Made by a program: the position numbers and the translations under genes
The notes under the pieces: model-generated
What the model was told of the DNA's origin: nothing
Database searches by the model: none
What the model saw: only the letters and a program-made list of their open reading frames with translations
Shown here: positions 1 to 64,000 of the stretch, in pieces
How the letters are laid out: every line of letters begins with the position of its first letter
Numbering within the stretch: position 1 is the stretch's first letter
Source of the DNA: Cellvibrionales bacterium
GTDB taxonomy: Bacteria > Pseudomonadota > Gammaproteobacteria > Pseudomonadales > JAHEIH01
Length of the DNA stretch: 64,000 bases
NCBI GenBank assembly: GCA_024639455.1
Contig: JAHEIH010000007.1
Coordinates: forward strand, 45,119 to 109,118
Direction of reading: 5' to 3'

Positions 1-1
1 G

Positions 2-121
2 CTGCTAGCGGGTTATCTCATGGGCGCCGGTGCGTCGGTGACGGTGACGTTTTCAGTGTTTGCGGTGCCGACCTTGCTGGGTGGGCTTTGCGTGCTGGGG
101 GTGAGGAAACTCACGGCGTAG
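2..121 (+). CDS. C-terminal end of a probable membrane transporter (5' part outside window)
   Basis: Reading frame 2 is open from the window edge to a TAG at 119-121 and gives 39 residues. They are strongly hydrophobic, rich in Gly, Val, Ala and Leu, and end in a short basic tail (VRKLTA). This looks like the last transmembrane helix of a polytopic carrier, and an MFS-type carrier would suit the rest of the window. The family cannot be fixed from so little sequence. Confidence 0.4.
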   Translation: MLAGYLMGAGASVTVTFSVFAVPTLLGGLCVLGVRKLTA

Positions 122-162
122 CGAGTTGAGCCCAATATTGTGTTTTCGAGCGTCGATAAGTA

Positions 163-205
163 TCACTCGGAACCGCCGTGAATATATCCCTATAGGCTAC
201 GTGGC
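163..205. repeat. REP-like palindromic repeat, copy 1
   Basis: This unit runs from tcactcgg to ggctacgtggc and differs from copy 2 (259-301) at only a few bases. The halves CCGCCGTGAATATA and TATAGGCTACGTGGCGG pair imperfectly around a TCCC centre, as in dispersed extragenic palindromes. The two copies are direct repeats about 96 bases apart. Confidence 0.7.
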
Positions 206-258
206 GGCCAAACAAGTGAAATACATCATCGTTTCTAAGTAGTGAGCATCGGTTTATT

Positions 259-301
259 TCACTCGGAACCGCCGTGAATATGTCCCTATAGGCTACGCGG
301 C
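259..301. repeat. REP-like palindromic repeat, copy 2
   Basis: Second copy of the unit at 163-205, same orientation. It runs directly into the perfect hairpin ggcagc-atccct-gctgcc at 299-316. Confidence 0.7.
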
Positions 302-473
302 AGCATCCCTGCTGCCGAGTTTCCTCGTTGAAATATACCTTTGCTCACTGTCATGGGCCTGCCACCCTGCAAGACTGAAGTAGGATGTTTCAAGCGCCCA
401 TGGATGGGTTTACGGCGTGTCAGCGTAGTAAATGGCGACAGTAATAAACCGAAAATCTAGGATGTCCTCATTC

Positions 474-492
474 GCCTTTGCTATGCAAAGGC
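474..492 (-). terminator. Possible terminator hairpin behind the FAD oxidoreductase gene
   Basis: GCCTTTG and CAAAGGC form a perfect 7-bp stem around a 5-base loop, 16 bases past the stop codon of the minus-strand gene. There is no clear T-run, so factor-independent termination is uncertain. Confidence 0.35.
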
Positions 493-507
493 TCCCACAA
501 GATCTAT

Positions 508-1890
508 CTACAGATCAATAATCTTGCCTGGATTAAGAATATTCTTAGGATCAAATGCGCGCTTGAGGGTGCGCATCATGTCCAGTTCCACCTCACTGCG
601 GCTATAGTGTAGATAGCTCTTTTTGCCCAGTCCCACACCGTGTTCAGCCGAAATGGAGCCGCCGTATTCGCTCATTAAGCGATACACCATATCGTCTACC
701 GCCGCTTTGTCTTGTGCGGGGCCAATGCAGAAATGAATATTACCGTCGCCGAGGTGGCCAAAGGTCAGACATTGGCTTTCGGGGGACAGTGCGGCTACGC
801 CCTCGCTGACACGGTTGGCGTAGTCTTCCATATGGCGCAACGGCAGGGCGAGATCGTAAGGGATCAACGGGCTTAGACGTTCGATCATAGCTTCGATATC
901 GTCGCGCATGGCCCACAGCGATGCTGACTGCTGTTGGCTGGTGGCAATGACCGCGTCGGCGATCAATTCGTTTTCCAGTAGGCCTTCTAATACTTCCACA
1001 AACTGTTCACCGCCACGGGCGAGGTCAACGAATTCGGATTCGATCAATACGTAGTAGGGGTATTCATCTTGAAATAGTTTGGGGTGGCCGGCAGTGGTCT
1101 CCGTCATGAAGTGATAAAAGTTCTGCCACATCACTTCGAACGCGGATAACTTGCCTTCTAGGGATTGTTTAAGGTGATTGAGCGTTGACATCACATGGTC
1201 AAAATCAGAGCAGGCGACCAACGCGGTCTGCCGGGCGGGGGCGGCTGGCCACAAGCGCAGAACGGCGCGCGTGATAATCCCCAGCGTACCCTCTGAACCG
1301 ATAAATATATGTTTTAAGTCGATACCTGAGTTGTCTTTGATGGTCTCGCCAAGGTGTGTCATGACCCTACCGTCGGGCATCACCACTTCTAACCCTAACA
1401 CTTGGTCGCGTGCCATGCCGTAGCGAATCACTTTGTTACCCCCGGCGTTGGCGGATAGCATGCCGCCCACTTGGGCCGAGCCGCGAGCGCCCCAGTCCAC
1501 GGCGAATAACAGGTTTTGCTCGGCCGCGGTCTGCTGCAACTTTTCAATGACCACGCCGGCTTGTAGGCGGATAGTGGCGCCTTGTACATCAACGTGCTCG
1601 ATGTTGTTCATGCGTTCAAGGCTAAGTACTAGATCGCCCGCTTTGCATTGAATGCCATTGGCGAGGCCGGTGGTGCCACCGTGGGGAACCACCACTTGAC
1701 CGGCGGCGTGGCACAGTGCCATGACGTTTGACACTTCTTCAGTAGTGGCGGGACGCACCACAGCGATGCCTGGGCAGCTCCCTTTGCCCCAGTTTTCGTT
1801 AGGGCGCTGCGCGACGCGCTCGTCGGTAATAATTCCGGCGTCTCCAACTATGGCGTGGATATCTTGAAGGAGGGTTGCAATTGTCGCCAC
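508..1890 (-). CDS. FAD-binding oxidoreductase, D-2-hydroxyacid (GlcD/DLD-like) dehydrogenase family
   Basis: This 460-residue protein has the two-domain layout of the D-lactate/D-2-hydroxyglutarate/glycolate dehydrogenase branch of the VAO flavoprotein superfamily. The N-terminal FAD domain (about residues 35-215) contains the pyrophosphate loop around PHGGTTGLANG and a GSEGTLGI segment. The C-terminal substrate domain ends with the GHLGDGNIHF and SAEHGVGLGK signatures. Length is normal for the family. The start is a GTG at 1890 preceded by a GAGAG sequence. It is last in a probable three-gene minus-strand unit with the MFS gene (79 bases upstream) and the aldehyde dehydrogenase. A 2-hydroxyacid made from an aromatic side chain is a plausible substrate by context, but sequence alone does not say which one. 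Confidence 0.85.
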   Translation of the reverse strand: MATIATLLQDIHAIVGDAGIITDERVAQRPNENWGKGSCPGIAVVRPATTEEVSNVMALCHAAGQVVVPHGGTTGLANGIQCKAGDLVLSLERMNNIEHVDVQGATIRLQAGVVIEKLQQTAAEQNLLFAVDWGARGSAQVGGMLSANAGGNKVIRYGMARDQVLGLEVVMPDGRVMTHLGETIKDNSGIDLKHIFIGSEGTLGIITRAVLRLWPAAPARQTALVACSDFDHVMSTLNHLKQSLEGKLSAFEVMWQNFYHFMTETTAGHPKLFQDEYPYYVLIESEFVDLARGGEQFVEVLEGLLENELIADAVIATSQQQSASLWAMRDDIEAMIERLSPLIPYDLALPLRHMEDYANRVSEGVAALSPESQCLTFGHLGDGNIHFCIGPAQDKAAVDDMVYRLMSEYGGSISAEHGVGLGKKSYLHYSRSEVELDMMRTLKRAFDPKNILNPGKIIDL

Positions 1891-1969
1891 GGGTTCTCTC
1901 GCTCTTGGGGGTAAACGTGTTGCTCATTATGCCAGAGCGAGACTTGATGCCAAGGGGCTTGTGTCAGAT

Positions 1970-3166
1970 TTACCGGGGTTTGGGCTGTGTGTAATTAATA
2001 AGAATCATCGCCGCGATGGCAAAAAAAGAACCGATAAAAAATACCGCACCTGGCATTGCTGTGGCCGGATCATCAGTCGTCGCCTGGAAAATTCTAGGGA
2101 TGGTTAGTGGTGCCACAATGGCCGCCAAGCTATTCAGGCCCGTGATCAGCCCCTGCACGCCACCTTGTTCTGTCACCGGGATTTGGCGAGAGATGAAACC
2201 ATTGATTGAGCCCATCGACATTAAACCTACCGTGACTGGCACTGTGATAATAAATAGCCACACCGCATCGCTGACAAAGCCATAGCCAATGAGTCCAACA
2301 ACAAATAGCGAGAGCGCGAATTGAGACGTATTGCGTTCACCATAATTGTCTACCAAGCGACCCACTAAAAAGCCTTGGTTGATGATGTTCATTACTCCAA
2401 AGAAACCCAGTGAAATACCTACCATCTTGGCGCCCCAGCCAAAAGTGAAGGAGGTGAAGTAGGGCCAGATAACAATGATGGTTTGAAGAGCTAATTGAAT
2501 GGCTAGGTAGGCCCAAATAAGCAGTAGCACATTCGGGTATTGACGGTAGTGGCGAATCGCTCCCCACAAATTGGCGCGCGCCAAACTGAAGCGTTTGCGC
2601 TGATCTTTGTTCAGGGTTTCAGGAAGGATGAAAAACCCATAGGCTACGTTGGCAAGGACTAAGCCGGCGGCTAAAAAGAACGGCGCGCGGATGTCTATGG
2701 TGGCCACCAATCCACTGAGGACGGGCCCGATCATAAAGCCAAAACCAAAGGCAGCGCCCAGCATGCCGAAGTATTTGGCACGTTTCTCGGGTGGCACAAT
2801 ATCGGCGATATAGGCTGAGGCAATGGCGGGGGTAGCGCTAAATAATCCGGCCAAAAACTGCCCGAGGAAAAGCCATGGCAACGAAGGCGCGAAGGCCAGA
2901 ATGATATAGTTGAGGCCAAAGGCAAACAAAGAAATCAGCAGCAGTGGTCGCCTGCCAAGGGCGTCTGAAAGACTTCCTAGAATGGGCGTAGCCACAAATT
3001 GCGCGATGGAGAATAACGCTGTCATAAAACCGCCGTAAACGGCGGCGTCGGAAATGCTCAAGCCTCCCAATTCTTTGATAAGTTCTGGAACGATGGGAAC
3101 CATGAGGCCGATGCCAACAGCATCTAAAACGATGGTCGCTAGCAAAAATAAAAGCGTTTTATTCAC
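1970..3166 (-). CDS. MFS transporter, TetA/multidrug-type
   Basis: This 398-residue protein has about 12 hydrophobic segments. The loop between helices 2 and 3 carries the MFS motif A (GSLSDALGRRPLL). The N-terminal pattern (LDAVGIGLMVPIVPEL) is typical of the TCR/Tet drug-proton antiporter group. The start appears to be GTG at 3166, since no in-frame ATG lies nearby. It sits 73 bases behind the aldehyde dehydrogenase and 79 bases ahead of the FAD oxidoreductase, probably one transcription unit. In this setting export of toxic phenolics or uptake of an aromatic acid is possible. The direction of transport and the substrate are unknown. Confidence 0.85.
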   Translation of the reverse strand: MNKTLLFLLATIVLDAVGIGLMVPIVPELIKELGGLSISDAAVYGGFMTALFSIAQFVATPILGSLSDALGRRPLLLISLFAFGLNYIILAFAPSLPWLFLGQFLAGLFSATPAIASAYIADIVPPEKRAKYFGMLGAAFGFGFMIGPVLSGLVATIDIRAPFFLAAGLVLANVAYGFFILPETLNKDQRKRFSLARANLWGAIRHYRQYPNVLLLIWAYLAIQLALQTIIVIWPYFTSFTFGWGAKMVGISLGFFGVMNIINQGFLVGRLVDNYGERNTSQFALSLFVVGLIGYGFVSDAVWLFIITVPVTVGLMSMGSINGFISRQIPVTEQGGVQGLITGLNSLAAIVAPLTIPRIFQATTDDPATAMPGAVFFIGSFFAIAAMILINYTQPKPR

Positions 3167-3209
3167 AGATTTGGATTTACAAAATATATAAGATGAAGGA
3201 TGAGAAGGT

Positions 3210-3232
3210 GAGGGCGGCGAATCACCGCCCTC
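3210..3232 (-). terminator. Hairpin between aldehyde dehydrogenase and MFS genes
   Basis: GAGGGCGG and CCGCCCTC form a perfect 8-bp stem with a 7-base loop immediately after the aldehyde dehydrogenase stop codon. No strong T-run follows on the minus strand. It may act as partial terminator or mRNA stabiliser. Confidence 0.4.
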
Positions 3233-3239
3233 GACAGGC

Positions 3240-4748
3240 TTAAAGCTGAATGACCACGGATTTTAATTCAGTGAATGATTCAACGCCGTAGCGACCTTGT
3301 TCGCGGCCGATACCTGATTCTTTGTAGCCGCCGAATGGCATCGCGGGGTCGATCACCGTGTGACAGTTGCCCCAGATGGTACCAGCTTTAAGCTTGGCTG
3401 CCATATCGTGCATGGTTTTAAGATCTTTTGACCATACGCTTGCCGCTAAGCCAAAGCGTGAGTTATTGGCGTAGCCAACCACTTCGTCGATATCGTCAAA
3501 ACGGTGTGCAACAACAACCGGGCCAAAAATTTCTTCTTGGACAACACGCATGTTGTGGTTAACGTCTACCAACACGGTGGGGCTGACAAAGTAACCGTTG
3601 TCTGAAGGACAGTTACCACCCATCAGTACACTTGCACCTTGTTTCTTGCCGTCTTCGATGTAACCCAGTACGCGGTCGTGCTGCTCTTTAGACACCAGTG
3701 CACCATTGTGGCCGCTAGGTTGTAGCGATGCACAGGGTGCCCAGAATTCTGCGGTTTGGGTGAGGCCTTCCATCACGCTATCGAAAATCGATGAGTGAAC
3801 ATAGAGGCGCGAGCCAGCCACACAGGTTTGACCGGAGTTGAAGAAGATCGCGCCAGCGGCCGCCGGTGCTACTTCCTCGACGTTAACGTCAGGGAAAACA
3901 ATGGCAGGTGATTTGCCGCCAAGTTCTAAGGTAACGTGCTTCAGGCTGTTAGTGACGTTGTTGTGAATGATTTTGCCGACTTCTGTCGACCCAGTAAAAC
4001 CCACTTTGTCGACACCTGGGTGTTTAACTAACATGTCGCCAGCGGTGTGGCCATTACCTGTCACGACGTTGATAACGCCGGGTGGAAAGCCAGCTTCCAC
4101 GCACAGTTCGGCGAATCGTAGTGCCGTTAGACTGGTCTGTTCGGCGGGTTTCAGGACCACGGTGCAGCCAGCGGTAATGGCAGGCGCTACCTTGTTGGCA
4201 ATCATGATTAGCGGGTAGTTCCAAGGGGTAATCAACGCGGCCACGCCAACGGGTTCGCGGCGAGTGTAGGCGTGGAATGCACCGTTTGGTAGGCCCGCGG
4301 GCGCAATTTGCTCGCCGGCCAAGCGCGTTGCCCAACCCGCGGTGTAGCGGAACATATTAATGGTAGCTGGAAGGTCGACATGGCGCGCAAATGTGACGGG
4401 CTTACCTACGTCGATAGCTTCTAGTTCCGCAAGTTCATCAGCATTTGCTTCGATGAGGTCGGCAAGCTTGCGGATAATATTTTCACGCTCTAGTGGTGGC
4501 ATGCCAGACCAACGGCCGTCATCAAACGCCTGGCGAGCTGCAGCAACTGCGCGGTTCACGTCTTCTTGGTTGGCGTCGGCAATGTGCGAAACAACTTTGC
4601 GCGTAGAGGGATCTTCTACATCTATGGTGTCGTGGCTGACAGGGTCGACCCACTCGTTATTGATAAATAACTGAGGTTTGCGAGCAAACGCTTTTTTGGC
4701 GGCGTCTGAGTATTCCGCTTGTTGGAAGAGATCAACACTACTATTCAT
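3240..4748 (-). CDS. NAD(P)-dependent aldehyde dehydrogenase (betaine/aromatic aldehyde type)
   Basis: This 502-residue protein is a full-length ALDH. It has the oxyanion/cofactor segment ITPWNYPL, the GFTGSTEVG nucleotide loop, the general-base motif ELGGKSP, and the catalytic cysteine in SGQTCVAG near residue 305. PFGGYKESGIGRE lies near the C-terminus. The start ATG at 4748 has GGAG 8 bases upstream. It is first in the minus-strand unit and divergent from the GntR regulator, with two TGTATACA-type sites between them. Oxidation of a vanillin-type or other aromatic aldehyde is the likely job from context. The residue pattern also fits betaine- or phenylacetaldehyde-type enzymes. Confidence 0.9.
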   Translation of the reverse strand: MNSSVDLFQQAEYSDAAKKAFARKPQLFINNEWVDPVSHDTIDVEDPSTRKVVSHIADANQEDVNRAVAAARQAFDDGRWSGMPPLERENIIRKLADLIEANADELAELEAIDVGKPVTFARHVDLPATINMFRYTAGWATRLAGEQIAPAGLPNGAFHAYTRREPVGVAALITPWNYPLIMIANKVAPAITAGCTVVLKPAEQTSLTALRFAELCVEAGFPPGVINVVTGNGHTAGDMLVKHPGVDKVGFTGSTEVGKIIHNNVTNSLKHVTLELGGKSPAIVFPDVNVEEVAPAAAGAIFFNSGQTCVAGSRLYVHSSIFDSVMEGLTQTAEFWAPCASLQPSGHNGALVSKEQHDRVLGYIEDGKKQGASVLMGGNCPSDNGYFVSPTVLVDVNHNMRVVQEEIFGPVVVAHRFDDIDEVVGYANNSRFGLAASVWSKDLKTMHDMAAKLKAGTIWGNCHTVIDPAMPFGGYKESGIGREQGRYGVESFTELKSVVIQL

Positions 4749-4857
4749 TCTTATTCTCCATTTATGTGTGAGGGTGAAAGAATCTTATTTCATATTATTA
4801 ATGTATGCCACAGGCCTTTCTAAGGTCCTTCGATAGCATAGTTGCACTTTTTATTTT

Positions 4858-4865
4858 TGTATACA
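4858..4865. promoter_or_regulatory. Candidate GntR operator (TGTATACA)
   Basis: This perfect 8-base palindrome lies within the longer TTGTATACAA core, upstream of the aldehyde dehydrogenase. FCD-type GntR regulators often bind short palindromes of this kind. Assignment to the adjacent regulator is inference from position and recurrence. Confidence 0.55.
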
Positions 4866-5035
4866 ATAAATATCTTTGCTTGATTGCCTTGCTTTATGGT
4901 TTAACTCCATGCTCCGTATGGCTTTGGCAGGTATTTTTGAGATATTAATTGTCCTGTGCGACCATAAGTTATCTTATTTTTTGAATGCAAATCGCCCAAT
5001 TTGAATTGACATGTCATGTCTATTCCTGCATAAAC

Positions 5036-5043
5036 TGTATCCA
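5036..5043. promoter_or_regulatory. Candidate GntR operator (TGTATCCA), regulator-proximal
   Basis: One-base variant of the palindrome, about 90 bases ahead of the GntR start. It would suit autoregulation. Confidence 0.45.
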
Positions 5044-5130
5044 ATTTACTCACTGATTGAATGACCGTTTGTGTCTGTGCTACCACGTCTTGTTTGACAG
5101 TAGTAATATGGCGCATTTTCAAGAATTTGA

Positions 5131-5832
5131 ATGAGGCCACGTAGTAATATGAAGAACACTTTAGTCCATCGCTTAAGAGAAATGATCCTGTCGGGAGAGT
5201 TGCCGGCGGGTGAGCGACTGACCGAAATTGGCTTGGCTGAAAAGCTCAGTGTCTCTCGGACACCGGTGCGCGCTGCGCTACCGATTCTGGCTGCCGATGG
5301 GTTTCTGGATACGGTGGGTAAGCGTGGCTACAAAGTGCGCAGTTTTGACCCAGAGCAGTCGCTGCAACAGCTGGAATTGAGATCCGTATTAGAAGGTTTA
5401 GCGGCACGGTATCTCGCGAAGAAAGGACCTTCAACAGGACTCATTAAGGAAATTGATACTTGTCTCGCGGAAGGCGATGCGATCTTTAGCAAGGGCTATG
5501 TGACTGAAGATGATGAAGATGCCTACGGTGAAATGAACGCGCGTTTTCATTCCCTCATCGTTGATAACTGTGGCTCTAAACCTGTACAAGAAATGCTTGC
5601 AAAGATTAATAATATGCCCTTCATAGGCCCGTCGGTGCTAGTCTTTAACCAGATTGGTCTCGAACGAGCCTACGGTATGTTGTTCCGCGCCCATGGCCAT
5701 CATCACACGCTGGCTGAAGCGATTCGTTTAGGTGAAGGGGATCGCGCAGAAGCCATCTTCCGCGAGCATGGCAATACGCAGCGAGAAAGTTTGTTCTCGC
5801 GTGTGGAAGCAAGCCTAGAAGAAAGATCTTAA
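5131..5832 (+). CDS. GntR-family transcriptional regulator, FCD subfamily
   Basis: This 233-residue protein has an N-terminal winged helix-turn-helix (about residues 8-75). Its signatures are the LREMILSGELPAGERL first helix and the LSVSRTPVRAAL recognition helix. An all-helical FCD ligand domain follows (about 85-225), with Asp/His positions (for example NARFHSLI and HGHHHTLAEAI) that in this family often bind a metal and a carboxylate effector. The start may be the ATG at 5131 or the one at 5149. It heads a plus-strand unit leading to ligW and is divergent from an aldehyde dehydrogenase. It is the natural candidate for binding the TGTATACA-type sites in this island, with an aromatic acid as likely effector (inference). 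Confidence 0.88.
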   Translation: MRPRSNMKNTLVHRLREMILSGELPAGERLTEIGLAEKLSVSRTPVRAALPILAADGFLDTVGKRGYKVRSFDPEQSLQQLELRSVLEGLAARYLAKKGPSTGLIKEIDTCLAEGDAIFSKGYVTEDDEDAYGEMNARFHSLIVDNCGSKPVQEMLAKINNMPFIGPSVLVFNQIGLERAYGMLFRAHGHHHTLAEAIRLGEGDRAEAIFREHGNTQRESLFSRVEASLEERS

Positions 5833-5851
5833 TTTGGTCAGATTAAAAGCT

Positions 5852-6874
5852 ATGAAAACATTTCAGTTGAGTCTTTCGGAAAACGGCCCGCAGTTTAATA
5901 TTGTGGAGCAGTCGCAGCCGGCGCTTGGTGCGCACGACGTACTCATTGATGTGCAAGCTTGGTCGCTTAATTACCGCGATCTCGCCATGTTAGGCGGGGG
6001 GTACCCCGGTAACGATAAAATCGTCAAAGATCCTCCCTTGGTGCCGCTTTCTGATTGTGCGGGTGTCGTATGTGCGGTGGGCAGTGACGTTACACGCGTG
6101 GTGGTAGGCGATAGAGTTTCCCCCATCTTTTATCAAGACTGGTTTGACGGTAATTTAACGGCGACAAACGTTGGTTCCACCCTAGGTGGTGGCGTTGACG
6201 GTGTGATGTCTGAGTTTTTTTCCTGCAGTGAAGAGAGTGTCGTTAAACTGCCAGACTATCTTAGCTTTGAAGAGGCGGCGACGCTTCCCTGTGCCGGCGT
6301 GACGGCATGGGAGGCATTGAGTCTCGGCGATATCAAACCGGATCAAACCGTGTTGTTGATTGGCACTGGTGGGGTGTCTATCTTTGCACTTCAGCTAGTG
6401 GTTGCCCAGGGGGCGAAGGCCATTGTGATCTCCAGTAGCGATGAGAAACTGGCTGTTGCAACGTCAATGGGTGCAAGCCACACCATCAACTATCAAGCAA
6501 CCCCTGATTGGCACATTGAGGTGCTCGGTCTTACTAAAGGTGTTGGTGTGGACCATGTCATCGAAGTGGGTGGCGCGGGCACTTACGAAAAATCGTGCAT
6601 CGCTACAAAGTTGAGTGGCCGTGTCAGTTTGATAGGTGTGTTGACCGGTTACCCCGAACAGAATCCGTCACCCTACTTGGTCATGGCTAAAAGGTTAACT
6701 CTACAAGGCATTGCGGTGGGGAGTCGTGAGCGCTTTGAATCCCTGCTACAGGTAATGGACGAGGGCCATATACACCCTGTTATCGATCGCCATTTTGGTT
6801 TTGATCAGCTTCCCATGGCAATGCAGTACCTTAGTTCAGCCCAGCACGTTGGCAAGGTGGTGCTAACCAAATAA
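5852..6874 (+). CDS. MDR-family NAD(P)-dependent oxidoreductase (zinc-independent, quinone-reductase-like)
   Basis: From the ATG at 5852 the protein has 340 residues. An in-frame TTG at 5834 is less likely. The N-terminal GroES-like domain holds the segment LVPLSDCAGVV. The Rossmann domain contains the GTGGVSIFALQL nucleotide loop and the DHVIEVGGAG segment. The cysteine cluster of a structural zinc site is absent, so this looks like the zinc-free branch (quinone oxidoreductase/enoyl reductase type). It lies immediately behind the GntR gene and 58 bases before the MFS start, so it is probably co-transcribed. It may reduce a double bond or oxidise a side-chain alcohol of an aromatic intermediate. 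The substrate cannot be read from sequence. Confidence 0.8.
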   Translation: MKTFQLSLSENGPQFNIVEQSQPALGAHDVLIDVQAWSLNYRDLAMLGGGYPGNDKIVKDPPLVPLSDCAGVVCAVGSDVTRVVVGDRVSPIFYQDWFDGNLTATNVGSTLGGGVDGVMSEFFSCSEESVVKLPDYLSFEEAATLPCAGVTAWEALSLGDIKPDQTVLLIGTGGVSIFALQLVVAQGAKAIVISSSDEKLAVATSMGASHTINYQATPDWHIEVLGLTKGVGVDHVIEVGGAGTYEKSCIATKLSGRVSLIGVLTGYPEQNPSPYLVMAKRLTLQGIAVGSRERFESLLQVMDEGHIHPVIDRHFGFDQLPMAMQYLSSAQHVGKVVLTK

Positions 6875-6932
6875 ACCGCCAACACTATCGGGCCGTCATT
6901 TGCCCAGAAATAATAACAATAGGATAAATATT

Positions 6933-8555
6933 TTGAATAATTCGGTTTCTACTCGTTATCCCTTAGGTGGGAAAAAGGCTTGGTATGCCTTGCTGCTCGT
7001 GTCTTTGGCGCAAGCCATATCGCTGATGGATCGTCAAATATTGGCGATCTTAATCCCCAGAATTAAAGCAGATCTGCATGTGGGCGATGCGGAAATGGGC
7101 CTGCTTTACGGTACCGTATTCGGGCTTTTTTATGCGTTATTTTCACTTCCGCTGGGGCGTTTAGCGGATGGTTGGTTGCGCACTAAGCTGTTAGGTATAT
7201 CTATTGTTGGATGGTCATTTATGACCAGTTTAGGGGGGGCTGCGCAAAGTTTTACCTTGTTGGCTGTTTCTCGTTTAGGGGTTGGCATTGGCGAAGCCAG
7301 CGTCTCGCCCGCAGGGTTTTCAATTTTATCCGATGTCTTTCCCAGTAAAATGCGCGGTACCGTTAGTGCGATTGTGGCCTCGTCTATTGCTATTGGACTT
7401 GGTGGCGCTATTTGGTTTGGTGCGGGCATTGCAGGCTGGTGGGACATTAGCTATCCCGACGGTGATACTCCCCTGGGTTTGGCGGCATGGCAAGCGGCAT
7501 TTGTTTTCGCAGCCATCCCCGGTTTAATTGTGGGCTTCTTAATGTTCCGTTTGCCAGAGCCCGAACGCGGTGTGGCAGACGGCATCACCACGCCAGAAGA
7601 TCCCCATCCCTTCCGTGAAAGTTGGAGAACCTTTTCAGCCACGCTGCCAGGCCTTGTATGGTTGGAAATGCTACGTGACAAGGTTGCGCCTAAAGACTGG
7701 GCTATCAATATTTCTGGTGGCGCGGTATTCATCGCCTTTGGCATGTGGATGACCCACTGGACCAATAGTCTGCGTGATAGCAATCCCATTGCGATTCAAA
7801 TTGGCGATATTGGGCTGACAGGCAATGGATTGCAGTGGGGCATGGTAGCGTTTGGCGCTTATGTGCTGCTCAGCTGGATGCAGTCGCTGTATCGTCGTGA
7901 TCGCGTAGCCTTCAAGTTACTGACCTCTAAGACCATTCTGTTCATGATCGGTTTAGCCGTGCTGCAATTCGTCATTAACTACGCCATTATGGCTTGGACG
8001 CCCACGTTTTTGATGCAGCGCTTTGATAAAACCGCCGGAGAAATTTCCGCTGTTTACGGTGCGGTGATTATGACCCTGGGTATTGTTGGCCCCCTAGTGG
8101 CAGGTCCACTGTCCGATTTACTTCAGAAGCGTTTTGCCAATGGCCGAATGTACGTCACCCTCTTTGCCGTGGCAGGGTCTTCATTGGTGGTGTCTTGGGT
8201 ATACAGTGCTGATGCCTTGGATCAGTTTTACTGGCGATTTGTGCCTTACAGTTTCATTTTAACCATGTGGATTCCACCGTTGTATGCCAGCTTTATGGAT
8301 CTGGTCTTACCTAGAATGCGCGGTACTGTAATGAGTTTTTATACCCTCACTACCACCATTTTTGGGATGGGTTTGGGGCCCTATGCCACTGGTCTTATTA
8401 ATGATACTCAAGGTAAAGGACTGGGCAGCGCGCTGGTATCTCTTTATTGGGTGGCTCCCATCATTATTTTATTTGCGGTGTTGGCGGTGATCTTCTTCAG
8501 CCGTGATAGCACTACCGTTGTCGAACGCGCCCGGGCCGCGGGCGAAAATATCTAG
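6933..8555 (+). CDS. MFS transporter, Spinster-like
   Basis: The best start is a TTG at 6933 with AGGA 8 bases upstream (6921-6924), giving 540 residues. An upstream in-frame TTG at 6900 lacks a ribosome site. About 12 hydrophobic segments are seen, with LSLPLGRLADGWLRTKLL as motif A. The GVGIGEASVSPAGFSILSD stretch is typical of Spinster-like carriers common in aromatic-compound clusters. The central loop is long and itself contains extra hydrophobic stretches, making the protein longer than the usual 400-450 residues. It lies between the MDR oxidoreductase and the aldehyde dehydrogenase of the ligW unit. It is a likely importer of an aromatic acid or dimer (inference). Confidence 0.82.
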   Translation: MNNSVSTRYPLGGKKAWYALLLVSLAQAISLMDRQILAILIPRIKADLHVGDAEMGLLYGTVFGLFYALFSLPLGRLADGWLRTKLLGISIVGWSFMTSLGGAAQSFTLLAVSRLGVGIGEASVSPAGFSILSDVFPSKMRGTVSAIVASSIAIGLGGAIWFGAGIAGWWDISYPDGDTPLGLAAWQAAFVFAAIPGLIVGFLMFRLPEPERGVADGITTPEDPHPFRESWRTFSATLPGLVWLEMLRDKVAPKDWAINISGGAVFIAFGMWMTHWTNSLRDSNPIAIQIGDIGLTGNGLQWGMVAFGAYVLLSWMQSLYRRDRVAFKLLTSKTILFMIGLAVLQFVINYAIMAWTPTFLMQRFDKTAGEISAVYGAVIMTLGIVGPLVAGPLSDLLQKRFANGRMYVTLFAVAGSSLVVSWVYSADALDQFYWRFVPYSFILTMWIPPLYASFMDLVLPRMRGTVMSFYTLTTTIFGMGLGPYATGLINDTQGKGLGSALVSLYWVAPIIILFAVLAVIFFSRDSTTVVERARAAGENI

Positions 8556-8564
8556 GAGAGTGTC

Positions 8565-9995
8565 GTGACGTCCTATCCCGAATTATGCATGATTATCAAT
8601 GGTGAGCGAGTTGGGGTTGAACACCGTCGCACCCAGGCGATTGTCAATCCAGCTAACGAAGAAGTGATTGGCCAATTACCCTTGGCGGATAGTGCAGATT
8701 TAGATCGTGCGCTTGCCACGGCTCAAAGAGGGTTTGAAATTTGGCGTGAGTCAACACCGGCCATGCGTTCTCGCGTATTGCTAGACGCCGCTCGCTTGAT
8801 GGAAGAGCGCGGTGATGAGTTGGCGACGGTTGCGGCTATGGAAATGGGTAAGCCGTTAGCAGAGGCGCGCATTGAAGTACACATGAACGCGGGCCTGTTC
8901 GAGTTCTACGCTGGTGAGTGCCACCGTATTTACGGTCGTGCGCTAGTGCGTCCCCGCGGTCAACGCTCTACCGTGGTGAAAGTGCCCGTTGGCCCAGTGG
9001 CGGCGTTTTCGCCTTGGAATTTCCCTCTAGGTAACCCTGGTCGAAAGCTTGGTGCGCCCATTGCAGCAGGCTGTTCGGTGATTATGAAATCAGCCGAAGA
9101 AGCGCCTGCTTCTGGTGTCGGGGTATTACAGTGCCTGCTTGATGCCGGCTTGCCTCCTGAGGTTGCCCAAGCTGTTTACGGTGTGCCGGATGAGGTGTCT
9201 CGCCATTTGGTGGCGTCGCCCATTATCAAAAAACTTTCTTTTACCGGTTCAACGGTGGTCGGCAAGCACTTGGTTAAATTGTGTGCTGACGATATGAAAC
9301 GCACCACTATGGAGTTAGGTGGCCACGGTCCGGTGTTAGTCTTTGAAGACGCCGATATCCACAAAGTGTTGGATATGATGGTGCCGCACAAATTTAGAAA
9401 CTCTGGTCAAGTATGTGTCTCGTCTACTCGTTTTATTGTGCATGAAAGTTTGCACGAAGCCTTTGTGGCCGAGTTTGCCAAACGCGCTAGTGCATGGCGG
9501 GTGGGTAATGGTTTGGATAGCAACACCCAGATGGGCCCCATGGCGCATCAGCGCGGTTTGAACAACATTACCCGCTTGGTGGAAAGTGCTATTGCAGATG
9601 GCGCCAAGCTTCACGCAGGGGGGCATCGGGTCGGTGATGTTGGCTGGTTTTATGCACCTACCGTACTGTCCGATATTCCATTGACTAGCGATATTATGAA
9701 CACCGAGCCGTTTGGCCCGGTGGCATTAATCAATCGCTTTTCTACCTATGAGGAAGCCGTCACTGAAGCGAATCGCCTGCCCTATGGTCTGGCGGCTTAC
9801 GCTTGGACCAACGACGACAAACGCAAGCAAAATTTAGGTATGGATTTAGAAGCGGGCATGATTGGCTTGAACACCACGATGATTGCCGGCCCCGATAGTC
9901 CATTCTGTGGCTTGAAGTGGTCTGGGCATGGCGCCGAAAGTGGCCCTGAAGGTCTTGAAGCTTGTTTGGTCACCAAATCCGTTCACGAGTGGTAA
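8565..9995 (+). CDS. Aldehyde dehydrogenase (semialdehyde-dehydrogenase-like) in the ligW operon
   Basis: This 476-residue protein starts at GTG 8565, with TAGGAGAG upstream. It has FSPWNFPL, the GSTVVG nucleotide loop, the general-base glutamate in ELGGHGP and the catalytic cysteine in SGQVCVSS. The ELGGHGP variant and the overall pattern resemble the GabD/succinate-semialdehyde branch. The gene is 9 bases ahead of ligW. This placement suggests it makes the acid that LigW decarboxylates, for example oxidising a 5-formyl or 5-carboxyvanillin-type aldehyde to 5-carboxyvanillate. That role is inferred from context only, and a general vanillin dehydrogenase is the main alternative. Confidence 0.85.
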   Translation: MTSYPELCMIINGERVGVEHRRTQAIVNPANEEVIGQLPLADSADLDRALATAQRGFEIWRESTPAMRSRVLLDAARLMEERGDELATVAAMEMGKPLAEARIEVHMNAGLFEFYAGECHRIYGRALVRPRGQRSTVVKVPVGPVAAFSPWNFPLGNPGRKLGAPIAAGCSVIMKSAEEAPASGVGVLQCLLDAGLPPEVAQAVYGVPDEVSRHLVASPIIKKLSFTGSTVVGKHLVKLCADDMKRTTMELGGHGPVLVFEDADIHKVLDMMVPHKFRNSGQVCVSSTRFIVHESLHEAFVAEFAKRASAWRVGNGLDSNTQMGPMAHQRGLNNITRLVESAIADGAKLHAGGHRVGDVGWFYAPTVLSDIPLTSDIMNTEPFGPVALINRFSTYEEAVTEANRLPYGLAAYAWTNDDKRKQNLGMDLEAGMIGLNTTMIAGPDSPFCGLKWSGHGAESGPEGLEACLVTKSVHEW

Positions 9996-10004
9996 GGAAA
10001 TACT

Positions 10005-11057
10005 ATGAGTCATGAATTAAAAACCGGCGGCGATCGCGGCTATATTCGTATCGCTACTGAAGAGGCCTTCGGTACGCGTGAGATAATCGATACCTATTTA
10101 AAAATGATTGCAGATGGCACGGCTGACAAGGGTATGGTGTCGCTGTGGGGTTTTTACGCCACTTCGCCTTCCGAGCGCGCGGTCCAAATCATGGAGCGCT
10201 TGATTGATCTCGATGACATGCGCATCAAAAACATGGACGCAGCGGGTGTTGATAAAGCGATCTTGGCGCTCACGGCACCGGGCGTGCAGCCCATTAAAGA
10301 TGTCGAGTTAGCCAAGCGTTTAGCTTACGAAGCCAACGATACCCTCGCCGCCGCAGTAGATCGCCACCCAGATCGCTATGTGGGTTTGGCGGCGGTGGCG
10401 CCGCAGGATCCGCAGTGGAGCGCGGATGAATTGCGCCGTTGTGCGGGCCTAGGTTTTAAAGGGGTGCAAATTAATAGCCATACCCAGGGTGAATACCTTG
10501 ATAACCCCAAGTTTGCGCCAATACTAGAGGCTTTGGTTGAGCTTGATTGGCCGCTCTATATTCACCCCTCACCGCCACCCGATGAAATGATGGGTAGCAT
10601 GGTTGATGCGGGATTGGATGGCGCGGTGTTTGGCTTTGGTGTGGAAACGGGATTCCATCTTCTCAGGTTGATGACCGCCGGTGTGTTTGATCGCTATCCA
10701 AGTTTGCAAGTGATTGTTGGGCATATGGGCGAAGCTTTGCCCTATTGGATGTACCGCCTCAACTACATGCACCAGGCAGGAGTACGTTCAGGTCGGTACG
10801 AAAGCATCAAGCCGCTTAAGCACGATATTCCCTATTACATGCAGAATAATGTGTATGTGACCTCTAGCGGTATGGCGTGGGCGCCGGCGATTAAGTTCGC
10901 CCAGCAAGTGCTCGGTGAAGACCGTGTGATGTACGCCATGGATTACCCCTATCAGTACGTCCCTGACGAAGTGCGCACCCACGATAATTTGGATGTGTCG
11001 GATTTAACCAAAAAGAAATTGATGCAATTGAATGCAGAAAAAATCTTCAAAATCTAA
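10005..11057 (+). CDS. ligW: 5-carboxyvanillate decarboxylase (LigW-type amidohydrolase)
   Basis: This 350-residue metal-dependent decarboxylase belongs to the amidohydrolase-2 family. It resembles the sphingomonad LigW sequences over its whole length as I remember them, including the conserved stretches TADKGMVSLWGFY, GFKGVQINSHTQG, FGFGVETG and VMYAMDYPYQYV. The expected active-site set is present: Glu19, Arg58, His187, His240 and Asp313, one or zero residues off the published LigW numbering. LigW converts 5-carboxyvanillate to vanillate and CO2 using Mn2+. AAGGAAA precedes the ATG. No LigX/Y/Z biphenyl genes are present in the window, so the substrate may come from phenylcoumaran (beta-5) breakdown. 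A related gamma-resorcylate decarboxylase is the alternative but less likely. Confidence 0.9.
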   Translation: MSHELKTGGDRGYIRIATEEAFGTREIIDTYLKMIADGTADKGMVSLWGFYATSPSERAVQIMERLIDLDDMRIKNMDAAGVDKAILALTAPGVQPIKDVELAKRLAYEANDTLAAAVDRHPDRYVGLAAVAPQDPQWSADELRRCAGLGFKGVQINSHTQGEYLDNPKFAPILEALVELDWPLYIHPSPPPDEMMGSMVDAGLDGAVFGFGVETGFHLLRLMTAGVFDRYPSLQVIVGHMGEALPYWMYRLNYMHQAGVRSGRYESIKPLKHDIPYYMQNNVYVTSSGMAWAPAIKFAQQVLGEDRVMYAMDYPYQYVPDEVRTHDNLDVSDLTKKKLMQLNAEKIFKI

Positions 11058-11066
11058 GGAGGTAAA

Positions 11067-11486
11067 ATGCGCGCGTTGTTCTTAGTCTCACAGTATGTAT
11101 TTGGGGCATGGTGGCTCTATTCAGGCCTCAATCCATGGTTTAATTTTTTTGAACAGCCCTACGGCGATACAGCCATTGCCATCGAGTACACCAAGGCACT
11201 TGAAAATAGCGGCCTTCTGCATATCGTTAAGGTGATGGAAGTCATCCAGGGAGTGATGATTTTGACCGGATTTATGATGCCGTTGGCCATCGCCACCGCG
11301 CTGCCACTGTCGGTAATGATTGCGCACTGGAATTTTATATTGACACCGGGCACGGTCGAGATTGTATTCGGGGCGTTAACATTGGGCTTTAATATAGTGT
11401 TGATGTTTGCCTATTGGTCATATTTCAAACCCTTCTTTACCCTTAAAGGTAATCTTGAACCGGCCTTCCAAAAGAAACAGAGATAA
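11067..11486 (+). CDS. Small DoxX-like integral membrane protein
   Basis: This 139-residue protein has four predicted transmembrane segments (about residues 3-25, 49-74, 76-92 and 97-122) and a basic C-terminal tail. The pattern resembles DoxX/DUF-type small membrane proteins of oxidoreductase clusters. AAGGAGG sits 6 bases before the ATG. It is the last gene of the ligW unit, 9 bases behind ligW and just before a strong bidirectional terminator. No catalytic motif is visible and its role is unknown. Confidence 0.6.
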   Translation: MRALFLVSQYVFGAWWLYSGLNPWFNFFEQPYGDTAIAIEYTKALENSGLLHIVKVMEVIQGVMILTGFMMPLAIATALPLSVMIAHWNFILTPGTVEIVFGALTLGFNIVLMFAYWSYFKPFFTLKGNLEPAFQKKQR

Positions 11487-11501
11487 CGTTTTTAGCGGGA
11501 T

Positions 11502-11530
11502 AAAAAAACCCAGCGGATGCTGGGTTTTTT
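11502..11530. terminator. Bidirectional intrinsic terminator
   Basis: AAAAAAACCCAGC-ggat-GCTGGGTTTTTT lies between the convergent DoxX-like and TonB receptor genes. Stem, loop and T-runs on both strands make it a textbook two-way terminator. Confidence 0.92.
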
Positions 11531-11545
11531 GTGCTCGTCTCACGC

Positions 11546-13972
11546 TTAGAAGTTGCGTTTGATACTGTAGTTGATCGTACGGGGTAGGCCAGGCGCAGCA
11601 TAATAAGTGCCTGCTAAGCCGGGTTCCGCATCAGTCTTAGTGGTGTAGTACAACTTGTCGGTCAGGTTGCGGCCTTCAAGCGCAGCGACCCAATCACCGT
11701 CTTTCGAGGTCCACGTCAAACGAGCATTCACAAGAGAATACGCGTCGATGGCGCCGTTAGACGTATTAACGGGTGCGGTGAACTTCTCGCTGCGGTACGA
11801 CACATCAATCCGGGGTGTCAGTGTGCCCGACGCCATTTCAAAGCTGTACTGCGCGCCTGCACTCCATGATTTCTCAGGTGAATAAGGCATCACTTTGGAG
11901 GTGTCCAAACCGGTAGCTGCATTGATTTCTGTCAGCTGGAAGTCGAGGTAGCTGTAAGACGCATCGATCAACAAGTTGTCAGTTGGGTTGTAGTCAATTT
12001 CAAACTCATAACCCGATACATCGGCGTTACCCGCGTTGGTGTTGGCCAAACAGGGGCGTCCATACACTTCACCAAACAGCGCCGTACAGTTACTCAGTGT
12101 GAATTGGATGTTGGTGTAATCATTCCAGAACATCGCCGCGTTGACGCGCAAGGAGTTATCCAGGAATTGTGCTTTCACACCGATTTCGGTGGCATCCAGT
12201 TCTTCTGGTTCAAAACTGACGGCCTGCACGTTATAGAACGGACGTGGGTTAACACCGCCCCCTTTGTAACCGGTAGATAATTGACCGTAGGCCATGATGT
12301 CATCTGTAACTTTGTAGCTTAACGCTAAGCGGTAGTCGGTACGGTCACCGTTGAAGTTACTCGACACGCCATTGAGTGAAGAGATCAAACAGTTGGGTGG
12401 GTTAGCGGGATCCCCCAGTGGGCCGACGCAGGCTTGAATGTCGCTATTGTCGGCGTTGTGACGCTGGAAGGTGTAGTCTTTGTCGTCTTCGCTGTAGCGA
12501 GCGCCAACACTCAAATCCAGTTTGTCATTGATATAGAAAATCGCGTTGGCAAAGAGCGCTTGTGTGGTTGAGTCAACCGGATCAGGGCCATGGATAAAGT
12601 CAAAACTAACATAGCCAAGGTTAACGCGTGCTTCCATGTCGGTTTTGCCATTGAACCAAAAACCGCCCACCGTCCAGTCTACAAAATCATCGACCTTGCC
12701 GTTTAAGCGAATTTCTTGGCTCTTTTGGGTGTGGCTCAGTGCTTGGTACATCATGATGACGGGCATCGGGCTGGCGTCGCCGTCCATGCTAAATCCACTG
12801 TCGTAGGTGCGGTAGGCGCTAATCGATTGCAGTTGCAGATCTTCATTAATCTGCCAATCAATATTCAGAGACTGTCCCATAGATTCCATGGTCAGCTCAC
12901 GCGGCAGACTCGCGCCAGTACGATTATCTGTGTAGGTGGCGTAGTTCATGTATGGGTTGTTCATACTCTTATTGGGATCACAAGAAAACTCGCCATAGGG
13001 AACGAATTCACAGCCTGAATTCACTGCCAAACCCTGGCTGCCAAAGATCACTTCAGAGCCACCGGGGAAGGGTTCATTCCATTCCCATACCCGGCCATTC
13101 GATATAACGGGGGCTGTGGTGGGTACTGCGTTAATCAATACGTTGGCGGGTGGTTGAGAATCTTCATCGAGCAGATCCACAGAGTAATTCACTTCTAGGC
13201 TGTCGTTGGGGACAAAGCGCAATGCCGCGCGCACCGCGGTATAGTCGATGCCGCCTTCCTCGCCTGTCTTACAATGCGCGCCCACGTTGTCGCTGGAGAA
13301 ACCTGAGCCAGGGTGGGTGCACTCGTAAGAAATATTATCTACGTGGCCGTCGCGAGAGCGTGACACGCCGGCGATTCGAGCAAACAGTTGATTGGGGACG
13401 ATGGTAAAGTTCGACGCACCGCGTACTGACAGAGCATCAAAATCACCGAAGCCAACTTCAACATAGCCGTCGTTGTCTTCGTTAGGCTTTTTCGAGTACA
13501 GCTTAATAGAGCCGCCAATCGAGTTTTTGCCGGCTAGTGTACCCTGTGGCCCGCGCAGGACTTCCACGCGATCGAGGTCGAGTAAATCGAGTACTGAGCC
13601 GGTGAGGGTAGAGTAGTAAACGTCGTCAACATAGAGGCCTACGCCGGGCTCTAGTGCAGGGTTGAAGTCGGTTTGACCGACACCTCGAATAAAGCCAATC
13701 AAGGATGGGCCTGAGTAGGCTCCGCCTTTTGTGAGGGTCACGTTAGGCGCTTGTGCAGCGATATCCTGTACGTTCAGTTGGCCGCGCGCTTCTAGCATTT
13801 CGCCGGTGACGGCGGTAATGGCAACGGGGGTTTCTTGAAGGTTTTGTTCAACGAACTGGGCGGTGACGACAACTTCTTCAAGGGCGTTGCCTTCGGCGGC
13901 ATAGCTCGCTTGAGAAGCAGCGAGTACCGCGAGCGCAAGGGCTGTGTGTTTCAAGTGAAAATCTCGTTTCAT
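11546..13972 (-). CDS. TonB-dependent outer membrane receptor
   Basis: This 808-residue protein has a cleavable signal peptide (about residues 1-25, ending ASYA) and a TonB box around EEVVVTAQ. The plug domain has the LDRVEVLRGPQGTLAGKNSIGG signature, a long beta-barrel follows, and the protein ends in phenylalanine, as expected of outer-membrane barrels. It takes up a scarce substrate using TonB energy. It lies downstream of an MFS, NTF2-like and aldehyde dehydrogenase unit on the same strand, separated by a terminator hairpin, so it probably has its own promoter. Uptake of lignin-derived or other aromatic oligomers is inferred from context. Iron-siderophore uptake is the alternative, but no siderophore genes are near. 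Confidence 0.92.
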   Translation of the reverse strand: MKRDFHLKHTALALAVLAASQASYAAEGNALEEVVVTAQFVEQNLQETPVAITAVTGEMLEARGQLNVQDIAAQAPNVTLTKGGAYSGPSLIGFIRGVGQTDFNPALEPGVGLYVDDVYYSTLTGSVLDLLDLDRVEVLRGPQGTLAGKNSIGGSIKLYSKKPNEDNDGYVEVGFGDFDALSVRGASNFTIVPNQLFARIAGVSRSRDGHVDNISYECTHPGSGFSSDNVGAHCKTGEEGGIDYTAVRAALRFVPNDSLEVNYSVDLLDEDSQPPANVLINAVPTTAPVISNGRVWEWNEPFPGGSEVIFGSQGLAVNSGCEFVPYGEFSCDPNKSMNNPYMNYATYTDNRTGASLPRELTMESMGQSLNIDWQINEDLQLQSISAYRTYDSGFSMDGDASPMPVIMMYQALSHTQKSQEIRLNGKVDDFVDWTVGGFWFNGKTDMEARVNLGYVSFDFIHGPDPVDSTTQALFANAIFYINDKLDLSVGARYSEDDKDYTFQRHNADNSDIQACVGPLGDPANPPNCLISSLNGVSSNFNGDRTDYRLALSYKVTDDIMAYGQLSTGYKGGGVNPRPFYNVQAVSFEPEELDATEIGVKAQFLDNSLRVNAAMFWNDYTNIQFTLSNCTALFGEVYGRPCLANTNAGNADVSGYEFEIDYNPTDNLLIDASYSYLDFQLTEINAATGLDTSKVMPYSPEKSWSAGAQYSFEMASGTLTPRIDVSYRSEKFTAPVNTSNGAIDAYSLVNARLTWTSKDGDWVAALEGRNLTDKLYYTTKTDAEPGLAGTYYAAPGLPRTINYSIKRNF

Positions 13973-14032
13973 GTCATTTTCCTTTTGTTATTTGTAACGT
14001 GTAAAAACAATCACCGAACATTATTTAAAACA

Positions 14033-14061
14033 AAAGAAAGGCGCTGGGCGCCTCTCTTTTT
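14033..14061 (-). terminator. Intrinsic terminator behind aldehyde dehydrogenase
   Basis: On the minus strand GGCGC-CCA-GCGCC, extended by AAAGAGA/TTTCTTTT, is followed by TTTCTTTTG. It lies 14 bases past the stop codon and separates the aldehyde dehydrogenase unit from the TonB receptor. Confidence 0.75.
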
Positions 14062-14074
14062 ACTGCTATGAAAA

Positions 14075-15499
14075 TTAAAGCACGCTGCCGATGTAGGACT
14101 TAATTTCCATAAATTCTGAGATGCCCCATTTGCTGAATTCGCGGCCATTACCTGACTGCTTGTATCCACCAAAGGGCACAGTGGCATCAGGGGTGCCGGC
14201 ATTAATATAAACCATGCCTGCGCGAATTCGAGGGGCAATTTGGTTGGCTACCACAGGGTCGCCACAAATGACCGATGACAATCCATAGTTTGTGTCGTTG
14301 GCGATGCGGACGGCATCCTCTAGATCTTCGTATTTGATCATGGTGATGACGGGGCCGAAAATTTCTTCCCGCGCCACGGTCATGTCGTTGGTCACTTGAG
14401 TGAACAGGGTGGGTTTTACGTAATAACCGTGGTCGACGTTGTCTGGTAAACCGGGGCCACCGGCGGCTGCGGTGGCGCCTTCTTCGATACCTTTGGCTAT
14501 GAGCCCTTGGATCTTATCCCACTGAGATTTGTTCACCACTGGGCCCAGGTGTTGACCTTCAGTGAGTGGGTCGCCGACGGTGAGGTTGTTCATGAAGTTT
14601 GCCGCGATTTGGCAGGCTTCATCGTATTGTGAACTGTGAACCAATACGCGAGCAGGGGCAATACAGCTTTGACCAGAGTTCAAGCAAACGCCACCTAGAC
14701 CGGCGGGCAGGGCTTGCTCGAGGGGGGCGCCAGGAAGAATGATATTGGGTGATTTGCCTCCCAGCTCTTGGTGAACGCGTTTAACAGTGTCAGCGGCGTC
14801 TTTGGCCACGGCGATACCTGCGCGTGTTGAACCGGTGATGCTGATCATATCAACGTCAGGGTGCTTGGCAAGCGCGCTACCTACAGTAGGGCCATCACCT
14901 TGCAACAAGTTGAATACCCCCGCGGGCACGCCCGCCGCATCCAGTACTTCGGCGAATATCGCCGCTGCGCCGGGGCATTCTTCTGAAGGCTTCAGAATCA
15001 TGGTGCAGCCGGCCGCGATAGCTGGCGCCACTTTAGCCACGATTTGGTTCATGGGCCAGTTCCAGGGGGTGATCAAAGCAACAACACCGATGGCTTCGTG
15101 AACGACTTTGTTGTTGCCTACGCGCTCTTCGAACTCGAATTCTTTCAATGCGCCGATGGTGGTCATGAAGTGGCCGATACCCGAGCCCACTTGCGCGGTC
15201 TGAGAAACAGAGATTGGGCAGCCCATCTCGGTTGAAATCGCTTGAGCGATATCCCCGGCACGTTTCTGGTATTCAGCGACAATGTTTTCTAGCAGGGCGA
15301 CACGCTCTTCGCGTGTGGTCTGAGAAAAACTATCAAACGCGCTACGAGCGGCGGCGACAGCGGCATCGACATCCGCTTGGGTACCAAGCGTGATTTCGCT
15401 GCAGGCTTGCTCGGTAGAGGGGCTAATGACTTGATGGCGGGTGCCGCCCACTGAATCGACCCATTGGCCATTAATGTATTGTTGTAAGTAACTTTTCAT
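14075..15499 (-). CDS. NAD(P)-dependent aldehyde dehydrogenase
   Basis: This 474-residue full-length ALDH has ITPWNWPM, the ITGSTRAG loop, the ELGGKSP general-base motif and the catalytic cysteine in SGQSCIAP near residue 270. PFGGYKQSGNGRE lies near the end. The start ATG at 15499 has GGAG upstream. It is the third gene of the unit MFS (17775), NTF2-like (16285), ALDH. If the NTF2-like protein is a lyase that releases formaldehyde or an aldehyde, or yields a stilbene cleaved to vanillins, this enzyme could oxidise the resulting aldehyde. That link is inference. Confidence 0.88.
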   Translation of the reverse strand: MKSYLQQYINGQWVDSVGGTRHQVISPSTEQACSEITLGTQADVDAAVAAARSAFDSFSQTTREERVALLENIVAEYQKRAGDIAQAISTEMGCPISVSQTAQVGSGIGHFMTTIGALKEFEFEERVGNNKVVHEAIGVVALITPWNWPMNQIVAKVAPAIAAGCTMILKPSEECPGAAAIFAEVLDAAGVPAGVFNLLQGDGPTVGSALAKHPDVDMISITGSTRAGIAVAKDAADTVKRVHQELGGKSPNIILPGAPLEQALPAGLGGVCLNSGQSCIAPARVLVHSSQYDEACQIAANFMNNLTVGDPLTEGQHLGPVVNKSQWDKIQGLIAKGIEEGATAAAGGPGLPDNVDHGYYVKPTLFTQVTNDMTVAREEIFGPVITMIKYEDLEDAVRIANDTNYGLSSVICGDPVVANQIAPRIRAGMVYINAGTPDATVPFGGYKQSGNGREFSKWGISEFMEIKSYIGSVL

Positions 15500-15514
15500 G
15501 GAATCTCCGTAAGG

Positions 15515-16285
15515 TTAATTTTTTGAAGTTAACGCGTGGTCGCGCGCTACATCTTCTGGCAGACGCTCAGCTGTGATCTCTTGGCCTGTGATCGGATGCT
15601 TCTGGTGGAAAGGCACCAGACGATGGCTAGGCCACAACCAAATGTCCTCGCGTGGAATCAGTGCGTCGGGCCCGGCAGGATCTTCTGGGTAGGTGGTGGA
15701 CAAGAAGGGCACGTAATTTTCTTTGGTGTGCGCCCAGCCGGTTTCAAAGTCAGCGTGCCACTGGGGCATATAATTGAGCACATGAATGTGCCATACCCCG
15801 TTTATCTTGCGATAGGTGTTCTCATAGATACCACCTTCCCACCATTGGCGTTGGCGGCCTAGGTAGGTATCGTCGGCAAAATCTTTGTGCTTACCCGCTT
15901 GCATAGTGCAGCGGAAGCGACCGTAGGCGGTTTCGCCATCTTCGGCAATGTCGACGATATCCTGATGCTGTGGGTGGTCGAGTAAGAAACCGTCAACTGG
16001 ACCGTTGTTGCCCTTGGTAAAGTTTTTCTGGAAGCGCTCTACATAAAGGCGCTGTGCGCCGGCCTTATTTTTGTAAATGCCTCCGAAAAAACGCACTTCG
16101 CAATCGGGGGTAAAGAGGTCCACGGCTTCTCTGTAGAGGCATTTATCAAGCAGATAGCCATACAGGTGGTGCAGCTTGCGAATGGCTTGCTCGTCCTCGC
16201 AAACAGTGACGCGGCGCTGTAGCGTGTCTACCAGGCCTTCCAGTCGGGCAATTTTGTCTTCTAGTGCTTTTAAATTGTCGCTCAT
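15515..16285 (-). CDS. Long NTF2-like/SnoaL-type protein, LdpA-like candidate lyase (paralogue 1)
   Basis: This 256-residue protein has an N-terminal coiled coil (about residues 1-35) and then an NTF2/SnoaL-type alpha+beta barrel. Conserved positions shared with three other proteins in the window are Tyr42-Gly-Tyr44, Asp47 and Cys49, a GFLLDHPQHQDIV segment and a WWEGGIYEN segment. Size and organisation resemble LdpA, the cofactor-less NTF2-like diarylpropane lyase of sphingomonads that turns a beta-1 dimer into lignostilbene and formaldehyde. The start overlaps the end of the upstream MFS gene by 4 bases (ATGA), implying coupled translation. Assignment as lyase is inference. Another elimination or isomerisation on an aromatic dimer is possible. 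Confidence 0.7.
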   Translation of the reverse strand: MSDNLKALEDKIARLEGLVDTLQRRVTVCEDEQAIRKLHHLYGYLLDKCLYREAVDLFTPDCEVRFFGGIYKNKAGAQRLYVERFQKNFTKGNNGPVDGFLLDHPQHQDIVDIAEDGETAYGRFRCTMQAGKHKDFADDTYLGRQRQWWEGGIYENTYRKINGVWHIHVLNYMPQWHADFETGWAHTKENYVPFLSTTYPEDPAGPDALIPREDIWLWPSHRLVPFHQKHPITGQEITAERLPEDVARDHALTSKN

Positions 16286-17775
16286 ATGCCTTTACCTTCT
16301 GTTGTTGTCACTGCTGCGGCCTCTTGGACGGCTTTTTGCGCTTCAGCGGCGGCGAGGGCTTCTGCCTCAGCAGCTTCCATGCGTTCGATTTCTTCGCGGT
16401 AGGGTTTGATGCCGCGATACATACTGTAGGTGGCAAGAGGAAGCAAAATGGCGGCGGTACTTACCATCGCTTTCCACAAATCTTGTGGATCCACAAAGAT
16501 GCGTTGCGCCACGGTGCCGATGACCATGCTGCCCATGGCGCCGAAGAAGGTGAACATAAATAGGTAAATGGCAGTGACTTGGCCGCGCATGGCTTGGGGG
16601 GCGATGCGTTGAATGGCCGCGTTCTGAGGCACCGCGCCGGCAATGCCAAAGACCGCGCCAATACTCATGACTATCAGTGAGCTTTCGCCGGTGGGCATCA
16701 TGGGTGCCGCGATAGAGCATACACTGACGCAGGCAAACAAGATGGTGGCGGCGCGAACGTTGGCATCTTTGTAACGCTTTGCTAACCATTCAACGAAAAC
16801 ACCGCCCAGTACCATACCAATCAACGACGCTGCCAAAATCATAGGTGCCATGACTTGGCCAATTTGGGCTTCATCCCAGCCGTAGGTGCGGATCATGAAG
16901 GGGGTGCGCCAGAAGGCGAGGCCTTGCGATTCGATGGCGCTAAGTGCGAGACCGATAAACAGCGGATAATAGACAGCCCCTTTAACATTGATCGCTTTGG
17001 CAGCATCTAGCCCCATAAATGTGAGCACTTTTTTACTCATTGGTGCGCTTTTGTCGGCCACTTCAAACACCGCGTCCGTGCTGGGCGGCATGCGGCGCAC
17101 GGGTTCCTTTAATAGCAGGAAAATACCGCCGATCAACAATCCGGGCATACCAATGACAAGGAGAATGAGTTGCCAGTTATGGATGGTAAGTCCCATCCAT
17201 TGAATGGATTCCATATCGGATACATAGCCAATCATCATGCCGCCGAAATAAACCCCTAGGGTGGTGCCGCCGATAAAGCCTAGCTGTAGCAGAGCGAATG
17301 CGCGTGTGATTTTCTTTGGTGGGAAGGAGTCAGCAAGCATTGAGTACGAGGCCGGTGCGTGGGCTGAGCCGCCGGCGCCGACAAACATACGCGTTGCCAC
17401 AAATTGCCAAAAATTTTGTGCCAGTCCACCCAGTGCTGTGACGGCACCAATGATAGAAATACCCCCTGCGAGTACATATTTGCGGGGGTAGATATCCGCA
17501 AGGCGAGCAATGGGAATGCCGACGAACATATAAAAGATCACGTTGGCGGGGCCGCCTAAGAAACCGAGTTGTTCGTCACTGAGGTCAAATGTGGTTTTGA
17601 TGCGTTCGGCCATCATGCCAAACACGGTGGCATCAAAAAAGTTAATGAACGTCGCTACGATAATAATGGCTAAAGAGCCGTAGGCGGCAGTATTGCTGGG
17701 CCAAGGTTGAGCAACTTTTATATTGTCAGGGTTTTCGACTGTTGTCGTGTGATGAACTGGTGCGCCACCGGCCAT
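16282..17775 (-). CDS. MFS transporter, Spinster-like
   Basis: This 497-residue protein has about 12 hydrophobic segments. Its IPIARLADIYPRKYVL motif A and VGAGGSAHAPASYSMLADSFP stretch are typical of Spinster-type carriers. The C-terminal 35 residues are Ala/Glu-rich and probably form a cytoplasmic helix. TTGGAG lies 8 bases before the ATG. It heads a minus-strand unit with an NTF2-like protein and an aldehyde dehydrogenase, divergent from the Fe(II) oxygenase. The divergent region has two palindrome-type sites. It is a likely importer of an aromatic dimer or acid (inference). Confidence 0.85.
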   Translation of the reverse strand: MAGGAPVHHTTTVENPDNIKVAQPWPSNTAAYGSLAIIIVATFINFFDATVFGMMAERIKTTFDLSDEQLGFLGGPANVIFYMFVGIPIARLADIYPRKYVLAGGISIIGAVTALGGLAQNFWQFVATRMFVGAGGSAHAPASYSMLADSFPPKKITRAFALLQLGFIGGTTLGVYFGGMMIGYVSDMESIQWMGLTIHNWQLILLVIGMPGLLIGGIFLLLKEPVRRMPPSTDAVFEVADKSAPMSKKVLTFMGLDAAKAINVKGAVYYPLFIGLALSAIESQGLAFWRTPFMIRTYGWDEAQIGQVMAPMILAASLIGMVLGGVFVEWLAKRYKDANVRAATILFACVSVCSIAAPMMPTGESSLIVMSIGAVFGIAGAVPQNAAIQRIAPQAMRGQVTAIYLFMFTFFGAMGSMVIGTVAQRIFVDPQDLWKAMVSTAAILLPLATYSMYRGIKPYREEIERMEAAEAEALAAAEAQKAVQEAAAVTTTEGKGI

Positions 17776-17845
17776 AAAATTTCTCCAAGGCTATTGTTAT
17801 TATGCACAGATTGTGTGTTTGAGCTTTTGGCGGATCGATTGATTA

Positions 17846-17916
17846 TGTATCCATTTTGTGTGAAAGTCCTATAAAAACGTAATAATAAGCCCATGTCTAG
17901 CATTATTTTGAATACA
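17846..17916. promoter_or_regulatory. Pair of candidate GntR operators in a divergent promoter
   Basis: TGTATCCA (17846-17853) and TGAATACA (17909-17916) lie 63 bases apart between the MFS and Fe(II) oxygenase genes. Both are variants of the TGTATACA palindrome found in four other divergent regions. Confidence 0.5.
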
Positions 17917-17961
17917 ATTTGTGTTATTTGCCCGAGTATAAAATCAAGGAGAGAATAATAA

Positions 17962-18864
17962 ATGACCTTTGTTAATTTAGATTCAGTGGAGGCTTCTGCG
18001 CGTGCTTTTGAGGCCCAAATTACCTATTTGGAGCCCAATAACCCCATTAATCGTCGCTACGTCTCTGCCGGGCAAGAGGCCAATACGGGCACTTATGCTC
18101 CCTACAACACCGAAGTTCGCGATGGTCGCTCTATTTCTGAGCACTTTAGCTTAGACAAACATGGCTTTGTGCATGGCCGCCATGTAAGCCAAGTGGGTGA
18201 CTTTCTAGATAATGATCAAGTCGCCGCGGCTTACCCTGATGAGGCCATAGCATTAATTAAACAACTCACTGGCGCTGATTTGGTTTTCCCCCAGGGTTGG
18301 ATGGTGCGCACTCCAGGTGAATTGGCTAAAAAGAAAAAAGTTGATGGTTATCAGCACCAGGGTGGCATTCAGCCGCAGGCCGGCGAAGCACATTGCGATT
18401 TTGCGCCGGATGTGGCTGAGATGGTAGCGGAAAATTACTACCGTCAAATGTGTCCGGATGGCAAACCTTACAAGCGCTTTATCTCAGCGAGCCTGTGGCG
18501 TTGTTTTTCTGATGGACCTCAAGATTGGCCATTAGCCCTCTGCGATGGACGAAGCGTCACCCCGGGCGAGGGTATTAAGAATACCTTGGTGGTGGTGGAT
18601 GACATTCCTAGTATTGAACAAATGAAGGCCCCCATTGAAGGCGAAGACAAAATGCTGGCGGCGCACATCTATCAGTTTAATCCAGAGCATCGCTGGTGGT
18701 ATTTCTCTAATATGAATCGCGATGAGTTTTTGTACTTTAAGTTTTACGACAGTGACAGCAGCGTCACTCAGCAGGTGCCGCACACCGCTTTTCATGATAT
18801 AGCGGCTGTCAATCCAACAACCCGAATGAGTATCGAAATGCGTACGATGGCTTACTTCCTCTAA
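17962..18864 (+). CDS. CmcJ/NvfI-family putative Fe(II)/2-oxoglutarate-type oxygenase
   Basis: This 300-residue protein resembles the CmcJ/NvfI (AsaB-like) group of putative non-haem iron oxygenases. The likely iron ligands are His and Asp of AHCDFAP and the distal His of PHTAFHD, with a downstream Arg (TTRMSIEMR) suited to binding 2-oxoglutarate. DEFLYFKFYDS is a second family-like block. AAGGAGAG precedes the ATG by 8 bases. It is 6 bases ahead of a ThDP decarboxylase, so the two are co-transcribed and may act in sequence. Hydroxylation, desaturation or O-demethylation of an aromatic intermediate is possible. I know of no characterised lignin enzyme of this family, so the reaction is open. 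Confidence 0.68.
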   Translation: MTFVNLDSVEASARAFEAQITYLEPNNPINRRYVSAGQEANTGTYAPYNTEVRDGRSISEHFSLDKHGFVHGRHVSQVGDFLDNDQVAAAYPDEAIALIKQLTGADLVFPQGWMVRTPGELAKKKKVDGYQHQGGIQPQAGEAHCDFAPDVAEMVAENYYRQMCPDGKPYKRFISASLWRCFSDGPQDWPLALCDGRSVTPGEGIKNTLVVVDDIPSIEQMKAPIEGEDKMLAAHIYQFNPEHRWWYFSNMNRDEFLYFKFYDSDSSVTQQVPHTAFHDIAAVNPTTRMSIEMRTMAYFL

Positions 18865-18870
18865 TAAGCC

Positions 18871-20418
18871 ATGTTGGTCCGTGACTGTGTTGTAGGATTT
18901 TTGCGAGGCTTAGGTGTCGATCGTATCTTTGGCAACCCGGGGTCTACCGAGTTGCCAATGTTTAAACAATTTCCCGATGACATGGAGTACGTGCTGGCCC
19001 TGCAGGAAGCGTCGGCCGTGGCAATGGCGGACGGTTATGCTTTGGCAGGTGATAGGTTAGGCGTCGTCAGTTTGCACTCCGCCGCAGGTGTTGGAAATGC
19101 CATGGGCAATATCTATACGGCGTTTAAAAATCGAGCCCCTTTGCTGCTTATTGCCGGTCAGCAGGCGCGCGGTATTCTTCCATATGGGCCCTTTTTAGGT
19201 TCTGACGACCCAGAGTTGTTGCCCCAGCCCTATGTGAAATGGAGTTGCCAGCCAGAAGCGGCGGCGGATGTGCCTGCGGCGGTGGCTGAAGCCTATCGTA
19301 TCGCCATGACACACCCGCGCGGCCCTGTGCTAATTTCGGTGCCTGTGGATGATTGGGAGCAGGAAGCCCTTGCGCCGACTGTGCCAGCATTGCCTGCAGT
19401 ATCAACCCTCACGGTATCTCAGCAGGCCGATCTAGTAGAGGCGCTTAATACAGCTCAGTCACCAACCCTTGTTGTTGGGCCTGAAGCAGCTAGAGCGTGG
19501 TCCGGTGTTATTGCGCTAGCTGAACATATAGGTTCCCCTGTTTGGGTCAGTCCGTTTTCTCATCAGGCGAGTTTTCCAGAAGACCATCCGTTGTTTGCGG
19601 GTTTTTTGCCAGCGATGCGCGAGGGTATCGTACAGCGTTTGCAGCCCTACGATCTGATCGTGGTGTTGGGCGCCCCTGTGTTCACGTATCATATCGACGG
19701 GAAGGGCCCATTTATCCCGTTTCACAGTCGTTTGATACAAATTACCGAATGCCCTCGCGTGGCGTCTCAAGCGGCCGTCGGCGAGTCGATGGTGGCAGAT
19801 GTAGCGGCGTGCGTCAGCGCTTTATTAGACGCTTCAAATTTAGCGTCGAGGCCTGCTACTTTTATAAAGCCGCCTCCAAAGGCTTGCTCCGACGAGGTAT
19901 TGACAGGGCGTGTGCTGATGCAGGCTCTGGCGAAGTGCATGCCTGAGGGATGTGTTTTAGTAGAAGAATCGCCTTCTACGCGCGCTGTCATGCATGACTA
20001 TCTTCCCGTGGTGACCGAATGCAGTTTCTATACTTGCGCTAGTGGTGGACTGGGGTACAGTTTGCCGGCGGCAGCGGGGGTAGCTATGGCCCTGCCAGAT
20101 AAGTCCGTGTTGGCATTATTGGGTGATGGCTCTTCGTTGTACTCCGTTCAAGCGCTATGGAATATGGTGCAAGCCCGCTTGCCGGTTGTGGTAGTCATAG
20201 TGAACAACGGTTGTTACAAGGCGCTCAGTGAATTTTCCCAGCATTTTGGTCTCACTCGCCTTGTTGGCACCGAGTTGCCAGGTATTGATTTTCTGGCTCA
20301 GGCGCAGACTTTCGGAATGCGAGCGGAATCGATTAAAGACCCTGCTGAGCTTGAGAGTAGGCTGCACGCTGCTTTTGCAGCGCGCGCACCGGTCTTACTC
20401 GATATCCATGTTACTTAG
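18871..20418 (+). CDS. ThDP-dependent decarboxylase, benzoylformate-decarboxylase-like
   Basis: This 515-residue protein has the three-domain layout of ThDP enzymes. It is close to benzoylformate decarboxylase (MdlC) in its N-terminal half (FGNPGSTELPMF, ALQEASAVAMADGYA). The catalytic set known from that enzyme is present: Ser25, Glu46 and His69, each one position earlier than in the Pseudomonas enzyme, and a later His in GAPVFTYH matching its His281. The ThDP/Mg motif GDGSSLYSVQ to VNNG lies near the C-terminus. The enzyme would convert an aryl-glyoxylate, for example vanilloylformate, to the aldehyde. The gene ends 8 bases inside the converging stilbene dioxygenase gene. The exact 2-oxoacid is inferred. 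Confidence 0.85.
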   Translation: MLVRDCVVGFLRGLGVDRIFGNPGSTELPMFKQFPDDMEYVLALQEASAVAMADGYALAGDRLGVVSLHSAAGVGNAMGNIYTAFKNRAPLLLIAGQQARGILPYGPFLGSDDPELLPQPYVKWSCQPEAAADVPAAVAEAYRIAMTHPRGPVLISVPVDDWEQEALAPTVPALPAVSTLTVSQQADLVEALNTAQSPTLVVGPEAARAWSGVIALAEHIGSPVWVSPFSHQASFPEDHPLFAGFLPAMREGIVQRLQPYDLIVVLGAPVFTYHIDGKGPFIPFHSRLIQITECPRVASQAAVGESMVADVAACVSALLDASNLASRPATFIKPPPKACSDEVLTGRVLMQALAKCMPEGCVLVEESPSTRAVMHDYLPVVTECSFYTCASGGLGYSLPAAAGVAMALPDKSVLALLGDGSSLYSVQALWNMVQARLPVVVVIVNNGCYKALSEFSQHFGLTRLVGTELPGIDFLAQAQTFGMRAESIKDPAELESRLHAAFAARAPVLLDIHVT

Positions 20419-21877
20419 CGCTATCGAGCTGCTGCCGGTCTACCCAGTGGCCGTGGACACCCTGGCGTAATCGCACGGGCAGTTTCACTTTGGCGATCGG
20501 GCCGGCAGCGATATTCTCAGCGTCTAGTATGTGCAGCTCGCTGAGCATGGTGTCGAAGTTGTTCGCAACGCCCATCAGAAAGCCAGAGCCCTCTGGCGCC
20601 TCCGCTGATTTGGGTACAAACTGGCACTCTTGCAGAGTGTAATTTTCCCCGGGGAAGTAGGTTTGTGCGCTGCCTTTATCGTGATCGAAGCGAACCCAGG
20701 TGTTGATGGTCATGCCGACGTTGCCCGCCATACTGGCTGAGCGGGGTTTGGTCGGGTCCATGCAGGGCATGAAGCCCACGTTGTATGGTCGCGACCAGTA
20801 GCGCTCATCGGTGCGCGGTAGGACGCCAATTTGTGGGTACATGACTTCGGTTTGGTAGGTGGTGGCTGCTGGATCAGCAAGATCGATGGTGATGCGGGTT
20901 AAGCGGCCGGAGGCGCGTTCGAGATCAAATTGTTCGTGTAAGCTTGGGAAGAATGGGAATTGGTTGCCGGTGGCCATGTCCATGTCGACAATGATTTTGC
21001 TACCGTCATTAAATCCATTCATCACGTGGGTGGCACATTTTTCCGGGCCTTCGTACCAGCGAATATCGCTGCCATCGCCGTGACGTGAGACAACGCCAAA
21101 GTAGCTAGGCAAGCTAGAGTCCCACGCAAAGTGAACGCCCCCTTGCTCCATTTGCTCAACGTTAACCGCCATCGGTACGCACAGTATGGCGATATGTGTC
21201 TCTGTAATGGCAAAGTCGTGAATCATGCCTGAATAAGGAACTTCAATCCACGCCTCGCGAGCCACCTCGCCATGCTTGTCGATGGTATAGAGCGCCACGT
21301 CTTTACTTGCTTCGCCCTTGGCCTCGTAGGCCAGGCCAATCATCTCGTCTGTCTGCGGATCGATCTTGGGGTGGGCAGTGAAGGTTTTGGCGGTCATTTT
21401 TCCGCCAAAGGTGTAGTAGTCGTCGATACTCTTCAGTGTGTAAGGGTCAATATGTACCGGTGGGCTGTCCTCTTTGAGGGCAAAGAGCTTGCCTGCATGG
21501 AAGACGAGGTTGGTGTTGGCTGTGCCGCCGCTCAATCCCTTCACTTCATCAAGGTCGGTGCGTGGGTTGCGATAGGTGCCAAACAGTGCTTTACGGGCGC
21601 TAGCCTGCGCTTTATAGCGCTGGGTTTCAACGTGGTGGGTTTTAATATCCACGTGACCGTTGCTAAAACTGAACAACGTCACGTTGCCGTCGCCGTTAAA
21701 GGGGACGTCGTTGGCATAACGCGGTGGGTAGATAAAGTCAGGCTGAATGCGATAGAAGTGGCCGTTAAGTTCGGTGGGTATTTCACCTTCGTGTTCGGCA
21801 TCGTGCAAATCGATGTTCATTCGAAACGGCGCATTAAACCCCATGAAGCCAGGATTTTTCGGAAATTCTAATGACAT
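20411..21877 (-). CDS. Lignostilbene-alpha,beta-dioxygenase-type carotenoid oxygenase
   Basis: This 488-residue protein is a non-haem iron oxygenase of the carotenoid cleavage family. The four iron-binding histidines are placed as expected (His169, His220, His284, His475). The residues that define the lignostilbene branch are present as Phe60, Tyr102 and Lys135, one position later than in the Sphingomonas enzyme. In that enzyme Tyr and Lys act on the 4-hydroxyl group of the stilbene. The enzyme should cleave a hydroxystilbene at the central double bond to two vanillin-type aldehydes. AAGGAAC precedes the ATG. It lies 51 bases behind an LdpA-like NTF2 gene, the same pairing of stilbene maker and stilbene cleaver known from sphingomonads. 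Confidence 0.88.
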   Translation of the reverse strand: MSLEFPKNPGFMGFNAPFRMNIDLHDAEHEGEIPTELNGHFYRIQPDFIYPPRYANDVPFNGDGNVTLFSFSNGHVDIKTHHVETQRYKAQASARKALFGTYRNPRTDLDEVKGLSGGTANTNLVFHAGKLFALKEDSPPVHIDPYTLKSIDDYYTFGGKMTAKTFTAHPKIDPQTDEMIGLAYEAKGEASKDVALYTIDKHGEVAREAWIEVPYSGMIHDFAITETHIAILCVPMAVNVEQMEQGGVHFAWDSSLPSYFGVVSRHGDGSDIRWYEGPEKCATHVMNGFNDGSKIIVDMDMATGNQFPFFPSLHEQFDLERASGRLTRITIDLADPAATTYQTEVMYPQIGVLPRTDERYWSRPYNVGFMPCMDPTKPRSASMAGNVGMTINTWVRFDHDKGSAQTYFPGENYTLQECQFVPKSAEAPEGSGFLMGVANNFDTMLSELHILDAENIAAGPIAKVKLPVRLRQGVHGHWVDRQQLDSAK

Positions 21878-21897
21878 AGTGCTGTTCCTTAAATAAA

Positions 21898-21922
21898 AAC
21901 GCCCGGATAAAGACCGGGCGTT
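21898..21922 (-). terminator. Intercistronic terminator-like hairpin between NTF2-like and dioxygenase genes
   Basis: AACGCCCGG and CCGGGCGTT form a perfect 9-bp stem with a 7-base loop. On the minus strand it is followed by TTTTTATTT, a proper T-run. It lies between two co-directional genes 51 bases apart, so it could lower expression of the dioxygenase relative to the lyase or act as an attenuator. Confidence 0.7.
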
Positions 21923-21928
21923 GAAAAA

Positions 21929-22642
21929 TTATTCTTGTTCGGGGCGAGGGCGTTGGCCTTCCCAGGGGGCGCCTGTGGTTGGGTGTGGATAGTGGAAGTC
22001 CACCACATCCACCTCGGGCCAGCTGACCGCAGTGTGGTCAATGGCATCGGGGCCGACGGGGTTGCCAGGGTAGAGATCCGCCTCGGTGTAGAACGGTACG
22101 AAGTTGGGTTTGGTGTAGGCCCAGCCATTTTCAAAGGTGCCGTGGAAGGCGCAGCGATAATTTAAGCGCTTTATTTTCCAAACGCCATCGACTTTGACAT
22201 ATTCGTTTTCATAGACGCCGCCTTCCCACCACTGGCGAGTGTCGACGCCTGCCATCATGTGCATGCCGGCCTGCATCATACTGCGGAAGCGACCTTTGGC
22301 GCTTTTGCCGTCGTCACTAATGGTGACGATGCCTTGCATTTGGGCGTGGTCGAGTAGGAACCCGAAGACTGGACCGTTGTAGTCATTGGTGAATTTTTTC
22401 CGAAAACGACCAATGTATAAGCGTGCAACGGAGGCTTTACTTTTGAAGGCGCCGCGCAGGAAAACGACTTCGCCATCGTCGGCAAATAGATCTACCACCT
22501 CTTCGTAGAGGCATTTGTCTAGGTAGTAACCATAGCTGAATTGAAGGCGCTCAATAGCGAGGCGGTCTTCAACATTCGTTAACCGATGGGTCAGTGCTGC
22601 CACTTGCTGGGTTAGCTGTTCAATCTGGTTGTTCTCGGTCAT
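21929..22642 (-). CDS. Long NTF2-like protein, LdpA-like candidate diarylpropane lyase (paralogue 2)
   Basis: This 237-residue protein has an N-terminal coiled coil (about residues 5-30), then an NTF2-like fold with Tyr37-Gly-Tyr39, Asp42 and Cys44, GFLLDHAQMQGIV and WWEGGVYEN. It has the size expected of LdpA. It is directly upstream of a lignostilbene dioxygenase on the same strand, which makes it the strongest of the four paralogues as an LdpA-type gamma-formaldehyde lyase giving lignostilbene from a diarylpropanediol. AAGGAT precedes the ATG. The promoter region carries two perfect TGTATACA sites. Function is inferred from fold, length and partner gene. The catalytic residues of LdpA were not checked by alignment. 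Confidence 0.75.
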   Translation of the reverse strand: MTENNQIEQLTQQVAALTHRLTNVEDRLAIERLQFSYGYYLDKCLYEEVVDLFADDGEVVFLRGAFKSKASVARLYIGRFRKKFTNDYNGPVFGFLLDHAQMQGIVTISDDGKSAKGRFRSMMQAGMHMMAGVDTRQWWEGGVYENEYVKVDGVWKIKRLNYRCAFHGTFENGWAYTKPNFVPFYTEADLYPGNPVGPDAIDHTAVSWPEVDVVDFHYPHPTTGAPWEGQRPRPEQE

Positions 22643-22668
22643 GGTTTATCCTTGTGATTTTATATTTA

Positions 22669-22676
22669 TGTATACA
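22669..22676. promoter_or_regulatory. Candidate GntR operator (TGTATACA), NTF2-like side
   Basis: Perfect palindrome 26 bases upstream of the NTF2-like start, a position suited to repression. Confidence 0.6.
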
Positions 22677-22791
22677 AAAACAATTGTTATTAAAAGGCCT
22701 GGGTGAAGTGCTTTTCCTTTGTTTTTATTGGATTGATCTTAGATTAAGCGCTTTTTTGTGTCAATTGTTCTATATGGCGATACTGTGATTT

Positions 22792-22799
22792 TGTATACA
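22792..22799. promoter_or_regulatory. Candidate GntR operator (TGTATACA), GST side
   Basis: Second perfect palindrome of this divergent region, 65 bases upstream of the Nu-class GST start. Confidence 0.6.
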
Positions 22800-22864
22800 G
22801 TATTTACATGTCATTCGATAAGCACTAATATCGATGTCCAATGAAAATTTACGCGGAGCGTGCC

Positions 22865-23548
22865 ATGATCGACCTTTATTACTGGCCTACGGGTAACGGT
22901 AAAAAAATCACAATTATGCTCGAGGAATGTGGCCTTGAATACCGTGTCAATCCTATCGACATTACTAAAGGCGATCAGCACAAACCCGAGTTTTTGAAGA
23001 TTGCCCCTAATAATAAGATGCCGGCGATTGTCGATCACGATGCCGAGGGCGGTCCCTTAGCGATTTTTGAATCTGGCGCCATCCTAGTGTACCTCGCTGA
23101 AAAGACAGGTAAATTTTTGCCTTCAGATCTGCATGGTCGTATGCAGGTGATGCAGTGGCTGTTTTGGCAGGTGGGAGGAATCGGCCCTAATTGTGGTCAG
23201 GCGCACTATTTTGTGCACTACGCAGGAAGTGTCAATGAGGAGGCTCGCCATCGTTTCAAAACCGAAGTGGCGCGATTGTATGGCGTTCTGGATAGACGTT
23301 TGGCCGATAACGAATTTATCGCTGGCAGTGATTACTCTATTGCTGATATGGCCACCTGGCCTTGGATCTATCGCTACGAATGGCAGGGGCAGGACATTAA
23401 CGACTTCCCCAATGTAAAACGCTGGTTTGATCAATTGGCGGCACGTCCCGCCCTGGACCGCGGTGCTAACGTTGGCACTGACCTGGCTGACTTGCATAAG
23501 AAAATGGACGATGATGACCGCGATCGTTTGTTTAACGTTAAGAAATAG
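22865..23548 (+). CDS. Nu-class glutathione S-transferase (YfcG-like), candidate glutathione lyase
   Basis: The ATG at 22865 is preferred over the in-frame one at 22841 because GGAG lies just upstream and the family's first strand starts there (MIDLYYWPTGNGKK). This gives 227 residues. It closely follows E. coli YfcG as I remember it: NGKKITIMLEE, the APNNKMPAIVDHD loop, FESGAILVYLAEKTG with the Glu-Ser glutathione-binding pair, and LQWLFWQVGG-type helix 4. In Novosphingobium a Nu-class GST removes glutathione from the beta-etherase product (GS-HPV). This gene stands in a unit with LigF-type GSTs, so the same role is likely here (inference). Confidence 0.85.
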   Translation: MIDLYYWPTGNGKKITIMLEECGLEYRVNPIDITKGDQHKPEFLKIAPNNKMPAIVDHDAEGGPLAIFESGAILVYLAEKTGKFLPSDLHGRMQVMQWLFWQVGGIGPNCGQAHYFVHYAGSVNEEARHRFKTEVARLYGVLDRRLADNEFIAGSDYSIADMATWPWIYRYEWQGQDINDFPNVKRWFDQLAARPALDRGANVGTDLADLHKKMDDDDRDRLFNVKK

Positions 23549-23557
23549 GAACTGTAG

Positions 23558-25045
23558 ATGAGAATTTTGTTCGATCCGGTAAAAAAGTACGCTGAGACAA
23601 CCCCGACTAGAACCGCCCTTGGCTGTGTAGAGAGCGGTCGTGAGTGGAGTTGGGCTGAGTTTGACGCTTCGGTGAATCGTATTGCCGCCTGGTTGGTTGA
23701 TAGATTTGGTCCTAAAAGCGGCGTGCGAATTGCCGTGTTGGCAAAAAATCATCCCAATATCGCCATTCTGCAGTTTGCTTGTATTCGTGCCGGTGCCATT
23801 ATCGTGCCGTACAACTGGCGGCTAGCGCAGGCTGAAATCTTAGAGTTGCTGACAGATGCTGAACCGCAGTTAATGTTCTGTGATGCCGATTTTGTCTTCG
23901 ACGCGTTGAAGGATGCAATTGAAGTCATGCCGATGACCGATTTGGAAACATTGGGGGTGCAAGGTGCCGTTCCTCCCGTGGATGCTCGTCAAGCATGGGA
24001 TCAGCCCTCTACCCTGCTTTACACCTCGGGTACTAGCGGTAAGCCTAAGGGTGTCATTGTGACCGAGGAAAATGCCTTTTGGGGAAATACTAACTTTGGC
24101 TTAGGCAGTTTGCTATCTTACGAATCTTCTTTCCTTTGTGACATGCCCATGTTCCATACGGCGGGTCTTTTTGCTGCGACGCGTGTGCCTATCTTGTTTG
24201 GCGGAACGGTTTGGATTTCAAGCGGTTTTGATCCCGCGAAGACAATTGCTCGTATTGCGTCGCCAGAATTGAAAATTACCCATTATTTCTCAGTGCCCCA
24301 GATGGCCACTACGTTGTGGCAGCATCCCGATTTCACACCCGAGAAATTGTCGGGTCTTAAGATGTATGTGACCGGTGGTGCTCCCAATTCTCGCGCGCAA
24401 ATTGAGCGCTTTGCCAAGGCGGGTATTCGTTTCTCTGACGGCTTTGGTATGACAGAAACGGGTTCTAATTTTGCTATGCCTGTACTGGATGTTGATCGAT
24501 TAATAGAAAAAGCGGGCAGCTGTGGTATTCCTTTAATGACAGTGCAAGTGCGTATCGTCGATGAAGACGGCAATGATGTGGCACAGGGCGAGGTCGGGGA
24601 GCTTTATATTCGTGGACCCAGTGTCACGCCGGGATATTGGAACCAGCCAGAAATTTCGGCCAATGCTTTCGATAATGGTTGGTTCAAAACTGGCGATGCC
24701 GCGCGCTGTGACCAGGACGGTTTTTACTACCTCGTGGATCGCAAAAAAGATATGTACATTTCAGGCGGCGAGAATGTTTATCCCGCCGAGGTTGAGCGTA
24801 TTATCGTCGAGTTAACAGATATTGCCGATGTCGCCGTTATCGGCGTCCCCAACGAGCGTTGGGGTGAGGTCGGACGCGCCTTCATCTCGTTGAAGAGTGG
24901 TTCGACACTCACTGAGCAAGACATCATTGATCACTGCTTGAGCCGACTGGCCAAATTTAAAGTGCCCGCCAGTGTTGTGATTACTGAGCAAGTGCCAAGA
25001 ACGCCGTCAGGAAAGGTGCAGAAGCATTTATTGCCCCGCGATTAA
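23558..25045 (+). CDS. AMP-forming acyl/aryl-CoA ligase
   Basis: This 495-residue member of the ANL superfamily has the P-loop motif LLYTSGTSGKPKG (about residues 153-165), the SDGFGMTETG adenylate motif, the GWFKTGDAAR motif and the hinge near VDRKKDMYISGGENVYP. The catalytic lysine lies in TPSGKVQKH at the end. It activates a carboxylic acid to its CoA thioester with ATP. It lies 9 bases behind the Nu GST and about 60 bases before the next GST. A phenylpropanoid acid or 3-aryl-3-oxopropanoate would suit the context. A medium-chain fatty acid cannot be excluded from sequence. Confidence 0.85.
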   Translation: MRILFDPVKKYAETTPTRTALGCVESGREWSWAEFDASVNRIAAWLVDRFGPKSGVRIAVLAKNHPNIAILQFACIRAGAIIVPYNWRLAQAEILELLTDAEPQLMFCDADFVFDALKDAIEVMPMTDLETLGVQGAVPPVDARQAWDQPSTLLYTSGTSGKPKGVIVTEENAFWGNTNFGLGSLLSYESSFLCDMPMFHTAGLFAATRVPILFGGTVWISSGFDPAKTIARIASPELKITHYFSVPQMATTLWQHPDFTPEKLSGLKMYVTGGAPNSRAQIERFAKAGIRFSDGFGMTETGSNFAMPVLDVDRLIEKAGSCGIPLMTVQVRIVDEDGNDVAQGEVGELYIRGPSVTPGYWNQPEISANAFDNGWFKTGDAARCDQDGFYYLVDRKKDMYISGGENVYPAEVERIIVELTDIADVAVIGVPNERWGEVGRAFISLKSGSTLTEQDIIDHCLSRLAKFKVPASVVITEQVPRTPSGKVQKHLLPRD

Positions 25046-25104
25046 CGCTTTTTATACGTTGGTGATAGCCAACAATAATTATAAATTAACCATAGGTATC
25101 AACC

Positions 25105-25866
25105 ATGACAGATGTAACACTTTATCACTGGGAGCCCAATGCAAACTCGGGTAAACCCATGCTTGCTTTGGCTGAAAAGGGTGTTGATTACAACAGTCAT
25201 TACCTTGATCTGCTGAACTTTGATCAGCACGATCCTGAATATCTAAAAATTAACCCGCAGGGCACTATTCCTGCCATGACTCATGGCAACTTAATGCTGA
25301 CAGAATCGACCGCGATTATGGAATACGTGAATGAGGCTTTTGATGGGCCTGAATTGATGCCCTCTGACCCGCAAGCCCGTTGGCGTGTACGTTGGTGGAT
25401 GAAGTTTTTCGATCAGTGGTTTGCCCCCTCTGTCAGTATGATGGGTTGGAACTGGTTTGTTGGTCCTTCTGTTCGCGAGCGTGACCCTGAAGAGTTGGCC
25501 GCGCGTATCGAGCGTATTCCAATGCCTGAGCGCCGCGTGGCATGGAAAAAAGCCATTTACGGTTTATTTAGCGAAGAAGAATTGCGCGTTTCACAGCAGC
25601 GTGCCGAGATCGGTATTACATTGCTTGAAGAAGAATTGACCAAGCACAAATGGCTTGGTACTGATGAGTACACTCTGGCAGATATTAATGGATTTAACTT
25701 AGGGTTTGCCCTGCCTATGTCGCAGCCTGATCACTGTAATGATGAGAAAACACCCCATACGATGGAGTGGTTGCGCAAAATCTATGAGCGCCCCGCCACG
25801 AAAGAAACCTGGGCTAAGGGTCGCACTGAGTTGGCGAGCCGCGTAACCTTCCTAGAGCGTCAATAA
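25105..25866 (+). CDS. LigF-type glutathione S-transferase, candidate beta-etherase subunit
   Basis: This 253-residue GST has an N-terminal thioredoxin domain (about residues 4-80: YHWEPNANSGKPML, NPQGTIPAM, and the glutathione Glu-Ser pair in MLTESTAIMEY). A helical C-terminal domain contains the segment IPMPERRVAWKKA, like IPIPEQRTKWRRA of the LigF gene at 59 kb. It is directly followed (12 bases) by a diverged GST at 25879. Tandem GST genes encoding a heterodimeric beta-etherase (BaeA/BaeB) are known in Novosphingobium, and this pair may be an analogue. Ether cleavage is inferred from family and neighbours. Confidence 0.75.
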   Translation: MTDVTLYHWEPNANSGKPMLALAEKGVDYNSHYLDLLNFDQHDPEYLKINPQGTIPAMTHGNLMLTESTAIMEYVNEAFDGPELMPSDPQARWRVRWWMKFFDQWFAPSVSMMGWNWFVGPSVRERDPEELAARIERIPMPERRVAWKKAIYGLFSEEELRVSQQRAEIGITLLEEELTKHKWLGTDEYTLADINGFNLGFALPMSQPDHCNDEKTPHTMEWLRKIYERPATKETWAKGRTELASRVTFLERQ

Positions 25867-25878
25867 GAGGAGTATGCA

Positions 25879-26649
25879 ATGAAACTTTATCATGGAGAAC
25901 CCAATGCTGCTTCTTTGACCGTCATGGCAGCGTTATTTGAAAAGGGCATCAATGCCGAATTTGAAGCGATTGATTTGTGCGCTGGTGAGCGTCACGACTT
26001 GCCGATTACCTATGGGGTAGAAGTCTTGCGTAGCGTGGAGGGTGAAGGTCCTGTATTGGTTAACAATGGCGAAGCCATGGCCGATTCAGTGTTCATTGGT
26101 TGCATGTTGGATGAGTCTAAGGGTGATGCCACGCTGTTAGCCGGCGATGCGTATCGCCGTTGGCAGATTATGGTGTGGTGTCGACACGTGATCGAACGTG
26201 TGGCGCCGGCTGCTTCATATATTGGCAATCAGGCGTACTTGCAAGATGCACTTAAACGGATGAGTGATGCTGACTTTGCTGCATTGACAGCTAAGATTGC
26301 CGCAGAGGACCTGCGTGGTCGCTGGGAAGAGGTGCGCCAGGGCGACTTCACCGAGGAGCGCCTGGCGGAATGCCGCGCCAAAATCGTTCAGATGGTCGAT
26401 AAAATAGAAGCTCAGTTGAGCGGTGATTGGATCTTTGGCGATTTCAGCTTAGCGGATCTCGAGACCTACAGTTGGCTACGCGGCATGTTGAGCCTTGTGC
26501 CTGAGTCGTTTGACGGTCACGATTCTGTGATCGCCTGGATGGGCCGTGTTCAAGATAGACCTAGCGTCGCAAAAGCATTATCTTTGTCTGTCACTGGTTC
26601 ACCAGAAAAAGCTTGGCCAGTCGGCCCTGAAATTAACCGCTGGGGATAA
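25879..26649 (+). CDS. Diverged LigF-like glutathione S-transferase, possible heterodimer partner
   Basis: This 256-residue protein begins with YHGEPNAASLTVM, matching the first strand and helix of the neighbouring LigF-type GSTs. The glutathione-binding Glu-Ser pair is changed to Asp-Ser (GEAMADSVF), and the cis-proline loop region is weak (EGPVLVNNG). The C-terminal domain is helical with an FGDFSLADLETY segment like the TLADIN motif of other GSTs. AGAGGAG precedes the ATG. Because it follows a canonical GST by 12 bases and has a weakened glutathione site, it could be the non-catalytic subunit of a heterodimer. It could also be a GST with altered cofactor use. Confidence 0.65.
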   Translation: MKLYHGEPNAASLTVMAALFEKGINAEFEAIDLCAGERHDLPITYGVEVLRSVEGEGPVLVNNGEAMADSVFIGCMLDESKGDATLLAGDAYRRWQIMVWCRHVIERVAPAASYIGNQAYLQDALKRMSDADFAALTAKIAAEDLRGRWEEVRQGDFTEERLAECRAKIVQMVDKIEAQLSGDWIFGDFSLADLETYSWLRGMLSLVPESFDGHDSVIAWMGRVQDRPSVAKALSLSVTGSPEKAWPVGPEINRWG

Positions 26650-26691
26650 TTCTCCAGCGTGAGTACATAACGATAAGTAAAGGTATTCACT

Positions 26692-28827
26692 ATGATTAAA
26701 CGCACCGCAATAATTCTCGGTTTGGCTGCTGTATTAGCAGCCTGTTCGGAGAGTCAGCAAGCCGCCGCGCCTGCTGCCCCCGCCGCGCCGCAAGGCGTTG
26801 TTATAACCGATGCATCACTTGAAAATGCTGCCAGCGAAACGTCGCAATGGTTGACCTATAACCGCTCATACATGGCGCAGCGTTTTAGCCCTAATACGCA
26901 GATCACCAAAGAGAACGTTGCCAATCTTGGACTGGAATGGTACGCCGACCTCGACACTAAACGTGGCCAGGAAGCGACCCCCTTGGTGATCGACGGAAAG
27001 ATGTATGTCACCACGGCATGGTCAAAAGTCAAAGCTTACGACGCAAAAACCGGTGCATTGTTGTGGGAGTTTGATCCTAAAGTGCCTGGCGAAGCGGCCG
27101 TAAAAGCTTGCTGTGACGTGGTTAACCGCGGTATGGCTGCCTATGGCGATAAGTTGTACTTTGGCTCATTCGATGGCCGTTTGATCGCGTTGGATCGCGA
27201 AACAGGTAAGGTCATTTGGGAAAAAGTGACCGTTGATCAGAATCAGTCTTATTCGATTACCGGTGCACCTCTAATTGTTAACGGTAAGGTGATTATTGGT
27301 AACGGTGGTGCAGAGTACGGTGTGCGCGGTTATATCGCGGCCTATGATACCGAAACGGGTGAAGAAGCATGGCGTTTCTACACCGTCCCAGGAAATCCTG
27401 AAACATCAAATGACCCTGCCTACCTGCAAAAGGCAGCTAAAACATGGACGGGTGAATGGTGGAAACTGGGCGGTGGCGGCACGGTTTGGGATTCGATGAC
27501 CTATGACCCAGAGCTCGATCTCCTGTATATCGGTGTGGGCAATGGCTCCCCTTGGAACCAGAAGATTCGTTCACCCCAAGGTGGCGACAACCTCTACTTG
27601 TCTTCTATCGTCGCCGTGCGCCCCGACACTGGTGAATACGTATGGCACTATCAAGGTACGCCCGGCGAGACATGGGACTTTACCGCGACTCAGCACATTA
27701 TGCTGGCTGACCTAGAAATTGATGGCAAGTTACGCAAGGTTCTCATGCAGGCACCTAAAAACGGTTTCTTCTTCGTGATCGATCGTGAAACGGGTGAGTT
27801 TATCTCGGCGAAGAACTTTGTCTTCGTGACCTGGGCAACCGGTTACGATGAGAATGGCCGCCCCATCGAAAACCCCGACGCGCGTTATTACAACAAAGAT
27901 GGCGTTGTGTTTGTGCTGCCAGGCGCTGGTGGTGCTCACAGCTGGCAACCTATGGCGATGAACCCCAAAGAAGGACTGGTGTACATTCCAGCGAATATTG
28001 CGGGTTTCCCCTACGCGGATGAAAAAGGCTGGGAAGCGAAGCCAAAAGGCTTTAATACCGGCAACGATTTCTCGATGGGGGCGATGCCTCCAATCCCCGA
28101 GGTGCGTAATGGAGCGTTGGCGGCTACCGGTGGCGCATTGATTGCTTGGGATCCCATCAAGCAAGAAGCCCGGTGGCAGGTAGATTATGAGGCGGCATCA
28201 AATGGCGGTCTGTTAGCTACCGCAGGTGGCTTGGTCTTCCAAGGTACGGCGGCTGGCGAGTTCGTAGCCTACGACGCAGCCAACGGTGAGCGTCTGTGGA
28301 GCTTTGATGCGCAAAGCAGTATATTGGCGGCCCCCGTGTCGTTTGAAATGGATGGTGATCAATACATTGCGGTGCTGGTAGGACGTGGTGGTATTTTCCA
28401 CTTGGCGCCTGGGTTGTTGTCGCTGGATGGTGCGCCACCAGAGAACATCAGCCGTATGATGGTCTTTAAACTGAATGCAGATAAAACCTTGCCCCCTAAA
28501 ATTGCACAGCAGTTGGGTGCGCTTAACCCACCTGCCAAAGTAGGTACGGTGGAAAGTATTGCTGAAGGTTCTTACTTGTATGGCCGTTACTGTGGCACTT
28601 GCCACGGCGATGCAGCTATTGGTGGTGGCGTGTTGCCCGATCTTCGTCACTCGGCGATTAATGCCACCGCAGATGCATGGAAAACCATTGTTGCGGATGG
28701 CGCCCTTACCGATCGCGGTATGGTGGGTTGGACCGATGTGATGACGCTGGAACAAATTGAAGCGGTGCGTCACTACGTTATCAATCGTGCCCACGAGGAC
28801 GCTGCGTTAGAAGCCGCTGGCCACTAG
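26692..28827 (+). CDS. PQQ-dependent quinohaemoprotein alcohol dehydrogenase (lipoprotein)
   Basis: This 711-residue protein has a lipobox (VLAAC, Cys17) after the signal peptide and an eight-bladed PQQ propeller (about residues 45-590). The vicinal cysteine pair in KACCDVVNRG is the family's disulfide ring next to PQQ. The catalytic Asp lies in GETWDFTATQ. The residue two positions later is Thr, not Asp, so this looks like a calcium and not a lanthanide enzyme. A C-terminal cytochrome c domain has CGTCHG near residue 637. It oxidises primary or side-chain alcohols on the periplasmic face and passes electrons to the respiratory chain. In this unit a dimer's or HPV's hydroxymethyl group is a plausible substrate (inference). 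Confidence 0.9.
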   Translation: MIKRTAIILGLAAVLAACSESQQAAAPAAPAAPQGVVITDASLENAASETSQWLTYNRSYMAQRFSPNTQITKENVANLGLEWYADLDTKRGQEATPLVIDGKMYVTTAWSKVKAYDAKTGALLWEFDPKVPGEAAVKACCDVVNRGMAAYGDKLYFGSFDGRLIALDRETGKVIWEKVTVDQNQSYSITGAPLIVNGKVIIGNGGAEYGVRGYIAAYDTETGEEAWRFYTVPGNPETSNDPAYLQKAAKTWTGEWWKLGGGGTVWDSMTYDPELDLLYIGVGNGSPWNQKIRSPQGGDNLYLSSIVAVRPDTGEYVWHYQGTPGETWDFTATQHIMLADLEIDGKLRKVLMQAPKNGFFFVIDRETGEFISAKNFVFVTWATGYDENGRPIENPDARYYNKDGVVFVLPGAGGAHSWQPMAMNPKEGLVYIPANIAGFPYADEKGWEAKPKGFNTGNDFSMGAMPPIPEVRNGALAATGGALIAWDPIKQEARWQVDYEAASNGGLLATAGGLVFQGTAAGEFVAYDAANGERLWSFDAQSSILAAPVSFEMDGDQYIAVLVGRGGIFHLAPGLLSLDGAPPENISRMMVFKLNADKTLPPKIAQQLGALNPPAKVGTVESIAEGSYLYGRYCGTCHGDAAIGGGVLPDLRHSAINATADAWKTIVADGALTDRGMVGWTDVMTLEQIEAVRHYVINRAHEDAALEAAGH

Positions 28828-28850
28828 TTTTACTGATTTATACTCTTTGC

Positions 28851-28874
28851 AAAGCCGGCGATTCGTCGGCTTTT
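28851..28874 (+). terminator. Intrinsic terminator behind PQQ dehydrogenase
   Basis: AAAGCCGGCG-att-CGTCGGCTTTT forms a stem with one G-T wobble followed by TTTT. The next GST gene starts 30 bases later, so it may reduce but not abolish read-through. Confidence 0.7.
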
Positions 28875-28903
28875 CTGTTTATACATAATAAAAAGGACTA
28901 AAC

Positions 28904-29665
28904 ATGTCTATTACTTACTATCACGCGGAACCGGTCGCCAATTCGCTGAAATCGATGATCCCCCTGTTTGAGAAGAACATTGAATTCACTAGTCGCTATG
29001 TGGATCTTCATAGGTTTGAACAACACCAGGATTGGTTCTTGGCGATTAACCCCGAGGGGCAGGTGCCCGTGCTTGATCATGACGGTACCATTATTACTCA
29101 CACCACGGTCATTAACGAGTACCTAGAGGATGTGTTTCCCGACATCCCATTGCGCCCACATGACCCTGCAGGGGCGGCTAGAATGCGCTACTGGAATAAG
29201 TTTATTGATGAGCATGTGATGAACTTCGTGTCGCTACACGGATGGCACCGCATGGTGAGTGTCATTGCTCGAGGTATTGAGTCGGGGGAATTTGAAAACT
29301 TGATGGAGCGTATTCCACTGCCGGATCAGCGAAAGAAGTGGCGCGATGCGCGTTCTGGATACGAGCAAAAAGATCTCGCTCACGCGACCGCTAAAGTTGA
29401 ACAAGCGGTCGATAAGGTCAACGCACAGTTAGAAAAAACGGAATGGTTGGCGGGAGGTGATTACACGCTGGCTGATATCAATTTCTTTAGTCATTGCGGC
29501 ATGATGGTGGAGCGGATGTTCCCTGAGATGGATGTGGCTAACAGAGCACCTGCCTTAGCGGCATGGTGTGAGAGAATGAAACTACGTCCTGGGGTGGCTA
29601 AGGCACTCGAGATGCCGGATCACACTAATCCCGCGTTGCGTACATTTACTGGCCACGTGCGTTAA
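28904..29665 (+). CDS. LigF-like glutathione S-transferase with altered glutathione site
   Basis: This 253-residue protein is similar to the LigF gene at 59 kb over the thioredoxin domain (FEQHQDWFLAINPEGQVP, EYLEDVFPD) and in the helical domain (IPLPDQRKKWRDARSGY). The glutathione-binding Glu-Ser pair of LigF (ITESTVI) reads His-Thr here (ITHTTVI), an unusual change for a working glutathione site. AAGGA precedes the ATG, and it is 10 bases ahead of an SDR gene. The GST-SDR pair mirrors the ligF-ligD pair at the other end of the window. Substrate and reaction are uncertain. It may be a beta-etherase of different stereochemistry or a partner subunit. Confidence 0.72.
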   Translation: MSITYYHAEPVANSLKSMIPLFEKNIEFTSRYVDLHRFEQHQDWFLAINPEGQVPVLDHDGTIITHTTVINEYLEDVFPDIPLRPHDPAGAARMRYWNKFIDEHVMNFVSLHGWHRMVSVIARGIESGEFENLMERIPLPDQRKKWRDARSGYEQKDLAHATAKVEQAVDKVNAQLEKTEWLAGGDYTLADINFFSHCGMMVERMFPEMDVANRAPALAAWCERMKLRPGVAKALEMPDHTNPALRTFTGHVR

Positions 29666-29675
29666 GGAGGCCGCT

Positions 29676-30572
29676 ATGATTGATTTTAAAGATAGAGTGG
29701 CCTTTGTCACCGGGGGCGCCAACGGTATTGGTATTGGTTTGGTGCGTGCGCTATTGGCTCAAGGGTGTAAGGTAGCCATCGCCGATATTAGACAGAATGC
29801 GATTGATGATGCGCTCGCTGAGCTTAATAACCCAAATGCTATGGGTGTTCAGTTAGATGTGTCTAGTCGCGAGCAAATGGCTGCTGCTGCCGACAAGGTT
29901 GAAGCAACCTTTGGTGTGGTGACCTTGTTATTTAACAACGCCGGTGTGAATCTTTTTCAGACCATTGAAGAGTCGAGCTTTTCAGATTGGGATTGGTTGC
30001 TTGGCGTTAATTTGCATGGCCCCATCAATGGTGTGATGACTTTTGTGCCGCGCATGATTGATCACGGCAAGGGCGGTTATGTGGTGAATACTGCCTCCAT
30101 GGCGAGTATTTTGGCTGGCGGCCGTCCCGGTATTTACAACACGGCGAAGTTTGCCGTACGGGGGATGTCTACTTCGTTGCGCGGTAGTCTAGCCGCACAC
30201 AATATCGGTGTGTCGGTGGTGTGTCCTGGGCTGGTTAAGTCGTACATTTATGCCAGTGATGATATTCGTCCACAGGATTTAATGGCGGATGCTAAGCCCG
30301 TTGACCCCGAAGCTATTGAGCACCTAGCGGGTGTTCATGGTTATGGAATGGAGCCCGATGTCATCGCCGCACGCATTCTGGACGGTATGAAAGACGATCG
30401 ACACCACATCTTTACCCATCCTGAATTCAAGGACGAGTTGCGTGAGGTATTCGATGAAATGCTCGATGATTTTCGTGATTATGAGGCGGACCCAGGATAT
30501 GAGCAGCGACTGGGGTTTGAAAAGTTTCGCCGAGAAAGTTACCGTGAACAGCGTAAAGGGCGGTTGAAGTAA
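29676..30572 (+). CDS. LigD/LigL-like short-chain dehydrogenase (candidate Calpha-dehydrogenase)
   Basis: This 298-residue classical SDR has the Gly-rich nucleotide motif VTGGANGIGIG (residues 11-21), NNAG at 87-90 and a catalytic triad of Ser141, Tyr154 and Lys158 (YNTAK). It has the extended C-terminal tail (to about 300 residues) that characterises the LigD/LigL/LigN/LigO group, where SDRs oxidise the Calpha alcohol of beta-O-4 dimers. AAGGAGG precedes the ATG, and the gene is 10 bases behind a LigF-like GST. Oxidation of one Calpha stereoisomer is a reasonable inference. The alternative is another secondary alcohol of a phenylpropanoid. Confidence 0.8.
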   Translation: MIDFKDRVAFVTGGANGIGIGLVRALLAQGCKVAIADIRQNAIDDALAELNNPNAMGVQLDVSSREQMAAAADKVEATFGVVTLLFNNAGVNLFQTIEESSFSDWDWLLGVNLHGPINGVMTFVPRMIDHGKGGYVVNTASMASILAGGRPGIYNTAKFAVRGMSTSLRGSLAAHNIGVSVVCPGLVKSYIYASDDIRPQDLMADAKPVDPEAIEHLAGVHGYGMEPDVIAARILDGMKDDRHHIFTHPEFKDELREVFDEMLDDFRDYEADPGYEQRLGFEKFRRESYREQRKGRLK

Positions 30573-30575
30573 TGT

Positions 30576-30619
30576 TAAAAGGGGGATGAAATGGCTGTTC
30601 CCCCCCCCCTTTTTTTTTA
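30576..30619. terminator. Terminator hairpin with long C and T homopolymers
   Basis: AAAAGGGGGA pairs with TCCCCC in a run of ten C (30600-30609) that leads into nine T (30610-30618). It lies between convergent SDR genes and should stop plus-strand transcription. The opposite strand has only a short T-run. Confidence 0.75.
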
Positions 30620-30626
30620 TTGTTGC

Positions 30627-31496
30627 TTAGTCCTCTTCTTTCGGAGGCATCAAGCTAGCCAATAACTCCATGTTCATGGTTTTGGGCATGGTTTCCATAA
30701 TGGCATCGAAACGTGCCTGAATTGGCACGCGCCACTCACCGTGAGTAATCACATAGAGTTTGTTGTTTTCGATCGCGTCAAGAATCATCTCGCCAACGTC
30801 GGTGGCTTCCATCCAAAGATCTGATACTTCGCGCTTGGCGAGGTTGTCAGCCGCTTTGTTAAACGACTCGCTAGTTTTGTAGCGCTCGGGGCGATTCAAT
30901 TTGGACTGATGAATGTTGGACTTGATGGGGCCGGGGCATAGTACGCTAACCCCAATGTTATCTTCCGCAAGGCCCATACGCCAAGCTTCAGACATAGACA
31001 CCACGGCTGCTTTAATACCGGCGTACATGACAAAATCGGCGGGCATAGGGGTAAGACCGGCCAGTGAAGCGGTGTTGACGATATGACCGCCTTCGCCATG
31101 TGACAGCAGGCGAGGCAGGAATATCTGCACACCGTAGGCGACGCCCAAAAAGTTAACGCCAGTGGCGAAATCCCAGTCGGCAATGGTGGCATCTTTAAAT
31201 GGGCCGCTGCAGTCCACGCCGGCATTGTTAATAAGTATGTGAACCTTGCCGAAGCTGGCTTCGGTAAAGTCAGCCGCTGCTGTGAGGCTCTCTGGACTGC
31301 TTACGTCCACTTCTGTTGCTACTACCTGACCTGAGAAACCATTGTCGTTGAACCACTGCATGGCAGTTTCACAGTGGTCAGCGCGAAGGTCGCCGATAAC
31401 AATTTTAGCGCCGGCGCCCGCTAGGACTTTGGCGATACCTAAGCCGATACCGCTGGCACCGCCGGTAATGAAGGCCACTTTATCTTTAACGTTCAT
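30627..31496 (-). CDS. Short-chain dehydrogenase, LigD-related
   Basis: From the ATG at 31496 (GGAA upstream, favoured over 31508) the protein has 289 residues. It has FITGGASGIGLGI, NNAGVD, Ser in VNTASLAG and the YAGIK catalytic pair, and ends in an acidic tail (PPKEED). The C-terminal extension is of the LigD/LigL length class. It lies behind a TonB receptor, separated by two hairpins. It probably oxidises or reduces a side-chain carbinol or ketone of an aromatic dimer (inference from family and neighbours). Confidence 0.78.
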   Translation of the reverse strand: MNVKDKVAFITGGASGIGLGIAKVLAGAGAKIVIGDLRADHCETAMQWFNDNGFSGQVVATEVDVSSPESLTAAADFTEASFGKVHILINNAGVDCSGPFKDATIADWDFATGVNFLGVAYGVQIFLPRLLSHGEGGHIVNTASLAGLTPMPADFVMYAGIKAAVVSMSEAWRMGLAEDNIGVSVLCPGPIKSNIHQSKLNRPERYKTSESFNKAADNLAKREVSDLWMEATDVGEMILDAIENNKLYVITHGEWRVPIQARFDAIMETMPKTMNMELLASLMPPKEED

Positions 31497-31515
31497 ATGT
31501 TTTTCCATGTAAAAA

Positions 31516-31546
31516 AGCGCCGCGCTAAGGGGAGTAGAGCGGCGCT
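31516..31546 (-). terminator. Long-loop hairpin between TonB receptor and SDR
   Basis: AGCGCCGC and GCGGCGCT form a perfect 8-bp stem around a 15-base loop. On the minus strand it is followed by TTTTTT, which makes it terminator-like just before the SDR start. Confidence 0.65.
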
Positions 31547-31555
31547 ATCAGGGAA

Positions 31556-31571
31556 CCGGCCCAAGGGCCGG
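31556..31571 (-). terminator. Perfect GC-rich hairpin behind TonB receptor
   Basis: CCGGCCC-aa-GGGCCGG lies 18 bases past the receptor stop codon. It has no T-run of its own and stacks with the hairpin at 31516-31546, so the pair may jointly end or stabilise the receptor mRNA. Confidence 0.5.
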
Positions 31572-31588
31572 GATTTCAAGCTAATCGA

Positions 31589-33934
31589 TTAGAAAGTTTT
31601 CTTGATCGACAGTGAGTACTCACGTGGTGCACCAATTTGTGAATAGCTAGTACCTGCAAATGCTTCAACTGAGTTGAAGAAGTATAGTTCGTAGTATTCG
31701 TCGCCAAGGTTTTTCGCAGCCAATGAGATGGTGAGATCCTTGTCGGCATTTTTCCAGGCAATGGTGGCATTGGTAAGGTTATAACCTTCAACGGACAACT
31801 GGTTGCTACCTGCGCCGCCCATAACACGATCGTCAACATACGAAGTATCGATGCGGTAGGTCATGCTTGAACCGCCAGACATTTCTGCGATGTATTGTGC
31901 GCCAATGCTCCACTGGTTCTCGGGAACCCAAATACGCTTGTCATCCGGAGTCAGCAGGCTACCTACTGCAGGAGCGATACTAGTCCAGTTGAAATCGTAC
32001 TTGCTGTAGGCAACATCGATATTCAGGTTATCGATAGGCATCCACGCCATTTCGATCTCAAAGCCTTTCGCCTCTGCATCACCGCCGTTTTGAATAGCAG
32101 CACATGGCAGGAAGGTGTAAGGGTCATTAATGACCGAGCAATCAGCGATAGGCTGCTGTACATCTTCGTAATCATACATGTAAGCGGACACGTTCAAGCG
32201 CAAGGTGCGGTCTATTAAGTCAAACTTACCACCAATCTCATGGCTCTTCAGGCTTTCAGGACCAAAAGCACCATTTACCGCTTGCGGGGTGTCGAATGGG
32301 CGAGGTGATACACCGCCCCCTTTGAAGCCGGTAGAATAGGTGTAGTAAACCATCGATGCATCGCTGAGTTTATAGTCAACTGAGAAGCGCACGTCGGTTT
32401 CTGAACCTTCGTAGTGGTTGGTTAAGCCGTCCATCGCGATGGGGTTGCCAGCATCGTCGAATGCAGGGAACAGGGTGAAGAAGCTCGCAGGGGTTACGCC
32501 ATCCCACTCTTTACGCACGTAGGTGTAGTCTTTTTCTTCGTTGGTGCGACGTAAGCCAGCAGTGACAGTCATCTTGTCTGTGACGCTCCAGATCGCCGAA
32601 GCAAAAATCGCATCAGAGGTCGCTACGACTGGATCGTCTTGGTAGAACGCAAGACCTGCATAACCAATATCCTGACGTGATGCGTAAGTTGTGGTTTGGT
32701 CAGACATGAAGCCGCCTACGGTCAGCAACAAGTTGTCAGCCACGTCATAGTTGAAGCGAACTTCGTGGCTGTCAAATTCGTGCGTCAAGTAGTTAGCACC
32801 ACCCGCACCACCTACAGCTGAACCTGTGTCACCCAATGGGTGCGAAATAAAGTCGTCGTCGGTGCCGAAGGTTGAATCGTACTCGCGGTTACCGAAGATG
32901 TAGACCATGTTGAGCTTGTCAGAGAACTGTTTTTCAAAACGCAATGAGAAACCAGTGCCGTCATAGGTCTGGTAGGGGCCTTGGGGCGTGTTCATGAAAT
33001 CAGCGTAGCTGCAGTGATCACCACAGAACATGTTCTCATTGGTCGAGGTGCGCAAGACTGAAGCGCCGCCTGTCATTGCTTGCTTCATGGTGTCTGCAGC
33101 AAGGTCAATGTTCCAGGTTTCAGCGTCGTAGCGAAGTTGGCCACGGAAAGCGGTGTAGCCAGTGCCACCCAATTTAGCCCAGTTACAGTTGCCGCCGACA
33201 TTGCGGCTGCCAATACCTTCTGGGTTATCGGGGTTGGCACAACCGTAGTCGACTAAGTCAACAAAGCCGTCTTGTTCTTTGCGAACGCCAGCAACACGAG
33301 CAGAAAGTTTGTCAGTAATTTTGAATGACGCACCGCCGCGCAAGCTCATCAGATTTCGGCTGCCTGATTTCAGTTCAACATAGCCGCCTTCATCGTCGCC
33401 AGGCTTCTTGGTGAACATTTTGATGGCACCGCCCAGAGAGTTACGGCCAGTCAGGGTCCCTTGTGGGCCACGCAGAACCTCTACACGCTCTAAGTCGAGC
33501 AGGTCAAAGGTGGCGCCGGCGAGTGTCGCGTAGTACACATCATCAATGTACATACCAACACCGGGCTCAAAAGCAGGGTTGAAGTCGTATTGACCCACAC
33601 CGCGGATGTAAGCTTGAATTGAAGGGCCGAACAGAGCGGCTGCAGATTGCAGCGAAACGCTAGGCGTTGAACGGGCGATATCTTCAATTGACGTTAAGTT
33701 TTTGATTTCCATCTGTTCTGCTGAAACAGCGGTGATAGCCAAAGGGGTATCTTGTACGCTCTGTTCGCGGAACTGTGACGTTACCACGACTTCTTCCATG
33801 AGCTTACTGCCTGCTGATGCTTCTTCAGCCATCGTTTGCAAGGACATGCCAACGGCGGTTGCGGCGATAACGGCGGCGATGGGTTTCAGGTAAAGTTTAT
33901 GAGTGCGTTGCAAAGTTTTATCTTTCATTGTCAT
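31589..33934 (-). CDS. TonB-dependent outer membrane receptor
   Basis: This 781-residue protein has a signal peptide (about residues 1-36, ending TMAEEA), a TonB box around EEVVVTSQF, a plug with LERVEVLRGPQGTLTGRNSLGG, a long barrel and a C-terminal Phe. It is a paralogue of the receptor at 11.5-14.0 kb (same plug signature, similar FNPAFEPGVGMYIDDVYYATL stretch). Its promoter region is shared with an acetoacetyl-CoA-synthetase-like gene and carries two palindrome-type sites, so it is probably part of the same regulon. Uptake of an aromatic oligomer is inferred. Confidence 0.92.
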   Translation of the reverse strand: MTMKDKTLQRTHKLYLKPIAAVIAATAVGMSLQTMAEEASAGSKLMEEVVVTSQFREQSVQDTPLAITAVSAEQMEIKNLTSIEDIARSTPSVSLQSAAALFGPSIQAYIRGVGQYDFNPAFEPGVGMYIDDVYYATLAGATFDLLDLERVEVLRGPQGTLTGRNSLGGAIKMFTKKPGDDEGGYVELKSGSRNLMSLRGGASFKITDKLSARVAGVRKEQDGFVDLVDYGCANPDNPEGIGSRNVGGNCNWAKLGGTGYTAFRGQLRYDAETWNIDLAADTMKQAMTGGASVLRTSTNENMFCGDHCSYADFMNTPQGPYQTYDGTGFSLRFEKQFSDKLNMVYIFGNREYDSTFGTDDDFISHPLGDTGSAVGGAGGANYLTHEFDSHEVRFNYDVADNLLLTVGGFMSDQTTTYASRQDIGYAGLAFYQDDPVVATSDAIFASAIWSVTDKMTVTAGLRRTNEEKDYTYVRKEWDGVTPASFFTLFPAFDDAGNPIAMDGLTNHYEGSETDVRFSVDYKLSDASMVYYTYSTGFKGGGVSPRPFDTPQAVNGAFGPESLKSHEIGGKFDLIDRTLRLNVSAYMYDYEDVQQPIADCSVINDPYTFLPCAAIQNGGDAEAKGFEIEMAWMPIDNLNIDVAYSKYDFNWTSIAPAVGSLLTPDDKRIWVPENQWSIGAQYIAEMSGGSSMTYRIDTSYVDDRVMGGAGSNQLSVEGYNLTNATIAWKNADKDLTISLAAKNLGDEYYELYFFNSVEAFAGTSYSQIGAPREYSLSIKKTF

Positions 33935-34034
33935 TGCTCTTTATTAATTAGATTTATATGTTGAGTCGACTACTTGGATACTTACATCCACGATCTTAGA
34001 TAAACAAATTTGCAAAGCATTTGCAAGGATATTT

Positions 34035-34094
34035 TGGATACAAAATGTGTATTTTTTTTGTTTCTTTGGATTTTTGTCTGGAGGTTTGTATCCA
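34035..34094. promoter_or_regulatory. Pair of candidate GntR operators in a divergent promoter
   Basis: TGGATACA (34035-34042) and its reverse complement TGTATCCA (34087-34094) lie 52 bases apart. A looser inverted repeat, TGGAT-acttac-ATCCA, lies nearby at 33975-33990. All sit between the TonB receptor and the CoA ligase. Confidence 0.55.
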
Positions 34095-34143
34095 TTTGAT
34101 TCAAAATTTGTTCTTCAAGTGAATTACAGAGGCGAAAAGGCGG

Positions 34144-36132
34144 ATGAAAGAAGGTGATTTAATTTGGACGCCCGACCGTGCGGCTATCGACCATGCCAAT
34201 GAAATGCAATATAGACGCTGGCTACAAGATACGCGTTGTCTTGAATTTGAGAATTATGCGGAACTTTGGCAATGGTCAGTCGATAACATCGAAGACTTTT
34301 GGGAGTCTATTTGGCAGTACTTTCATGTTCAGTCTTCAACGCCTTATACATCCGTGCTGGTCGGACGAAAAATGCCTGGCGCAGATTGGTTTCCTGGCGC
34401 CCACTTAAATTATGCCGAACATGTATTACGCAATGAGGCAAAAGGTGGCACTGCCATTCTGCACTGCAGTGAAACACGCGCCTTAGAAAGTTTGTCTTGG
34501 TCAGATTTGGGAACTCAAGTACGCAAAGTGGCTACCCAGTTGCGTCAAATGGGCGTGGGCAAGGGTGACCTGGTGGCGGCGTATATGCCCAACATTGTTG
34601 AGGCTGCAGTAGCGATGCTGGCAACGACCAGTATCGGAGCTATCTGGTCGTCATGCTCGCCAGACTTTGGTACACGCAATGTAGTTGATCGTTTTTCCCA
34701 GTTGCAGCCTAAGGTGCTGTTTTGTGTAGACGGTTATAACTACCGTGGCAAAGCGTTTTCGCGTCTCGCTGAATTGGATCAAATTCTTGAGGCACTTGAT
34801 GCCTCGCTTGAGCATATTGTCTTTATGCCTTATCTAGATGAGGCGGTTGAACTGGCGGATGAACGTATGCGCACGTGGTCTTCTATGCTGGCGGGCCCGG
34901 CCATTGCCGCCGATGATTTCTCGTTTGAGCAAGTTCCCTTCGCGCATCCAATCTGGGTGCTGTTCTCCTCAGGTACTACCGGGTTGCCCAAAGGGATTGT
35001 ACACAGCCATGGCGGCATTATTCTGGAGCAGATGAAGCTCAGCGCGTTGCACATGGATATGCATGAAGGTGAAAAGGTCTTCTTCTATACCACCACGGGT
35101 TGGATGATGTGGAACTTCCTAGTGAGTGCCTTGTTACTGCGTGCCATTCCCGTGCTTTATGATGGCAACCCCACCTATCCTGAAGTGGATCAGTTGTGGA
35201 CGTTGGCTGAAGAGGCGGATATCACTATGTTCGGCACCAGTCCTACTTTCGTGCAAATGCAGGAGAAGGCGGGCGTTCGTCCGATGGAGAAATTTAATCT
35301 GCCCAGTTTGCGTGTTATCACGTTGGCGGGATCTCCTTCTTCTCCGGCCAATATGGTGTGGTTCAGCCAGAATGTGAAACCTAACCTGTGGGTATCTACT
35401 GGCTCGGGTGGCACCGATGTATGTACGGGCTTTACTGGTGGTTCACCTACTATACCTTCCTATGCCGGCGAGATGCAGTGTCGCCAGTTGGGGGTTGATG
35501 CTCATGCCTTGGATGACGATGGCAACAAGGTGCTTAACCAAGTGGGAGAAATGGTGATTCACCAGCCCATGCCTTCCATGCCGATCTATTTCTGGAATGA
35601 TGCGGACGGTTCGCGCTATCACGATAGCTATTTTGCCGATTACCCAGGCAAGTGGCGTCAGGGAGACTTTTTCAGAGTTAATGAGCGCGGTGGCTGCTTT
35701 GTGCTGGGGCGTTCCGATGCTACCTTGAATCGCCAGGGTATTCGCATTGGTACGGCGGAAATCTATCGCTGTGTAGAGGGTGTTCCAAGTATTTTAGACT
35801 CGATGATTGTGAATCTCGATTTACCCGAAGGTAAATTCTTTATGCCGCTGTTTGTTAAATTGGCGGAGGGGGTTGTCTTAGATGAAGCCTTGGTTAGTGA
35901 AATCTGCCAGCGCCTGAAGACCGAGTATTCACCGCGCCACGTGCCCGATAAGATTTATCAAGTCGATGAGATTCCATCGACCCTGACGGGTAAGAAAATG
36001 GAAGTGCCGGTGCGTAAAATCTTGATGGGTATGGATCCCGGCAAGGCGGCCAATGTAAGTGTCATGGCTAACCCTAAGGCATTAGATTACTTTATCGAGT
36101 TTGCGGCCAACAAGGCAGATTATCCCGTCTAA
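34144..36132 (+). CDS. Acetoacetyl-CoA-synthetase-like AMP-forming ligase
   Basis: This 662-residue ANL enzyme is in the acetoacetyl-CoA/acetyl-CoA synthetase size class. The N-terminus has the family's ENYAELWQWSV segment. The P-loop is LFSSGTTGLPKGIVHSHGG, STGSGGTDVCTGF follows, and the end has the hinge and the catalytic Lys in LTGKKMEVPV. AAAGGCGG precedes the ATG. Acetoacetate is a simple beta-keto acid, and side-chain oxidation of beta-ether products gives aromatic beta-keto acids such as vanilloylacetate. Activation of such an acid to CoA for thiolytic cleavage is an attractive inference. Plain acetoacetate use remains possible. Confidence 0.85.
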   Translation: MKEGDLIWTPDRAAIDHANEMQYRRWLQDTRCLEFENYAELWQWSVDNIEDFWESIWQYFHVQSSTPYTSVLVGRKMPGADWFPGAHLNYAEHVLRNEAKGGTAILHCSETRALESLSWSDLGTQVRKVATQLRQMGVGKGDLVAAYMPNIVEAAVAMLATTSIGAIWSSCSPDFGTRNVVDRFSQLQPKVLFCVDGYNYRGKAFSRLAELDQILEALDASLEHIVFMPYLDEAVELADERMRTWSSMLAGPAIAADDFSFEQVPFAHPIWVLFSSGTTGLPKGIVHSHGGIILEQMKLSALHMDMHEGEKVFFYTTTGWMMWNFLVSALLLRAIPVLYDGNPTYPEVDQLWTLAEEADITMFGTSPTFVQMQEKAGVRPMEKFNLPSLRVITLAGSPSSPANMVWFSQNVKPNLWVSTGSGGTDVCTGFTGGSPTIPSYAGEMQCRQLGVDAHALDDDGNKVLNQVGEMVIHQPMPSMPIYFWNDADGSRYHDSYFADYPGKWRQGDFFRVNERGGCFVLGRSDATLNRQGIRIGTAEIYRCVEGVPSILDSMIVNLDLPEGKFFMPLFVKLAEGVVLDEALVSEICQRLKTEYSPRHVPDKIYQVDEIPSTLTGKKMEVPVRKILMGMDPGKAANVSVMANPKALDYFIEFAANKADYPV

Positions 36133-36163
36133 TTGCGCTGTTTGTTGAGCAATTAAGTGAATT

Positions 36164-36193
36164 AAAAAAGCCGGACAGCAGTCCGGCTTTTTT
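36164..36193. terminator. Bidirectional intrinsic terminator
   Basis: AAAAAAGCCGGAC-agca-GTCCGGCTTTTTT lies between the convergent CoA ligase and sulfatase genes. The perfect stem has T-runs on both strands. Confidence 0.93.
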
Positions 36194-36198
36194 GTGCC

Positions 36199-37956
36199 TT
36201 AGGGTTGTCCTGATTTAACCAAAATATTGTGGGTATCTACATACTCTGCCCAGGCTTGCATCATCTCGGCAAATTTCTCCGGTTCTTTTTCTGCAAGATC
36301 GTATTTTTCCGCCGGATCATTGGCAAGATTGAACAGTCGCCAAGGACCACCTTCGCCGATGGGGTCGCCAGCGGGTGATCCAGGATTGAGTCGATCCACG
36401 GCTATGGGGTCACCAGAGTTTGCCCAGGGCTCGCCCTCTTTCGGCAAGCGCCCGGTCCAGAAACGCTCTTTATTCTCCCAAGTGAGTTTCCAGTCACCCT
36501 TGCGAATCCCACCGTGGCCAGCGTGTTCCCGCCCAATGACATCATTAGGGCCGCGGCGCTGGGTGAAATCCTGGCCTTTAAGTAACTCAACAAACGAACG
36601 TCCGGTGATGGGCAGTTTTCCTGCTCCCACGTTGTCGTATCCAATACCGGCAAGATCCAGCAGGGTAGGGGCGATATCGTAGGTCATGATGACGGCGTCA
36701 TCGCGGCGGGCTTCAATGCCCAGTTTGGGGCCGTATACAAAGGCGGGGACGCGTACACCGCCTTCGGTGGTGTACGTTTTGTTTTGTCTGAACGGCGCAG
36801 AGCCAGCCTCGGCCCAGCCTTGTTTCAAGAAGACAAAGGAACCGACCCTGCCAATGTTTTCTAGGCTATTGTCTGCCCCTTGGCCTAAAACTGCATAGCC
36901 TGGGCTGGCCTCAGCACCATTGTCTGATTGGAATATCACCACGGTATTTTCGAGTTGGCCAGTCTCTTTTAAATAATTCAGCATTTGGCCAATACCGCGA
37001 TCAAGGTGTTCAACCATGGCGGCATAGGTTTCCATGGTTCTGCGACTAATGGCTTTTTCATCTTCGCTAAGATCTTCCCAGGCTGTGTAGTCATCAGGCA
37101 GATTGGGCAGTTCATCGCTCGCTTTGCCCATGCCGATGGCTTTCCACGCCTCAAAGCGCTTCTCGCGAAGTATGCCATAGCCTTCATCGTAGCGACCTTT
37201 TTGCGCCGCGATGTCTTCATCGTGAGCTTGCAATGGCCAATGTGGTGCGGTGTAAGCAAGGTAGGCAAAAAATGGTTTGCCGCTATCACGCTCGCCATCG
37301 ATGTACTCAATCATTTTGTCGGTAAAGAAATCGGTGCTGTAGAAATCTGCAGGGAGCTCATTCACCACTTGGTCATTATCAAAATACACTTTGCCCATGC
37401 GCATCAGACCATCGACGCCCTCTGCAAAGTGCATCGAGCCGCCGGGTGTCATGATATAGCTTTGGTCAAAACCACGTGATGCTGGGCGCTGACCGGCCTG
37501 TTTGCCGATGTGCCATTTGCCTGTCATAAACGTGTTGTAGCCATTATTTTGTAGTCGTGTCGCTAGGCTTACGACTTTGTCATTAAGACGACCTGCATAA
37601 CCATCGTAGCCGTCAACATTGACATCCATGAGGCCTTCGCCAGCGATATGGTGGTCGGTACCACTCATCAATTCGGCGCGTGTGGCAGCACACAATGGGG
37701 CGCTGTAATAATTGGTGAGTACAAGGCCGTTGTTGGCAAGGTCATCGATATTTGGCGTGCTAATTTCGCTGCCAAAATAACCTAGGTCTGTGTAGCCCAA
37801 GTCATCAGCCAAGATAACCAAAAAGTTAGGTTGTTTTGAGGTTGCGGTTGTTGGTGTTTGAGTGGCGACTTGATCATTGGGTTGACAGCCGGCAATCGCT
37901 AATAAAAAAACTGCGAGGCCGAAGCCCCGAAGTTGTTTATAGGGTACGTTAAGCAT
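36199..37956 (-). CDS. Arylsulfatase-family lipoprotein
   Basis: This 585-residue type I sulfatase has a lipobox (IAGC, near residue 24). The metal-binding start is VILADDLGYTDLGYFG. The formylglycine site lies in PLCAATRAELMSG. The core reads Cys-Ala-Ala-Thr-Arg and not the usual Cys-x-Pro-Ser-Arg, a variant with Ala at the proline position. Further family blocks are MTGKWHIG and FQSDNGAE. AGGAGATAAG precedes the ATG. It would hydrolyse a sulfate ester at the cell envelope. Sulfated phenolics are common in marine plants and algae, so aryl sulfates feeding this pathway are a plausible but unproven source. Confidence 0.88.
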   Translation of the reverse strand: MLNVPYKQLRGFGLAVFLLAIAGCQPNDQVATQTPTTATSKQPNFLVILADDLGYTDLGYFGSEISTPNIDDLANNGLVLTNYYSAPLCAATRAELMSGTDHHIAGEGLMDVNVDGYDGYAGRLNDKVVSLATRLQNNGYNTFMTGKWHIGKQAGQRPASRGFDQSYIMTPGGSMHFAEGVDGLMRMGKVYFDNDQVVNELPADFYSTDFFTDKMIEYIDGERDSGKPFFAYLAYTAPHWPLQAHDEDIAAQKGRYDEGYGILREKRFEAWKAIGMGKASDELPNLPDDYTAWEDLSEDEKAISRRTMETYAAMVEHLDRGIGQMLNYLKETGQLENTVVIFQSDNGAEASPGYAVLGQGADNSLENIGRVGSFVFLKQGWAEAGSAPFRQNKTYTTEGGVRVPAFVYGPKLGIEARRDDAVIMTYDIAPTLLDLAGIGYDNVGAGKLPITGRSFVELLKGQDFTQRRGPNDVIGREHAGHGGIRKGDWKLTWENKERFWTGRLPKEGEPWANSGDPIAVDRLNPGSPAGDPIGEGGPWRLFNLANDPAEKYDLAEKEPEKFAEMMQAWAEYVDTHNILVKSGQP

Positions 37957-37968
37957 CTTATCTCCTGC

Positions 37969-38157
37969 TTAGAAGCTGTATTTAAGACCTACGGTGTAAC
38001 GGCGGCCTAATTGGTCGAAGAGGCTCTCGTTCACTTGATCAGAGGCGCCGAGGAACACCGAGTAATAGGGCGTCACTGGGCGGGCGCGGTCGGTGATATT
38101 GGTCATATTACCGAACACTTCAAAGGTAGATCCATTACTCAGCTTTTGCGTTTTCAT
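37969..38157 (-). pseudogene. Remnant of a TonB-dependent receptor (C-terminal end only)
   Basis: These 62 codons encode a typical receptor C-terminus: FEVFGNMTNITDR (the usual penultimate barrel segment), a PYYS turn region and the final strand RRYTVGLKYSF ending in Phe. Nothing resembling the plug or the rest of the barrel lies upstream. The reading frame runs straight back into the last codons of the NTF2-like gene, which overlaps it by 23 bases in another frame. The remnant has no signal peptide and cannot work as a receptor. It is best explained by a deletion that removed the 5' part of a receptor gene. Confidence 0.72.
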
Positions 38158-38848
38158 GGGTGACGTTAAGGTTGCGGCCAGTCACGGGGTGCGCGTAGTG
38201 ATAGGGAATCGCGGCGCGGTCTGGCCAGGCAGGGCGCTTAAACTCTAACAGCGCATCTGGCCCGAGGGGGTTTTCCGGGAAGGTGCTGTCAAAGGGCTGC
38301 AAGTGACAATCGGTGTGCGACCAGCCTTTTTCATATTCGGCTTGCCATTCGACGATGTAGTCAAGGCGTTGAATTTTCCAGACACCGTTTTCCTGCACAT
38401 AGGTATTCTCGTAGATACCCGCTTCGTAGAACTGCTCGGGCAATCCCTCGGGGCAGTATTCACGGCTGTGGTGATTACCACCAGCGAGCATCGCGCGGAA
38501 ACGGCCTTTAGCGGTTTTGCGATCGGGTGCGACATCGACGATGTCCTGCATTTGGAAGTGATCCAGCAAGAAACCGTCCATCGGGCCGTCGACGCTCTTG
38601 GTAAAGAACTCTTGGAACCACGTTTTGTAGAGGCGGCGAATACCTTCGTGGCCCTTATAAATGCCTGACAGGAAGAGGACCTCACCGTCTTCGGCAAACA
38701 GTTCAACGACATCGTCGTAACGACAGTAATCGATGAGATAGCCGTAACTGAAATGCAGTTTGCGGATCGCGTTGACATCCTCGAGGGTGTTCACTTGATG
38801 TTGAAGGGCGTCGAGTCGCGCTTCGATGGTCGATATATCTGTGCTCAT
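38135..38848 (-). CDS. Long NTF2-like protein, LdpA-like candidate lyase (paralogue 3)
   Basis: The start is the ATG at 38848, with AAGGAAG upstream and the coiled-coil start conserved among the paralogues. An open frame extending to 39013 is spurious. The 237 residues contain an N-terminal coiled coil, Tyr35-Gly-Tyr37, Asp40, Cys42, GFLLDHFQMQDIV and a YEAGIYEN segment in place of the usual WWEGG. The WW-to-YE change sets it apart from paralogues 1 and 2. The last few codons overlap a receptor remnant, so the C-terminus may have been altered by the deletion. Its promoter region with the divergent SDR contains the MarR-type box at 38897-38909. Confidence 0.72.
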   Translation of the reverse strand: MSTDISTIEARLDALQHQVNTLEDVNAIRKLHFSYGYLIDYCRYDDVVELFAEDGEVLFLSGIYKGHEGIRRLYKTWFQEFFTKSVDGPMDGFLLDHFQMQDIVDVAPDRKTAKGRFRAMLAGGNHHSREYCPEGLPEQFYEAGIYENTYVQENGVWKIQRLDYIVEWQAEYEKGWSHTDCHLQPFDSTFPENPLGPDALLEFKRPAWPDRAAIPYHYAHPVTGRNLNVTHENAKAE

Positions 38849-38896
38849 GCTGGCTTCCTTGTTGTTAGATTTATTATGGGTTATAAGTATTAAAAA

Positions 38897-38909
38897 ATAA
38901 CAAACGATA
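38897..38909. promoter_or_regulatory. Candidate MarR-regulon box (ATAACAAACGATA)
   Basis: This 13-base sequence is the exact reverse complement of the box at 43580-43592 and 11/13 identical to 53154-53166. It lies between the divergent NTF2-like and SDR genes. Confidence 0.6.
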
Positions 38910-38954
38910 CTTTTCATGTAAATCAAACTTAAGAATAAAAAAGGAAAATCTGAC

Positions 38955-39866
38955 ATGTGGACGAATAAAGTTGCCTTCATTACAGGCGGAGTTTCTGGCA
39001 TAGGTTTTGGCATTGCGTGCGCGTTTGCAATGGCTGGAATGAAGTTGGCACTGAGTTATCGCAACGAAGAATACCGGGCGACAGCGGCTAAGTGGTTTGA
39101 GGATAACGGCTATGATGCCCCCTTGTTTATCAAGCTAGATGTTACTGATCGTGAGGGTTTTGCTCGGGCGGCTGATGCCGTAGAGGCCCATTTTGGCAAG
39201 GTGCATGTGTTGGTTAATAATGCCGGCGTGAGCGTATTTGGCCCCACTGATGAGGCCAGCTACGACGATTACGATTGGATTATGGGGGTGAACTTTGGCG
39301 GCGTGGTGAATGGCCAAGTCAGTTTTATTCCTAAATTAAAAGCGCATGGTGAGGGCGGCCATATTGTGAATGTCGCCAGTATGGCGGCCTACCTATCTGG
39401 GCCGCAGGCCGGTATCTACACCGCCTCAAAATTTGCTGTGCGAGGTTTAACAGAAAGCCTTCGCTTTAATTTGGCACCCTACAATATTGGGGTATCGTTG
39501 ATGTGTCCGGGTTTGACCAATACCAATGCCTGGGATTCCGCGCTGAAACGCCCTGAGGGCTTTGCCGAAAGTGGCTTTGCAGAGGTTGATGCGGCAGAGT
39601 TGGAGCAATTTGGTACAGCGTTTGATTTGGGCATGGATCCGCTCGAGGTAGGTCAGAAGACGCTGCGTGGTATGACCGAAAATAATGGTCTTATTCTTAC
39701 CCACCCCGAGTTCGCCGAGGACTTTAAGGAGATATACGAAGCGTCGGTGGCGGCGTTGCCCGATGAGCAAGCGCCGGAAGGGCGTTTAGAGATTGAGCGC
39801 TTACGACGCGCGGCCAATAAGGCCGGGGCGGAAGGAAAGCTGATCAACTTGGGGGATTTGACCTAG
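38955..39866 (+). CDS. LigD/LigL-like short-chain dehydrogenase
   Basis: This 303-residue classical SDR has FITGGVSGIGFGI, NNAGVSVFG, Ser in VNVASMAA and the catalytic pair in IYTASKFA. A C-terminal extension of about 60 residues follows, as in the Calpha-dehydrogenase group. AAAGGAAAA precedes the ATG. It is alone on the plus strand, divergent from an LdpA-like gene and sharing its box-containing promoter. Oxidation of a dimer's Calpha alcohol or a related ketone/alcohol exchange is likely from family and place. The exact stereochemistry is unknown. Confidence 0.8.
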   Translation: MWTNKVAFITGGVSGIGFGIACAFAMAGMKLALSYRNEEYRATAAKWFEDNGYDAPLFIKLDVTDREGFARAADAVEAHFGKVHVLVNNAGVSVFGPTDEASYDDYDWIMGVNFGGVVNGQVSFIPKLKAHGEGGHIVNVASMAAYLSGPQAGIYTASKFAVRGLTESLRFNLAPYNIGVSLMCPGLTNTNAWDSALKRPEGFAESGFAEVDAAELEQFGTAFDLGMDPLEVGQKTLRGMTENNGLILTHPEFAEDFKEIYEASVAALPDEQAPEGRLEIERLRRAANKAGAEGKLINLGDLT

Positions 39867-39875
39867 TCAATCCCC

Positions 39876-41114
39876 TCAGGTGTTTGTTTTGCAGGGCGCT
39901 GTTTCCACCAGTCTAGTGGCGATGACCGCGGCAATAATGGCAAACGCGATGCAAATGTAGAAGACCGCTGACAGCCCCATGGTGTCGGCAATTAAGCCGG
40001 CGATGGGTGGAACAACAACGCCCCCGAACAGTTCCGCCGTCCCCATGGCTAGGCCAATGGCGGTGGTGGCGAGTGCTGGGCTAACGCTTTCAGACGGCAC
40101 CGTGGCGCAGTAAAGTGGGGCAATACCCAGTGGTAGCCAGCCCAGAAGAATGGCGCCCCCAAGCAATACCGGGTCAGCCGGTAGTGTCAGTAGAGCGATG
40201 GGGCATATGGCGGCAGCCAGTGAGGCGCCGATCATGACAGGGCGACGCCCAATGCGGTCGGACAGATAGGGTAGGCCGATCCCCCCTATTATACCCGCGA
40301 CGCCGCCCATCGAGATGACTTTCCCCGTCATCGTCGCACTGAGTCCCATATCCTGCGTTAGGTAAACCGCCAAGAATGTGTTTTGGAGAACTAGCCAGGC
40401 GGTAATCATGGCGGCGACGGCGAGTGAAACGCGCATATTGCCGATGCTCAATAGTTCGCGCAATGCTTGCCAGGTATTCGAAGAGGGCTCGCTGACGTGT
40501 GATTGCGCTTCAGGTTTGGTGTCTGGCTTTAGGAAAACCATCAACAAAATCATCAGTAATAAGCCAGGTAATATCGAAAGTAATAAGGTTGTGCGCCAAC
40601 CGTAAACGTCCGCCAGTTGTGTGGCCACAATGGGGCCAAGGAAGCCGGCGATACCGAATGCGCCAACCATTTGCATAAAGCCCATGCTGATACCGCGACG
40701 CTCCGGGGCGGCGGTATCAGCAATAACGATTTGGCTCACGGGTACCATTGGGCCTTCGGCGACGCCCAATGCAAATCTTGCGGCAAAAAGAACGGTAAAT
40801 GTCATGGCTAAACCGCCAGCGCCAGAGCCGAGTGAAAAGAGAAGGGTGCAAATGACTAAGATGAGTTTGCGGTGGCCGGTTTTGTCCGCTAATCGACCAC
40901 CCAAAAAGCTGGAGAGTGCAATCGCGCCTGACAGTGCGCCGGCAAGCAAGCCTAGCTGGGCGTTGCTCAGGCCCATGTCGGTCACAATGTAGGGCGACAG
41001 GTAGGCAACGGTTAAGCGGTCGAAGGCAACAACGCCATTCACCAGGGTTAAAAGCAGTAATACGCCAATTTCATAGCGTCGCGAGACGTTTGTTGATGGT
41101 GCGGTCGCAGTCAT
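39876..41114 (-). CDS. MFS transporter, anion-symporter-like
   Basis: This 412-residue protein has 12 predicted transmembrane segments, motif A as GGRLADKTGHRKLIL and an ALGVAEGPMVPVSQ segment typical of the ACS/organic-anion branch. It ends a minus-strand unit of NTF2-like (43395), alcohol dehydrogenase (42862), DUF1993 (41727) and MFS, though a strong hairpin at 41152-41172 precedes it. It is a candidate importer for an aromatic carboxylate. Confidence 0.83.
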   Translation of the reverse strand: MTATAPSTNVSRRYEIGVLLLLTLVNGVVAFDRLTVAYLSPYIVTDMGLSNAQLGLLAGALSGAIALSSFLGGRLADKTGHRKLILVICTLLFSLGSGAGGLAMTFTVLFAARFALGVAEGPMVPVSQIVIADTAAPERRGISMGFMQMVGAFGIAGFLGPIVATQLADVYGWRTTLLLSILPGLLLMILLMVFLKPDTKPEAQSHVSEPSSNTWQALRELLSIGNMRVSLAVAAMITAWLVLQNTFLAVYLTQDMGLSATMTGKVISMGGVAGIIGGIGLPYLSDRIGRRPVMIGASLAAAICPIALLTLPADPVLLGGAILLGWLPLGIAPLYCATVPSESVSPALATTAIGLAMGTAELFGGVVVPPIAGLIADTMGLSAVFYICIAFAIIAAVIATRLVETAPCKTNT

Positions 41115-41151
41115 ATCGAAGATTCCATGTTGTTATTGTTATTTGATGGTC

Positions 41152-41172
41152 AGGGTTGGCGGCGCCAACCCT
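41152..41172 (-). terminator. Intercistronic perfect hairpin
   Basis: AGGGTTGGC-ggc-GCCAACCCT lies between the DUF1993 gene and the MFS gene on the same strand. It has no clear T-run. It may limit transcription into the MFS gene or stabilise mRNA ends. Confidence 0.5.
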
Positions 41173-41187
41173 CTGTGGTGGTGCTAA

Positions 41188-41727
41188 TTATTTGGCGTGG
41201 GGCACCATTTCCATTTCTAGGCTACCTAAGTAGTTCTTTTTACCCAATGGTACGCCCATGTTACGTAGAATGCAGTACGCCGTAGTGACATGGAAGTAGA
41301 CATGAGGCACGGCCCATTGTTGAACAAAGGTTAAGCAGTCGTTGAAGTGCGCGCAGCCAGGGGGCAGCGTGCAGAACACGGGTGACATCATCGCTTTGTC
41401 GAAGGCGGCGGCGTCAATGTTATCAAGATCGACCAGCATAGCGGCTAGCGCTGCATCGGCATCCTCAAAGGAGGCAATATTGGCTGGGGCGGGAGATGGC
41501 TCGAGGCCGACCACGCGCAGCAGGCCTTGGTCGCTACCTAAGGCTTTGGCCAGATAGATTTGTTTGCCAAGGTCCAGCATGTCATCAGCCATTTTTTTGG
41601 CTAATACTTCTTGCTCAGAGAGTCCGTTATCCGCCGCGTATTGCTGGCCCATTGTCATGATGTCGCGCAGGTTTGAAACCGCTTTTTTCATAGGGCTGAC
41701 GCTGGCGTCGTAGAAACTGATATTCAT
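41188..41727 (-). CDS. DUF1993-family protein
   Basis: The ATG at 41727 (AAAGGAAT upstream) is preferred to the longer frame, which would overlap the alcohol dehydrogenase. The 179 residues begin MNISFYDASVSPMKKAVSNL, the usual start of DUF1993 proteins, which are predicted helical bundles related to DinB. The C-terminal HVYFHVTTAYCILRNMGVPLGKKNYLG block is also family-like. The function of the family is not established. The tight position (16 bases) behind the zinc alcohol dehydrogenase suggests a role linked to the same substrate. Confidence 0.75.
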   Translation of the reverse strand: MNISFYDASVSPMKKAVSNLRDIMTMGQQYAADNGLSEQEVLAKKMADDMLDLGKQIYLAKALGSDQGLLRVVGLEPSPAPANIASFEDADAALAAMLVDLDNIDAAAFDKAMMSPVFCTLPPGCAHFNDCLTFVQQWAVPHVYFHVTTAYCILRNMGVPLGKKNYLGSLEMEMVPHAK

Positions 41728-41743
41728 AGGTTGATTCCTTTGG

Positions 41744-42862
41744 TTAGTGTTCGTTGCTGATACGCAATACGGGTTTAATAACGTCACCAGATTCACTGGC
41801 CTCGACTGCTAGGTTGATGTCAGAGAGGTCGAAGTATTGAATAAGTTTGTCGAAGGGAAACTTACCTTCTAAGTGAAGCGACAGCAAGGTGGGGAGGAAG
41901 GTTTCGATATCGCTATCACCACCTAGGATACCCATGACGGTTTTGCCGCCCCCCATGAAAGCCGTCTCGTTAAAGCTAAGCATGTCTGTGGGGTCTGACG
42001 CGCCTACCATGCCTAGCACAGATTTGGGCGCCATCAAGTTAAAGACGTCCTGGATGACGTCTTTGCGGCCGGTGGTGTCAAAGGCGTACTTGAGTCCGGT
42101 CGGGCACAACTCGGCAATGCCTTGGATGGCTTCGGCGGCGGTAAAGCTGTGCGTCGCCCCTAGTTCGCGCGCCAATTCAAGGCGCTGGGTATTCACATCA
42201 ACCGCAATGATGGGGTAAGCCCCGGCAATTTTTGCCGCCATTACCGCTGCGCAACCAACGGTTCCCGTGCCGAAGATGGCAATAGGCGCGCCCGCTTTGA
42301 CTTTCATGCTATTTAAAACAGCACCGGCGCCGGTCATTAAGCCGCAACCAATAGGTGCCATCATTTCTAGTGGAAGATCCTTCGCTATCTCGGGAACGAC
42401 AACGACATTGCGGCGGGTGGCGATGGCGTAGGTGGCAAAGCTCGATTGACCAAAGAAGTTGCCGTACAGGGTGTCATCCGCCTGCTTCATGGTGGCTGAA
42501 CCATCGGGGCGGACGCCTGTCCAGTTGTAGTTGAGGAAATCGTAGCAATAGGTGGGTAGGTGGTCTTCACAATTGACACAGTTGCCACAACTGTTAAAGC
42601 TCATAACGACTCGGTCGCCAACAGCGATATTGTCGACATGGCTGCCAACCGCGGCAACGATGCCCGCGCCTTCGTGCCCCAGAACGGCGGGTACTGGCAT
42701 GGGGAGTTGCGCATCTCGAACGGCAAGATCGGTGTGACAGATGCCCGAGGCCACCATGCGGACCAACACTTCATCGGGGTGCAAATCGTCGAGTTCAATA
42801 TCTTCAATTTGAAAGGCCTTGCCAGGGCCATAACACACGGCAGCTTTAGCTAATGTCGTCAT
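41744..42862 (-). CDS. Zinc-dependent aryl-alcohol dehydrogenase (MDR)
   Basis: This 372-residue MDR enzyme keeps both zinc sites. Catalytic Cys and His are in GICHTDLAV and GHEGAGIV, and the structural cysteines are in CGNCVNCEDHLPTYC. The nucleotide loop is FGTGTVGCAAVMAA with an acidic DVN following, favouring NAD+. The pattern resembles the benzyl/coniferyl/geraniol alcohol dehydrogenase group. GGATAAAAAG precedes the ATG. It would interconvert an aryl or cinnamyl alcohol and its aldehyde. It lies behind a short NTF2-like gene and ahead of the DUF1993 gene. Confidence 0.87.
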   Translation of the reverse strand: MTTLAKAAVCYGPGKAFQIEDIELDDLHPDEVLVRMVASGICHTDLAVRDAQLPMPVPAVLGHEGAGIVAAVGSHVDNIAVGDRVVMSFNSCGNCVNCEDHLPTYCYDFLNYNWTGVRPDGSATMKQADDTLYGNFFGQSSFATYAIATRRNVVVVPEIAKDLPLEMMAPIGCGLMTGAGAVLNSMKVKAGAPIAIFGTGTVGCAAVMAAKIAGAYPIIAVDVNTQRLELARELGATHSFTAAEAIQGIAELCPTGLKYAFDTTGRKDVIQDVFNLMAPKSVLGMVGASDPTDMLSFNETAFMGGGKTVMGILGGDSDIETFLPTLLSLHLEGKFPFDKLIQYFDLSDINLAVEASESGDVIKPVLRISNEH

Positions 42863-42891
42863 CTTTTTATCCTTATTTTTTTGTGAACAAA

Positions 42892-43395
42892 TTATTTTTT
42901 ACGAAGCATTAAGGAGGCGGGGCGTTTGCGCGGCTCCCACTGTCCTTTTTCGGGAAAGTTCTGCAGTATTTCACCGTCCCAAAGGCGAATGACGCGGCGC
43001 GTGAATAGCCATTCACCGTCGGCTTGCTTTTCGGCAATATCATTGTAATAGCCGGTGAATCTCAGCACGTAAGGCGGTTCACCTTCGCATTCAGTCACGA
43101 AGGCAAAGGAGCGCATGCTGACGTGTGTGTCGTCCACCACGTTGAATTGGGTTTGGGTGACGTGGTGCTGGCGACCTGCAAAACCGGGTGCGCCAAAGTA
43201 GTGATCGGCAAAATCGCGAATGCCTTGGTGGCCGGGCCAAATGTCGGGATCTTCAAATACCTCTTCGCGAACTTCACAGTCCTCGGTGAAACATTTGATC
43301 ATACCCTCAACATCGCCTGTGTCGAGGGACCAAGCGTAAGCGGCGATAAGGTCTGTTAAGGCGAGGCGGTCTTCAATAGCGAGTCGATTTTTCAT
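42892..43395 (-). CDS. Short NTF2-like (SnoaL-type) protein
   Basis: This 167-residue protein has the single-domain NTF2-like fold of SnoaL-4-type proteins: AIEDRLALTDLIAAYAWSLDTGDVEGM, a WPGHQGIRDFA segment and a RRVIRLWDGE strand. It lacks the N-terminal coiled coil and the YGY motif of the four long paralogues. AGGATAATCC precedes the ATG. It is first in a minus-strand unit divergent from the VAO-type flavoprotein, with the MarR-type box between. NTF2-like proteins of this size include small dehydratases, isomerases and ring-hydroxylating dioxygenase beta subunits. No alpha subunit is nearby, so a lyase/isomerase is favoured. Confidence 0.72.
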   Translation of the reverse strand: MKNRLAIEDRLALTDLIAAYAWSLDTGDVEGMIKCFTEDCEVREEVFEDPDIWPGHQGIRDFADHYFGAPGFAGRQHHVTQTQFNVVDDTHVSMRSFAFVTECEGEPPYVLRFTGYYNDIAEKQADGEWLFTRRVIRLWDGEILQNFPEKGQWEPRKRPASLMLRKK

Positions 43396-43579
43396 TGGAT
43401 TATCCTGTTATTTTTGCCTGATATTAGGGGGTGGCTGCAAATTGTTCAATAACGATTTATTAGTAATTTTAAGGGTTTAGCTAATGCTTTGTTTTGCGTC
43501 TATTTGGTTTTTTTCAATATTGTCAGTGCGTTGGGGATAAATATGGCTATTGGTGATGGTTCTAAAAAAAATTAAATAA

Positions 43580-43592
43580 TATCGTTTGTTAT
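43580..43592. promoter_or_regulatory. Candidate MarR-regulon box (TATCGTTTGTTAT)
   Basis: Exact reverse complement of 38897-38909. It sits inside a longer inverted repeat, AATAATA-tcgtttgt-TATTATT (43575-43596), 65 bases before the flavoprotein start. The MarR gene lies in the operon it would control. Confidence 0.65.
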
Positions 43593-43656
43593 TATTGAAA
43601 GGCCTGTTCATTATGTTATCTTCAATAAAAATAAAAACACTATGGAGACGTTCCTA

Positions 43657-45225
43657 ATGAAGCGCGTATTGCCGCCTAATGTGTCTGCCGCCCAATTTAA
43701 GGATGCCCTTGCTGATTTTGCCAAGGCCATCGGTAGTGATTGGGTATTGTCATCCGATGAAGATATTGCGACCTATTCTGATATCTACAACCCCGGTCCA
43801 GAGGAGGAATGGCTGCCCTCAGCGGCCGTGGCGCCTGGCTCGGTCGAAGAGGTGCAGGAAGTCGTCAGGATTGCCAATAAATACAAAACGCCATTGTGGA
43901 CGGTAGCTCGAGGCAAAAACCTTGGCTATGGCACCGCCGCGCCGCGTTTGCCTGGCAGCATCGTGCTCGACATGGGGCGCATGAAGAAGATTCGCATGGT
44001 CGATGAAGAGCTTGGCTACTGTGTGATTGAGCCCGGGGTGAGTTTCTTTGATCTCTATGAGCACCTGCAAAAAATGGGTGGCAAACTTATGATGTCGGTG
44101 CCCGGTAACGGCTGGGGCTCTGTCATGGGTAACGCGCTTGATCACGGCGTGGGATATACCCCTTACGGTCTTCACGCCAGTAAGATCTGCGGTATGGAAG
44201 TCGTTATGCCAGACGGCGGCATGCTGCGCACCGGTATGGGGGCGATGGAGGGAAACCATGCCGCGCATTTATTCCCCTTTAACTATGGTCCCACGTGGGA
44301 TCAGATGTTTACCCAGTCCAACTTAGGTATTGTCTGCAGTATGGGGCTTTGGTTGATGCCAACCCCGGATTCTTCGCTGCAGCTGACCATCGATATCCCC
44401 AAAGCGGAAGATATTGGCTGGGTCATCGATACATTGACGCCCTTAAAAGTGAGCGGACTGATCGATCAAAATGTGTTTATTCCCAGCTGGCTGGGAAAGA
44501 TCTCCGTGATTGGGACGCGCAAGGATTTTTGGGATAAGCCGTCGGCGATCCCGGAGTGGCGTGTTAATGAGCTCCTCAAGCAATATAAGTTGGGCTATTG
44601 GCAGGTCAGCATGCGTCTATATGGCGAAGTGGATGTTGTGAAGGCGAAGGCCGAGGTCGTTAAAACGGCATTCCGTAAACAGACTGATCAGCCCATTGAC
44701 GAATTGTGGTGGCATAAGGGTGACCCTACCAATGTCATGGATACCACGCTGGGTGTCCCTACCGCGGTGCCCTTGCAAATGGGTGCGTGGGTTGGCGGCC
44801 GCAGTGCCCACCTCGGATTCTCTCCGGTGGTGCCCGCGCAGTCTAGCCATGTGTTGGGCCAGCTCAAACGTAGCCAAGAGCTGTACGCAAAGTACGACGT
44901 TGATTTCTACGCGAGCTTTACCATCGGTGGTCGATTTGTGAACAACATCAATATGCTGATGTTCGATCGAGATAAGCCTAAAGATGTGCAAAACATTAAA
45001 GATCTTTTCGATGAATTGATTGTGGTCACTAAAGAAGCGGGCTATGGCGAATACCGAACCCATCTCAACTGGATGGATGAGGTCGCACAAACCTTTGATT
45101 ACGGAGATAACGCCATGACGCGTTACAACGAAATTGTCAAAGATGCTCTTGACCCCAATGGTATTTTGTCACCAGGTAAACAAGGTGTATGGCCTCGCGC
45201 TTACCGCCAATTCGCAAGGAGATAA
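43657..45225 (+). CDS. Vanillyl-alcohol-oxidase/4-cresol-dehydrogenase-type flavoprotein
   Basis: The ATG at 43657, with GGAG 9 bases upstream, is preferred to 43642, giving 522 residues. The N-terminal FAD domain has the pyrophosphate loop RGKNLGYGTAAPR, SVPGNGWGSVMGNALDHGVG, and an NLGIVCSMGLWLMP block. The C-terminal cap ends in GYGEYRTHLNWMDEV and DPNGILSPGKQGVWP, all typical of VAO, eugenol oxidase and the PchF subunit of 4-cresol dehydrogenase. These enzymes oxidise para-alkyl phenols through a quinone methide. The next gene is a cytochrome c, so this is probably a flavocytochrome like PchFC or eugenol hydroxylase. The cap strand where the covalent flavin residue is expected is Asn-rich (FVNNINML), and I could not assign a flavin-linking residue. 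Confidence 0.87.
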   Translation: MKRVLPPNVSAAQFKDALADFAKAIGSDWVLSSDEDIATYSDIYNPGPEEEWLPSAAVAPGSVEEVQEVVRIANKYKTPLWTVARGKNLGYGTAAPRLPGSIVLDMGRMKKIRMVDEELGYCVIEPGVSFFDLYEHLQKMGGKLMMSVPGNGWGSVMGNALDHGVGYTPYGLHASKICGMEVVMPDGGMLRTGMGAMEGNHAAHLFPFNYGPTWDQMFTQSNLGIVCSMGLWLMPTPDSSLQLTIDIPKAEDIGWVIDTLTPLKVSGLIDQNVFIPSWLGKISVIGTRKDFWDKPSAIPEWRVNELLKQYKLGYWQVSMRLYGEVDVVKAKAEVVKTAFRKQTDQPIDELWWHKGDPTNVMDTTLGVPTAVPLQMGAWVGGRSAHLGFSPVVPAQSSHVLGQLKRSQELYAKYDVDFYASFTIGGRFVNNINMLMFDRDKPKDVQNIKDLFDELIVVTKEAGYGEYRTHLNWMDEVAQTFDYGDNAMTRYNEIVKDALDPNGILSPGKQGVWPRAYRQFARR

Positions 45226-45227
45226 CA

Positions 45228-45632
45228 ATGAAGACACCTCTTTTGTTTGGCTTTATGTTGGCCGTGAGCTCGCTGGGCGCTGCGGCTGAAAATAGCGGCA
45301 TGCCGCCGCTGCCTCCCCATCAAATGCGCCTAGAAGTACCCGATGGAGATCGAACACAAAGTCCAGCCAGCGGTGAGCAACTGTTTTCTAATGCTTGTGG
45401 ATACTGCCATCTAACGTTTGGTATGGGCACCAATGTGTTAATGGGACGCCGTATGGCAATGGGTTTGCCTCCCCAAACAGCGTTGTTGGCAAATCGGACC
45501 GACTTAACGGCCGATTACATCGCCATGGTGGTGCGATCGGGTCAGGGCGATATGCCACGCATTACTCGCGTCGACCTCACCGATTCAGAGTTGGCACTGG
45601 TGGCGGAGTATTTAACGAGGAATAACCCATGA
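45228..45632 (+). CDS. Periplasmic c-type cytochrome subunit of the flavoprotein
   Basis: The ATG at 45228 has AAGGAG 7 bases upstream. It is 3 bases past the flavoprotein stop, and a longer overlapping frame is not favoured. The 134 residues begin with a signal peptide (about 1-21, ending GAAAE). The haem site is ACGYCHL, with methionines downstream (for example GDMPRI) as possible sixth ligand. Its size and place match the PchC/EhyB cytochrome subunit, which takes electrons from the flavin. The stop codon overlaps the next start (ATGA). Confidence 0.87.
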   Translation: MKTPLLFGFMLAVSSLGAAAENSGMPPLPPHQMRLEVPDGDRTQSPASGEQLFSNACGYCHLTFGMGTNVLMGRRMAMGLPPQTALLANRTDLTADYIAMVVRSGQGDMPRITRVDLTDSELALVAEYLTRNNP

Positions 45633-46018
45633 AGATGGATAGGCGTTCTTTTTTGGCGACCGCCGCTGGTGTGAGTGCGGCTCCCTTGTTGAGTACCTTG
45701 GCCTTTGCTAGCAGCGAAGCGTCAGGCAAGCGTGTACTTGGCGTGGTAGATAACAGTATGCCCGAAGCTCGGCATCTGATGCATGAGCAGGCCGGTTTGG
45801 CTGGTTTGCTCGAGGTGAAGCCTTTGAGCGCGGAGGCCTGGCAATCGCTGCAGGCGGTTGACTTGCAAGGGGTCGACAGGGTGGTGGCCTACACTCGCTG
45901 GGCCGACTATATCGTGCTGCGCGATGTGCTGCGAGAGAAGGGTTATAAACTACAAGGTGCCGAGCACCGTATCGATTTGGCTGGCGGCGAAACGCTCTTT
46001 GCTTGGCAAATGGCCTAG
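45629..46018 (+). CDS. Tat-exported small protein of unknown function
   Basis: This 129-residue protein begins with a twin-arginine signal (MDRRSFLATAAG, then a hydrophobic stretch to about residue 28). The mature part of about 100 residues has a Rossmann-like alternation (KRVLGVVDNSMPEARHL, RVVAYTRWADYIVLRDVL) and no cysteine pairs. The start overlaps the cytochrome stop by 4 bases, so translation is coupled. I do not recognise the family. A Tat signal implies export in a folded state, and its place suggests help in assembly, flavin delivery or regulation of the flavocytochrome. Confidence 0.65.
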   Translation: MKMDRRSFLATAAGVSAAPLLSTLAFASSEASGKRVLGVVDNSMPEARHLMHEQAGLAGLLEVKPLSAEAWQSLQAVDLQGVDRVVAYTRWADYIVLRDVLREKGYKLQGAEHRIDLAGGETLFAWQMA

Positions 46019-46064
46019 CAGCGTCAAACGCCCGCCTGGCTAACACTAAAAAAGAGAGCCACGC

Positions 46065-46610
46065 ATGACACTCATGGTAAAACAGATTGATAGCGGTTCG
46101 TCGTCGGTCGAAGACGACGCTGTCGCTGTATACGACCCCATCGACACGTTGAACCGATTTCTTAAGCTGCACCAGTGCCTTTGGCGAGCTTTCAGCGTCA
46201 ATATGCAAGATAAGTTTGACGTGAATCTGAATGACTTTCGGGTCATCATGATGGTCGGCGAGATGGGTGAAACTGCCTCTTATGAGATCGCCGAGGTCAC
46301 TGGTATGCCTGAAATGGCCATCTCCCGAACCATGTCTTCACTGGAGCAGCGCGGCCTTATTATTCGTAAGGTGGATGAAAAAAACCGGCGCCGTAAGTCG
46401 GTCGTGTTGTCGGCCGATGGCCAAACGCTGTTTGACGCCATGATCCCCTCCAGTCGGCGCGTGGCGGATTTCTTGTTTGATTCTTTGAAATTGCATGAAG
46501 CGCTTAGTTTTGACGAATATCTAAAAACGTTGACCGATCGTGTGACCCAGGTCGACGACAGCGGCGAATCAATCTTTTTACAGGCCACGCGCCCCAGTAA
46601 CGCGGAGTAA
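46065..46610 (+). CDS. MarR-family transcriptional regulator
   Basis: This 181-residue protein has a winged helix centred on residues 65-110: FRVIMMVGEMGETASYEIAEV, the recognition helix MPEMAISRTMSSLEQRG and the wing KVDEKNRRRKSVVLS. Dimerisation helices lie at both ends. Either the ATG at 46065 or that at 46074 may be used. It lies inside the operon that begins with the VAO-type flavoprotein and is the obvious candidate for binding the TATCGTTTGTTAT boxes. MarR proteins of phenolic pathways usually release DNA on binding an aromatic acid or its CoA ester. The ligand here is unknown. Confidence 0.87.
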   Translation: MTLMVKQIDSGSSSVEDDAVAVYDPIDTLNRFLKLHQCLWRAFSVNMQDKFDVNLNDFRVIMMVGEMGETASYEIAEVTGMPEMAISRTMSSLEQRGLIIRKVDEKNRRRKSVVLSADGQTLFDAMIPSSRRVADFLFDSLKLHEALSFDEYLKTLTDRVTQVDDSGESIFLQATRPSNAE

Positions 46611-46615
46611 TTTCC

Positions 46616-48079
46616 ATGAGTAATGCTTTTAATATCGCTAATCCCGATAAAATTTTTGTTGATGGCGTTTGGCGCGCCGCTAGTGGTGGTCAATTTCATT
46701 TAACTAACCCGGCGACCGAAGAGGTCTTTATCAGTGTGGCTCAGGCGTCTGAGCAAGACGTTGACGTTGTGGTGGCTGCCGCCGTTAAAGCCTTTGAAGA
46801 GGGGCCTTGGCCGCAGTATTCTCCAGCAAAACGCGCCGAGTATATTCGCGCCATGGCGGCCGCTTTGGGGGAGCGTCAGGCAGATTTAGAACAGGCGTTC
46901 ATTCAGCAGGTGGGCGGTTTGGCGACCTTTGCCCCGTTTGCCGTGGGTGGTGCTACCGCCACGCTGGCACGCTACGCGGATATTGCTGAAAGTTATGCCT
47001 GGGAAGAGGTTGTGCCAAGTTCGGTGCCCGGTCACGAAGCGCGTATTATGCGCGACCCTGTCGGCGTGGTGGCTGCCATTGCCCCCTGGAATATGCCGTA
47101 CTCGATTATGATCCAAAAGATCGCACCAGCACTGGCGGCCGGGTGTCCTGTCATTGTTAAGCCCTCGCCAGAGACGCCGCTTGAGGCTTACATCATCGCT
47201 GAAGCTGCTGATAAAGCGGGCCTGCCCCCTGGGGTGATTGGTTTGTTGCCCGCCGATCGGGATGCTTCCGATTACTTGGTAAGACACAGCGGGGTCGACA
47301 AAATCAGTTTTACCGGTTCGACCTTGGCGGGTAAGCGCATCGGCAGTGTGGCGGCAGAGCGAGTGGCACGAGTGACCTTAGAGCTAGGAGGTAAGTCACC
47401 CGCGATCGTATTGGAAGACGCGCCGGTTGAAATGGCGGCAGATATCATCGCTGGGTCTGGCTGTATGTTAACTGGCCAAGTGTGCGCGCTGTTGAGTCGT
47501 GTGATTGTGCCGGAAAGTATGCACGATGCGTTAGCTGAGGCCATTGCGCAACGCTTTGCCGCGGTCAATGTTGGCGACCCTAACGATCCGGCGACACAGA
47601 TGGGCCCCATCGCGATGGCGCGTCAATTAGCGCGAGTTGAATCTTATATTACCCTTGGGGTAGAAGAGGGTGCCACCCTTAAGTGTGGCGGCCAGCGCCC
47701 AGCAAACGTGGGCAAGGGATACTACATCGAGCCAACCCTGTTTACCCATGTCGATAACAGTATGCGCATTGCCCGTGAAGAAATATTTGGCCCGGTGTTG
47801 GTCCTCATTCCTTACCGTGACCTCGAGCATGCTATTGAGATTGCCAACGACACCAGCTATGGCCTTAACTCATCCGTGATTACTACCGATGCTAGCCAAG
47901 TAACGGCTATTGGGCGCCGCTTGCGTGCGGGTAACGTGGCACAAAATGGGTTAAAAGCCGACTTTGAACTGCCTTTCGGTGGTTTCAAAGAGTCGGGTGT
48001 GGGTCGTGAAGGCGGCGTTGAAGGCATTCAGCCCTACACCGAAACAAAAATCATTCTGACCGAGGTGGCTAGCGCATGA
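46616..48079 (+). CDS. NAD(P)-dependent aldehyde dehydrogenase
   Basis: This 487-residue ALDH has IAPWNMPY, FTGSTLAGK, ELGGKSP as general base and the catalytic cysteine in TGQVCALL near residue 290. LPFGGFKESGVGREGG lies near the end. GGAG precedes the ATG. The last 4 bases overlap the start of the PQQ dehydrogenase (ATGA). In this operon it would oxidise the aldehyde made by the flavoprotein or the PQQ enzyme, for example a vanillin-type aldehyde. Confidence 0.9.
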   Translation: MSNAFNIANPDKIFVDGVWRAASGGQFHLTNPATEEVFISVAQASEQDVDVVVAAAVKAFEEGPWPQYSPAKRAEYIRAMAAALGERQADLEQAFIQQVGGLATFAPFAVGGATATLARYADIAESYAWEEVVPSSVPGHEARIMRDPVGVVAAIAPWNMPYSIMIQKIAPALAAGCPVIVKPSPETPLEAYIIAEAADKAGLPPGVIGLLPADRDASDYLVRHSGVDKISFTGSTLAGKRIGSVAAERVARVTLELGGKSPAIVLEDAPVEMAADIIAGSGCMLTGQVCALLSRVIVPESMHDALAEAIAQRFAAVNVGDPNDPATQMGPIAMARQLARVESYITLGVEEGATLKCGGQRPANVGKGYYIEPTLFTHVDNSMRIAREEIFGPVLVLIPYRDLEHAIEIANDTSYGLNSSVITTDASQVTAIGRRLRAGNVAQNGLKADFELPFGGFKESGVGREGGVEGIQPYTETKIILTEVASA

Positions 48080-50268
48080 TACATTTCACAACCTCCTGGC
48101 GGCTAGGAATGGGCGCCTTGATGATCGGAGTGGGGTTGTCGGCGTGCTCTGCACCTGAGTCGTCGAGCCCTGTTATTTCTGGGTGGTCTACCCCCGGCGG
48201 AGATAGCGGAAAAACCTTCTACTCGCCGTTGCAGCGCATTAATCGCAACAACGTGGCGCAGTTGGGGTACGCCTGGGAGTTTGATCTGGAAGTGAGTCGA
48301 GGTCAGGAATCTACGCCAGTTTTAGTTGGCGATACCATGGTGGTAAGCACTAACTTAGGTCGTGTCTATGGAATCGACCCTGTGACCGGCCAAGAGCGTT
48401 GGCGCTATGTGCCCAGTGTGGATATGCAGGTTAACCGCACCGCTTGCTGCGACCAAGTGAATCGCGGTGTGGCGGTGAAGGGAAATAGTGTATTTGTCGG
48501 CACGCTAGACGGTGATTTGGTGGCGCTCGACGCGCGAGATGGTCGCGTGCTGTGGCAGGCGGATACGCTGGCGGGTACGGCTGACCGTGGTCAAAACATC
48601 ACTGGCGCTCCCGAGGTGGCGGGCGATGTCGTGATCATTGGTCACGGTGGTGCTGAATATGGCGTGCGTGGTTATGTGACTGCCTTTGATGTTAACACCG
48701 GTGAGCAAAAGTGGCGCTTCTTTACCGTGCCCAGTGATCCTGCCGACGGCCCTCAACATAATGCGGCCTTGGAGGCGGCAGTGCCTACCTGGCAAGGCGA
48801 TGTGAAATGGGAGCATGGTCTTGGCGGTACGGTGTGGGATGCGATTCACTACGACCCGCAGTTTGATGTGGTGTATATAGGCGTCGGTAACGGTGGCCCA
48901 TACCATGCCATGAAGCGCTCTTCGGAAGGTGGCGACCATTTGTATTTGTCATCGATTGTGGCACTTAAACCCAGTGATGGTAGTGTGGTGTGGCACTATC
49001 AAACGACCCCGATGGACAGTTGGGACTTTACCGCGACTGCGCCGATGATTTTGACGGATTTGAGCATCGACGGTGAGCAGGTTCCCGCGCTAATTCACGC
49101 GCCCAAAAATGGCTTTATGTATGTGTTTGATCGGCGCGACGGCAAGTTGCTTAAGGCCAATTCCATCGTCTTCCAAAATTGGACCAAAGGCATAGACCCG
49201 GAGACAGGTAAGGCCATCATCGATTTCGAACAGGCCGATTATTTTGCTTCGCCCAAGGTGATTTACCCCGCTACCCCCGGTGCGCGCAATTGGCACCCTG
49301 CCTCATACAACCCTGACACCGGTTTGTACTATGCCTCGGTGCAAGAGTTGGGTAATTTGATTCTTACCACGCCGGGCGATAAGCCCTACCGCGCGAAATC
49401 CTTAGGCGCCGATGCAGCGTTGGTTTATACCTCTGATCTACTCAATATTCTGCCTGGGATGCCGCCATTTATTGGTGATGCGGTGAAGGCGTTGCCGGTG
49501 TACGAGCGCATAGAAAAAGGGGGCGATAATTCGTACCTACGAGCGATTGATCCTCTGACCGGCAAAACCGCCTGGTCGGTGCCCGCCACCAGTTGGCAAG
49601 ACCGCGCGGGTGTATTAACCACGGCCGGTGATTTGGTGTTTCATGGTGATGCTTCAGGTAAATTTACCGTCTACGATGCCGCGACCGGCGAGGAGCTGCA
49701 CAGTTTGCAAACGGGCACCACCATCATGGCGGCGCCGATGAGTTACAGCATTGATGGCGAGCAGTATGTTGCCGTGACCGCAGGCTGGGGCGGCGGTGGC
49801 TGGCCCTACGTGCCTCGCGCCGCTGCATCTTATAAGTATGAAAATAACGGTCGCCTGTTGGTCTTTAAACTCGGCGGTGGCGCCGTGCCCCTGCCCAAAG
49901 AACTGCCCGCGATGACGGTGGCGCCTGAGCCTCCACCGATGCCCGAGGGCGCCGATCCGACCAATGGTTTTAACCTCTACATGTCGAGCTGCGTGCTATG
50001 CCATGCCAGCCAACAGCGCACGATGGCCGCTGATCTGCGTCGCATGGAATCCATTACGCACGAAATGTTCGATCGCATTGTGCTGGAGGGTATCTTTGTT
50101 TCCGCAGGTATGCCGCGTTGGGATGATCTGTTTACGCCGCAGGATGTTAAGGATATCCATGCGTATCTGATCAGTGAACAACAAAAAACACGCGCGCATG
50201 AATTAAAACTACAAGAAAAAGGCTTGCCACTAGACGCGGTTAATTCGGGTGTTTTGTCTAGCTACTAG
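48076..50268 (+). CDS. PQQ-dependent quinohaemoprotein alcohol dehydrogenase (lipoprotein)
   Basis: This 730-residue protein has a lipobox (GLSAC, near residue 24) and a PQQ propeller with the vicinal cysteine pair in RTACCDQVNRG. The catalytic Asp lies in DSWDFTATAP, with Thr two positions later, arguing for calcium. A C-terminal cytochrome c has CVLCHA near residue 640. It is a paralogue of the enzyme at 26.7-28.8 kb, with an extra segment near residues 455-490. Translation is coupled to the aldehyde dehydrogenase through a 4-base overlap. The alcohol substrate is unknown, and an aromatic side-chain alcohol is inferred. Confidence 0.9.
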   Translation: MIHFTTSWRLGMGALMIGVGLSACSAPESSSPVISGWSTPGGDSGKTFYSPLQRINRNNVAQLGYAWEFDLEVSRGQESTPVLVGDTMVVSTNLGRVYGIDPVTGQERWRYVPSVDMQVNRTACCDQVNRGVAVKGNSVFVGTLDGDLVALDARDGRVLWQADTLAGTADRGQNITGAPEVAGDVVIIGHGGAEYGVRGYVTAFDVNTGEQKWRFFTVPSDPADGPQHNAALEAAVPTWQGDVKWEHGLGGTVWDAIHYDPQFDVVYIGVGNGGPYHAMKRSSEGGDHLYLSSIVALKPSDGSVVWHYQTTPMDSWDFTATAPMILTDLSIDGEQVPALIHAPKNGFMYVFDRRDGKLLKANSIVFQNWTKGIDPETGKAIIDFEQADYFASPKVIYPATPGARNWHPASYNPDTGLYYASVQELGNLILTTPGDKPYRAKSLGADAALVYTSDLLNILPGMPPFIGDAVKALPVYERIEKGGDNSYLRAIDPLTGKTAWSVPATSWQDRAGVLTTAGDLVFHGDASGKFTVYDAATGEELHSLQTGTTIMAAPMSYSIDGEQYVAVTAGWGGGGWPYVPRAAASYKYENNGRLLVFKLGGGAVPLPKELPAMTVAPEPPPMPEGADPTNGFNLYMSSCVLCHASQQRTMAADLRRMESITHEMFDRIVLEGIFVSAGMPRWDDLFTPQDVKDIHAYLISEQQKTRAHELKLQEKGLPLDAVNSGVLSSY

Positions 50269-50287
50269 TCACGCATGGAGAAAAGCG

Positions 50288-51094
50288 ATGCAAAGTGCAC
50301 TAACAGGAAAGGTGGTTTTTATTACTGGCGGTGGTCGAGGCCTGGGTGAAATTATGGCCAAGGCGCTCGCTCGTGAAGGTATGGCGATTGGCATTACTGC
50401 GCGTTCGCAAGACCAATTGGAGCGGGTGCGAGACGAGTTAAAAGGTTTGGGGGCTAGGGTGTCTATCGCCGTTGCCGATGTCACCGATAAGTCGCAAGTC
50501 GAGGCGGCGATTGCCCATGTCGAAAGTGAGTTGGGCGACATCGACTGCTTAATTAACAATGCCGGTGTGGACGATCCTTTTGGTCCGGTGGGGGTGATCG
50601 ATCCCGAGCAGTGGTGGCAAACTCAGGCGGTTCACGTGATGGGCCCTATGTATACTATGTCTAATCTCGTGCCAAAAATGAAGGCGCGCGGTGAGGGGCG
50701 TATCATCAACGTGTGCTCTATGGCGGGTACGATTGTGCAGCCAAACATGTCGGCCTACGCCGTGGCCAAAAATACTGAAATTTGTCTCAGTAAGCACGTG
50801 GCCGCCGAGTGCGAGGGCAGCGGCGTGAGTGTCTTTGCCATTGAGCCGGGAACAATCTTAACCGGTATGGCAGACAGCACCTTGAGCAACCCCGATGCCA
50901 TCAAGTGGGTGCCCTTTGGTATCGAGTATTTGAAGTCGATAACCCCGGAGGCCTCAGAGGCATCCAAGCAGCGTTTACAAGCGATGGTCGTCGAGTTGCT
51001 CGGTGGTCAGTGCGATGCACTCTCAGGTCAATACTTAGAGCCGGGAGATGACTTCGCTGCAAAAATTCAACAGGTGGCCACGGCCGCACAATAA
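50288..51094 (+). CDS. Short-chain dehydrogenase/reductase
   Basis: The ATG at 50288 (TGGAGAAAAGCG upstream) gives 268 residues. An earlier start would overlap the PQQ gene. This classical SDR has FITGGGRGLGEIM, NNAGVD, Ser in VCSMAG and YAVAK. It lacks the long C-terminal extension of the LigD-like genes, though its C-terminus has a lid-like segment. It lies between the PQQ dehydrogenase and an LdpA-like gene in the same operon and would act on a secondary alcohol or ketone of the same substrate. Confidence 0.83.
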   Translation: MQSALTGKVVFITGGGRGLGEIMAKALAREGMAIGITARSQDQLERVRDELKGLGARVSIAVADVTDKSQVEAAIAHVESELGDIDCLINNAGVDDPFGPVGVIDPEQWWQTQAVHVMGPMYTMSNLVPKMKARGEGRIINVCSMAGTIVQPNMSAYAVAKNTEICLSKHVAAECEGSGVSVFAIEPGTILTGMADSTLSNPDAIKWVPFGIEYLKSITPEASEASKQRLQAMVVELLGGQCDALSGQYLEPGDDFAAKIQQVATAAQ

Positions 51095-51111
51095 TAAAAC
51101 AGGAGTTCTCC

Positions 51112-51816
51112 ATGTCATTAGAGCAAACCATCGCCCAAATGCAGCAGCAAATGAGCGATATGCAGCGCGAGATAACGCGCTTAAACGACGCTGCCGAAGT
51201 GCGAAAATTGCACCATAAATACGGTTATTTTATCGACCATTGTCGCTACGATGAGACGGTTGATTTGTTCGATGAGGAAGAGGGTGAAGTCTATTTCCTA
51301 AACGGTGTTTACAAGGGGCGCGCTGGCATTACCCGTTTGTACTGCGACTGGTTCCGCAATATGTTTACCCGTGGTGTCAACGGCCCGATTCCAGGTTTCT
51401 TACTGGATCACTTTTTGTCACAGGATATTGTTGATATTTCTGAGGGCGGCAATACCGCGTGGGTGCGCGCCCGTTGCATCATGATGGCGGGTTACCACGA
51501 GAGCGTCGAAAACCTCGTGCCAGAAATGCCCCGTAGTTGTTGGGAAGGCGGTATTCACGAAAATACTTACATTAAAAAAGATGGCGTGTGGAAAATCAAA
51601 ACCCTGAACTACAACATGTTGTGGCAAGCGGACTACGCCAAGGGTTGGGGTGCTAGCGATGTGCACTTACTGCCGTTGACGAAAACGTATCCAGAAGATC
51701 CCTCTGGGCCCGATTATTTGCGCGATGCCATTCCGCCCACTTGGCCCAATACGCGCCACGTGCCCTATCACTATAAGCATCCGGTGAATGGCAAAGACGT
51801 ACCTTACGGCGAGTAG
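51112..51816 (+). CDS. Long NTF2-like protein, LdpA-like candidate lyase (paralogue 4)
   Basis: This 234-residue protein has a coiled-coil N-terminus rich in Gln and Met, then Tyr37-Gly-Tyr39, Asp42 and Cys44, GFLLDHFLSQDIV and a CWEGGIHEN segment. AGGAG precedes the ATG. It is the last gene of the eight-gene operon starting with the VAO-type flavoprotein. The core blocks match paralogues 1-3, but the family has diverged: this member has Ile and His where others have Leu and Tyr in the WEGG block. A formaldehyde-releasing or dehydrating lyase on an aromatic dimer is inferred. Confidence 0.72.
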   Translation: MSLEQTIAQMQQQMSDMQREITRLNDAAEVRKLHHKYGYFIDHCRYDETVDLFDEEEGEVYFLNGVYKGRAGITRLYCDWFRNMFTRGVNGPIPGFLLDHFLSQDIVDISEGGNTAWVRARCIMMAGYHESVENLVPEMPRSCWEGGIHENTYIKKDGVWKIKTLNYNMLWQADYAKGWGASDVHLLPLTKTYPEDPSGPDYLRDAIPPTWPNTRHVPYHYKHPVNGKDVPYGE

Positions 51817-51827
51817 CTAACGCTACT
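51812..51827. terminator. Hairpin spanning two convergent stop codons
   Basis: AGTAGC-taac-GCTACT covers the TAG of the NTF2-like gene and the end of the AAHS transporter gene, only 6 bases apart. No T-run is present, so it may be a weak two-way terminator. Confidence 0.35.
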
Positions 51828-53010
51828 TCGATGCGATTTGGCGTGTGCTTCGTTGTAAGAAATACACGCTGGTGAGGCAAAGGCCCGCCGGAATGACCAG
51901 TAGTGCCATAAAGCTGCTCATTTGCCATTGTGCCGCAATTAGTGCGCCGCCGGCGATTGGCGCGGCTACTGCACCGAGTCTGGCGACGGCGACGGTGAAA
52001 CCGATGCCACTGGCGAGATAGTGATTCGGGTACACGTTGGCAGCGAGGGCGTTCATGGTGAGTTGTACGCTAGAAATGCCGGCACCAATAATGGCAATAG
52101 CCCAAGGCCAGCCGGCTTGAGTGGTATTAATGGTGAAGCTCAAAAGGCCCAGCGCGGTGATGATGTAGGTGATTTTGAGGGCGCGATACACGCCCCATTT
52201 ATCCATCAAGCTGGCAACCAATAAGCTTCCCGCTAAGCCGCCAAATTGAAAGTAGGCGATCATCGCCCCGGCACGGGGAAGATCCCAGCCTTGTTGGGTG
52301 AGCAGTGTGGGTATCCAGCTAACCAAGCAGTACAACAAAAAAGAATTGCCTATGTACAGGGTCCACATGGCAAAAGTGGTGTTACGCAAATCGCCCTTGA
52401 GTAGTTCGAAGACGCTAAAGTTTTGTTTATCGCTGGCTGCGGTGGAGGACTGATCGGCGGGTAGCCAAATATAAAGCGCCAAAATGATCAGTAGGCTAAG
52501 TGCCGCACTTAGCAAAAAACCGCTCTGCCAGCCGTGCGCAGGGATGAGTTTAGGGACGCCCCAGCCAGACAGGATGGCGCCCAGTGGAATACCGCAGGCT
52601 ACGACCGTCAGAATAAGTGAACGGTGCTGTTCTGGGCAGTGTTTGGCGAGCAGTGCATTGATGTTGACGATACAGAGTCCGAGCCCTAGGCCGGTGCCAA
52701 AGCGGAAAATGTTCATGTTGGTCGTGTTGTCTGCATAAGCACTGGCAAGGACGCAAAGGGTGGTTAGTGCAAAGCCAGGTATTATGGTTTTACGACGCCC
52801 GTATTTGTCACCTAGTGGGCCGAGCAGTGCTGATCCGACGCCGATGCCCAATACGGCGGCAGACTGAGTAACGCCGAACTCGGCGGCGGGTAGTTGCCAG
52901 ATATCGGCCAGTAACGGTACCAGTATGGCCATGATTTGCATGTCGTAGCCATCGGCGACCATGATGGCGACCGCCAGTAGGGCGAGCGCCAAGAGAGAGG
53001 GTTTGTGCAT
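51823..53010 (-). CDS. Aromatic-acid:H+ symporter (AAHS-type MFS transporter)
   Basis: This 395-residue protein has 12 predicted transmembrane segments. The first helix carries the ADGYDMQ pattern, in which the DGxD motif is a hallmark of PcaK/VanK/BenK-type aromatic acid importers, and motif A is LGPLGDKYGRRKTI. It is somewhat shorter than typical PcaK (about 440-450). GGAAAA lies before the ATG. It is convergent with the flavoprotein operon and divergent from the SnoaL-SDR-DUF3237 operon. It probably imports vanillate, a hydroxybenzoate or a similar acid. Confidence 0.85.
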   Translation of the reverse strand: MHKPSLLALALLAVAIMVADGYDMQIMAILVPLLADIWQLPAAEFGVTQSAAVLGIGVGSALLGPLGDKYGRRKTIIPGFALTTLCVLASAYADNTTNMNIFRFGTGLGLGLCIVNINALLAKHCPEQHRSLILTVVACGIPLGAILSGWGVPKLIPAHGWQSGFLLSAALSLLIILALYIWLPADQSSTAASDKQNFSVFELLKGDLRNTTFAMWTLYIGNSFLLYCLVSWIPTLLTQQGWDLPRAGAMIAYFQFGGLAGSLLVASLMDKWGVYRALKITYIITALGLLSFTINTTQAGWPWAIAIIGAGISSVQLTMNALAANVYPNHYLASGIGFTVAVARLGAVAAPIAGGALIAAQWQMSSFMALLVIPAGLCLTSVYFLQRSTRQIASK

Positions 53011-53153
53011 GATGTTTTCCTTATTATTTGTTACTAATTTATCTGCTATTTGGTATGCCGTCTAGTCATGGTTTTTAACGTTATGCATCGATATTAAATG
53101 TGTGCTGAGGGAATGTTTGATCTGAAGCTGGAATACACTTATAGTCAGAAACA

Positions 53154-53166
53154 ATAACAAATGATT
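53154..53166. promoter_or_regulatory. Candidate MarR-regulon box (ATAACAAATGATT)
   Basis: Matches the boxes at 38897 and 43580 in 11 of 13 positions. It lies 46 bases upstream of the SnoaL-like start in the divergent region with the AAHS gene. Confidence 0.5.
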
Positions 53167-53211
53167 ATGTTTTACCGCATTACCCATAACAATAAATAGA
53201 GGGAATTGGTC

Positions 53212-53598
53212 ATGTCATATACCGAAACCGAACAGCAAAATCTGGCGCTTATTCAAGGTCTATACCGCGATGTGCTGGGCCCAATGGACTCTTCTAACGT
53301 CGATGACTATATCGTCGAAGATTATATCCAGCACAGCCCGCTAGCCGAATCGGGCCGAGAGCCGCTGAAGGCATTCTTGGATTACATCAAAGGCGTTTCA
53401 CCTGACGCCGTACATGATTTGAAACGACTTTTTGCCGATGGTGATATGGTGGTGTCACATACCCACGTGATTCGCTTTCCAGGTGATGTTGGTCTCGCTG
53501 TGGCCGATTTCTTCCGCATCGAAAACAATAAAATCGTCGAACACTGGGATGTGATTCAAGAGATTGAGACCGCCGCCCACGCAGACAAGATGTTCTAG
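53212..53598 (+). CDS. Small SnoaL-like protein
   Basis: The ATG at 53212 with AGAGGG upstream gives 128 residues. It has the SnoaL/ketosteroid-isomerase-like pattern: LALIQGLYRDVLGPMDSSNVDDY, then DYIQHSPLAESGREPLKAF, HTHVIRF and the closing ENNKIVEHWDVIQE strand. The closing block (KIVEHWDVIQ) is a hallmark of SnoaL-like predicted ester cyclase/aldol-type enzymes. It heads a six-gene operon. The catalytic role is unknown. It differs clearly from the long LdpA-like paralogues. Confidence 0.78.
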   Translation: MSYTETEQQNLALIQGLYRDVLGPMDSSNVDDYIVEDYIQHSPLAESGREPLKAFLDYIKGVSPDAVHDLKRLFADGDMVVSHTHVIRFPGDVGLAVADFFRIENNKIVEHWDVIQEIETAAHADKMF

Positions 53599-53607
53599 GG
53601 GGGGGGC

Positions 53608-54360
53608 GTGAAACGCTTTGAAAATAAAGTTTTTGTGGTCGTAGGTGGTAATAGCGGTATCGGGCTCGCCGCCGCACAACTGGCTGCGGCTGAAGGGGCG
53701 CAGGTGGTGATCACGGGTCGCGACGAAACGACATTGCAGCGTGCTGCAGAAGGCATTCCACAGTCTGCTTACTACCGCGCCGATATCGCTGATCCACAGG
53801 CGATGCAACCCATCGCCGATGCTATCAAACAACGTTTTGGTCGAGTGGACGCGCTGTTCGTCAATGCCGGGGTCGGCGGTTTCGCCATGGTCGATCAAGT
53901 GACGCCAGAGATGTGGGATCAGGTGAACGACGTTAACTGTAAAGGGGCGTTTTTTGCCATCCAAGCCATGCTGCCGCTAATGAGTAGTGATGGTGGAAGT
54001 ATTGTGTTGACGGGTTCGATTGGGGCGACCTTGGCGATTCCTGGCAATGTCAGTTATGCCGCCTCTAAGGCCGGTTTGCGAGCGGTGGCAAGAATTCTCG
54101 CCAAGGAACTTCTGCCACGCGGTATTCGCGTCAACATGCTCAGCCCTGGGCCTATTGAAACACCCTTGCTGTATCGTAACCCGGGAATGACCGAAGCCGA
54201 TGCAGCGGCGTTGAAAGAAATGATGATTAGTAATATACCCATGGGGCGCATGGGTGCCTCTGAAGAGGTGGCCAAGACGGCGCTTTTCTTGGCCAGTAGT
54301 GACGCCAGTTTTATCAACGGTGTGGACTTGGCCGTCGACGGTGGTTGCATCGAATTATAA
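53608..54360 (+). CDS. Short-chain dehydrogenase/reductase
   Basis: This 250-residue classical SDR starts at GTG 53608, directly behind a run of nine G that serves as ribosome site. It has VVGGNSGIGLAAA, NAGVGGF, Ser in LTGSIGA and YAASK, and ends in the family's FINGVDLAVDGG. Unlike the LigD-like genes it has the standard length and tail of FabG-like SDRs. It is second in the SnoaL-SDR-DUF3237-VAO-dioxygenase-NmrA operon. The substrate is unknown, and a carbonyl or alcohol on an aromatic side chain is likely. Confidence 0.85.
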   Translation: MKRFENKVFVVVGGNSGIGLAAAQLAAAEGAQVVITGRDETTLQRAAEGIPQSAYYRADIADPQAMQPIADAIKQRFGRVDALFVNAGVGGFAMVDQVTPEMWDQVNDVNCKGAFFAIQAMLPLMSSDGGSIVLTGSIGATLAIPGNVSYAASKAGLRAVARILAKELLPRGIRVNMLSPGPIETPLLYRNPGMTEADAAALKEMMISNIPMGRMGASEEVAKTALFLASSDASFINGVDLAVDGGCIEL

Positions 54361-54369
54361 GGACTCGAG

Positions 54370-54873
54370 ATGAGCGATAAAATATCTACCTTTGACCAAC
54401 CTGAATTGGAATTTGCCTTTGAAATCGACCTCGATTTTGAACGCGTCCACCACATTAATAATATGCCTACTGGCTTTAATCGTGGCGCGGTTTACTTGGA
54501 TGCAGGTAAGGTGTCTGGGCCATTGTTAAATGGCCGCGCGCTGCCAAATACCGGTGGAGATTGGGCCTCTTTTCGCCCCGACGGCACCGTTGAATTCGAT
54601 GCGCGCTATATGTTGGAGGCCGATGACGGCACACTGATCCTGCTGCGCAACCGCGGCTATTTGTGGGGGCGTTACCCCGATACCGTGGCCAAGATTCGCG
54701 CCTGGATTTTTGACGGTGGGGATCCTGTGCCGGAAGACGAATACTACTTGCGAGCATCGCCTTCCTTTGAGGTGGAGTCAGGTAAATATGATTGGCTAAC
54801 ACGCCACGTGTTTGTCGGTATTGGTAAGCGCAAAGAAAAGGGCAATGTGGTGCGCTACTATCGCGTGTTGTAG
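54370..54873 (+). CDS. DUF3237-family protein
   Basis: This 167-residue protein has the DUF3237 pattern: a central GKVSGPLLNGRALPNTGGDW block, RPDGTVEFDARYMLEADDGTLI, and an RNRGYLWG strand. A final segment FVGIGKRK is also family-like. AAGGA precedes the ATG. The family is a small beta-barrel of unproven general function that turns up in aromatic-compound clusters. It sits 3 bases before a VAO-type flavoprotein and upstream of a stilbene dioxygenase, so a role on a quinone methide or coumaran intermediate is worth testing. Confidence 0.75.
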   Translation: MSDKISTFDQPELEFAFEIDLDFERVHHINNMPTGFNRGAVYLDAGKVSGPLLNGRALPNTGGDWASFRPDGTVEFDARYMLEADDGTLILLRNRGYLWGRYPDTVAKIRAWIFDGGDPVPEDEYYLRASPSFEVESGKYDWLTRHVFVGIGKRKEKGNVVRYYRVL

Positions 54874-54876
54874 TCG

Positions 54877-56427
54877 ATGGATAGGTTTCCAGAGGGTGTA
54901 TCAACGCAGGCTTTTTCCGCCTTCATGACTCGCTGTGAGTCGGTAGTAGGGCGCGACAGAGTGTTTCGTGAACCCGCTGATGTTGTGGGGTATCACGATG
55001 CGTTCTCGGTACTGAGCGATGATCCTCATATCCCTTCAGCAGCGGTCGCTCCAGCGGACATCGATGAATTGCAAGCCGTGGTCATCGCGGCAAACGAACA
55101 CAAAATACCCCTTTGGCCGATCTCCAAAGGGCAAAATCTCGGCTATGGTGGTGCGGCACCGGTTTTGAAAGGTGCTGTCATCATTGATCTGTCACGCCTC
55201 AATCGTATCCTCGAGGTCAACGAAAAATACGCCTATTGTGAAATTGAACCAGGCGTCGGATTTTTTGAATTACACCGCTATCTAGAAGACAACGACATCG
55301 ACTTGTGGATGTCGGTGCCCGGTTACGCCATGGGCAGCGTAATGGGCAATGCGCTCGAGCGAGGTGCTGGCGCCCAACCCTATGGTGATCACGCGGCGCA
55401 AATTTGTGGCATGGAGGTCATGCTTGCCAATGGTGAGATCGTCCGCACCGGCACGGGGGCAATGTCGAACAGCACCACCTGGCACACTGAAAAATTTGGT
55501 TTCGGTCCCAGTTGGGACGGTATGTTTTGTCAGTCTAACTTTGGTATTGTCACCAAGGTCGGTCTTTGGTTAATGCCCGCCCCTGAAGCGACCATGTCAG
55601 CGGTATTGAGCTTTTCAGAAGAAAAAGATCTGGCCACTGCCATCGATAGTCTTTATCCCTTAAAACGCCAAGGGCTTATCGAGCACAATATCGCGGTACT
55701 AAGCTATGTGGGGTTGGCTTCTTATACCGCACCACGTTCGCGTTGGTACCGTGGAGAGGGTGTGATGCCTGAAGAGATTGGTGCTAAGCTTCGTGCCGAA
55801 CTAGGTCTGGGCTGGTGGACGTCGTTCCTCACGCTGTATGGCTATGCCGACGTTATCGAGGCGCAAGCCAAAAAAATTACCGAGTTACTCCAAGATAGCA
55901 TCGCGCCACCTACGTTTAATCGTTGGAAAAAAGGCGATCCGATGGAATTTTCCGGTGCAGGAATTCCCAGTGCGCGCGATATTCAGATGATTAATTGGCG
56001 CGGCGGCCGTGGTGGACATCTCGGCTTTTCGCCGCTACTGCCAGCTGATGGTCGGCTCGCCTACGAGCAGTATCAGCGTGCGCGCGATAGCTTTCACGAG
56101 GTGGGTTTAGATTATTACGGCGCCTTTGCGATTCGCGATCGCTCTATCATCAATATCAATGAGATTCTTTACAACCGTGACGATCGGGCCATGTGCGAGG
56201 GCGTGCAACAGCTCTTCCCGCGGCTGATCAAAGAGGCAGCGGCCCATGGTTACAGCGAGTATCGCACCCATATCGATTATATGGATGCGGTGGTCGATAC
56301 CTTGGATCACAACCAGCACGCCATGGCGCGTTTGAATCACGCAGTGAAAGACACGCTCGATCCACAAGGCATTTTGGCCCCTGGCAAGCAGGGCATTTGG
56401 CCGGCACGGTATCGCCACAAGTCATAA
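54877..56427 (+). CDS. VAO/eugenol-oxidase-type flavoprotein without cytochrome partner
   Basis: This 516-residue paralogue of the flavoprotein at 43.7 kb has KGQNLGYGGAAPVLKG, SVPGYAMGSVMGNALERGAG, an NFGIVTKVGLWLMP block, HGYSEYRTHIDYMDAV and DPQGILAPGKQGIWP. No cytochrome gene follows, so it may work as an oxidase like VAO or eugenol oxidase, using O2. The ribosome site is weak, and translation may follow from the DUF3237 gene 3 bases before. The cap strand equivalent to the flavin-linking region reads RSIININEI, and I could not assign a covalent residue. Para-alkyl phenols are the likely substrates. Confidence 0.86.
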   Translation: MDRFPEGVSTQAFSAFMTRCESVVGRDRVFREPADVVGYHDAFSVLSDDPHIPSAAVAPADIDELQAVVIAANEHKIPLWPISKGQNLGYGGAAPVLKGAVIIDLSRLNRILEVNEKYAYCEIEPGVGFFELHRYLEDNDIDLWMSVPGYAMGSVMGNALERGAGAQPYGDHAAQICGMEVMLANGEIVRTGTGAMSNSTTWHTEKFGFGPSWDGMFCQSNFGIVTKVGLWLMPAPEATMSAVLSFSEEKDLATAIDSLYPLKRQGLIEHNIAVLSYVGLASYTAPRSRWYRGEGVMPEEIGAKLRAELGLGWWTSFLTLYGYADVIEAQAKKITELLQDSIAPPTFNRWKKGDPMEFSGAGIPSARDIQMINWRGGRGGHLGFSPLLPADGRLAYEQYQRARDSFHEVGLDYYGAFAIRDRSIININEILYNRDDRAMCEGVQQLFPRLIKEAAAHGYSEYRTHIDYMDAVVDTLDHNQHAMARLNHAVKDTLDPQGILAPGKQGIWPARYRHKS

Positions 56428-56460
56428 ACATTAACAACGAAAACTATAAGGAAACGCGTT

Positions 56461-57924
56461 ATGCCATCGTTTAAAGAAATACCCTACTACCAGTTTTTAA
56501 ATAAGCCGGTCGGTAAAGAGGTTCGATTGGAAAACTTGGTTGTCCACGGCACCATTCCGGAAGAGATCAGAGGCTCACATTACCGCGCGGTTCCAGATCC
56601 TATGTTTGATCCCCGATTTGGCGACGACACACTACTGTCAGATGACGGCATGGTGAGTCGGCTCGACATTAGTGATGACGGTGTTAATTTCGAAATTAAA
56701 TATGTACAGACGGCGCGTCACCAGGCAGAAGAAGCGGCCGGTAAGGCACTGTTTGGTCGTTATCGCAACCCTTATACCGACTTGCCTGACGTCGAAGGTG
56801 TCGACCGTACAGTATCGAATACTACACCGGTATTCCATGCCGGTAAGCTTTTGATGACCAAGGAAGATGGCCTGCCATATCAAGTGGATCCGATCACGCT
56901 GGATACTATCGGTCGTTATGATTTTGATGGTGCCATTCGCTCTGAGACAATGACTGCTCACGTGCGGATTGATCCTGCTAGTCAGAAAATATATTTCTAT
57001 GGCTATGAAGCGGACGGTTTAGCCTCCAATACCGTGTCTTACTGCGTCGCCGATGCCAATGGCAAGCTGATCTCAGAGCAGTTCTTCGAAAACAAGTACT
57101 GCGCCATGATGCACGATTTCCTGATCAGCGAAAATTACGCGGTCATTCCCACCTTCCCAACCAAAGCTGATAGCGAGCGTTTGAAAGCTGGCGGCGCGCA
57201 CTGGGCGCACGATCAAGAAGACGATAGCTGGATTGGCCTGATTCCTCGCGATGGCAGTGTCGACGATATGCGCTGGTACAAAGGCCCGAAAGGGGTTCAC
57301 TCGTTTCACATGATGAATGCGTTTGAGCATGATGGCGCAGTGCATATGGATGTTCACATGTTTGCCAGTAATGCGTTTGAGTTCGTGCGCGAAGCAGGCG
57401 GTATACACATCCCTCAGCAACAAGTCGGCGGCGCGTTTGAGCGTTGGACTATGGATTTAGCCGAGGGTGTTGAAGAGGTGCGTATTACACCCATGGGCCC
57501 GCCGGGTGATATGCCGCGCATCGCGGATGCGGATATGGGGCTTCCCTATGTCAATGGTTGGTATCTCACAGTGAATCCAGAGGGTCCTCCACCGCTGCTG
57601 GGTGGCCCTGTGGGTGCGTTGTTCAACATGATTATGCAAATTAACGCTCAGGCAGGGCAGGTGGTTGGCGCTCGCCAAATGCCCCCTGCACATGCCATTA
57701 GCGAGCTAGTGCATATCCCGTCCTCAAAAGAGGGTCACATGGGGTATTTGATGGCCATTGTGGATCAGCAGGTGGGTGACGATGAGTACCTCCACGAAAC
57801 ATGGATCCTCGATGCCAACAATATTAATGCTGACCCGCTCGCACGCATTGAAATTCCGCATAGGTTACGTCCACAGGTGCACGGTTGGTGGGTGTCTCAA
57901 GACAAACTTGAGGCCTGCCAATGA
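56461..57924 (+). CDS. Lignostilbene-dioxygenase-type carotenoid oxygenase (second copy)
   Basis: This 487-residue protein keeps the four iron histidines (His167, His218, His283, His474) and the Tyr101 and Lys134 of the lignostilbene branch. Position 59 is Leu (TLLSDDG), where the first copy in this window and the Sphingomonas enzyme have Phe. AAGGAAACG precedes the ATG. It is fifth in an operon behind the VAO-type flavoprotein and overlaps the next gene by 4 bases. It should cleave a 4-hydroxystilbene or related vinyl-linked aromatic. The Phe-to-Leu change suggests a different ring substitution pattern in its substrate (inference). Confidence 0.85.
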   Translation: MPSFKEIPYYQFLNKPVGKEVRLENLVVHGTIPEEIRGSHYRAVPDPMFDPRFGDDTLLSDDGMVSRLDISDDGVNFEIKYVQTARHQAEEAAGKALFGRYRNPYTDLPDVEGVDRTVSNTTPVFHAGKLLMTKEDGLPYQVDPITLDTIGRYDFDGAIRSETMTAHVRIDPASQKIYFYGYEADGLASNTVSYCVADANGKLISEQFFENKYCAMMHDFLISENYAVIPTFPTKADSERLKAGGAHWAHDQEDDSWIGLIPRDGSVDDMRWYKGPKGVHSFHMMNAFEHDGAVHMDVHMFASNAFEFVREAGGIHIPQQQVGGAFERWTMDLAEGVEEVRITPMGPPGDMPRIADADMGLPYVNGWYLTVNPEGPPPLLGGPVGALFNMIMQINAQAGQVVGARQMPPAHAISELVHIPSSKEGHMGYLMAIVDQQVGDDEYLHETWILDANNINADPLARIEIPHRLRPQVHGWWVSQDKLEACQ

Positions 57925-58850
57925 ACATTGTAATGACAGGCGCATCTGGGCAGTATGGTCGCGCCGCCATTGAATTACTGCTGCAGCGGATGCCCGCCGA
58001 AAACTTGATCTTGATGACCCGTACCCCCACAAAGCTTGAGGAGTACGCGCAACGAGGTTGTCGTATTCGTCGCGGCGATTTTGATGATCCCGCCAGTCTA
58101 GTTGAGGCTTTTAAGGGGGCGGATCGCTTACTGTTAATTAGCGGCACCCGAGTTGGCAAGCGCATCGCACAGCATAAGGCGGCGATTGAGGCGGCCGAGC
58201 AAGCGGGCGTGAAGCATTTGGTCTATACCAGCTTTATCGCCATTACCAAGAAAAACCCCTCCGTAGCGGTGCAGGATCACCTCGTGACCGAGGATATGAT
58301 TCGCGCCAGCCGTCTTGAGTGGACAATCATGCGTGACGCGCACTACGCCGATGCAATGATCGTCAATGCTGGACCCAACTTCATTGCCTCTGGGGTGTGG
58401 GCGTCGAGTTCTTCACCAGGGCGTGAAACTCTCGTGTGGCGAGATGACTGCGTGGAATGCGCAGTTGCTGTGCTTTGTGGTGAGGGTCACGAACGGCAAA
58501 TCTATAACATTACGGGCTCTGAACTGCTAAGCCTGCAAGAGGTGTGTGAAACCCTGTCAGATGTCACGTGTCGCCCAATTCAATGGGTTGATACCGACGA
58601 CGAGGGGATGTATGCCATTTTTGACGCCATGGGTATTCCTCGTGAACCCGTTGATGACCAGGTAGTAAAGGGTATCTCTTGGAATAGTGATGATATGGTG
58701 ACCTTTGAACGCGCCGTTCGCGAGGGGTACTTCAGTGTGATATCCGATGACGTTGAGCGTTTGCTGGGGCGCCCACCCCGCTCGGTGCGTGAGTTGGTGG
58801 AAGCCAATGTCGAGATGTTACGTGCGGTACCGCCGATGCCGCAGCCATAA
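57921..58850 (+). CDS. NmrA-like atypical SDR / NAD(P)H-binding protein
   Basis: This 309-residue protein starts with the nucleotide motif VMTGASGQYGRAAIELL and continues with an RRGDFDDPASLVEAF segment, both typical of the NmrA/azoreductase-like atypical SDR group. The classical YxxxK pair is absent in the usual place. ATGA overlap with the dioxygenase gene implies coupled translation. Members range from redox-sensing regulators to quinone reductases and phenylcoumaran benzylic ether reductase-type enzymes. The last is interesting here, but sequence alone does not decide. Confidence 0.75.
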   Translation: MNIVMTGASGQYGRAAIELLLQRMPAENLILMTRTPTKLEEYAQRGCRIRRGDFDDPASLVEAFKGADRLLLISGTRVGKRIAQHKAAIEAAEQAGVKHLVYTSFIAITKKNPSVAVQDHLVTEDMIRASRLEWTIMRDAHYADAMIVNAGPNFIASGVWASSSSPGRETLVWRDDCVECAVAVLCGEGHERQIYNITGSELLSLQEVCETLSDVTCRPIQWVDTDDEGMYAIFDAMGIPREPVDDQVVKGISWNSDDMVTFERAVREGYFSVISDDVERLLGRPPRSVRELVEANVEMLRAVPPMPQP

Positions 58851-58858
58851 ACAGGGAT

Positions 58859-58888
58859 AAAAAAACCGAGCATGGCTCGGTTTTTTTT
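58859..58888. terminator. Bidirectional intrinsic terminator
   Basis: AAAAAAACCGAGC-atg-GCTCGGTTTTTTTT (one G bulge) lies between the convergent NmrA-like and ligF genes, with T-runs on both strands. Confidence 0.92.
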
Positions 58889-58893
58889 GAGGC

Positions 58894-59637
58894 TTATTTC
58901 TTGGCGGGGCCAAGATCCTCTTTCTTAGTGTGGGCAAACATTTTCTGTACCGCAGGGCGTTCTTTGATACGCGTGAGCCATGCCATAATGCCTGGTGTCT
59001 TCTCTTCATTAACGAGTTCGGGATAACCCATGTCCATGCCGTTGGCGATGGCGAAGTTGCAAACGTCGGCGAGGGTATATTGGTCGCCAAGCAAGTAATC
59101 TTGTTGACTCAGTGTCTCTTCCAAACGATCGACAGAGACGCCAATCTTGCGCATTTCTTCGTCTAGCATGTCTTGTGGGAAGCCGTCGCGGGCGCGGCGC
59201 CACTTGGTACGCTGCTCTGGAATAGGAATATTTTTCAGGTGGTTTTCAAATTCTTCCTCGGTCATTTTGTTCGCAATGTGGGATACATAGCGCGCCCAGC
59301 CGATCGTAGAAACGCACCAGCAGAAGTACTCGTCAACCCACTTGGTCCAAACACGCATCTGTGCGGCCATGAAAGGATCTTTGGGGCGCAGTGGGTTGGC
59401 GTCGGGGAAGACATCTTCTAGATATTCGCAAATAACGGTGGACTCGGTAATCACCTTGCCGTCATGCACCAGGGCGGGCACCTGGCCGCGGGGGTTGATC
59501 TCTTTGAACCAGTCTGAATGTTGTTCAAACTTGGCGGGGTCGACGAATTGGTGTTCCCATTCAACGCCTTTTTCGTACAGGGTTAGGAGTGGTTTAAGAG
59601 AGTTGGCGCCAGGGCCAAAGCTGTAAAGTTTTAGCAT
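58894..59637 (-). CDS. ligF: LigF: glutathione-dependent beta-etherase
   Basis: This 247-residue protein resembles sphingomonad LigF throughout, as I recall that sequence: LYSFGPGANSLKPL, FEQHSDWFKEINPRGQVPAL, the glutathione Glu-Ser pair in ITESTVICEYLEDVFP, RVWTKWVDEYFCWCVSTIGWA, IPIPEQRTKWRRARDGFPQ and LADVCNFAIANG. LigF replaces the aryl ether of an oxidised beta-O-4 dimer with glutathione, releasing guaiacol-type phenol. AGGACAAGAAC precedes the ATG. It lies 13 bases behind ligD on the same strand, the order known from the sphingomonad ligDFEG operon, though ligE and ligG are not next to it. Two candidate regulator sites lie at the head of the unit. Confidence 0.93.
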   Translation of the reverse strand: MLKLYSFGPGANSLKPLLTLYEKGVEWEHQFVDPAKFEQHSDWFKEINPRGQVPALVHDGKVITESTVICEYLEDVFPDANPLRPKDPFMAAQMRVWTKWVDEYFCWCVSTIGWARYVSHIANKMTEEEFENHLKNIPIPEQRTKWRRARDGFPQDMLDEEMRKIGVSVDRLEETLSQQDYLLGDQYTLADVCNFAIANGMDMGYPELVNEEKTPGIMAWLTRIKERPAVQKMFAHTKKEDLGPAKK

Positions 59638-59650
59638 GTTCTTGTCCTAG

Positions 59651-60553
59651 TTATTTTTCTTCAAAAAAGACTTTCGCGCCATTGGCACCCCAGTTCATCA
59701 GGGCGTCAGCTCGCATCTGGGCTTCTGGGTCCGTATCCATAGCTGGGAATGCCTCTAGTATCTGGTTGAAACGTGCTTCAACCATGCCGCGGCACTCGGG
59801 GTAGGGAATAATATAAAGCTGTTTTGCTTCCAGACCATTCATGATGTGTTGGGCAAGGATTTCTGGCGTCATACCATGTTGGTGGATGCTCTCTAGTGAC
59901 GCACGCGATGCTTCGTTTTCCACGTAGCCGCTGTTGGCTTTGTCGACGGGACGTAGTTTGGTGGCATCGGCAATATTTGATTTGATATTAGCGGGGCATA
60001 CCACCGACACATCGATACCGTATTTGCTCAGGCTCATGCTGTAGCTTTCCATGAGGTTAACGACCGCTGCTTTGGCGGCTGAATAGGGGGCTGCTAAGGG
60101 TGAGCCACCGAGACCGCCTAATGAAGAAACTGTGACAATTTTGGCGGGAACACCGGCTTCGATCATACGCGGTACAACCGTCACCATGCCGTTAATAACA
60201 CCGTTGAGGTTAACGTCGATGATCCAGTCGTAGTCATCGTAAGTGGTTCTTTCAACGGGGCCAAAGCTGTTGACGCCAGCAGTGTTCGAGAGGATGGTGA
60301 TGGTTCGGCCAAATACCCGCTCAACTTCGTCAGCGGCGGCGGTATAGGCAGCGCGGTCGCAGATATCAAGTTGAATGCCGTGGGCTCGGATACCCTCTGC
60401 GCTTAACTTAGCTACGGCTTCGTCCACCGCCTCGCGACGAATATCGGCGACCACAATGGCAGCACCTGCTCGACCAAACACTTGCGCCTGACCGAAACCC
60501 GCACCCGACGCACCGCCGGTGATAAACATAATGTCATTTGAATAATCTGCCAT
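59651..60553 (-). CDS. ligD: LigD: NAD-dependent Calpha-dehydrogenase of beta-O-4 dimers
   Basis: This 300-residue SDR matches LigD throughout as I recall it: FITGGASGAGFGQAQVFG, LSNTAGVNSFGPVERTTYDD, DVNLNGVINGMVTVVPRM, VVCPANIKSNIADA, SGYVENEASRASLESIHQHG and LYIIPYPECR. The nucleotide loop is at residues 11-21, and the catalytic residues are Ser143/144, Tyr157 and Lys161. LigD oxidises the Calpha alcohol of guaiacylglycerol-beta-guaiacyl-type ethers to the ketone that LigF needs. AAGGAACC precedes the ATG. It follows two haem-protein genes by 36 bases and leads ligF by 13, so all four may be one transcript. Confidence 0.93.
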   Translation of the reverse strand: MADYSNDIMFITGGASGAGFGQAQVFGRAGAAIVVADIRREAVDEAVAKLSAEGIRAHGIQLDICDRAAYTAAADEVERVFGRTITILSNTAGVNSFGPVERTTYDDYDWIIDVNLNGVINGMVTVVPRMIEAGVPAKIVTVSSLGGLGGSPLAAPYSAAKAAVVNLMESYSMSLSKYGIDVSVVCPANIKSNIADATKLRPVDKANSGYVENEASRASLESIHQHGMTPEILAQHIMNGLEAKQLYIIPYPECRGMVEARFNQILEAFPAMDTDPEAQMRADALMNWGANGAKVFFEEK

Positions 60554-60589
60554 GTTGGTTCCTTTTATTATTGAGGCATCTGCCTGTCG

Positions 60590-60907
60590 TTATTTTAAAT
60601 CTAAAATCCACTCGGCCAATTCATGAGCCGCAGCAGGGCTCACCATGTGGTTAGTGACCATGGGTACTACGCCCCAATTACCGGCGCCACCGTGAATGAT
60701 TTTGCTGGGTAACACCTTTAGCATGCGCTGTTTATCTGCGGCATAGCGCATCGCAATATCTTTAAAAGATGGCGCGTGATAGTAACTATCCACCTTATGG
60801 CAGTAGCCGCACCGATACTCTTCGAGTGTTGCCTGCATATCCTCGGCAGCCGAAAATTGACTAAACACGCCCAGCGTCATCGTGAGAAAAATAAGCTTGC
60901 GCATCAT
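60590..60907 (-). CDS. Small periplasmic cytochrome c
   Basis: This 105-residue protein has a signal peptide (about residues 1-21, ending SAAED). A single class I haem site is at RCGYCHK, and a methionine in VVPMVTN is the likely sixth ligand. HGGAGNWG between them is as in cytochrome c551-type electron carriers. Its start overlaps the stop of the preceding gene (ATGA), so the two are made together. GGAGG precedes the start. It may carry electrons from a PQQ or other periplasmic dehydrogenase to the terminal oxidase. Confidence 0.88.
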   Translation of the reverse strand: MMRKLIFLTMTLGVFSQFSAAEDMQATLEEYRCGYCHKVDSYYHAPSFKDIAMRYAADKQRMLKVLPSKIIHGGAGNWGVVPMVTNHMVSPAAAHELAEWILDLK

Positions 60908-62640
60908 TTGGCACCTCCAAAATCAAGTTTTTTGGAATACGCATCATCGCCCGGTTCAATTACCAGGGCCATGCGAGGTCCTTGTACCTCCTCGATAATA
61001 TTTGCGTAGGAGGTCACCAGCGCCCCTGTTTCAGGGTCGACATCCACCATACGCAAAAACGCGCGCTGACGAGGCAGTGGCAGCACACCAAAGCTGGTGT
61101 CTTTAGGGTCAAAACGATAAATAACATCGGTGTTAGAGGTTGGAATCCAAACAACCTCACGGACGGGGTCCCAGGTCACGGCGTAGGGAGCGCTGCCGCG
61201 ATCAGGTAGGTCATAAATACCAATCATTTTACGCGCCTTGGTGTCATAGGCAGCAATCTGCCCAGAACCGAACATCGCGACATAGAGAATGTCGTTAGCG
61301 CCCATAGTCAGACGACGTGCGCCGGAGTATGGATCGGGCAATGTAACCACATCCTCAAACTGTTCGGTTTCAATGTTAAAACAGCCGATGACGCCATTAC
61401 CAAGTTGGCTGTACCACACATATTTTTGATCATCGGTCATCGCCAAACCATACAACTGGGTAGGCAAATGGGTGCGATCTTTAGGTTGAGGTGATGGATA
61501 AATATTGGCGTCACCGGTGTCTGGATCAAACCAGCCTACGGCAGAGTTGGCGATGTCTGAATACCAAATGCGTCCTTTCTTGTCTTTGAGAAGTTGGTGA
61601 TCGGAACCAAAACTCAAATCGTGAATGCCGATCAACTTACCTTCGCGGCTCTTGAGCTGCCACGTTTTCCACTCCCCTTTTGCAATGTCGCGATGTGCAA
61701 CGTAACCGTTGTACATAGGTGCAATCCACAGCGATCGATCAGTACCTGGGTGAATAGTATGGGGGCCCATGGGCAGTTCAACCGGCACTTCATGGATGGC
61801 TTGCTCACCGGTGGCAATATCGGCGGTATACATGCGGTTGGTATTTACATCTGCGATCCACAAATCGCCGTCTAAGAGCAATGCTTCACGGATGGCATTG
61901 GGCTCAGCAATTTCGTATTCGCGAATCGTGGTTTTCGATGTGGCAATGATCGGCGCGCCATAGTCATAGTTGTCTAGCTGCTGCATGGGGCCAGCGAAAT
62001 GTTGTGACATCAGTTTAGATATGCCGGGAACATCGGCAATAAAGTAAGCGCCCGACAATTCGTGGTCAATCGTTGGATCGCCACGTAATACTTCATAAGC
62101 CCACAGCCGATTCATATAATCAGCTATCGCGTGCCAAGAATGCTCACGAGCCAATGCCTTATCCGGGGTTTCCTGTTTTTCAATCAAGCTGGCAAAGTTT
62201 CTTACTTCGCCGCTGGGCACTTGGTGGCAATTCACACAATTGAGTACAAACTTTGATTTGTCCGCCTGTGGAATACTATTTAGCCACCCCGATGCAGGCG
62301 CGACATCGGCAACATTAACGGTGGGCGCCAGAACCAAATGGCCATTTTGATCAGCGATTTGTTTTAAACCCAGCACGCGAGCATGGGGCTGGCCGACTAG
62401 TGTTTCCGTGCCTGGAAAGCGATACTCGCCGTTGCTATTGGTGAAAACGGTCACCACATCTGCGCCATCGCGGGTTTCGGCTATCACCATCGCCTGCGCG
62501 ATAGGGTCGCCATTTACTGTGTGTACAGTGCCGCTGGTGGGTGGTGCTGCAAAGACTAGGCTTGACGCACTTAAGTATGTGGTAAAAAGTAAACTGTATA
62601 CATTTTTTACGCGGGAGCGAGTATTTAATATCAATTGCAT
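60904..62640 (-). CDS. Exported Vgb-like beta-propeller protein with carboxypeptidase-regulatory domain and haem motif
   Basis: The ATG at 62640 is preferred to a GTG at 62649, giving 578 residues. A signal peptide (about 1-31, ending VFAAP) is followed by a carboxypeptidase-regulatory-like beta domain (TVHTVNGDPIAQAMVIAETRDG to RFPGTE). Next comes a single c-haem motif (NCVNCHQ) near residue 135. From about residue 235 there is a propeller of the streptogramin lyase (Vgb) type with repeats such as LWIADVNTNRMY, RIWYSDIANSAVGWFDP and VWYSQLGNGVIGCFN. It is first in the operon leading to ligD and ligF. The haem and its partner cytochrome suggest electron transfer. A lyase on an aromatic substrate is the alternative. 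Confidence 0.8.
   Translation of the reverse strand: MQLILNTRSRVKNVYSLLFTTYLSASSLVFAAPPTSGTVHTVNGDPIAQAMVIAETRDGADVVTVFTNSNGEYRFPGTETLVGQPHARVLGLKQIADQNGHLVLAPTVNVADVAPASGWLNSIPQADKSKFVLNCVNCHQVPSGEVRNFASLIEKQETPDKALAREHSWHAIADYMNRLWAYEVLRGDPTIDHELSGAYFIADVPGISKLMSQHFAGPMQQLDNYDYGAPIIATSKTTIREYEIAEPNAIREALLLDGDLWIADVNTNRMYTADIATGEQAIHEVPVELPMGPHTIHPGTDRSLWIAPMYNGYVAHRDIAKGEWKTWQLKSREGKLIGIHDLSFGSDHQLLKDKKGRIWYSDIANSAVGWFDPDTGDANIYPSPQPKDRTHLPTQLYGLAMTDDQKYVWYSQLGNGVIGCFNIETEQFEDVVTLPDPYSGARRLTMGANDILYVAMFGSGQIAAYDTKARKMIGIYDLPDRGSAPYAVTWDPVREVVWIPTSNTDVIYRFDPKDTSFGVLPLPRQRAFLRMVDVDPETGALVTSYANIIEEVQGPRMALVIEPGDDAYSKKLDFGGAK
62595..62602. promoter_or_regulatory. Candidate GntR operator (TGTATACA) inside the propeller gene's 5' end
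   Basis: Perfect palindrome 38 bases into the coding sequence, so a downstream operator of the ligDF unit is possible. Chance occurrence is the alternative. Confidence 0.4.
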
Positions 62641-62689
62641 AAATGGCACACCGTTTTTATCGATTATTTATATTAACGTGCTGCGATAA

Positions 62690-62750
62690 TGGATACATTC
62701 TATGGGTAAGTTTTTAGGAATGGAACCTGAATCTTCAAAAAATGTATACA
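62690..62750. promoter_or_regulatory. Pair of candidate GntR operators in the ligDF/PQQ divergent promoter
   Basis: TGGATACA (62690-62697) and TGTATACA (62743-62750) lie 53 bases apart between the divergent propeller-ligDF unit and the PQQ dehydrogenase. The spacing is close to that of the pair at 34035-34094. Confidence 0.6.
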
Positions 62751-62818
62751 TACGCCATCTCTTTTTATACATTAACTGATATCTACTTAGAACTAGAATA
62801 ATGACCAAGGACGCTATT

Positions 62819-64000
62819 ATGACGAAACGTCTTGCCTTTATATCGACGTGGATGCTTGCTGCGGTAGTTGCTTTACCTGTAGTGGCACAACCTGAATCCA
62901 TGTTTATGGATAACAGCGATGGCGCTGATTGGCCGAGCTACGGGCGAACGTATGCTGAAGATCACTACACACCACTTGAGCAGATTAACAAGGCAAACGT
63001 CGCTGACCTCGGCCTCGCTTGGTCGCTAGACCTAGATGTAGGGAACACCAATACCTCGCCGCTGGCTGTGGATGGTGTTTTATATCTGGCGGCTGGCTAC
63101 AGCATTGTGCACGCCATTGATGGTAAAACCGGCGAATTGCTCTGGAAATACGACCCTAAAGCGATCGCGGTGGCTGGTAAGACGTTGCGTGCGGGTTGGG
63201 GTATACGTGGTTTAGCCTACTGGGAAGGCAAAGTTTTCGTTGGTACCCAAGACGGTCGCCTGATTGCGCTTGACGCCAAAAATGGTGAGTTAATATGGAG
63301 CCAACAAACCACCGATATTGCAGGTGTGTTTATCTCTGGCCCACCTCGCGTCTTTAACGATAAGGTCATCATTGGCAACGGTGGTGCGGATTTCGTCGCC
63401 ATGCGTGGCTATGTGACTGCCTATAACACTGACACTGGTGCGAAAGAGTGGCGCTTTTACATTGTGCCTGGCAAGCCCGGCGAAAAAGACGGCGAAGTGT
63501 CTGATAGCGCCATGGAGTGGGCTGAAGACACGTGGTCGGGGGAGTGGTGGAAGTACGGTGGTGGTGGTGCTGCATGGAACGCCATGACCTATGATCCTGA
63601 GTTTAACCGCGTTTATATAGGCACCGGAAACAGTGGCCCCTATAACGAAGATATTAGAAACCCTGATGGCGGCGATAATTTATTTATTGCTTCGGTACTC
63701 GCCCTCGATGCCGACACCGGGGAATATGCATGGCACTATCAAAACACCCCTAATGATATTTGGGACTATAACTCGGCGCAGGATATGACGCTGGCGACCA
63801 TCAATATTGATGGTAAACCACGTAAAGTCATGTTCCATGCCCCTAAAAATGGTTTCTTCTACGTGATCGACCGCGAAAATGGCAAGCTCATTTCTGCGGA
63901 AAAGTTAGGTACGGTGAACTGGGCCGAATCCATTGATTTGGAGACCGGTCGTCCGGTAGAAACGCCATTTGCGCGCTACGGCACTGAGCCCGTGTTGATA
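62819..64000 (+). CDS. PQQ-dependent alcohol dehydrogenase (3' end outside window)
   Basis: The ATG at 62819 (AAGGA 8 bases upstream) starts an open frame that runs off the window, with 394 residues visible. A Sec signal peptide (about 1-24, ending PVVAQ) is not of lipoprotein type. Propeller repeats are clear (PSYGRTYAEDHYTPLEQIN, LLWKYDPK, FVGTQDGRLIALD, WWKYGGGGAAWNAMTYDPE). The catalytic Asp lies in NDIWDYNSAQD, with Asn two positions later, so calcium and not lanthanide is expected. The vicinal cysteine pair of the other two copies is missing: the region reads RAGWGIRG. Divergent from the ligDF unit, it may supply or accept intermediates of beta-ether breakdown. Confidence 0.88.
   Translation, partial: MTKRLAFISTWMLAAVVALPVVAQPESMFMDNSDGADWPSYGRTYAEDHYTPLEQINKANVADLGLAWSLDLDVGNTNTSPLAVDGVLYLAAGYSIVHAIDGKTGELLWKYDPKAIAVAGKTLRAGWGIRGLAYWEGKVFVGTQDGRLIALDAKNGELIWSQQTTDIAGVFISGPPRVFNDKVIIGNGGADFVAMRGYVTAYNTDTGAKEWRFYIVPGKPGEKDGEVSDSAMEWAEDTWSGEWWKYGGGGAAWNAMTYDPEFNRVYIGTGNSGPYNEDIRNPDGGDNLFIASVLALDADTGEYAWHYQNTPNDIWDYNSAQDMTLATINIDGKPRKVMFHAPKNGFFYVIDRENGKLISAEKLGTVNWAESIDLETGRPVETPFARYGTEPVLI

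Follow-up and report, generated by a model that had tools for sequence, protein, structure and literature searches.

We identified four LdpA-family proteins, NTF_A to NTF_D, in a 64,000-nucleotide stretch of a Cellvibrionales contig (the window). We propose that these members of the LdpA/PcfL branch of the NTF2-like superfamily are gamma-formaldehyde lyases that need no cofactor, and we think it probable that NTF_A acts on beta-5 dimers and NTF_C on beta-1 dimers. NTF_D is a candidate for compounds derived from beta-beta dimers, and NTF_B is linked to the dioxygenase CCD1. These proteins and the genes discussed with them are listed in Table 1.

Table 1. Genes of the island and their nearest relatives, in the coordinates of the window.
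Feature	Coordinates	Strand	Comment
FerD-like aldehyde dehydrogenase	8565..9995	+	66-70% identical to the sphingomonad aldehyde dehydrogenase directly after PcfL
LigW-type 5-carboxyvanillate/5-carboxyferulate decarboxylase	10005..11057	+	564 bits to PDB 4inf; 72% identical to LigW of the PcfL locus
Aldehyde dehydrogenase	14075..15499	-	Downstream of NTF_A, same operon; operon kept in same-genus genome G001
NTF_A	15515..16285	-	256 aa; predicted PcfL-clade gamma-formaldehyde lyase; clade placement 100/99
MFS transporter	16282..17775	-	Overlaps the start of NTF_A; 61-64% identical to the MFS adjoining PcfL in sphingomonads
CCD1, lignostilbene dioxygenase homolog	20411..21877	-	51 bp after NTF_B, same strand; PDB and NCBIfam matches
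NTF_B	21929..22642	-	237 aa; LdpA family; own lineage, PcfL side of the tree
SDR1, C-alpha-dehydrogenase type (beta-O-4)	29676..30572	+	436 bits to 3ioy; 180-214 bits to C-alpha-dehydrogenases
NTF_C	38135..38848	-	237 aa; predicted LdpA-clade erythro-diarylpropanediol lyase; clade 100/99
Divergent SDR, LdpB-like	38955..39866	+	74% identical to the SYK-6 SDR adjoining LdpA
VAO1, vanillyl-alcohol-oxidase type flavoprotein	43642..45225	+	PDB matches; 57% identical to the VAO that adjoins the NTF_D locus in L223
Cytochrome c	45189..45632	+	Overlaps VAO1
MarR regulator	46065..46610	+	Starts the NTF_D unit; in L223, too, a MarR gene adjoins NTF_D
Aldehyde dehydrogenase, pin-cluster type	46616..48079	+	52% to SYK-6 (ALDH-PQQ-PinX group)
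PQQ alcohol dehydrogenase of pin-cluster type, carrying a cytochrome c domain	48076..50268	+	54-55% identical to the gene upstream of SYK-6 PinX, and to L223
SDR3	50249..51094	+	Directly 5' of NTF_D; SDR3-like genes adjoin other LdpA-family members
NTF_D	51112..51816	+	234 aa; LdpA-family clade without a characterized member
Short SnoaL protein, pin-type module	53206..53598	+	55% in L223
SDR4, pin-type module	53608..54360	+	56% in L223; 57-58% in L015-L017
DUF3237 decarboxylase, PinX-like	54370..54873	+	Pfam DUF3237, 124 bits; 58-60% identical to SYK-6 PinX-type proteins
VAO2, PinW-like flavoprotein	54877..56427	+	45% identical to the VAO in the DUF3237-SnoaL-VAO-cytochrome group of SYK-6
CCD2, NOV2/LsdA/PinU-type lignostilbene dioxygenase	56461..57924	+	NCBIfam NOV2 equivalog, 764 bits (cut-off 650)
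NmrA-family reductase, PinZ-like	57921..58850	+	56% identical to the protein that takes the PinZ position in SYK-6; 63% in L229
LigF-like beta-etherase GST (beta-O-4)	58894..59637	-	406 bits to PDB 4xt0 (LigF)

All four open reading frames were found where the first-pass annotation had placed them; it had not given their strands, which are minus for A, B, and C and plus for D. The mechanical reading frame of NTF_C starts upstream, at 39013, and the ATG at 38848 is preceded by a ribosome-binding site (AAGGAAG) and agrees with the start position that is usual in the family. The pairwise identities of A-D are 41-52%, and given the BLASTP E values (1e-55 to 1e-82), their resemblance is not due to chance. 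In Pfam, all four match SnoaL_4 and nothing else; no NCBIfam model covers them, and a search of Rfam gave no match. The shared motifs that had been described (YGYxxDxC, GFLLDH, and WWEGG / WWEGG / FYEAG / CWEGG) are all present. What had been described as a coiled-coil start is, when B and D are modeled with AlphaFold2, a single helix of some 40 residues. The fixed spacing of Tyr-Gly-Tyr, Asp, and Cys holds, but where all of A-D carry the Cys, both crystallized LdpAs (Asn42) and 89% of the LdpA clade have Asn, and we therefore rejected the Cys as a catalytic signature.

The description of these proteins as LdpA-like is borne out: they are 43-57% identical to the crystallized LdpAs over 218-230 amino acids. 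When compared to PDB with phmmer, A and D match only the LdpA chains 8abt-8abw. We assigned the fold of B and D from AlphaFold2 models (pLDDT 89 and 88, respectively) and that of A and C from sequence. In structural searches with the two models, the top matches were all LdpA (Z of 26-27 for B, with the next fold match at Z 16; TM of 0.82-0.87 for D). The next fold matches, far below LdpA, were scytalone dehydratase, LinA, and bile-acid dehydratase. With LdpA (Saro_2805, SLG_12650; PDB 8abt-8abw), the window's proteins share the NTF2-like fold, the long N-terminal helix, and the C-terminal extension.

We based the active-site comparison on the family-invariant residues and on the residue that is mutated in 8abu, which is, according to its PDB title, the H97Q mutant of NaLdpA with erythro-DGPD. 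The catalytic H97 (8abt numbering) is retained in all of A-D, as are Y35, Y37, D40, R72, Y74, Q101, R116, H126, E143, N149, Y151, W158, Y165, and H223. The first-pass annotation had considered the case that the LdpA catalytic residues are missing from all four; they are present in all four. It had also put forward the decarboxylases PhcF and PhcG for alignment. We rejected these as kin of A-D: PinX is a DUF3237 protein (PMC12607616), and its relatives PhcF and PhcG likewise belong to DUF3237, not to NTF2. The one such protein in the window (at 54370) is closest to PinX and is 41/38% identical to a PhcG/PhcF-type tandem pair. Within the lyase family, PcfL has 8 of LdpA's 11 residues at the active site (PMC11323797), so a few substitutions might be enough to alter specificity.

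In trees of 51-56 family members, NTF_A falls inside the PcfL clade and NTF_C falls inside the LdpA clade (100/99-100 for both), while NTF_B and NTF_D lie outside both clades. NTF_D groups with proteins from Steroidobacteraceae and sphingomonads (99/98; 100/93), and its clade comprises NTF_D and the proteins of loci L075, L082, and L223 (100/93). NTF_B stands alone, with a long branch, on the PcfL side: it joins the PcfL side with support of 97/78 in one tree and L151 with support of 84/41 in the other, and the wider group has 99/97 in one tree. At 26 alignment columns in which LdpA and PcfL differ diagnostically, NTF_A has the PcfL residue at nearly every one and NTF_C has the LdpA residue at most; B is mostly of the PcfL side and D mostly of the LdpA side. 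At position 141, NTF_D has Cys, versus Phe in LdpA and Trp in PcfL.

That all four proteins are encoded within 36 kb, and are the sole LdpA-family members in this 2.88 Mb genome (by a whole-genome search), would fit a recent tandem duplication within the lineage that left four functionally redundant copies. But AU tests reject a single clade of A-D (p = 3e-5), as well as A+B (p = 0.003) and C+D (p = 4e-5), and A, C, and D each cluster with proteins from other bacteria. We consider recent duplication to be extremely improbable; the phylogeny indicates that A-D are anciently separate lineages, not local duplicates.

By its place in the tree, its diagnostic residues, and its synteny, NTF_A is the ortholog of PcfL, which gives good support to the prediction that phenylcoumarans (beta-5) are its substrates. 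PcfL is Saro_0796, and FerD, LigW, and LsdD are Saro_0797, Saro_0799, and Saro_0802 (PMC11323797). Because our 80 loci did not include N. aromaticivorans DSM 12444, we recognized PcfL via N. subterraneum, in which the locus is syntenic (L141). NTF_A is 61-70% identical to its counterparts at the sphingomonad PcfL locus (about 63% to the one from N. subterraneum). The order of the sphingomonad PcfL locus is MFS - PcfL - FerD - LigW - MFS - DUF3237 - LsdD, with two SDRs, and NTF_A adjoins the same family of MFS transporter. In contrast to that locus, the window's homologs of FerD and LigW are in the island but 5-8 kb from NTF_A, in another operon, and the dioxygenase nearest NTF_A (CCD1) is just 40-43% identical to LsdD. 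SYK-6, which is reported to lack PcfL, has a PcfL-type locus minus PcfL itself.

NTF_C is the ortholog of LdpA, and the prediction of beta-1 dimers as its substrates is similarly well supported. It is the closest of the four to NaLdpA (57% identity; 57%/55% in the LdpA comparison), whereas A, B, and D are outside the LdpA clade and are 43-44% identical. LdpB has been placed beside LdpA in SYK-6 (PMC12997858), and a divergently transcribed pair of LdpA and an LdpB-like SDR is found in 44 of the 64 LdpA-clade loci that we tested. The window's pair at 38135/38955 has the same arrangement. The first-pass annotation had proposed that the set covers different dimers; orthology and synteny support this for A and C, while B and D are in lineages without a characterized member.

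NTF_B was found only within its own genus. Its pairing with CCD1 is kept in the one same-genus genome examined (93% and 88% identity). CCD1 and CCD2 belong to the RPE65 fold family, and both have four His ligands and the phenol-binding Tyr101 and Lys134; they are the only two RPE65-family genes in the genome, and both are in the island. Of the residues given in PMC8191317, CCD1 also retains F59 and N120, and it has Thr at the position of LsdD Ser283. Its score is below the NCBIfam equivalog cut-off. The second LdpA-family protein of SYK-6 (L142; positions 4091647-4092339 of G059) is 49% identical to NTF_B and belongs to a separate, uncharacterized clade. Among its neighbors are genes that resemble SDR3, VAO, and cytochrome genes, which is also true of the window's NTF_D region.

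NTF_D closes a compact unit, MarR-ALDH-PQQ dehydrogenase-SDR3-NTF_D, with overlaps of 4 and 20 bp and then a 17 bp gap. The stretch that holds this unit and the genes following it (46065-58850) resembles the pinoresinol (pin) cluster known from Novosphingobium rhizosphaerae LY (PinZ-PinU; PMC12607616): it has PinX-, PinW-, PinU-, and PinZ-like genes, along with the ALDH, PQQ, SDR4, and SnoaL companions. The NmrA-family reductase overlaps CCD2 by 4 bp, and pinU and pinZ are likewise coupled in LY. The window differs in having an SDR and NTF_D after the PQQ dehydrogenase; the LY pathway was reported without such a lyase step. In SYK-6 and in Novosphingobium (L015-L017), pin genes also occur together with genes related to ALDH, PQQ, SDR4, and SnoaL, and by synteny with these loci, the gene directly 5' of pinX in LY (R9J51_00390/00395 region) is probably the PQQ dehydrogenase.

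The same arrangement is found in a Parasphingopyxis-like sphingomonad (G986), where a single stretch encodes a 60% identical homolog of NTF_D with PinX, PinZ, CCD2, SnoaL, and SDR4, as well as PQQ, ALDH, MarR, and a VAO-cytochrome pair. The window shares the NTF_D operon and the pin cluster with L223/L229. Overall, 2 of the 4 D-clade loci have a pin-type neighborhood, and none was seen in the DNA flanking the other two. Also, PinZ- or CCD2-type genes are near an ordinary LdpA in 25 of 55 sphingomonad loci, so the neighborhood of NTF_D is no proof of a beta-beta substrate. In other sphingomonads (L026, L035, L162, and L224), a different clade of the LdpA family, linked to CmcJ-like genes, occupies a similar place. 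The neighborhoods of NTF_D and of this clade suggest that LdpA-family lyases may serve beta-beta dimers.

Since NTF_D lies inside a pinoresinol-type cluster, the likeliest substrate is a C-gamma alcohol derived from a beta-beta dimer. A 2026 review noted that a homolog of PcfL could potentially substitute in the step from lariciresinol to imperanene (PMC12997858). We consider NTF_D, and likewise the CmcJ-linked clade, to be candidate lariciresinol-type lyases. More specifically, but tentatively, NTF_D might convert lariciresinol to imperanene and formaldehyde, in one step that replaces PinY and PinX, or it might deformylate a hydroxylated imperanene, giving the diguaiacylbutadiene; we view this proposal as possible but doubtful. 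If NTF_D does act on beta-beta-derived compounds, then, with A for beta-5, C for beta-1, and B for a further dimer, a single scaffold would serve at least three types of carbon-carbon linkage in a 45 kb island.

We infer the chemistry, like the substrates, by analogy with LdpA, for which dehydration to a quinone methide followed by deformylation has been proposed (PMC12997858). The conserved His/Asp/Tyr site would ionize the para-hydroxyaryl unit. The oxygen substituent at C-alpha (the hydroxyl of diarylpropanediols or the aryl ether of phenylcoumarans) would then be expelled to give the quinone methide, and the loss of C-gamma as formaldehyde would give an alkene that links the rings. The stilbene-type product of each lyase would pass to one of the island's two lignostilbene dioxygenases; NTF_B would be a lyase of the PcfL side that is expressed together with its own dioxygenase, CCD1. 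LigAB, DesA, and LigM, which are encoded directly after the island (within 12 kb), may form the downstream funnel.

The four proteins could instead be isozymes that act on the same few dimers (for example, G/G, G/S, and S/S variants or stereoisomers), in which case ring substitution or regulation, rather than the type of linkage, would set them apart. The invariant residues are identical across A-D, the adjoining DesA implies a capacity for syringyl units, LdpA takes both erythro enantiomers, and PcfL takes DC-A, DC-L, and DC-C (PMC12997858, PMC11323797). However, at the diagnostic positions A and C follow two separate clades, for which different linkages have been proven, and each of A-D is in its own transcription unit with different partners, which makes the isozyme explanation quite unlikely. 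It is also conceivable, if unlikely, that B or D (or both) catalyze another NTF2-type reaction, such as dehydration, isomerization, or decarboxylation, on dimer intermediates. NTF2-like folds catalyze many reactions, two dehydratases and LinA are the next matches to the models, and NTF_D has Cys where LdpA has Phe141. But B and D keep every family-invariant residue, including H97, and their identity to LdpA, about 44%, extends from end to end and covers the C-terminal extension that other NTF2 matches lack. We favor the view that all four are gamma-formaldehyde lyases.

In the literature that we found, only two members of the LdpA/PcfL lyase family have assigned substrates. The window adds two lineages (B and D) outside the sphingomonads, with strong genomic context, and it points to enzymes and substrates that are worth trying. 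The island is compact, with genes for beta-O-4, beta-5, beta-1, and beta-beta linkages beside genes for ring cleavage and demethylation, which could be useful for engineering the use of lignin dimers. Besides the LigF-like beta-etherase, the window encodes further GSTs.

Among 57 relatives from the same order, LdpA-family genes were found only in the bacterium's own genus, and across the class, they were found in 2 of 369 genomes (including this one). In one sphingomonad family, they were found in 41 of 299 genomes; nine of these have three copies and two have four, so four copies per genome is high but not unique.

Because the genes for LigA/LigB (protocatechuate 4,5-dioxygenase), DesA, LigM, an MTHFR-like protein, and PurU lie directly after the island of lignin-dimer genes, a funnel for ring cleavage and demethylation adjoins the island. 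DesA scored 858 bits (against a cut-off of 800) and LigM scored 733 bits (cut-off 580).

SYK-6 encodes a second protein of the LdpA (diarylpropanediol lyase) family, which is 49% identical to NTF_B, one of the window's four family members. We looked for a characterized function for this protein and found none. Its gene adjoins genes that are cytochrome-like, similar to those for vanillyl-alcohol-oxidase (VAO) type flavoproteins, and similar to SDR3 (which lies directly upstream of NTF_D, another of the four).

One window protein, which we provisionally take to be CmcJ-like, had no matches in a Pfam search. In sphingomonads, its relatives (44-46% identity) adjoin genes of the LdpA family and of the PinX type (DUF3237).

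In two strains, Novosphingobium sp. RL4 and Sphingobium sp. V4, the cluster MFS-PcfL-FerD-LigW-LSD (PcfL is phenylcoumaran gamma-formaldehyde lyase) is found on a large plasmid, and the V4 plasmid was typed as conjugative. The plasmid location is a possible route of transfer for this cluster.

A sulfatase gene lies amid the island's otherwise aromatic-dimer genes. A zinc alcohol dehydrogenase gene adjoins those for the DUF1993 and SnoaL_4 proteins.

Coordinates of the features discussed (L numbers are compared loci; other positions are in the window)
Feature	Coordinates	Remark
CmcJ-like protein (provisional name)	17962-18864	
Sulfatase	36199-37956	Pfam Sulfatase
DUF1993 protein	41188-41796	
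SnoaL_4 protein	42892-43395	short
Small cytochrome-like protein and Vgb-lyase/carboxypeptidase-regulatory domain protein	60590-62649	tandem, island end
LigA/LigB, DesA, LigM, MTHFR-like and PurU genes	L149:1376-12019	same genome (G000 C25), just downstream of window
Second LdpA-family protein, SYK-6	L142:9133-9861	
PcfL cluster, RL4 and V4 plasmids	L160:11524-12762; L161:12001-12756

Follow-up and report, generated by a model that had tools for sequence, protein, structure and literature searches.

A BaeAB-type pair of GST genes in a gammaproteobacterial lignin-dimer cluster: a predicted beta(R)-etherase heterodimer

The closest described system is BaeAB, a two-part enzyme of lignin-degrading sphingomonads that breaks the most frequent linkage of lignin. 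This beta(R)-etherase heterodimer was described from Novosphingobium aromaticivorans and from Sphingobium xenophagum (Kontur et al. 2018, PMC6369299). BaeAB of the latter species cleaved beta(R)-MPHPV. Catalysis depends critically on Asn14 of BaeA, and binding on its Ser15; BaeB has an alanine in place of this Asn and can do without its Ser14 (PMC6369299). The baeA gene lies directly upstream of baeB, the two overlap in almost all cases, and A is more conserved than B (PMC6369299). Attempts to crystallise BaeAB had failed when it was described. A further GST of N. aromaticivorans, Saro_2865, is the tested beta(S)-etherase NaLigF2 and is also named DesD (table in PMC12997858). CHMOD builds up in desD mutants, and OMA is formed by purified DesCD; NaLigF2/DesD has been reported both as a beta-etherase and as part of the DesCD isomerase (PMC8612281).

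The DNA analysed here, referred to as the window, is a stretch of 64,000 nucleotides from a gammaproteobacterium of the order Pseudomonadales; the record of its congener is likewise a Pseudomonadales MAG. A collinear block (22841-30572) encodes a Nu-class GST, an acyl-CoA ligase, BaeA, BaeB, a PQQ dehydrogenase, a LigF2-type GST and an SDR. The window contains five GST candidates of the beta-ether pathway, named below by their lowest coordinate. The original prediction listed three of them (25105, 25879 and 28904) and overlooked the Nu-class GST at 22841-23548 and the canonical LigF at 58894-59637 on the minus strand. The features are as follows:

22841..23548, plus strand: Nu-class GST of the YfcG/YghU/NaGSTNu family, candidate glutathione lyase of the final pathway step (YfcG 1e-67; 5uun 6e-41)
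23558..25045, plus strand: acyl-CoA ligase, collinear with baeAB
25105..25866, plus strand: BaeA homologue, predicted catalytic subunit, 253 aa
25867..25878, plus strand: 12-nt gap between the baeA stop and the baeB start, with a Shine-Dalgarno-like GAGGAG
25879..26649, plus strand: BaeB homologue, predicted non-catalytic partner, 256 aa
26623..26646, plus strand: C-terminal tail of BaeB, G249-P-E-I-N-R-W-G256, up to the stop codon
26692..28827, plus strand: PQQ-dependent alcohol dehydrogenase, adjoining baeAB in most loci
28851..28873, plus strand: terminator-like hairpin with a 10-pair stem, in the interval between the PQQ dehydrogenase and the 28904 GST
28904..29665, plus strand: NaLigF2/DesD-type GST, 253 aa
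29676..30572, plus strand: SDR dehydrogenase, next after the 28904 GST, 70% to a Chakrabartia homologue
58894..59637, minus strand: canonical LigF (LigF1 type), candidate beta(S)-etherase, 67% to sphingomonad LigF, LigF clade SH-aLRT 99
59651..60553, minus strand: LigD-like C-alpha-dehydrogenase, candidate first pathway step (4y98 'C alpha-dehydrogenase', E 2e-121)

When 84,980 species genomes were scanned using an alignment of BaeA, 141 relatives were recovered, and 80 of these were fetched as loci. The product of 25105 is 64-73% identical to its BaeA relatives (65-73% to those of sphingomonads), except for the congener (94%). It is 69% identical to the BaeA of S. xenophagum NBRC 107872, the same species as that of the assayed SxeBaeA, and 68-69% identical (376-377 bits) to two sphingomonad BaeA copies located on plasmids. 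These values lie above the 50% identity and 200 bits by which Kontur et al. recognise BaeA. Asn14-Ser15 (codons 25144-25149) has the same numbering as in the BaeA mutagenesis of Kontur et al. and is found in all 83 BaeA rows of the family alignment, as is the Glu-Ser pair, here Glu67-Ser68 in MLTESTAI (codons 25303-25308). The AF2 model (pLDDT 92) has LigF 4XT0 as its nearest fold (Z 31.1). By sequence, LigF 4XT0 is also the best solved relative of 25105, 25879 and 28904 (E 3e-43, 4e-12 and 2e-53, respectively). The 25105 product is a BaeA homologue, with the predicted catalytic Asn14-Ser15 kept.

The product of 25879 has Ala11-Ser12 (codons 25909-25914), with alanine at the catalytic Asn position of LigF and BaeA, and Asp69-Ser70 in MADSVFI (codons 26083-26088). 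This difference from 25105 and 28904, which both have Asn-Ser at the catalytic position, had been overlooked. The protein is 44-57% identical to the BaeB proteins behind BaeA in sphingomonads and relatives, which is borderline for the 50% criterion that Kontur et al. applied, and 82% identical to that of the congener. Against S. xenophagum BaeB the value is 49-51%, depending on the alignment, where Kontur et al. used >50% and 200 bits; other sphingomonad BaeB proteins score 221-235 bits. Its AF2 model (pLDDT 94.2) is nearest to LigF 4XT0 (Foldseek E 8e-11), so that 25879 has a complete GST fold, though Pfam detects only the C-terminal half. In the tree, 25879 falls in a BaeB clade of its own (SH-aLRT 97), 28904 in a separate clade (100) and 58894 with LigF (99). 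Among 65 BaeB rows the catalytic Asn position is held by Pro (54) or Ala (11) and never by Asn, and the gamma-glutamyl site by Asp (38) or Glu (27), with Ala replacing Ser in four. Mean column conservation is 0.80 for BaeA and 0.62 for BaeB. The 25879 product is a BaeB homologue and the predicted non-catalytic partner.

The residue pairs Glu-Ser, Asp-Ser and His-Thr named in the original prediction are present and occupy the same alignment columns as Glu65-Ser66 of the window's own LigF. They are conserved across relatives and are not chance occurrences. Calling the latter two sites degenerate is misleading: Asp is the commonest residue in BaeB, so that the Asp-Ser of 25879 represents the ordinary BaeB state, and His-Thr is a clade signature. 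We therefore rejected the idea that these residues mark 25879 and 28904 as decayed; both pairs are typical of their clades.

A BaeB-type GST follows BaeA directly in all 78 of the 80 loci that had enough sequence left downstream. In 14 loci, mostly from gammaproteobacterial MAGs (L056, L064, L081, L087, L095, L096, L097, L098, L102, L104, L106, L111, L115 and L127), the partner is more divergent, with 28-38% identity to the window proteins. The Asn position is taken in these proteins by Phe, Tyr, Leu or Val and the Ser is often absent; the RWG tail is kept. A new partner family 'X' was considered for these proteins and rejected, since they carry the BaeB tail and fall within the BaeB clade (SH-aLRT 97). 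The BaeA and BaeB trees are parallel, with a distance correlation of 0.80 over the 78 loci. A neighbour control on one set of loci gave 0.65 for BaeA against the PQQ dehydrogenase and 0.75 for BaeA against BaeB. The neighbour correlation is thus nearly as high. Gene pairing and matched trees can also arise from co-inheritance of an operon, and the mirror-tree result, only slightly above this control, was set aside as proof of interaction. In the window baeA lies directly upstream of baeB, with the Shine-Dalgarno sequence in the 12-nt gap. The predicted 25105/25879 heterodimer of the BaeAB type, as originally proposed, is well supported by homology to BaeA and BaeB, gene order, the Asn/Ala signature and the invariable pairing. 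One locus (L113:4562-6175) holds BaeA and BaeB in a single in-frame 537-aa reading, while its near relative L123 has separate genes; as the two differ by short indels in a MAG, the fusion could have arisen from an error in the assembly.

Only 14 columns are invariant in 49 BaeB and BaeB-like rows, and five of them fall within the last eight residues (G249, E251, R254, W255 and G256); no residue follows G256. The tail has the pattern -G-(P)-E-x-x-R-W-G, of the PGPEINRWG type; 25879 has it, and BaeA has no such tail. Its codons vary synonymously, which indicates that selection acts on the protein. The AlphaFold monomer of 25879 is confident almost everywhere else, but the last six residues have a mean pLDDT of about 53 and the last three are below 50. 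Strict conservation combined with the lack of a confident position in the monomer is what a docking segment would show, and suggests that the tail may dock on BaeA. The main text of Kontur et al. (PMC6369299) contains no discussion of the tail. A more far-reaching reading, which we offer tentatively and regard as rather less probable than its opposite, would take BaeB as a decayed GST retained for a tail that extends over the BaeA active site or into it and completes or shapes the beta(R) pocket in trans. BaeA would then activate glutathione and BaeB would set substrate access and stereochemistry, and the gammaproteobacterial lines with a more decayed BaeB would have lost the Ser and kept the tail.

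The 28904 product has Asn13-Ser14 (codons 28940-28945) and His66-Thr67 in IITHTTVI (codons 29099-29104). Its clade (SH-aLRT 100) comprises 73 distinct sequences with 65-79% identity. All 73 keep the catalytic Asn-Ser, and the second pair is HT in 67, HS in four and QT in two, giving His in 71 of 73. About 20 loci have a GST of this type in the neighbourhood of baeAB, and 40 of the 397 sphingomonad-family genomes searched contain one. The gene order in N. subterraneum is BaeA, BaeB, ligase, PQQ dehydrogenase, ALDH, amidohydrolase, small protein, SDR and 28904-type GST. This gene count matches that from Saro_2873 to Saro_2865, so the GST corresponds in position to Saro_2865; Saro_2870 (PQQ-dependent) and Saro_2869 (ALDH) fit the same order. 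By this gene-by-gene correspondence, 28904 is assigned to the NaLigF2/DesD clade. The His-Thr pair would be compatible with activity if Saro_2865 carries it too, as we infer.

LigE was searched for with SYK-6 LigE, identical to 4YAM over the stretch used. Neither this 99.5% complete genome nor the congener yielded an orthologue, the best match (1e-3) being the LigF gene, which leaves BaeAB as the only recognisable beta(R)-etherase of the genome. With LigD-like, LigF, LigF2-type, BaeAB and Nu-class GST genes in the window, all beta-O-4 steps are assignable by homology: LigD-type oxidation, beta(S) cleavage by LigF/LigF2, beta(R) cleavage by BaeAB and removal of glutathione by the Nu-class GST.

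From homology, residues, pairing and gene order we infer the following scheme, to which we give a probability of roughly 85%. The products of baeA and baeB would form a heterodimer of the BaeAB type. Its substrate would be the ketone from the LigD-like dehydrogenase, whose beta(R)-aryl ether it would open to yield a phenol and a glutathione thioether. BaeA would bind and activate glutathione via Asn14, with Ser15 and Glu67-Ser68 aiding binding. BaeB, having lost the activating Asn, would have an obligate structural role as its partner, in which the conserved C-terminal tail of BaeB may take part. The 28904 GST would be a separate NaLigF2/DesD-type enzyme, most likely a homodimeric beta(S)-etherase beside the LigF at 58894, and the Nu-class GST at 22841 would afterwards remove the glutathione.

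If 25105 and 25879 were instead independent homodimers, the former a beta-etherase and the latter a glutathione-binding protein with another job, they would resemble LigF and LigE, which are homodimeric beta-etherases (PMC6369299), and the Ser retained at both glutathione sites of 25879 would be accounted for. This is quite improbable in view of the BaeB-type neighbour at every BaeA locus, the complete lack of the activating Asn in the 65 BaeB rows and the little if any activity shown by N. aromaticivorans BaeA and BaeB alone (PMC6369299). A heterodimer of the BaeAB type could also act on another aryl ether or dimer than the guaiacyl beta-O-4 ketone, as stereospecificity in this family is not predictable from sequence alone (PMC6369299) and the window is rich in other lignin-dimer genes (lignostilbene dioxygenases and SnoaL-type proteins). 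We consider such a substrate unlikely, given that the same window holds three further components of the beta-O-4 route (the LigD-like dehydrogenase, LigF and the Nu-class GST) and that beta(R)-MPHPV is a substrate of the homologues from three sphingomonads (PMC6369299). The beta(R)-etherase heterodimer is the reading we retain for the pair.

For 28904 the original prediction had offered either a second partner of the pair or another mechanism. As a partner of 25105 or 25879 it would at least be nearby, on the same strand and in the same cluster. It keeps the full catalytic Asn-Ser, however, is a relative of NaLigF2/DesD, and BaeA already has an invariable partner; elsewhere the 28904-type gene lies 2.3-8.6 kb from BaeA and is not seen near BaeA in many loci. 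The distance correlation of 28904 with BaeA is 0.37 compared with 0.67 for BaeB over the same loci, and a terminator-like hairpin lies ahead of 28904, although such sites in the region are no more numerous than in shuffles. We regard the second-partner idea as highly improbable. Of the other idea, part stands in that NaLigF2/DesD has a reported place in the DesCD isomerase. The protein might act mainly as DesD, in the isomerase for CHMOD during syringate breakdown, with His-Thr reflecting this role; the desD phenotype and OMA formation by DesCD quoted above (PMC8612281), an alpha/beta-hydrolase-like ORF after the 28904-type gene in N. lentum (L105) and the LigB-family ring dioxygenases of the genome are in its favour. 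With the hydrolase next to the L105 copy as the DesC query, the search of this 99.5% complete genome gave no orthologue, the best match reaching 6e-4 with 32% along only part of the sequence, and the gene after 28904 is an SDR instead. The DesD role is thus a possibility that we take seriously but think the weaker one; the etherase role is favoured for 28904 and assignment to DesCD withheld because of the missing DesC orthologue.

At E 1e-60 BaeA was found in this genome alone among 369 sampled gammaproteobacterial genomes. Many neighbouring genes are 60-82% identical to sphingomonad proteins and similar in order, from which it follows that the cluster was shared between the classes, in one direction or the other. 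Two of the sphingomonad copies reside on large plasmids, one of which is typed as conjugative. Contamination of the assembly with sphingomonad DNA is unlikely, since the congener (G001) has the genes at 82-94% identity and the G+C content of the window (51.6%) matches that of other stretches of the genome (49-53%). The congener carries the same genes (L049) at about 46% G+C, compared with 51.6% in the window, so it is probable that members of the genus have carried the cluster for a while.

Positions 5834-60553 of the window have the appearance of a large lignin-dimer catabolic island with content and order in common with sphingomonads at 60-82% identity; an SDR at 38955 is 82% identical to that of Chakrabartia godavariana. 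Four SnoaL-type proteins are encoded (15515-16285, 21929-22642 and 38135-39013 on the minus strand, 51112-51816 on the plus strand); one of them matches 8abt-8abv, a group with solved structures (2e-53). Two lignostilbene dioxygenase-like genes are also present (20411-21877, minus; 56461-57924, plus). These two groups suggest cleavage of beta-1/beta-5 dimers by deformylation plus dioxygenase. Vanillyl-alcohol-oxidase-like flavoproteins are encoded at 43642-45225 and 54877-56427, both on the plus strand, and the former is 62-68% identical to the gene preceding baeA in many sphingomonads. A LigB-family aromatic ring dioxygenase gene lies about 2.1 kb beyond the window end (G000:C25:111231-112019, minus strand; 2.6e-76), and a second copy is on contig C15.

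Compared with the known systems, LigF of SYK-6 (4XT0) is the nearest solved structure for 25105, 25879 and 28904 and has the same fold, but LigF proper is the gene at 58894, to whose product the three are about 30-48% identical. The LigE/FuA-class enzyme (4YAM) catalyses the same reaction on the same beta(R) stereoisomer as BaeAB, but is unrelated at the orthologue level and was not detected here. With NaLigF2/DesD, 28904 shares the Asn-Ser and the His signature common to the clade, and a GST of its type stands in the N. subterraneum baeAB cluster at the place of Saro_2865 in N. aromaticivorans; it differs in having no DesC gene in the genome and an SDR as the following gene. With BaeAB itself the pair shares the A-B order of two LigF-related GST genes, the Asn14-Ser15 of A and the Ala-Ser of B, the stronger conservation of A and similar flanking genes. 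The differences are the gammaproteobacterial host, the separation of the genes by 12 nt in place of an overlap, the lack of a detectable LigE and a BaeB only 44-57% identical to those of sphingomonads. The pair is of the BaeAB type in an uncommon host, and the BaeB tail is a new feature. BaeAB, described from sphingomonads, is thereby extended to the Gammaproteobacteria, as the only recognisable beta(R)-etherase of this genome and with a BaeB partner that always lacks the catalytic Asn. The apparent active-site defects, Asp-Ser and His-Thr, are explained as family signatures, and the BaeB tail is the segment to which the data point for the role of the second, inactive chain.
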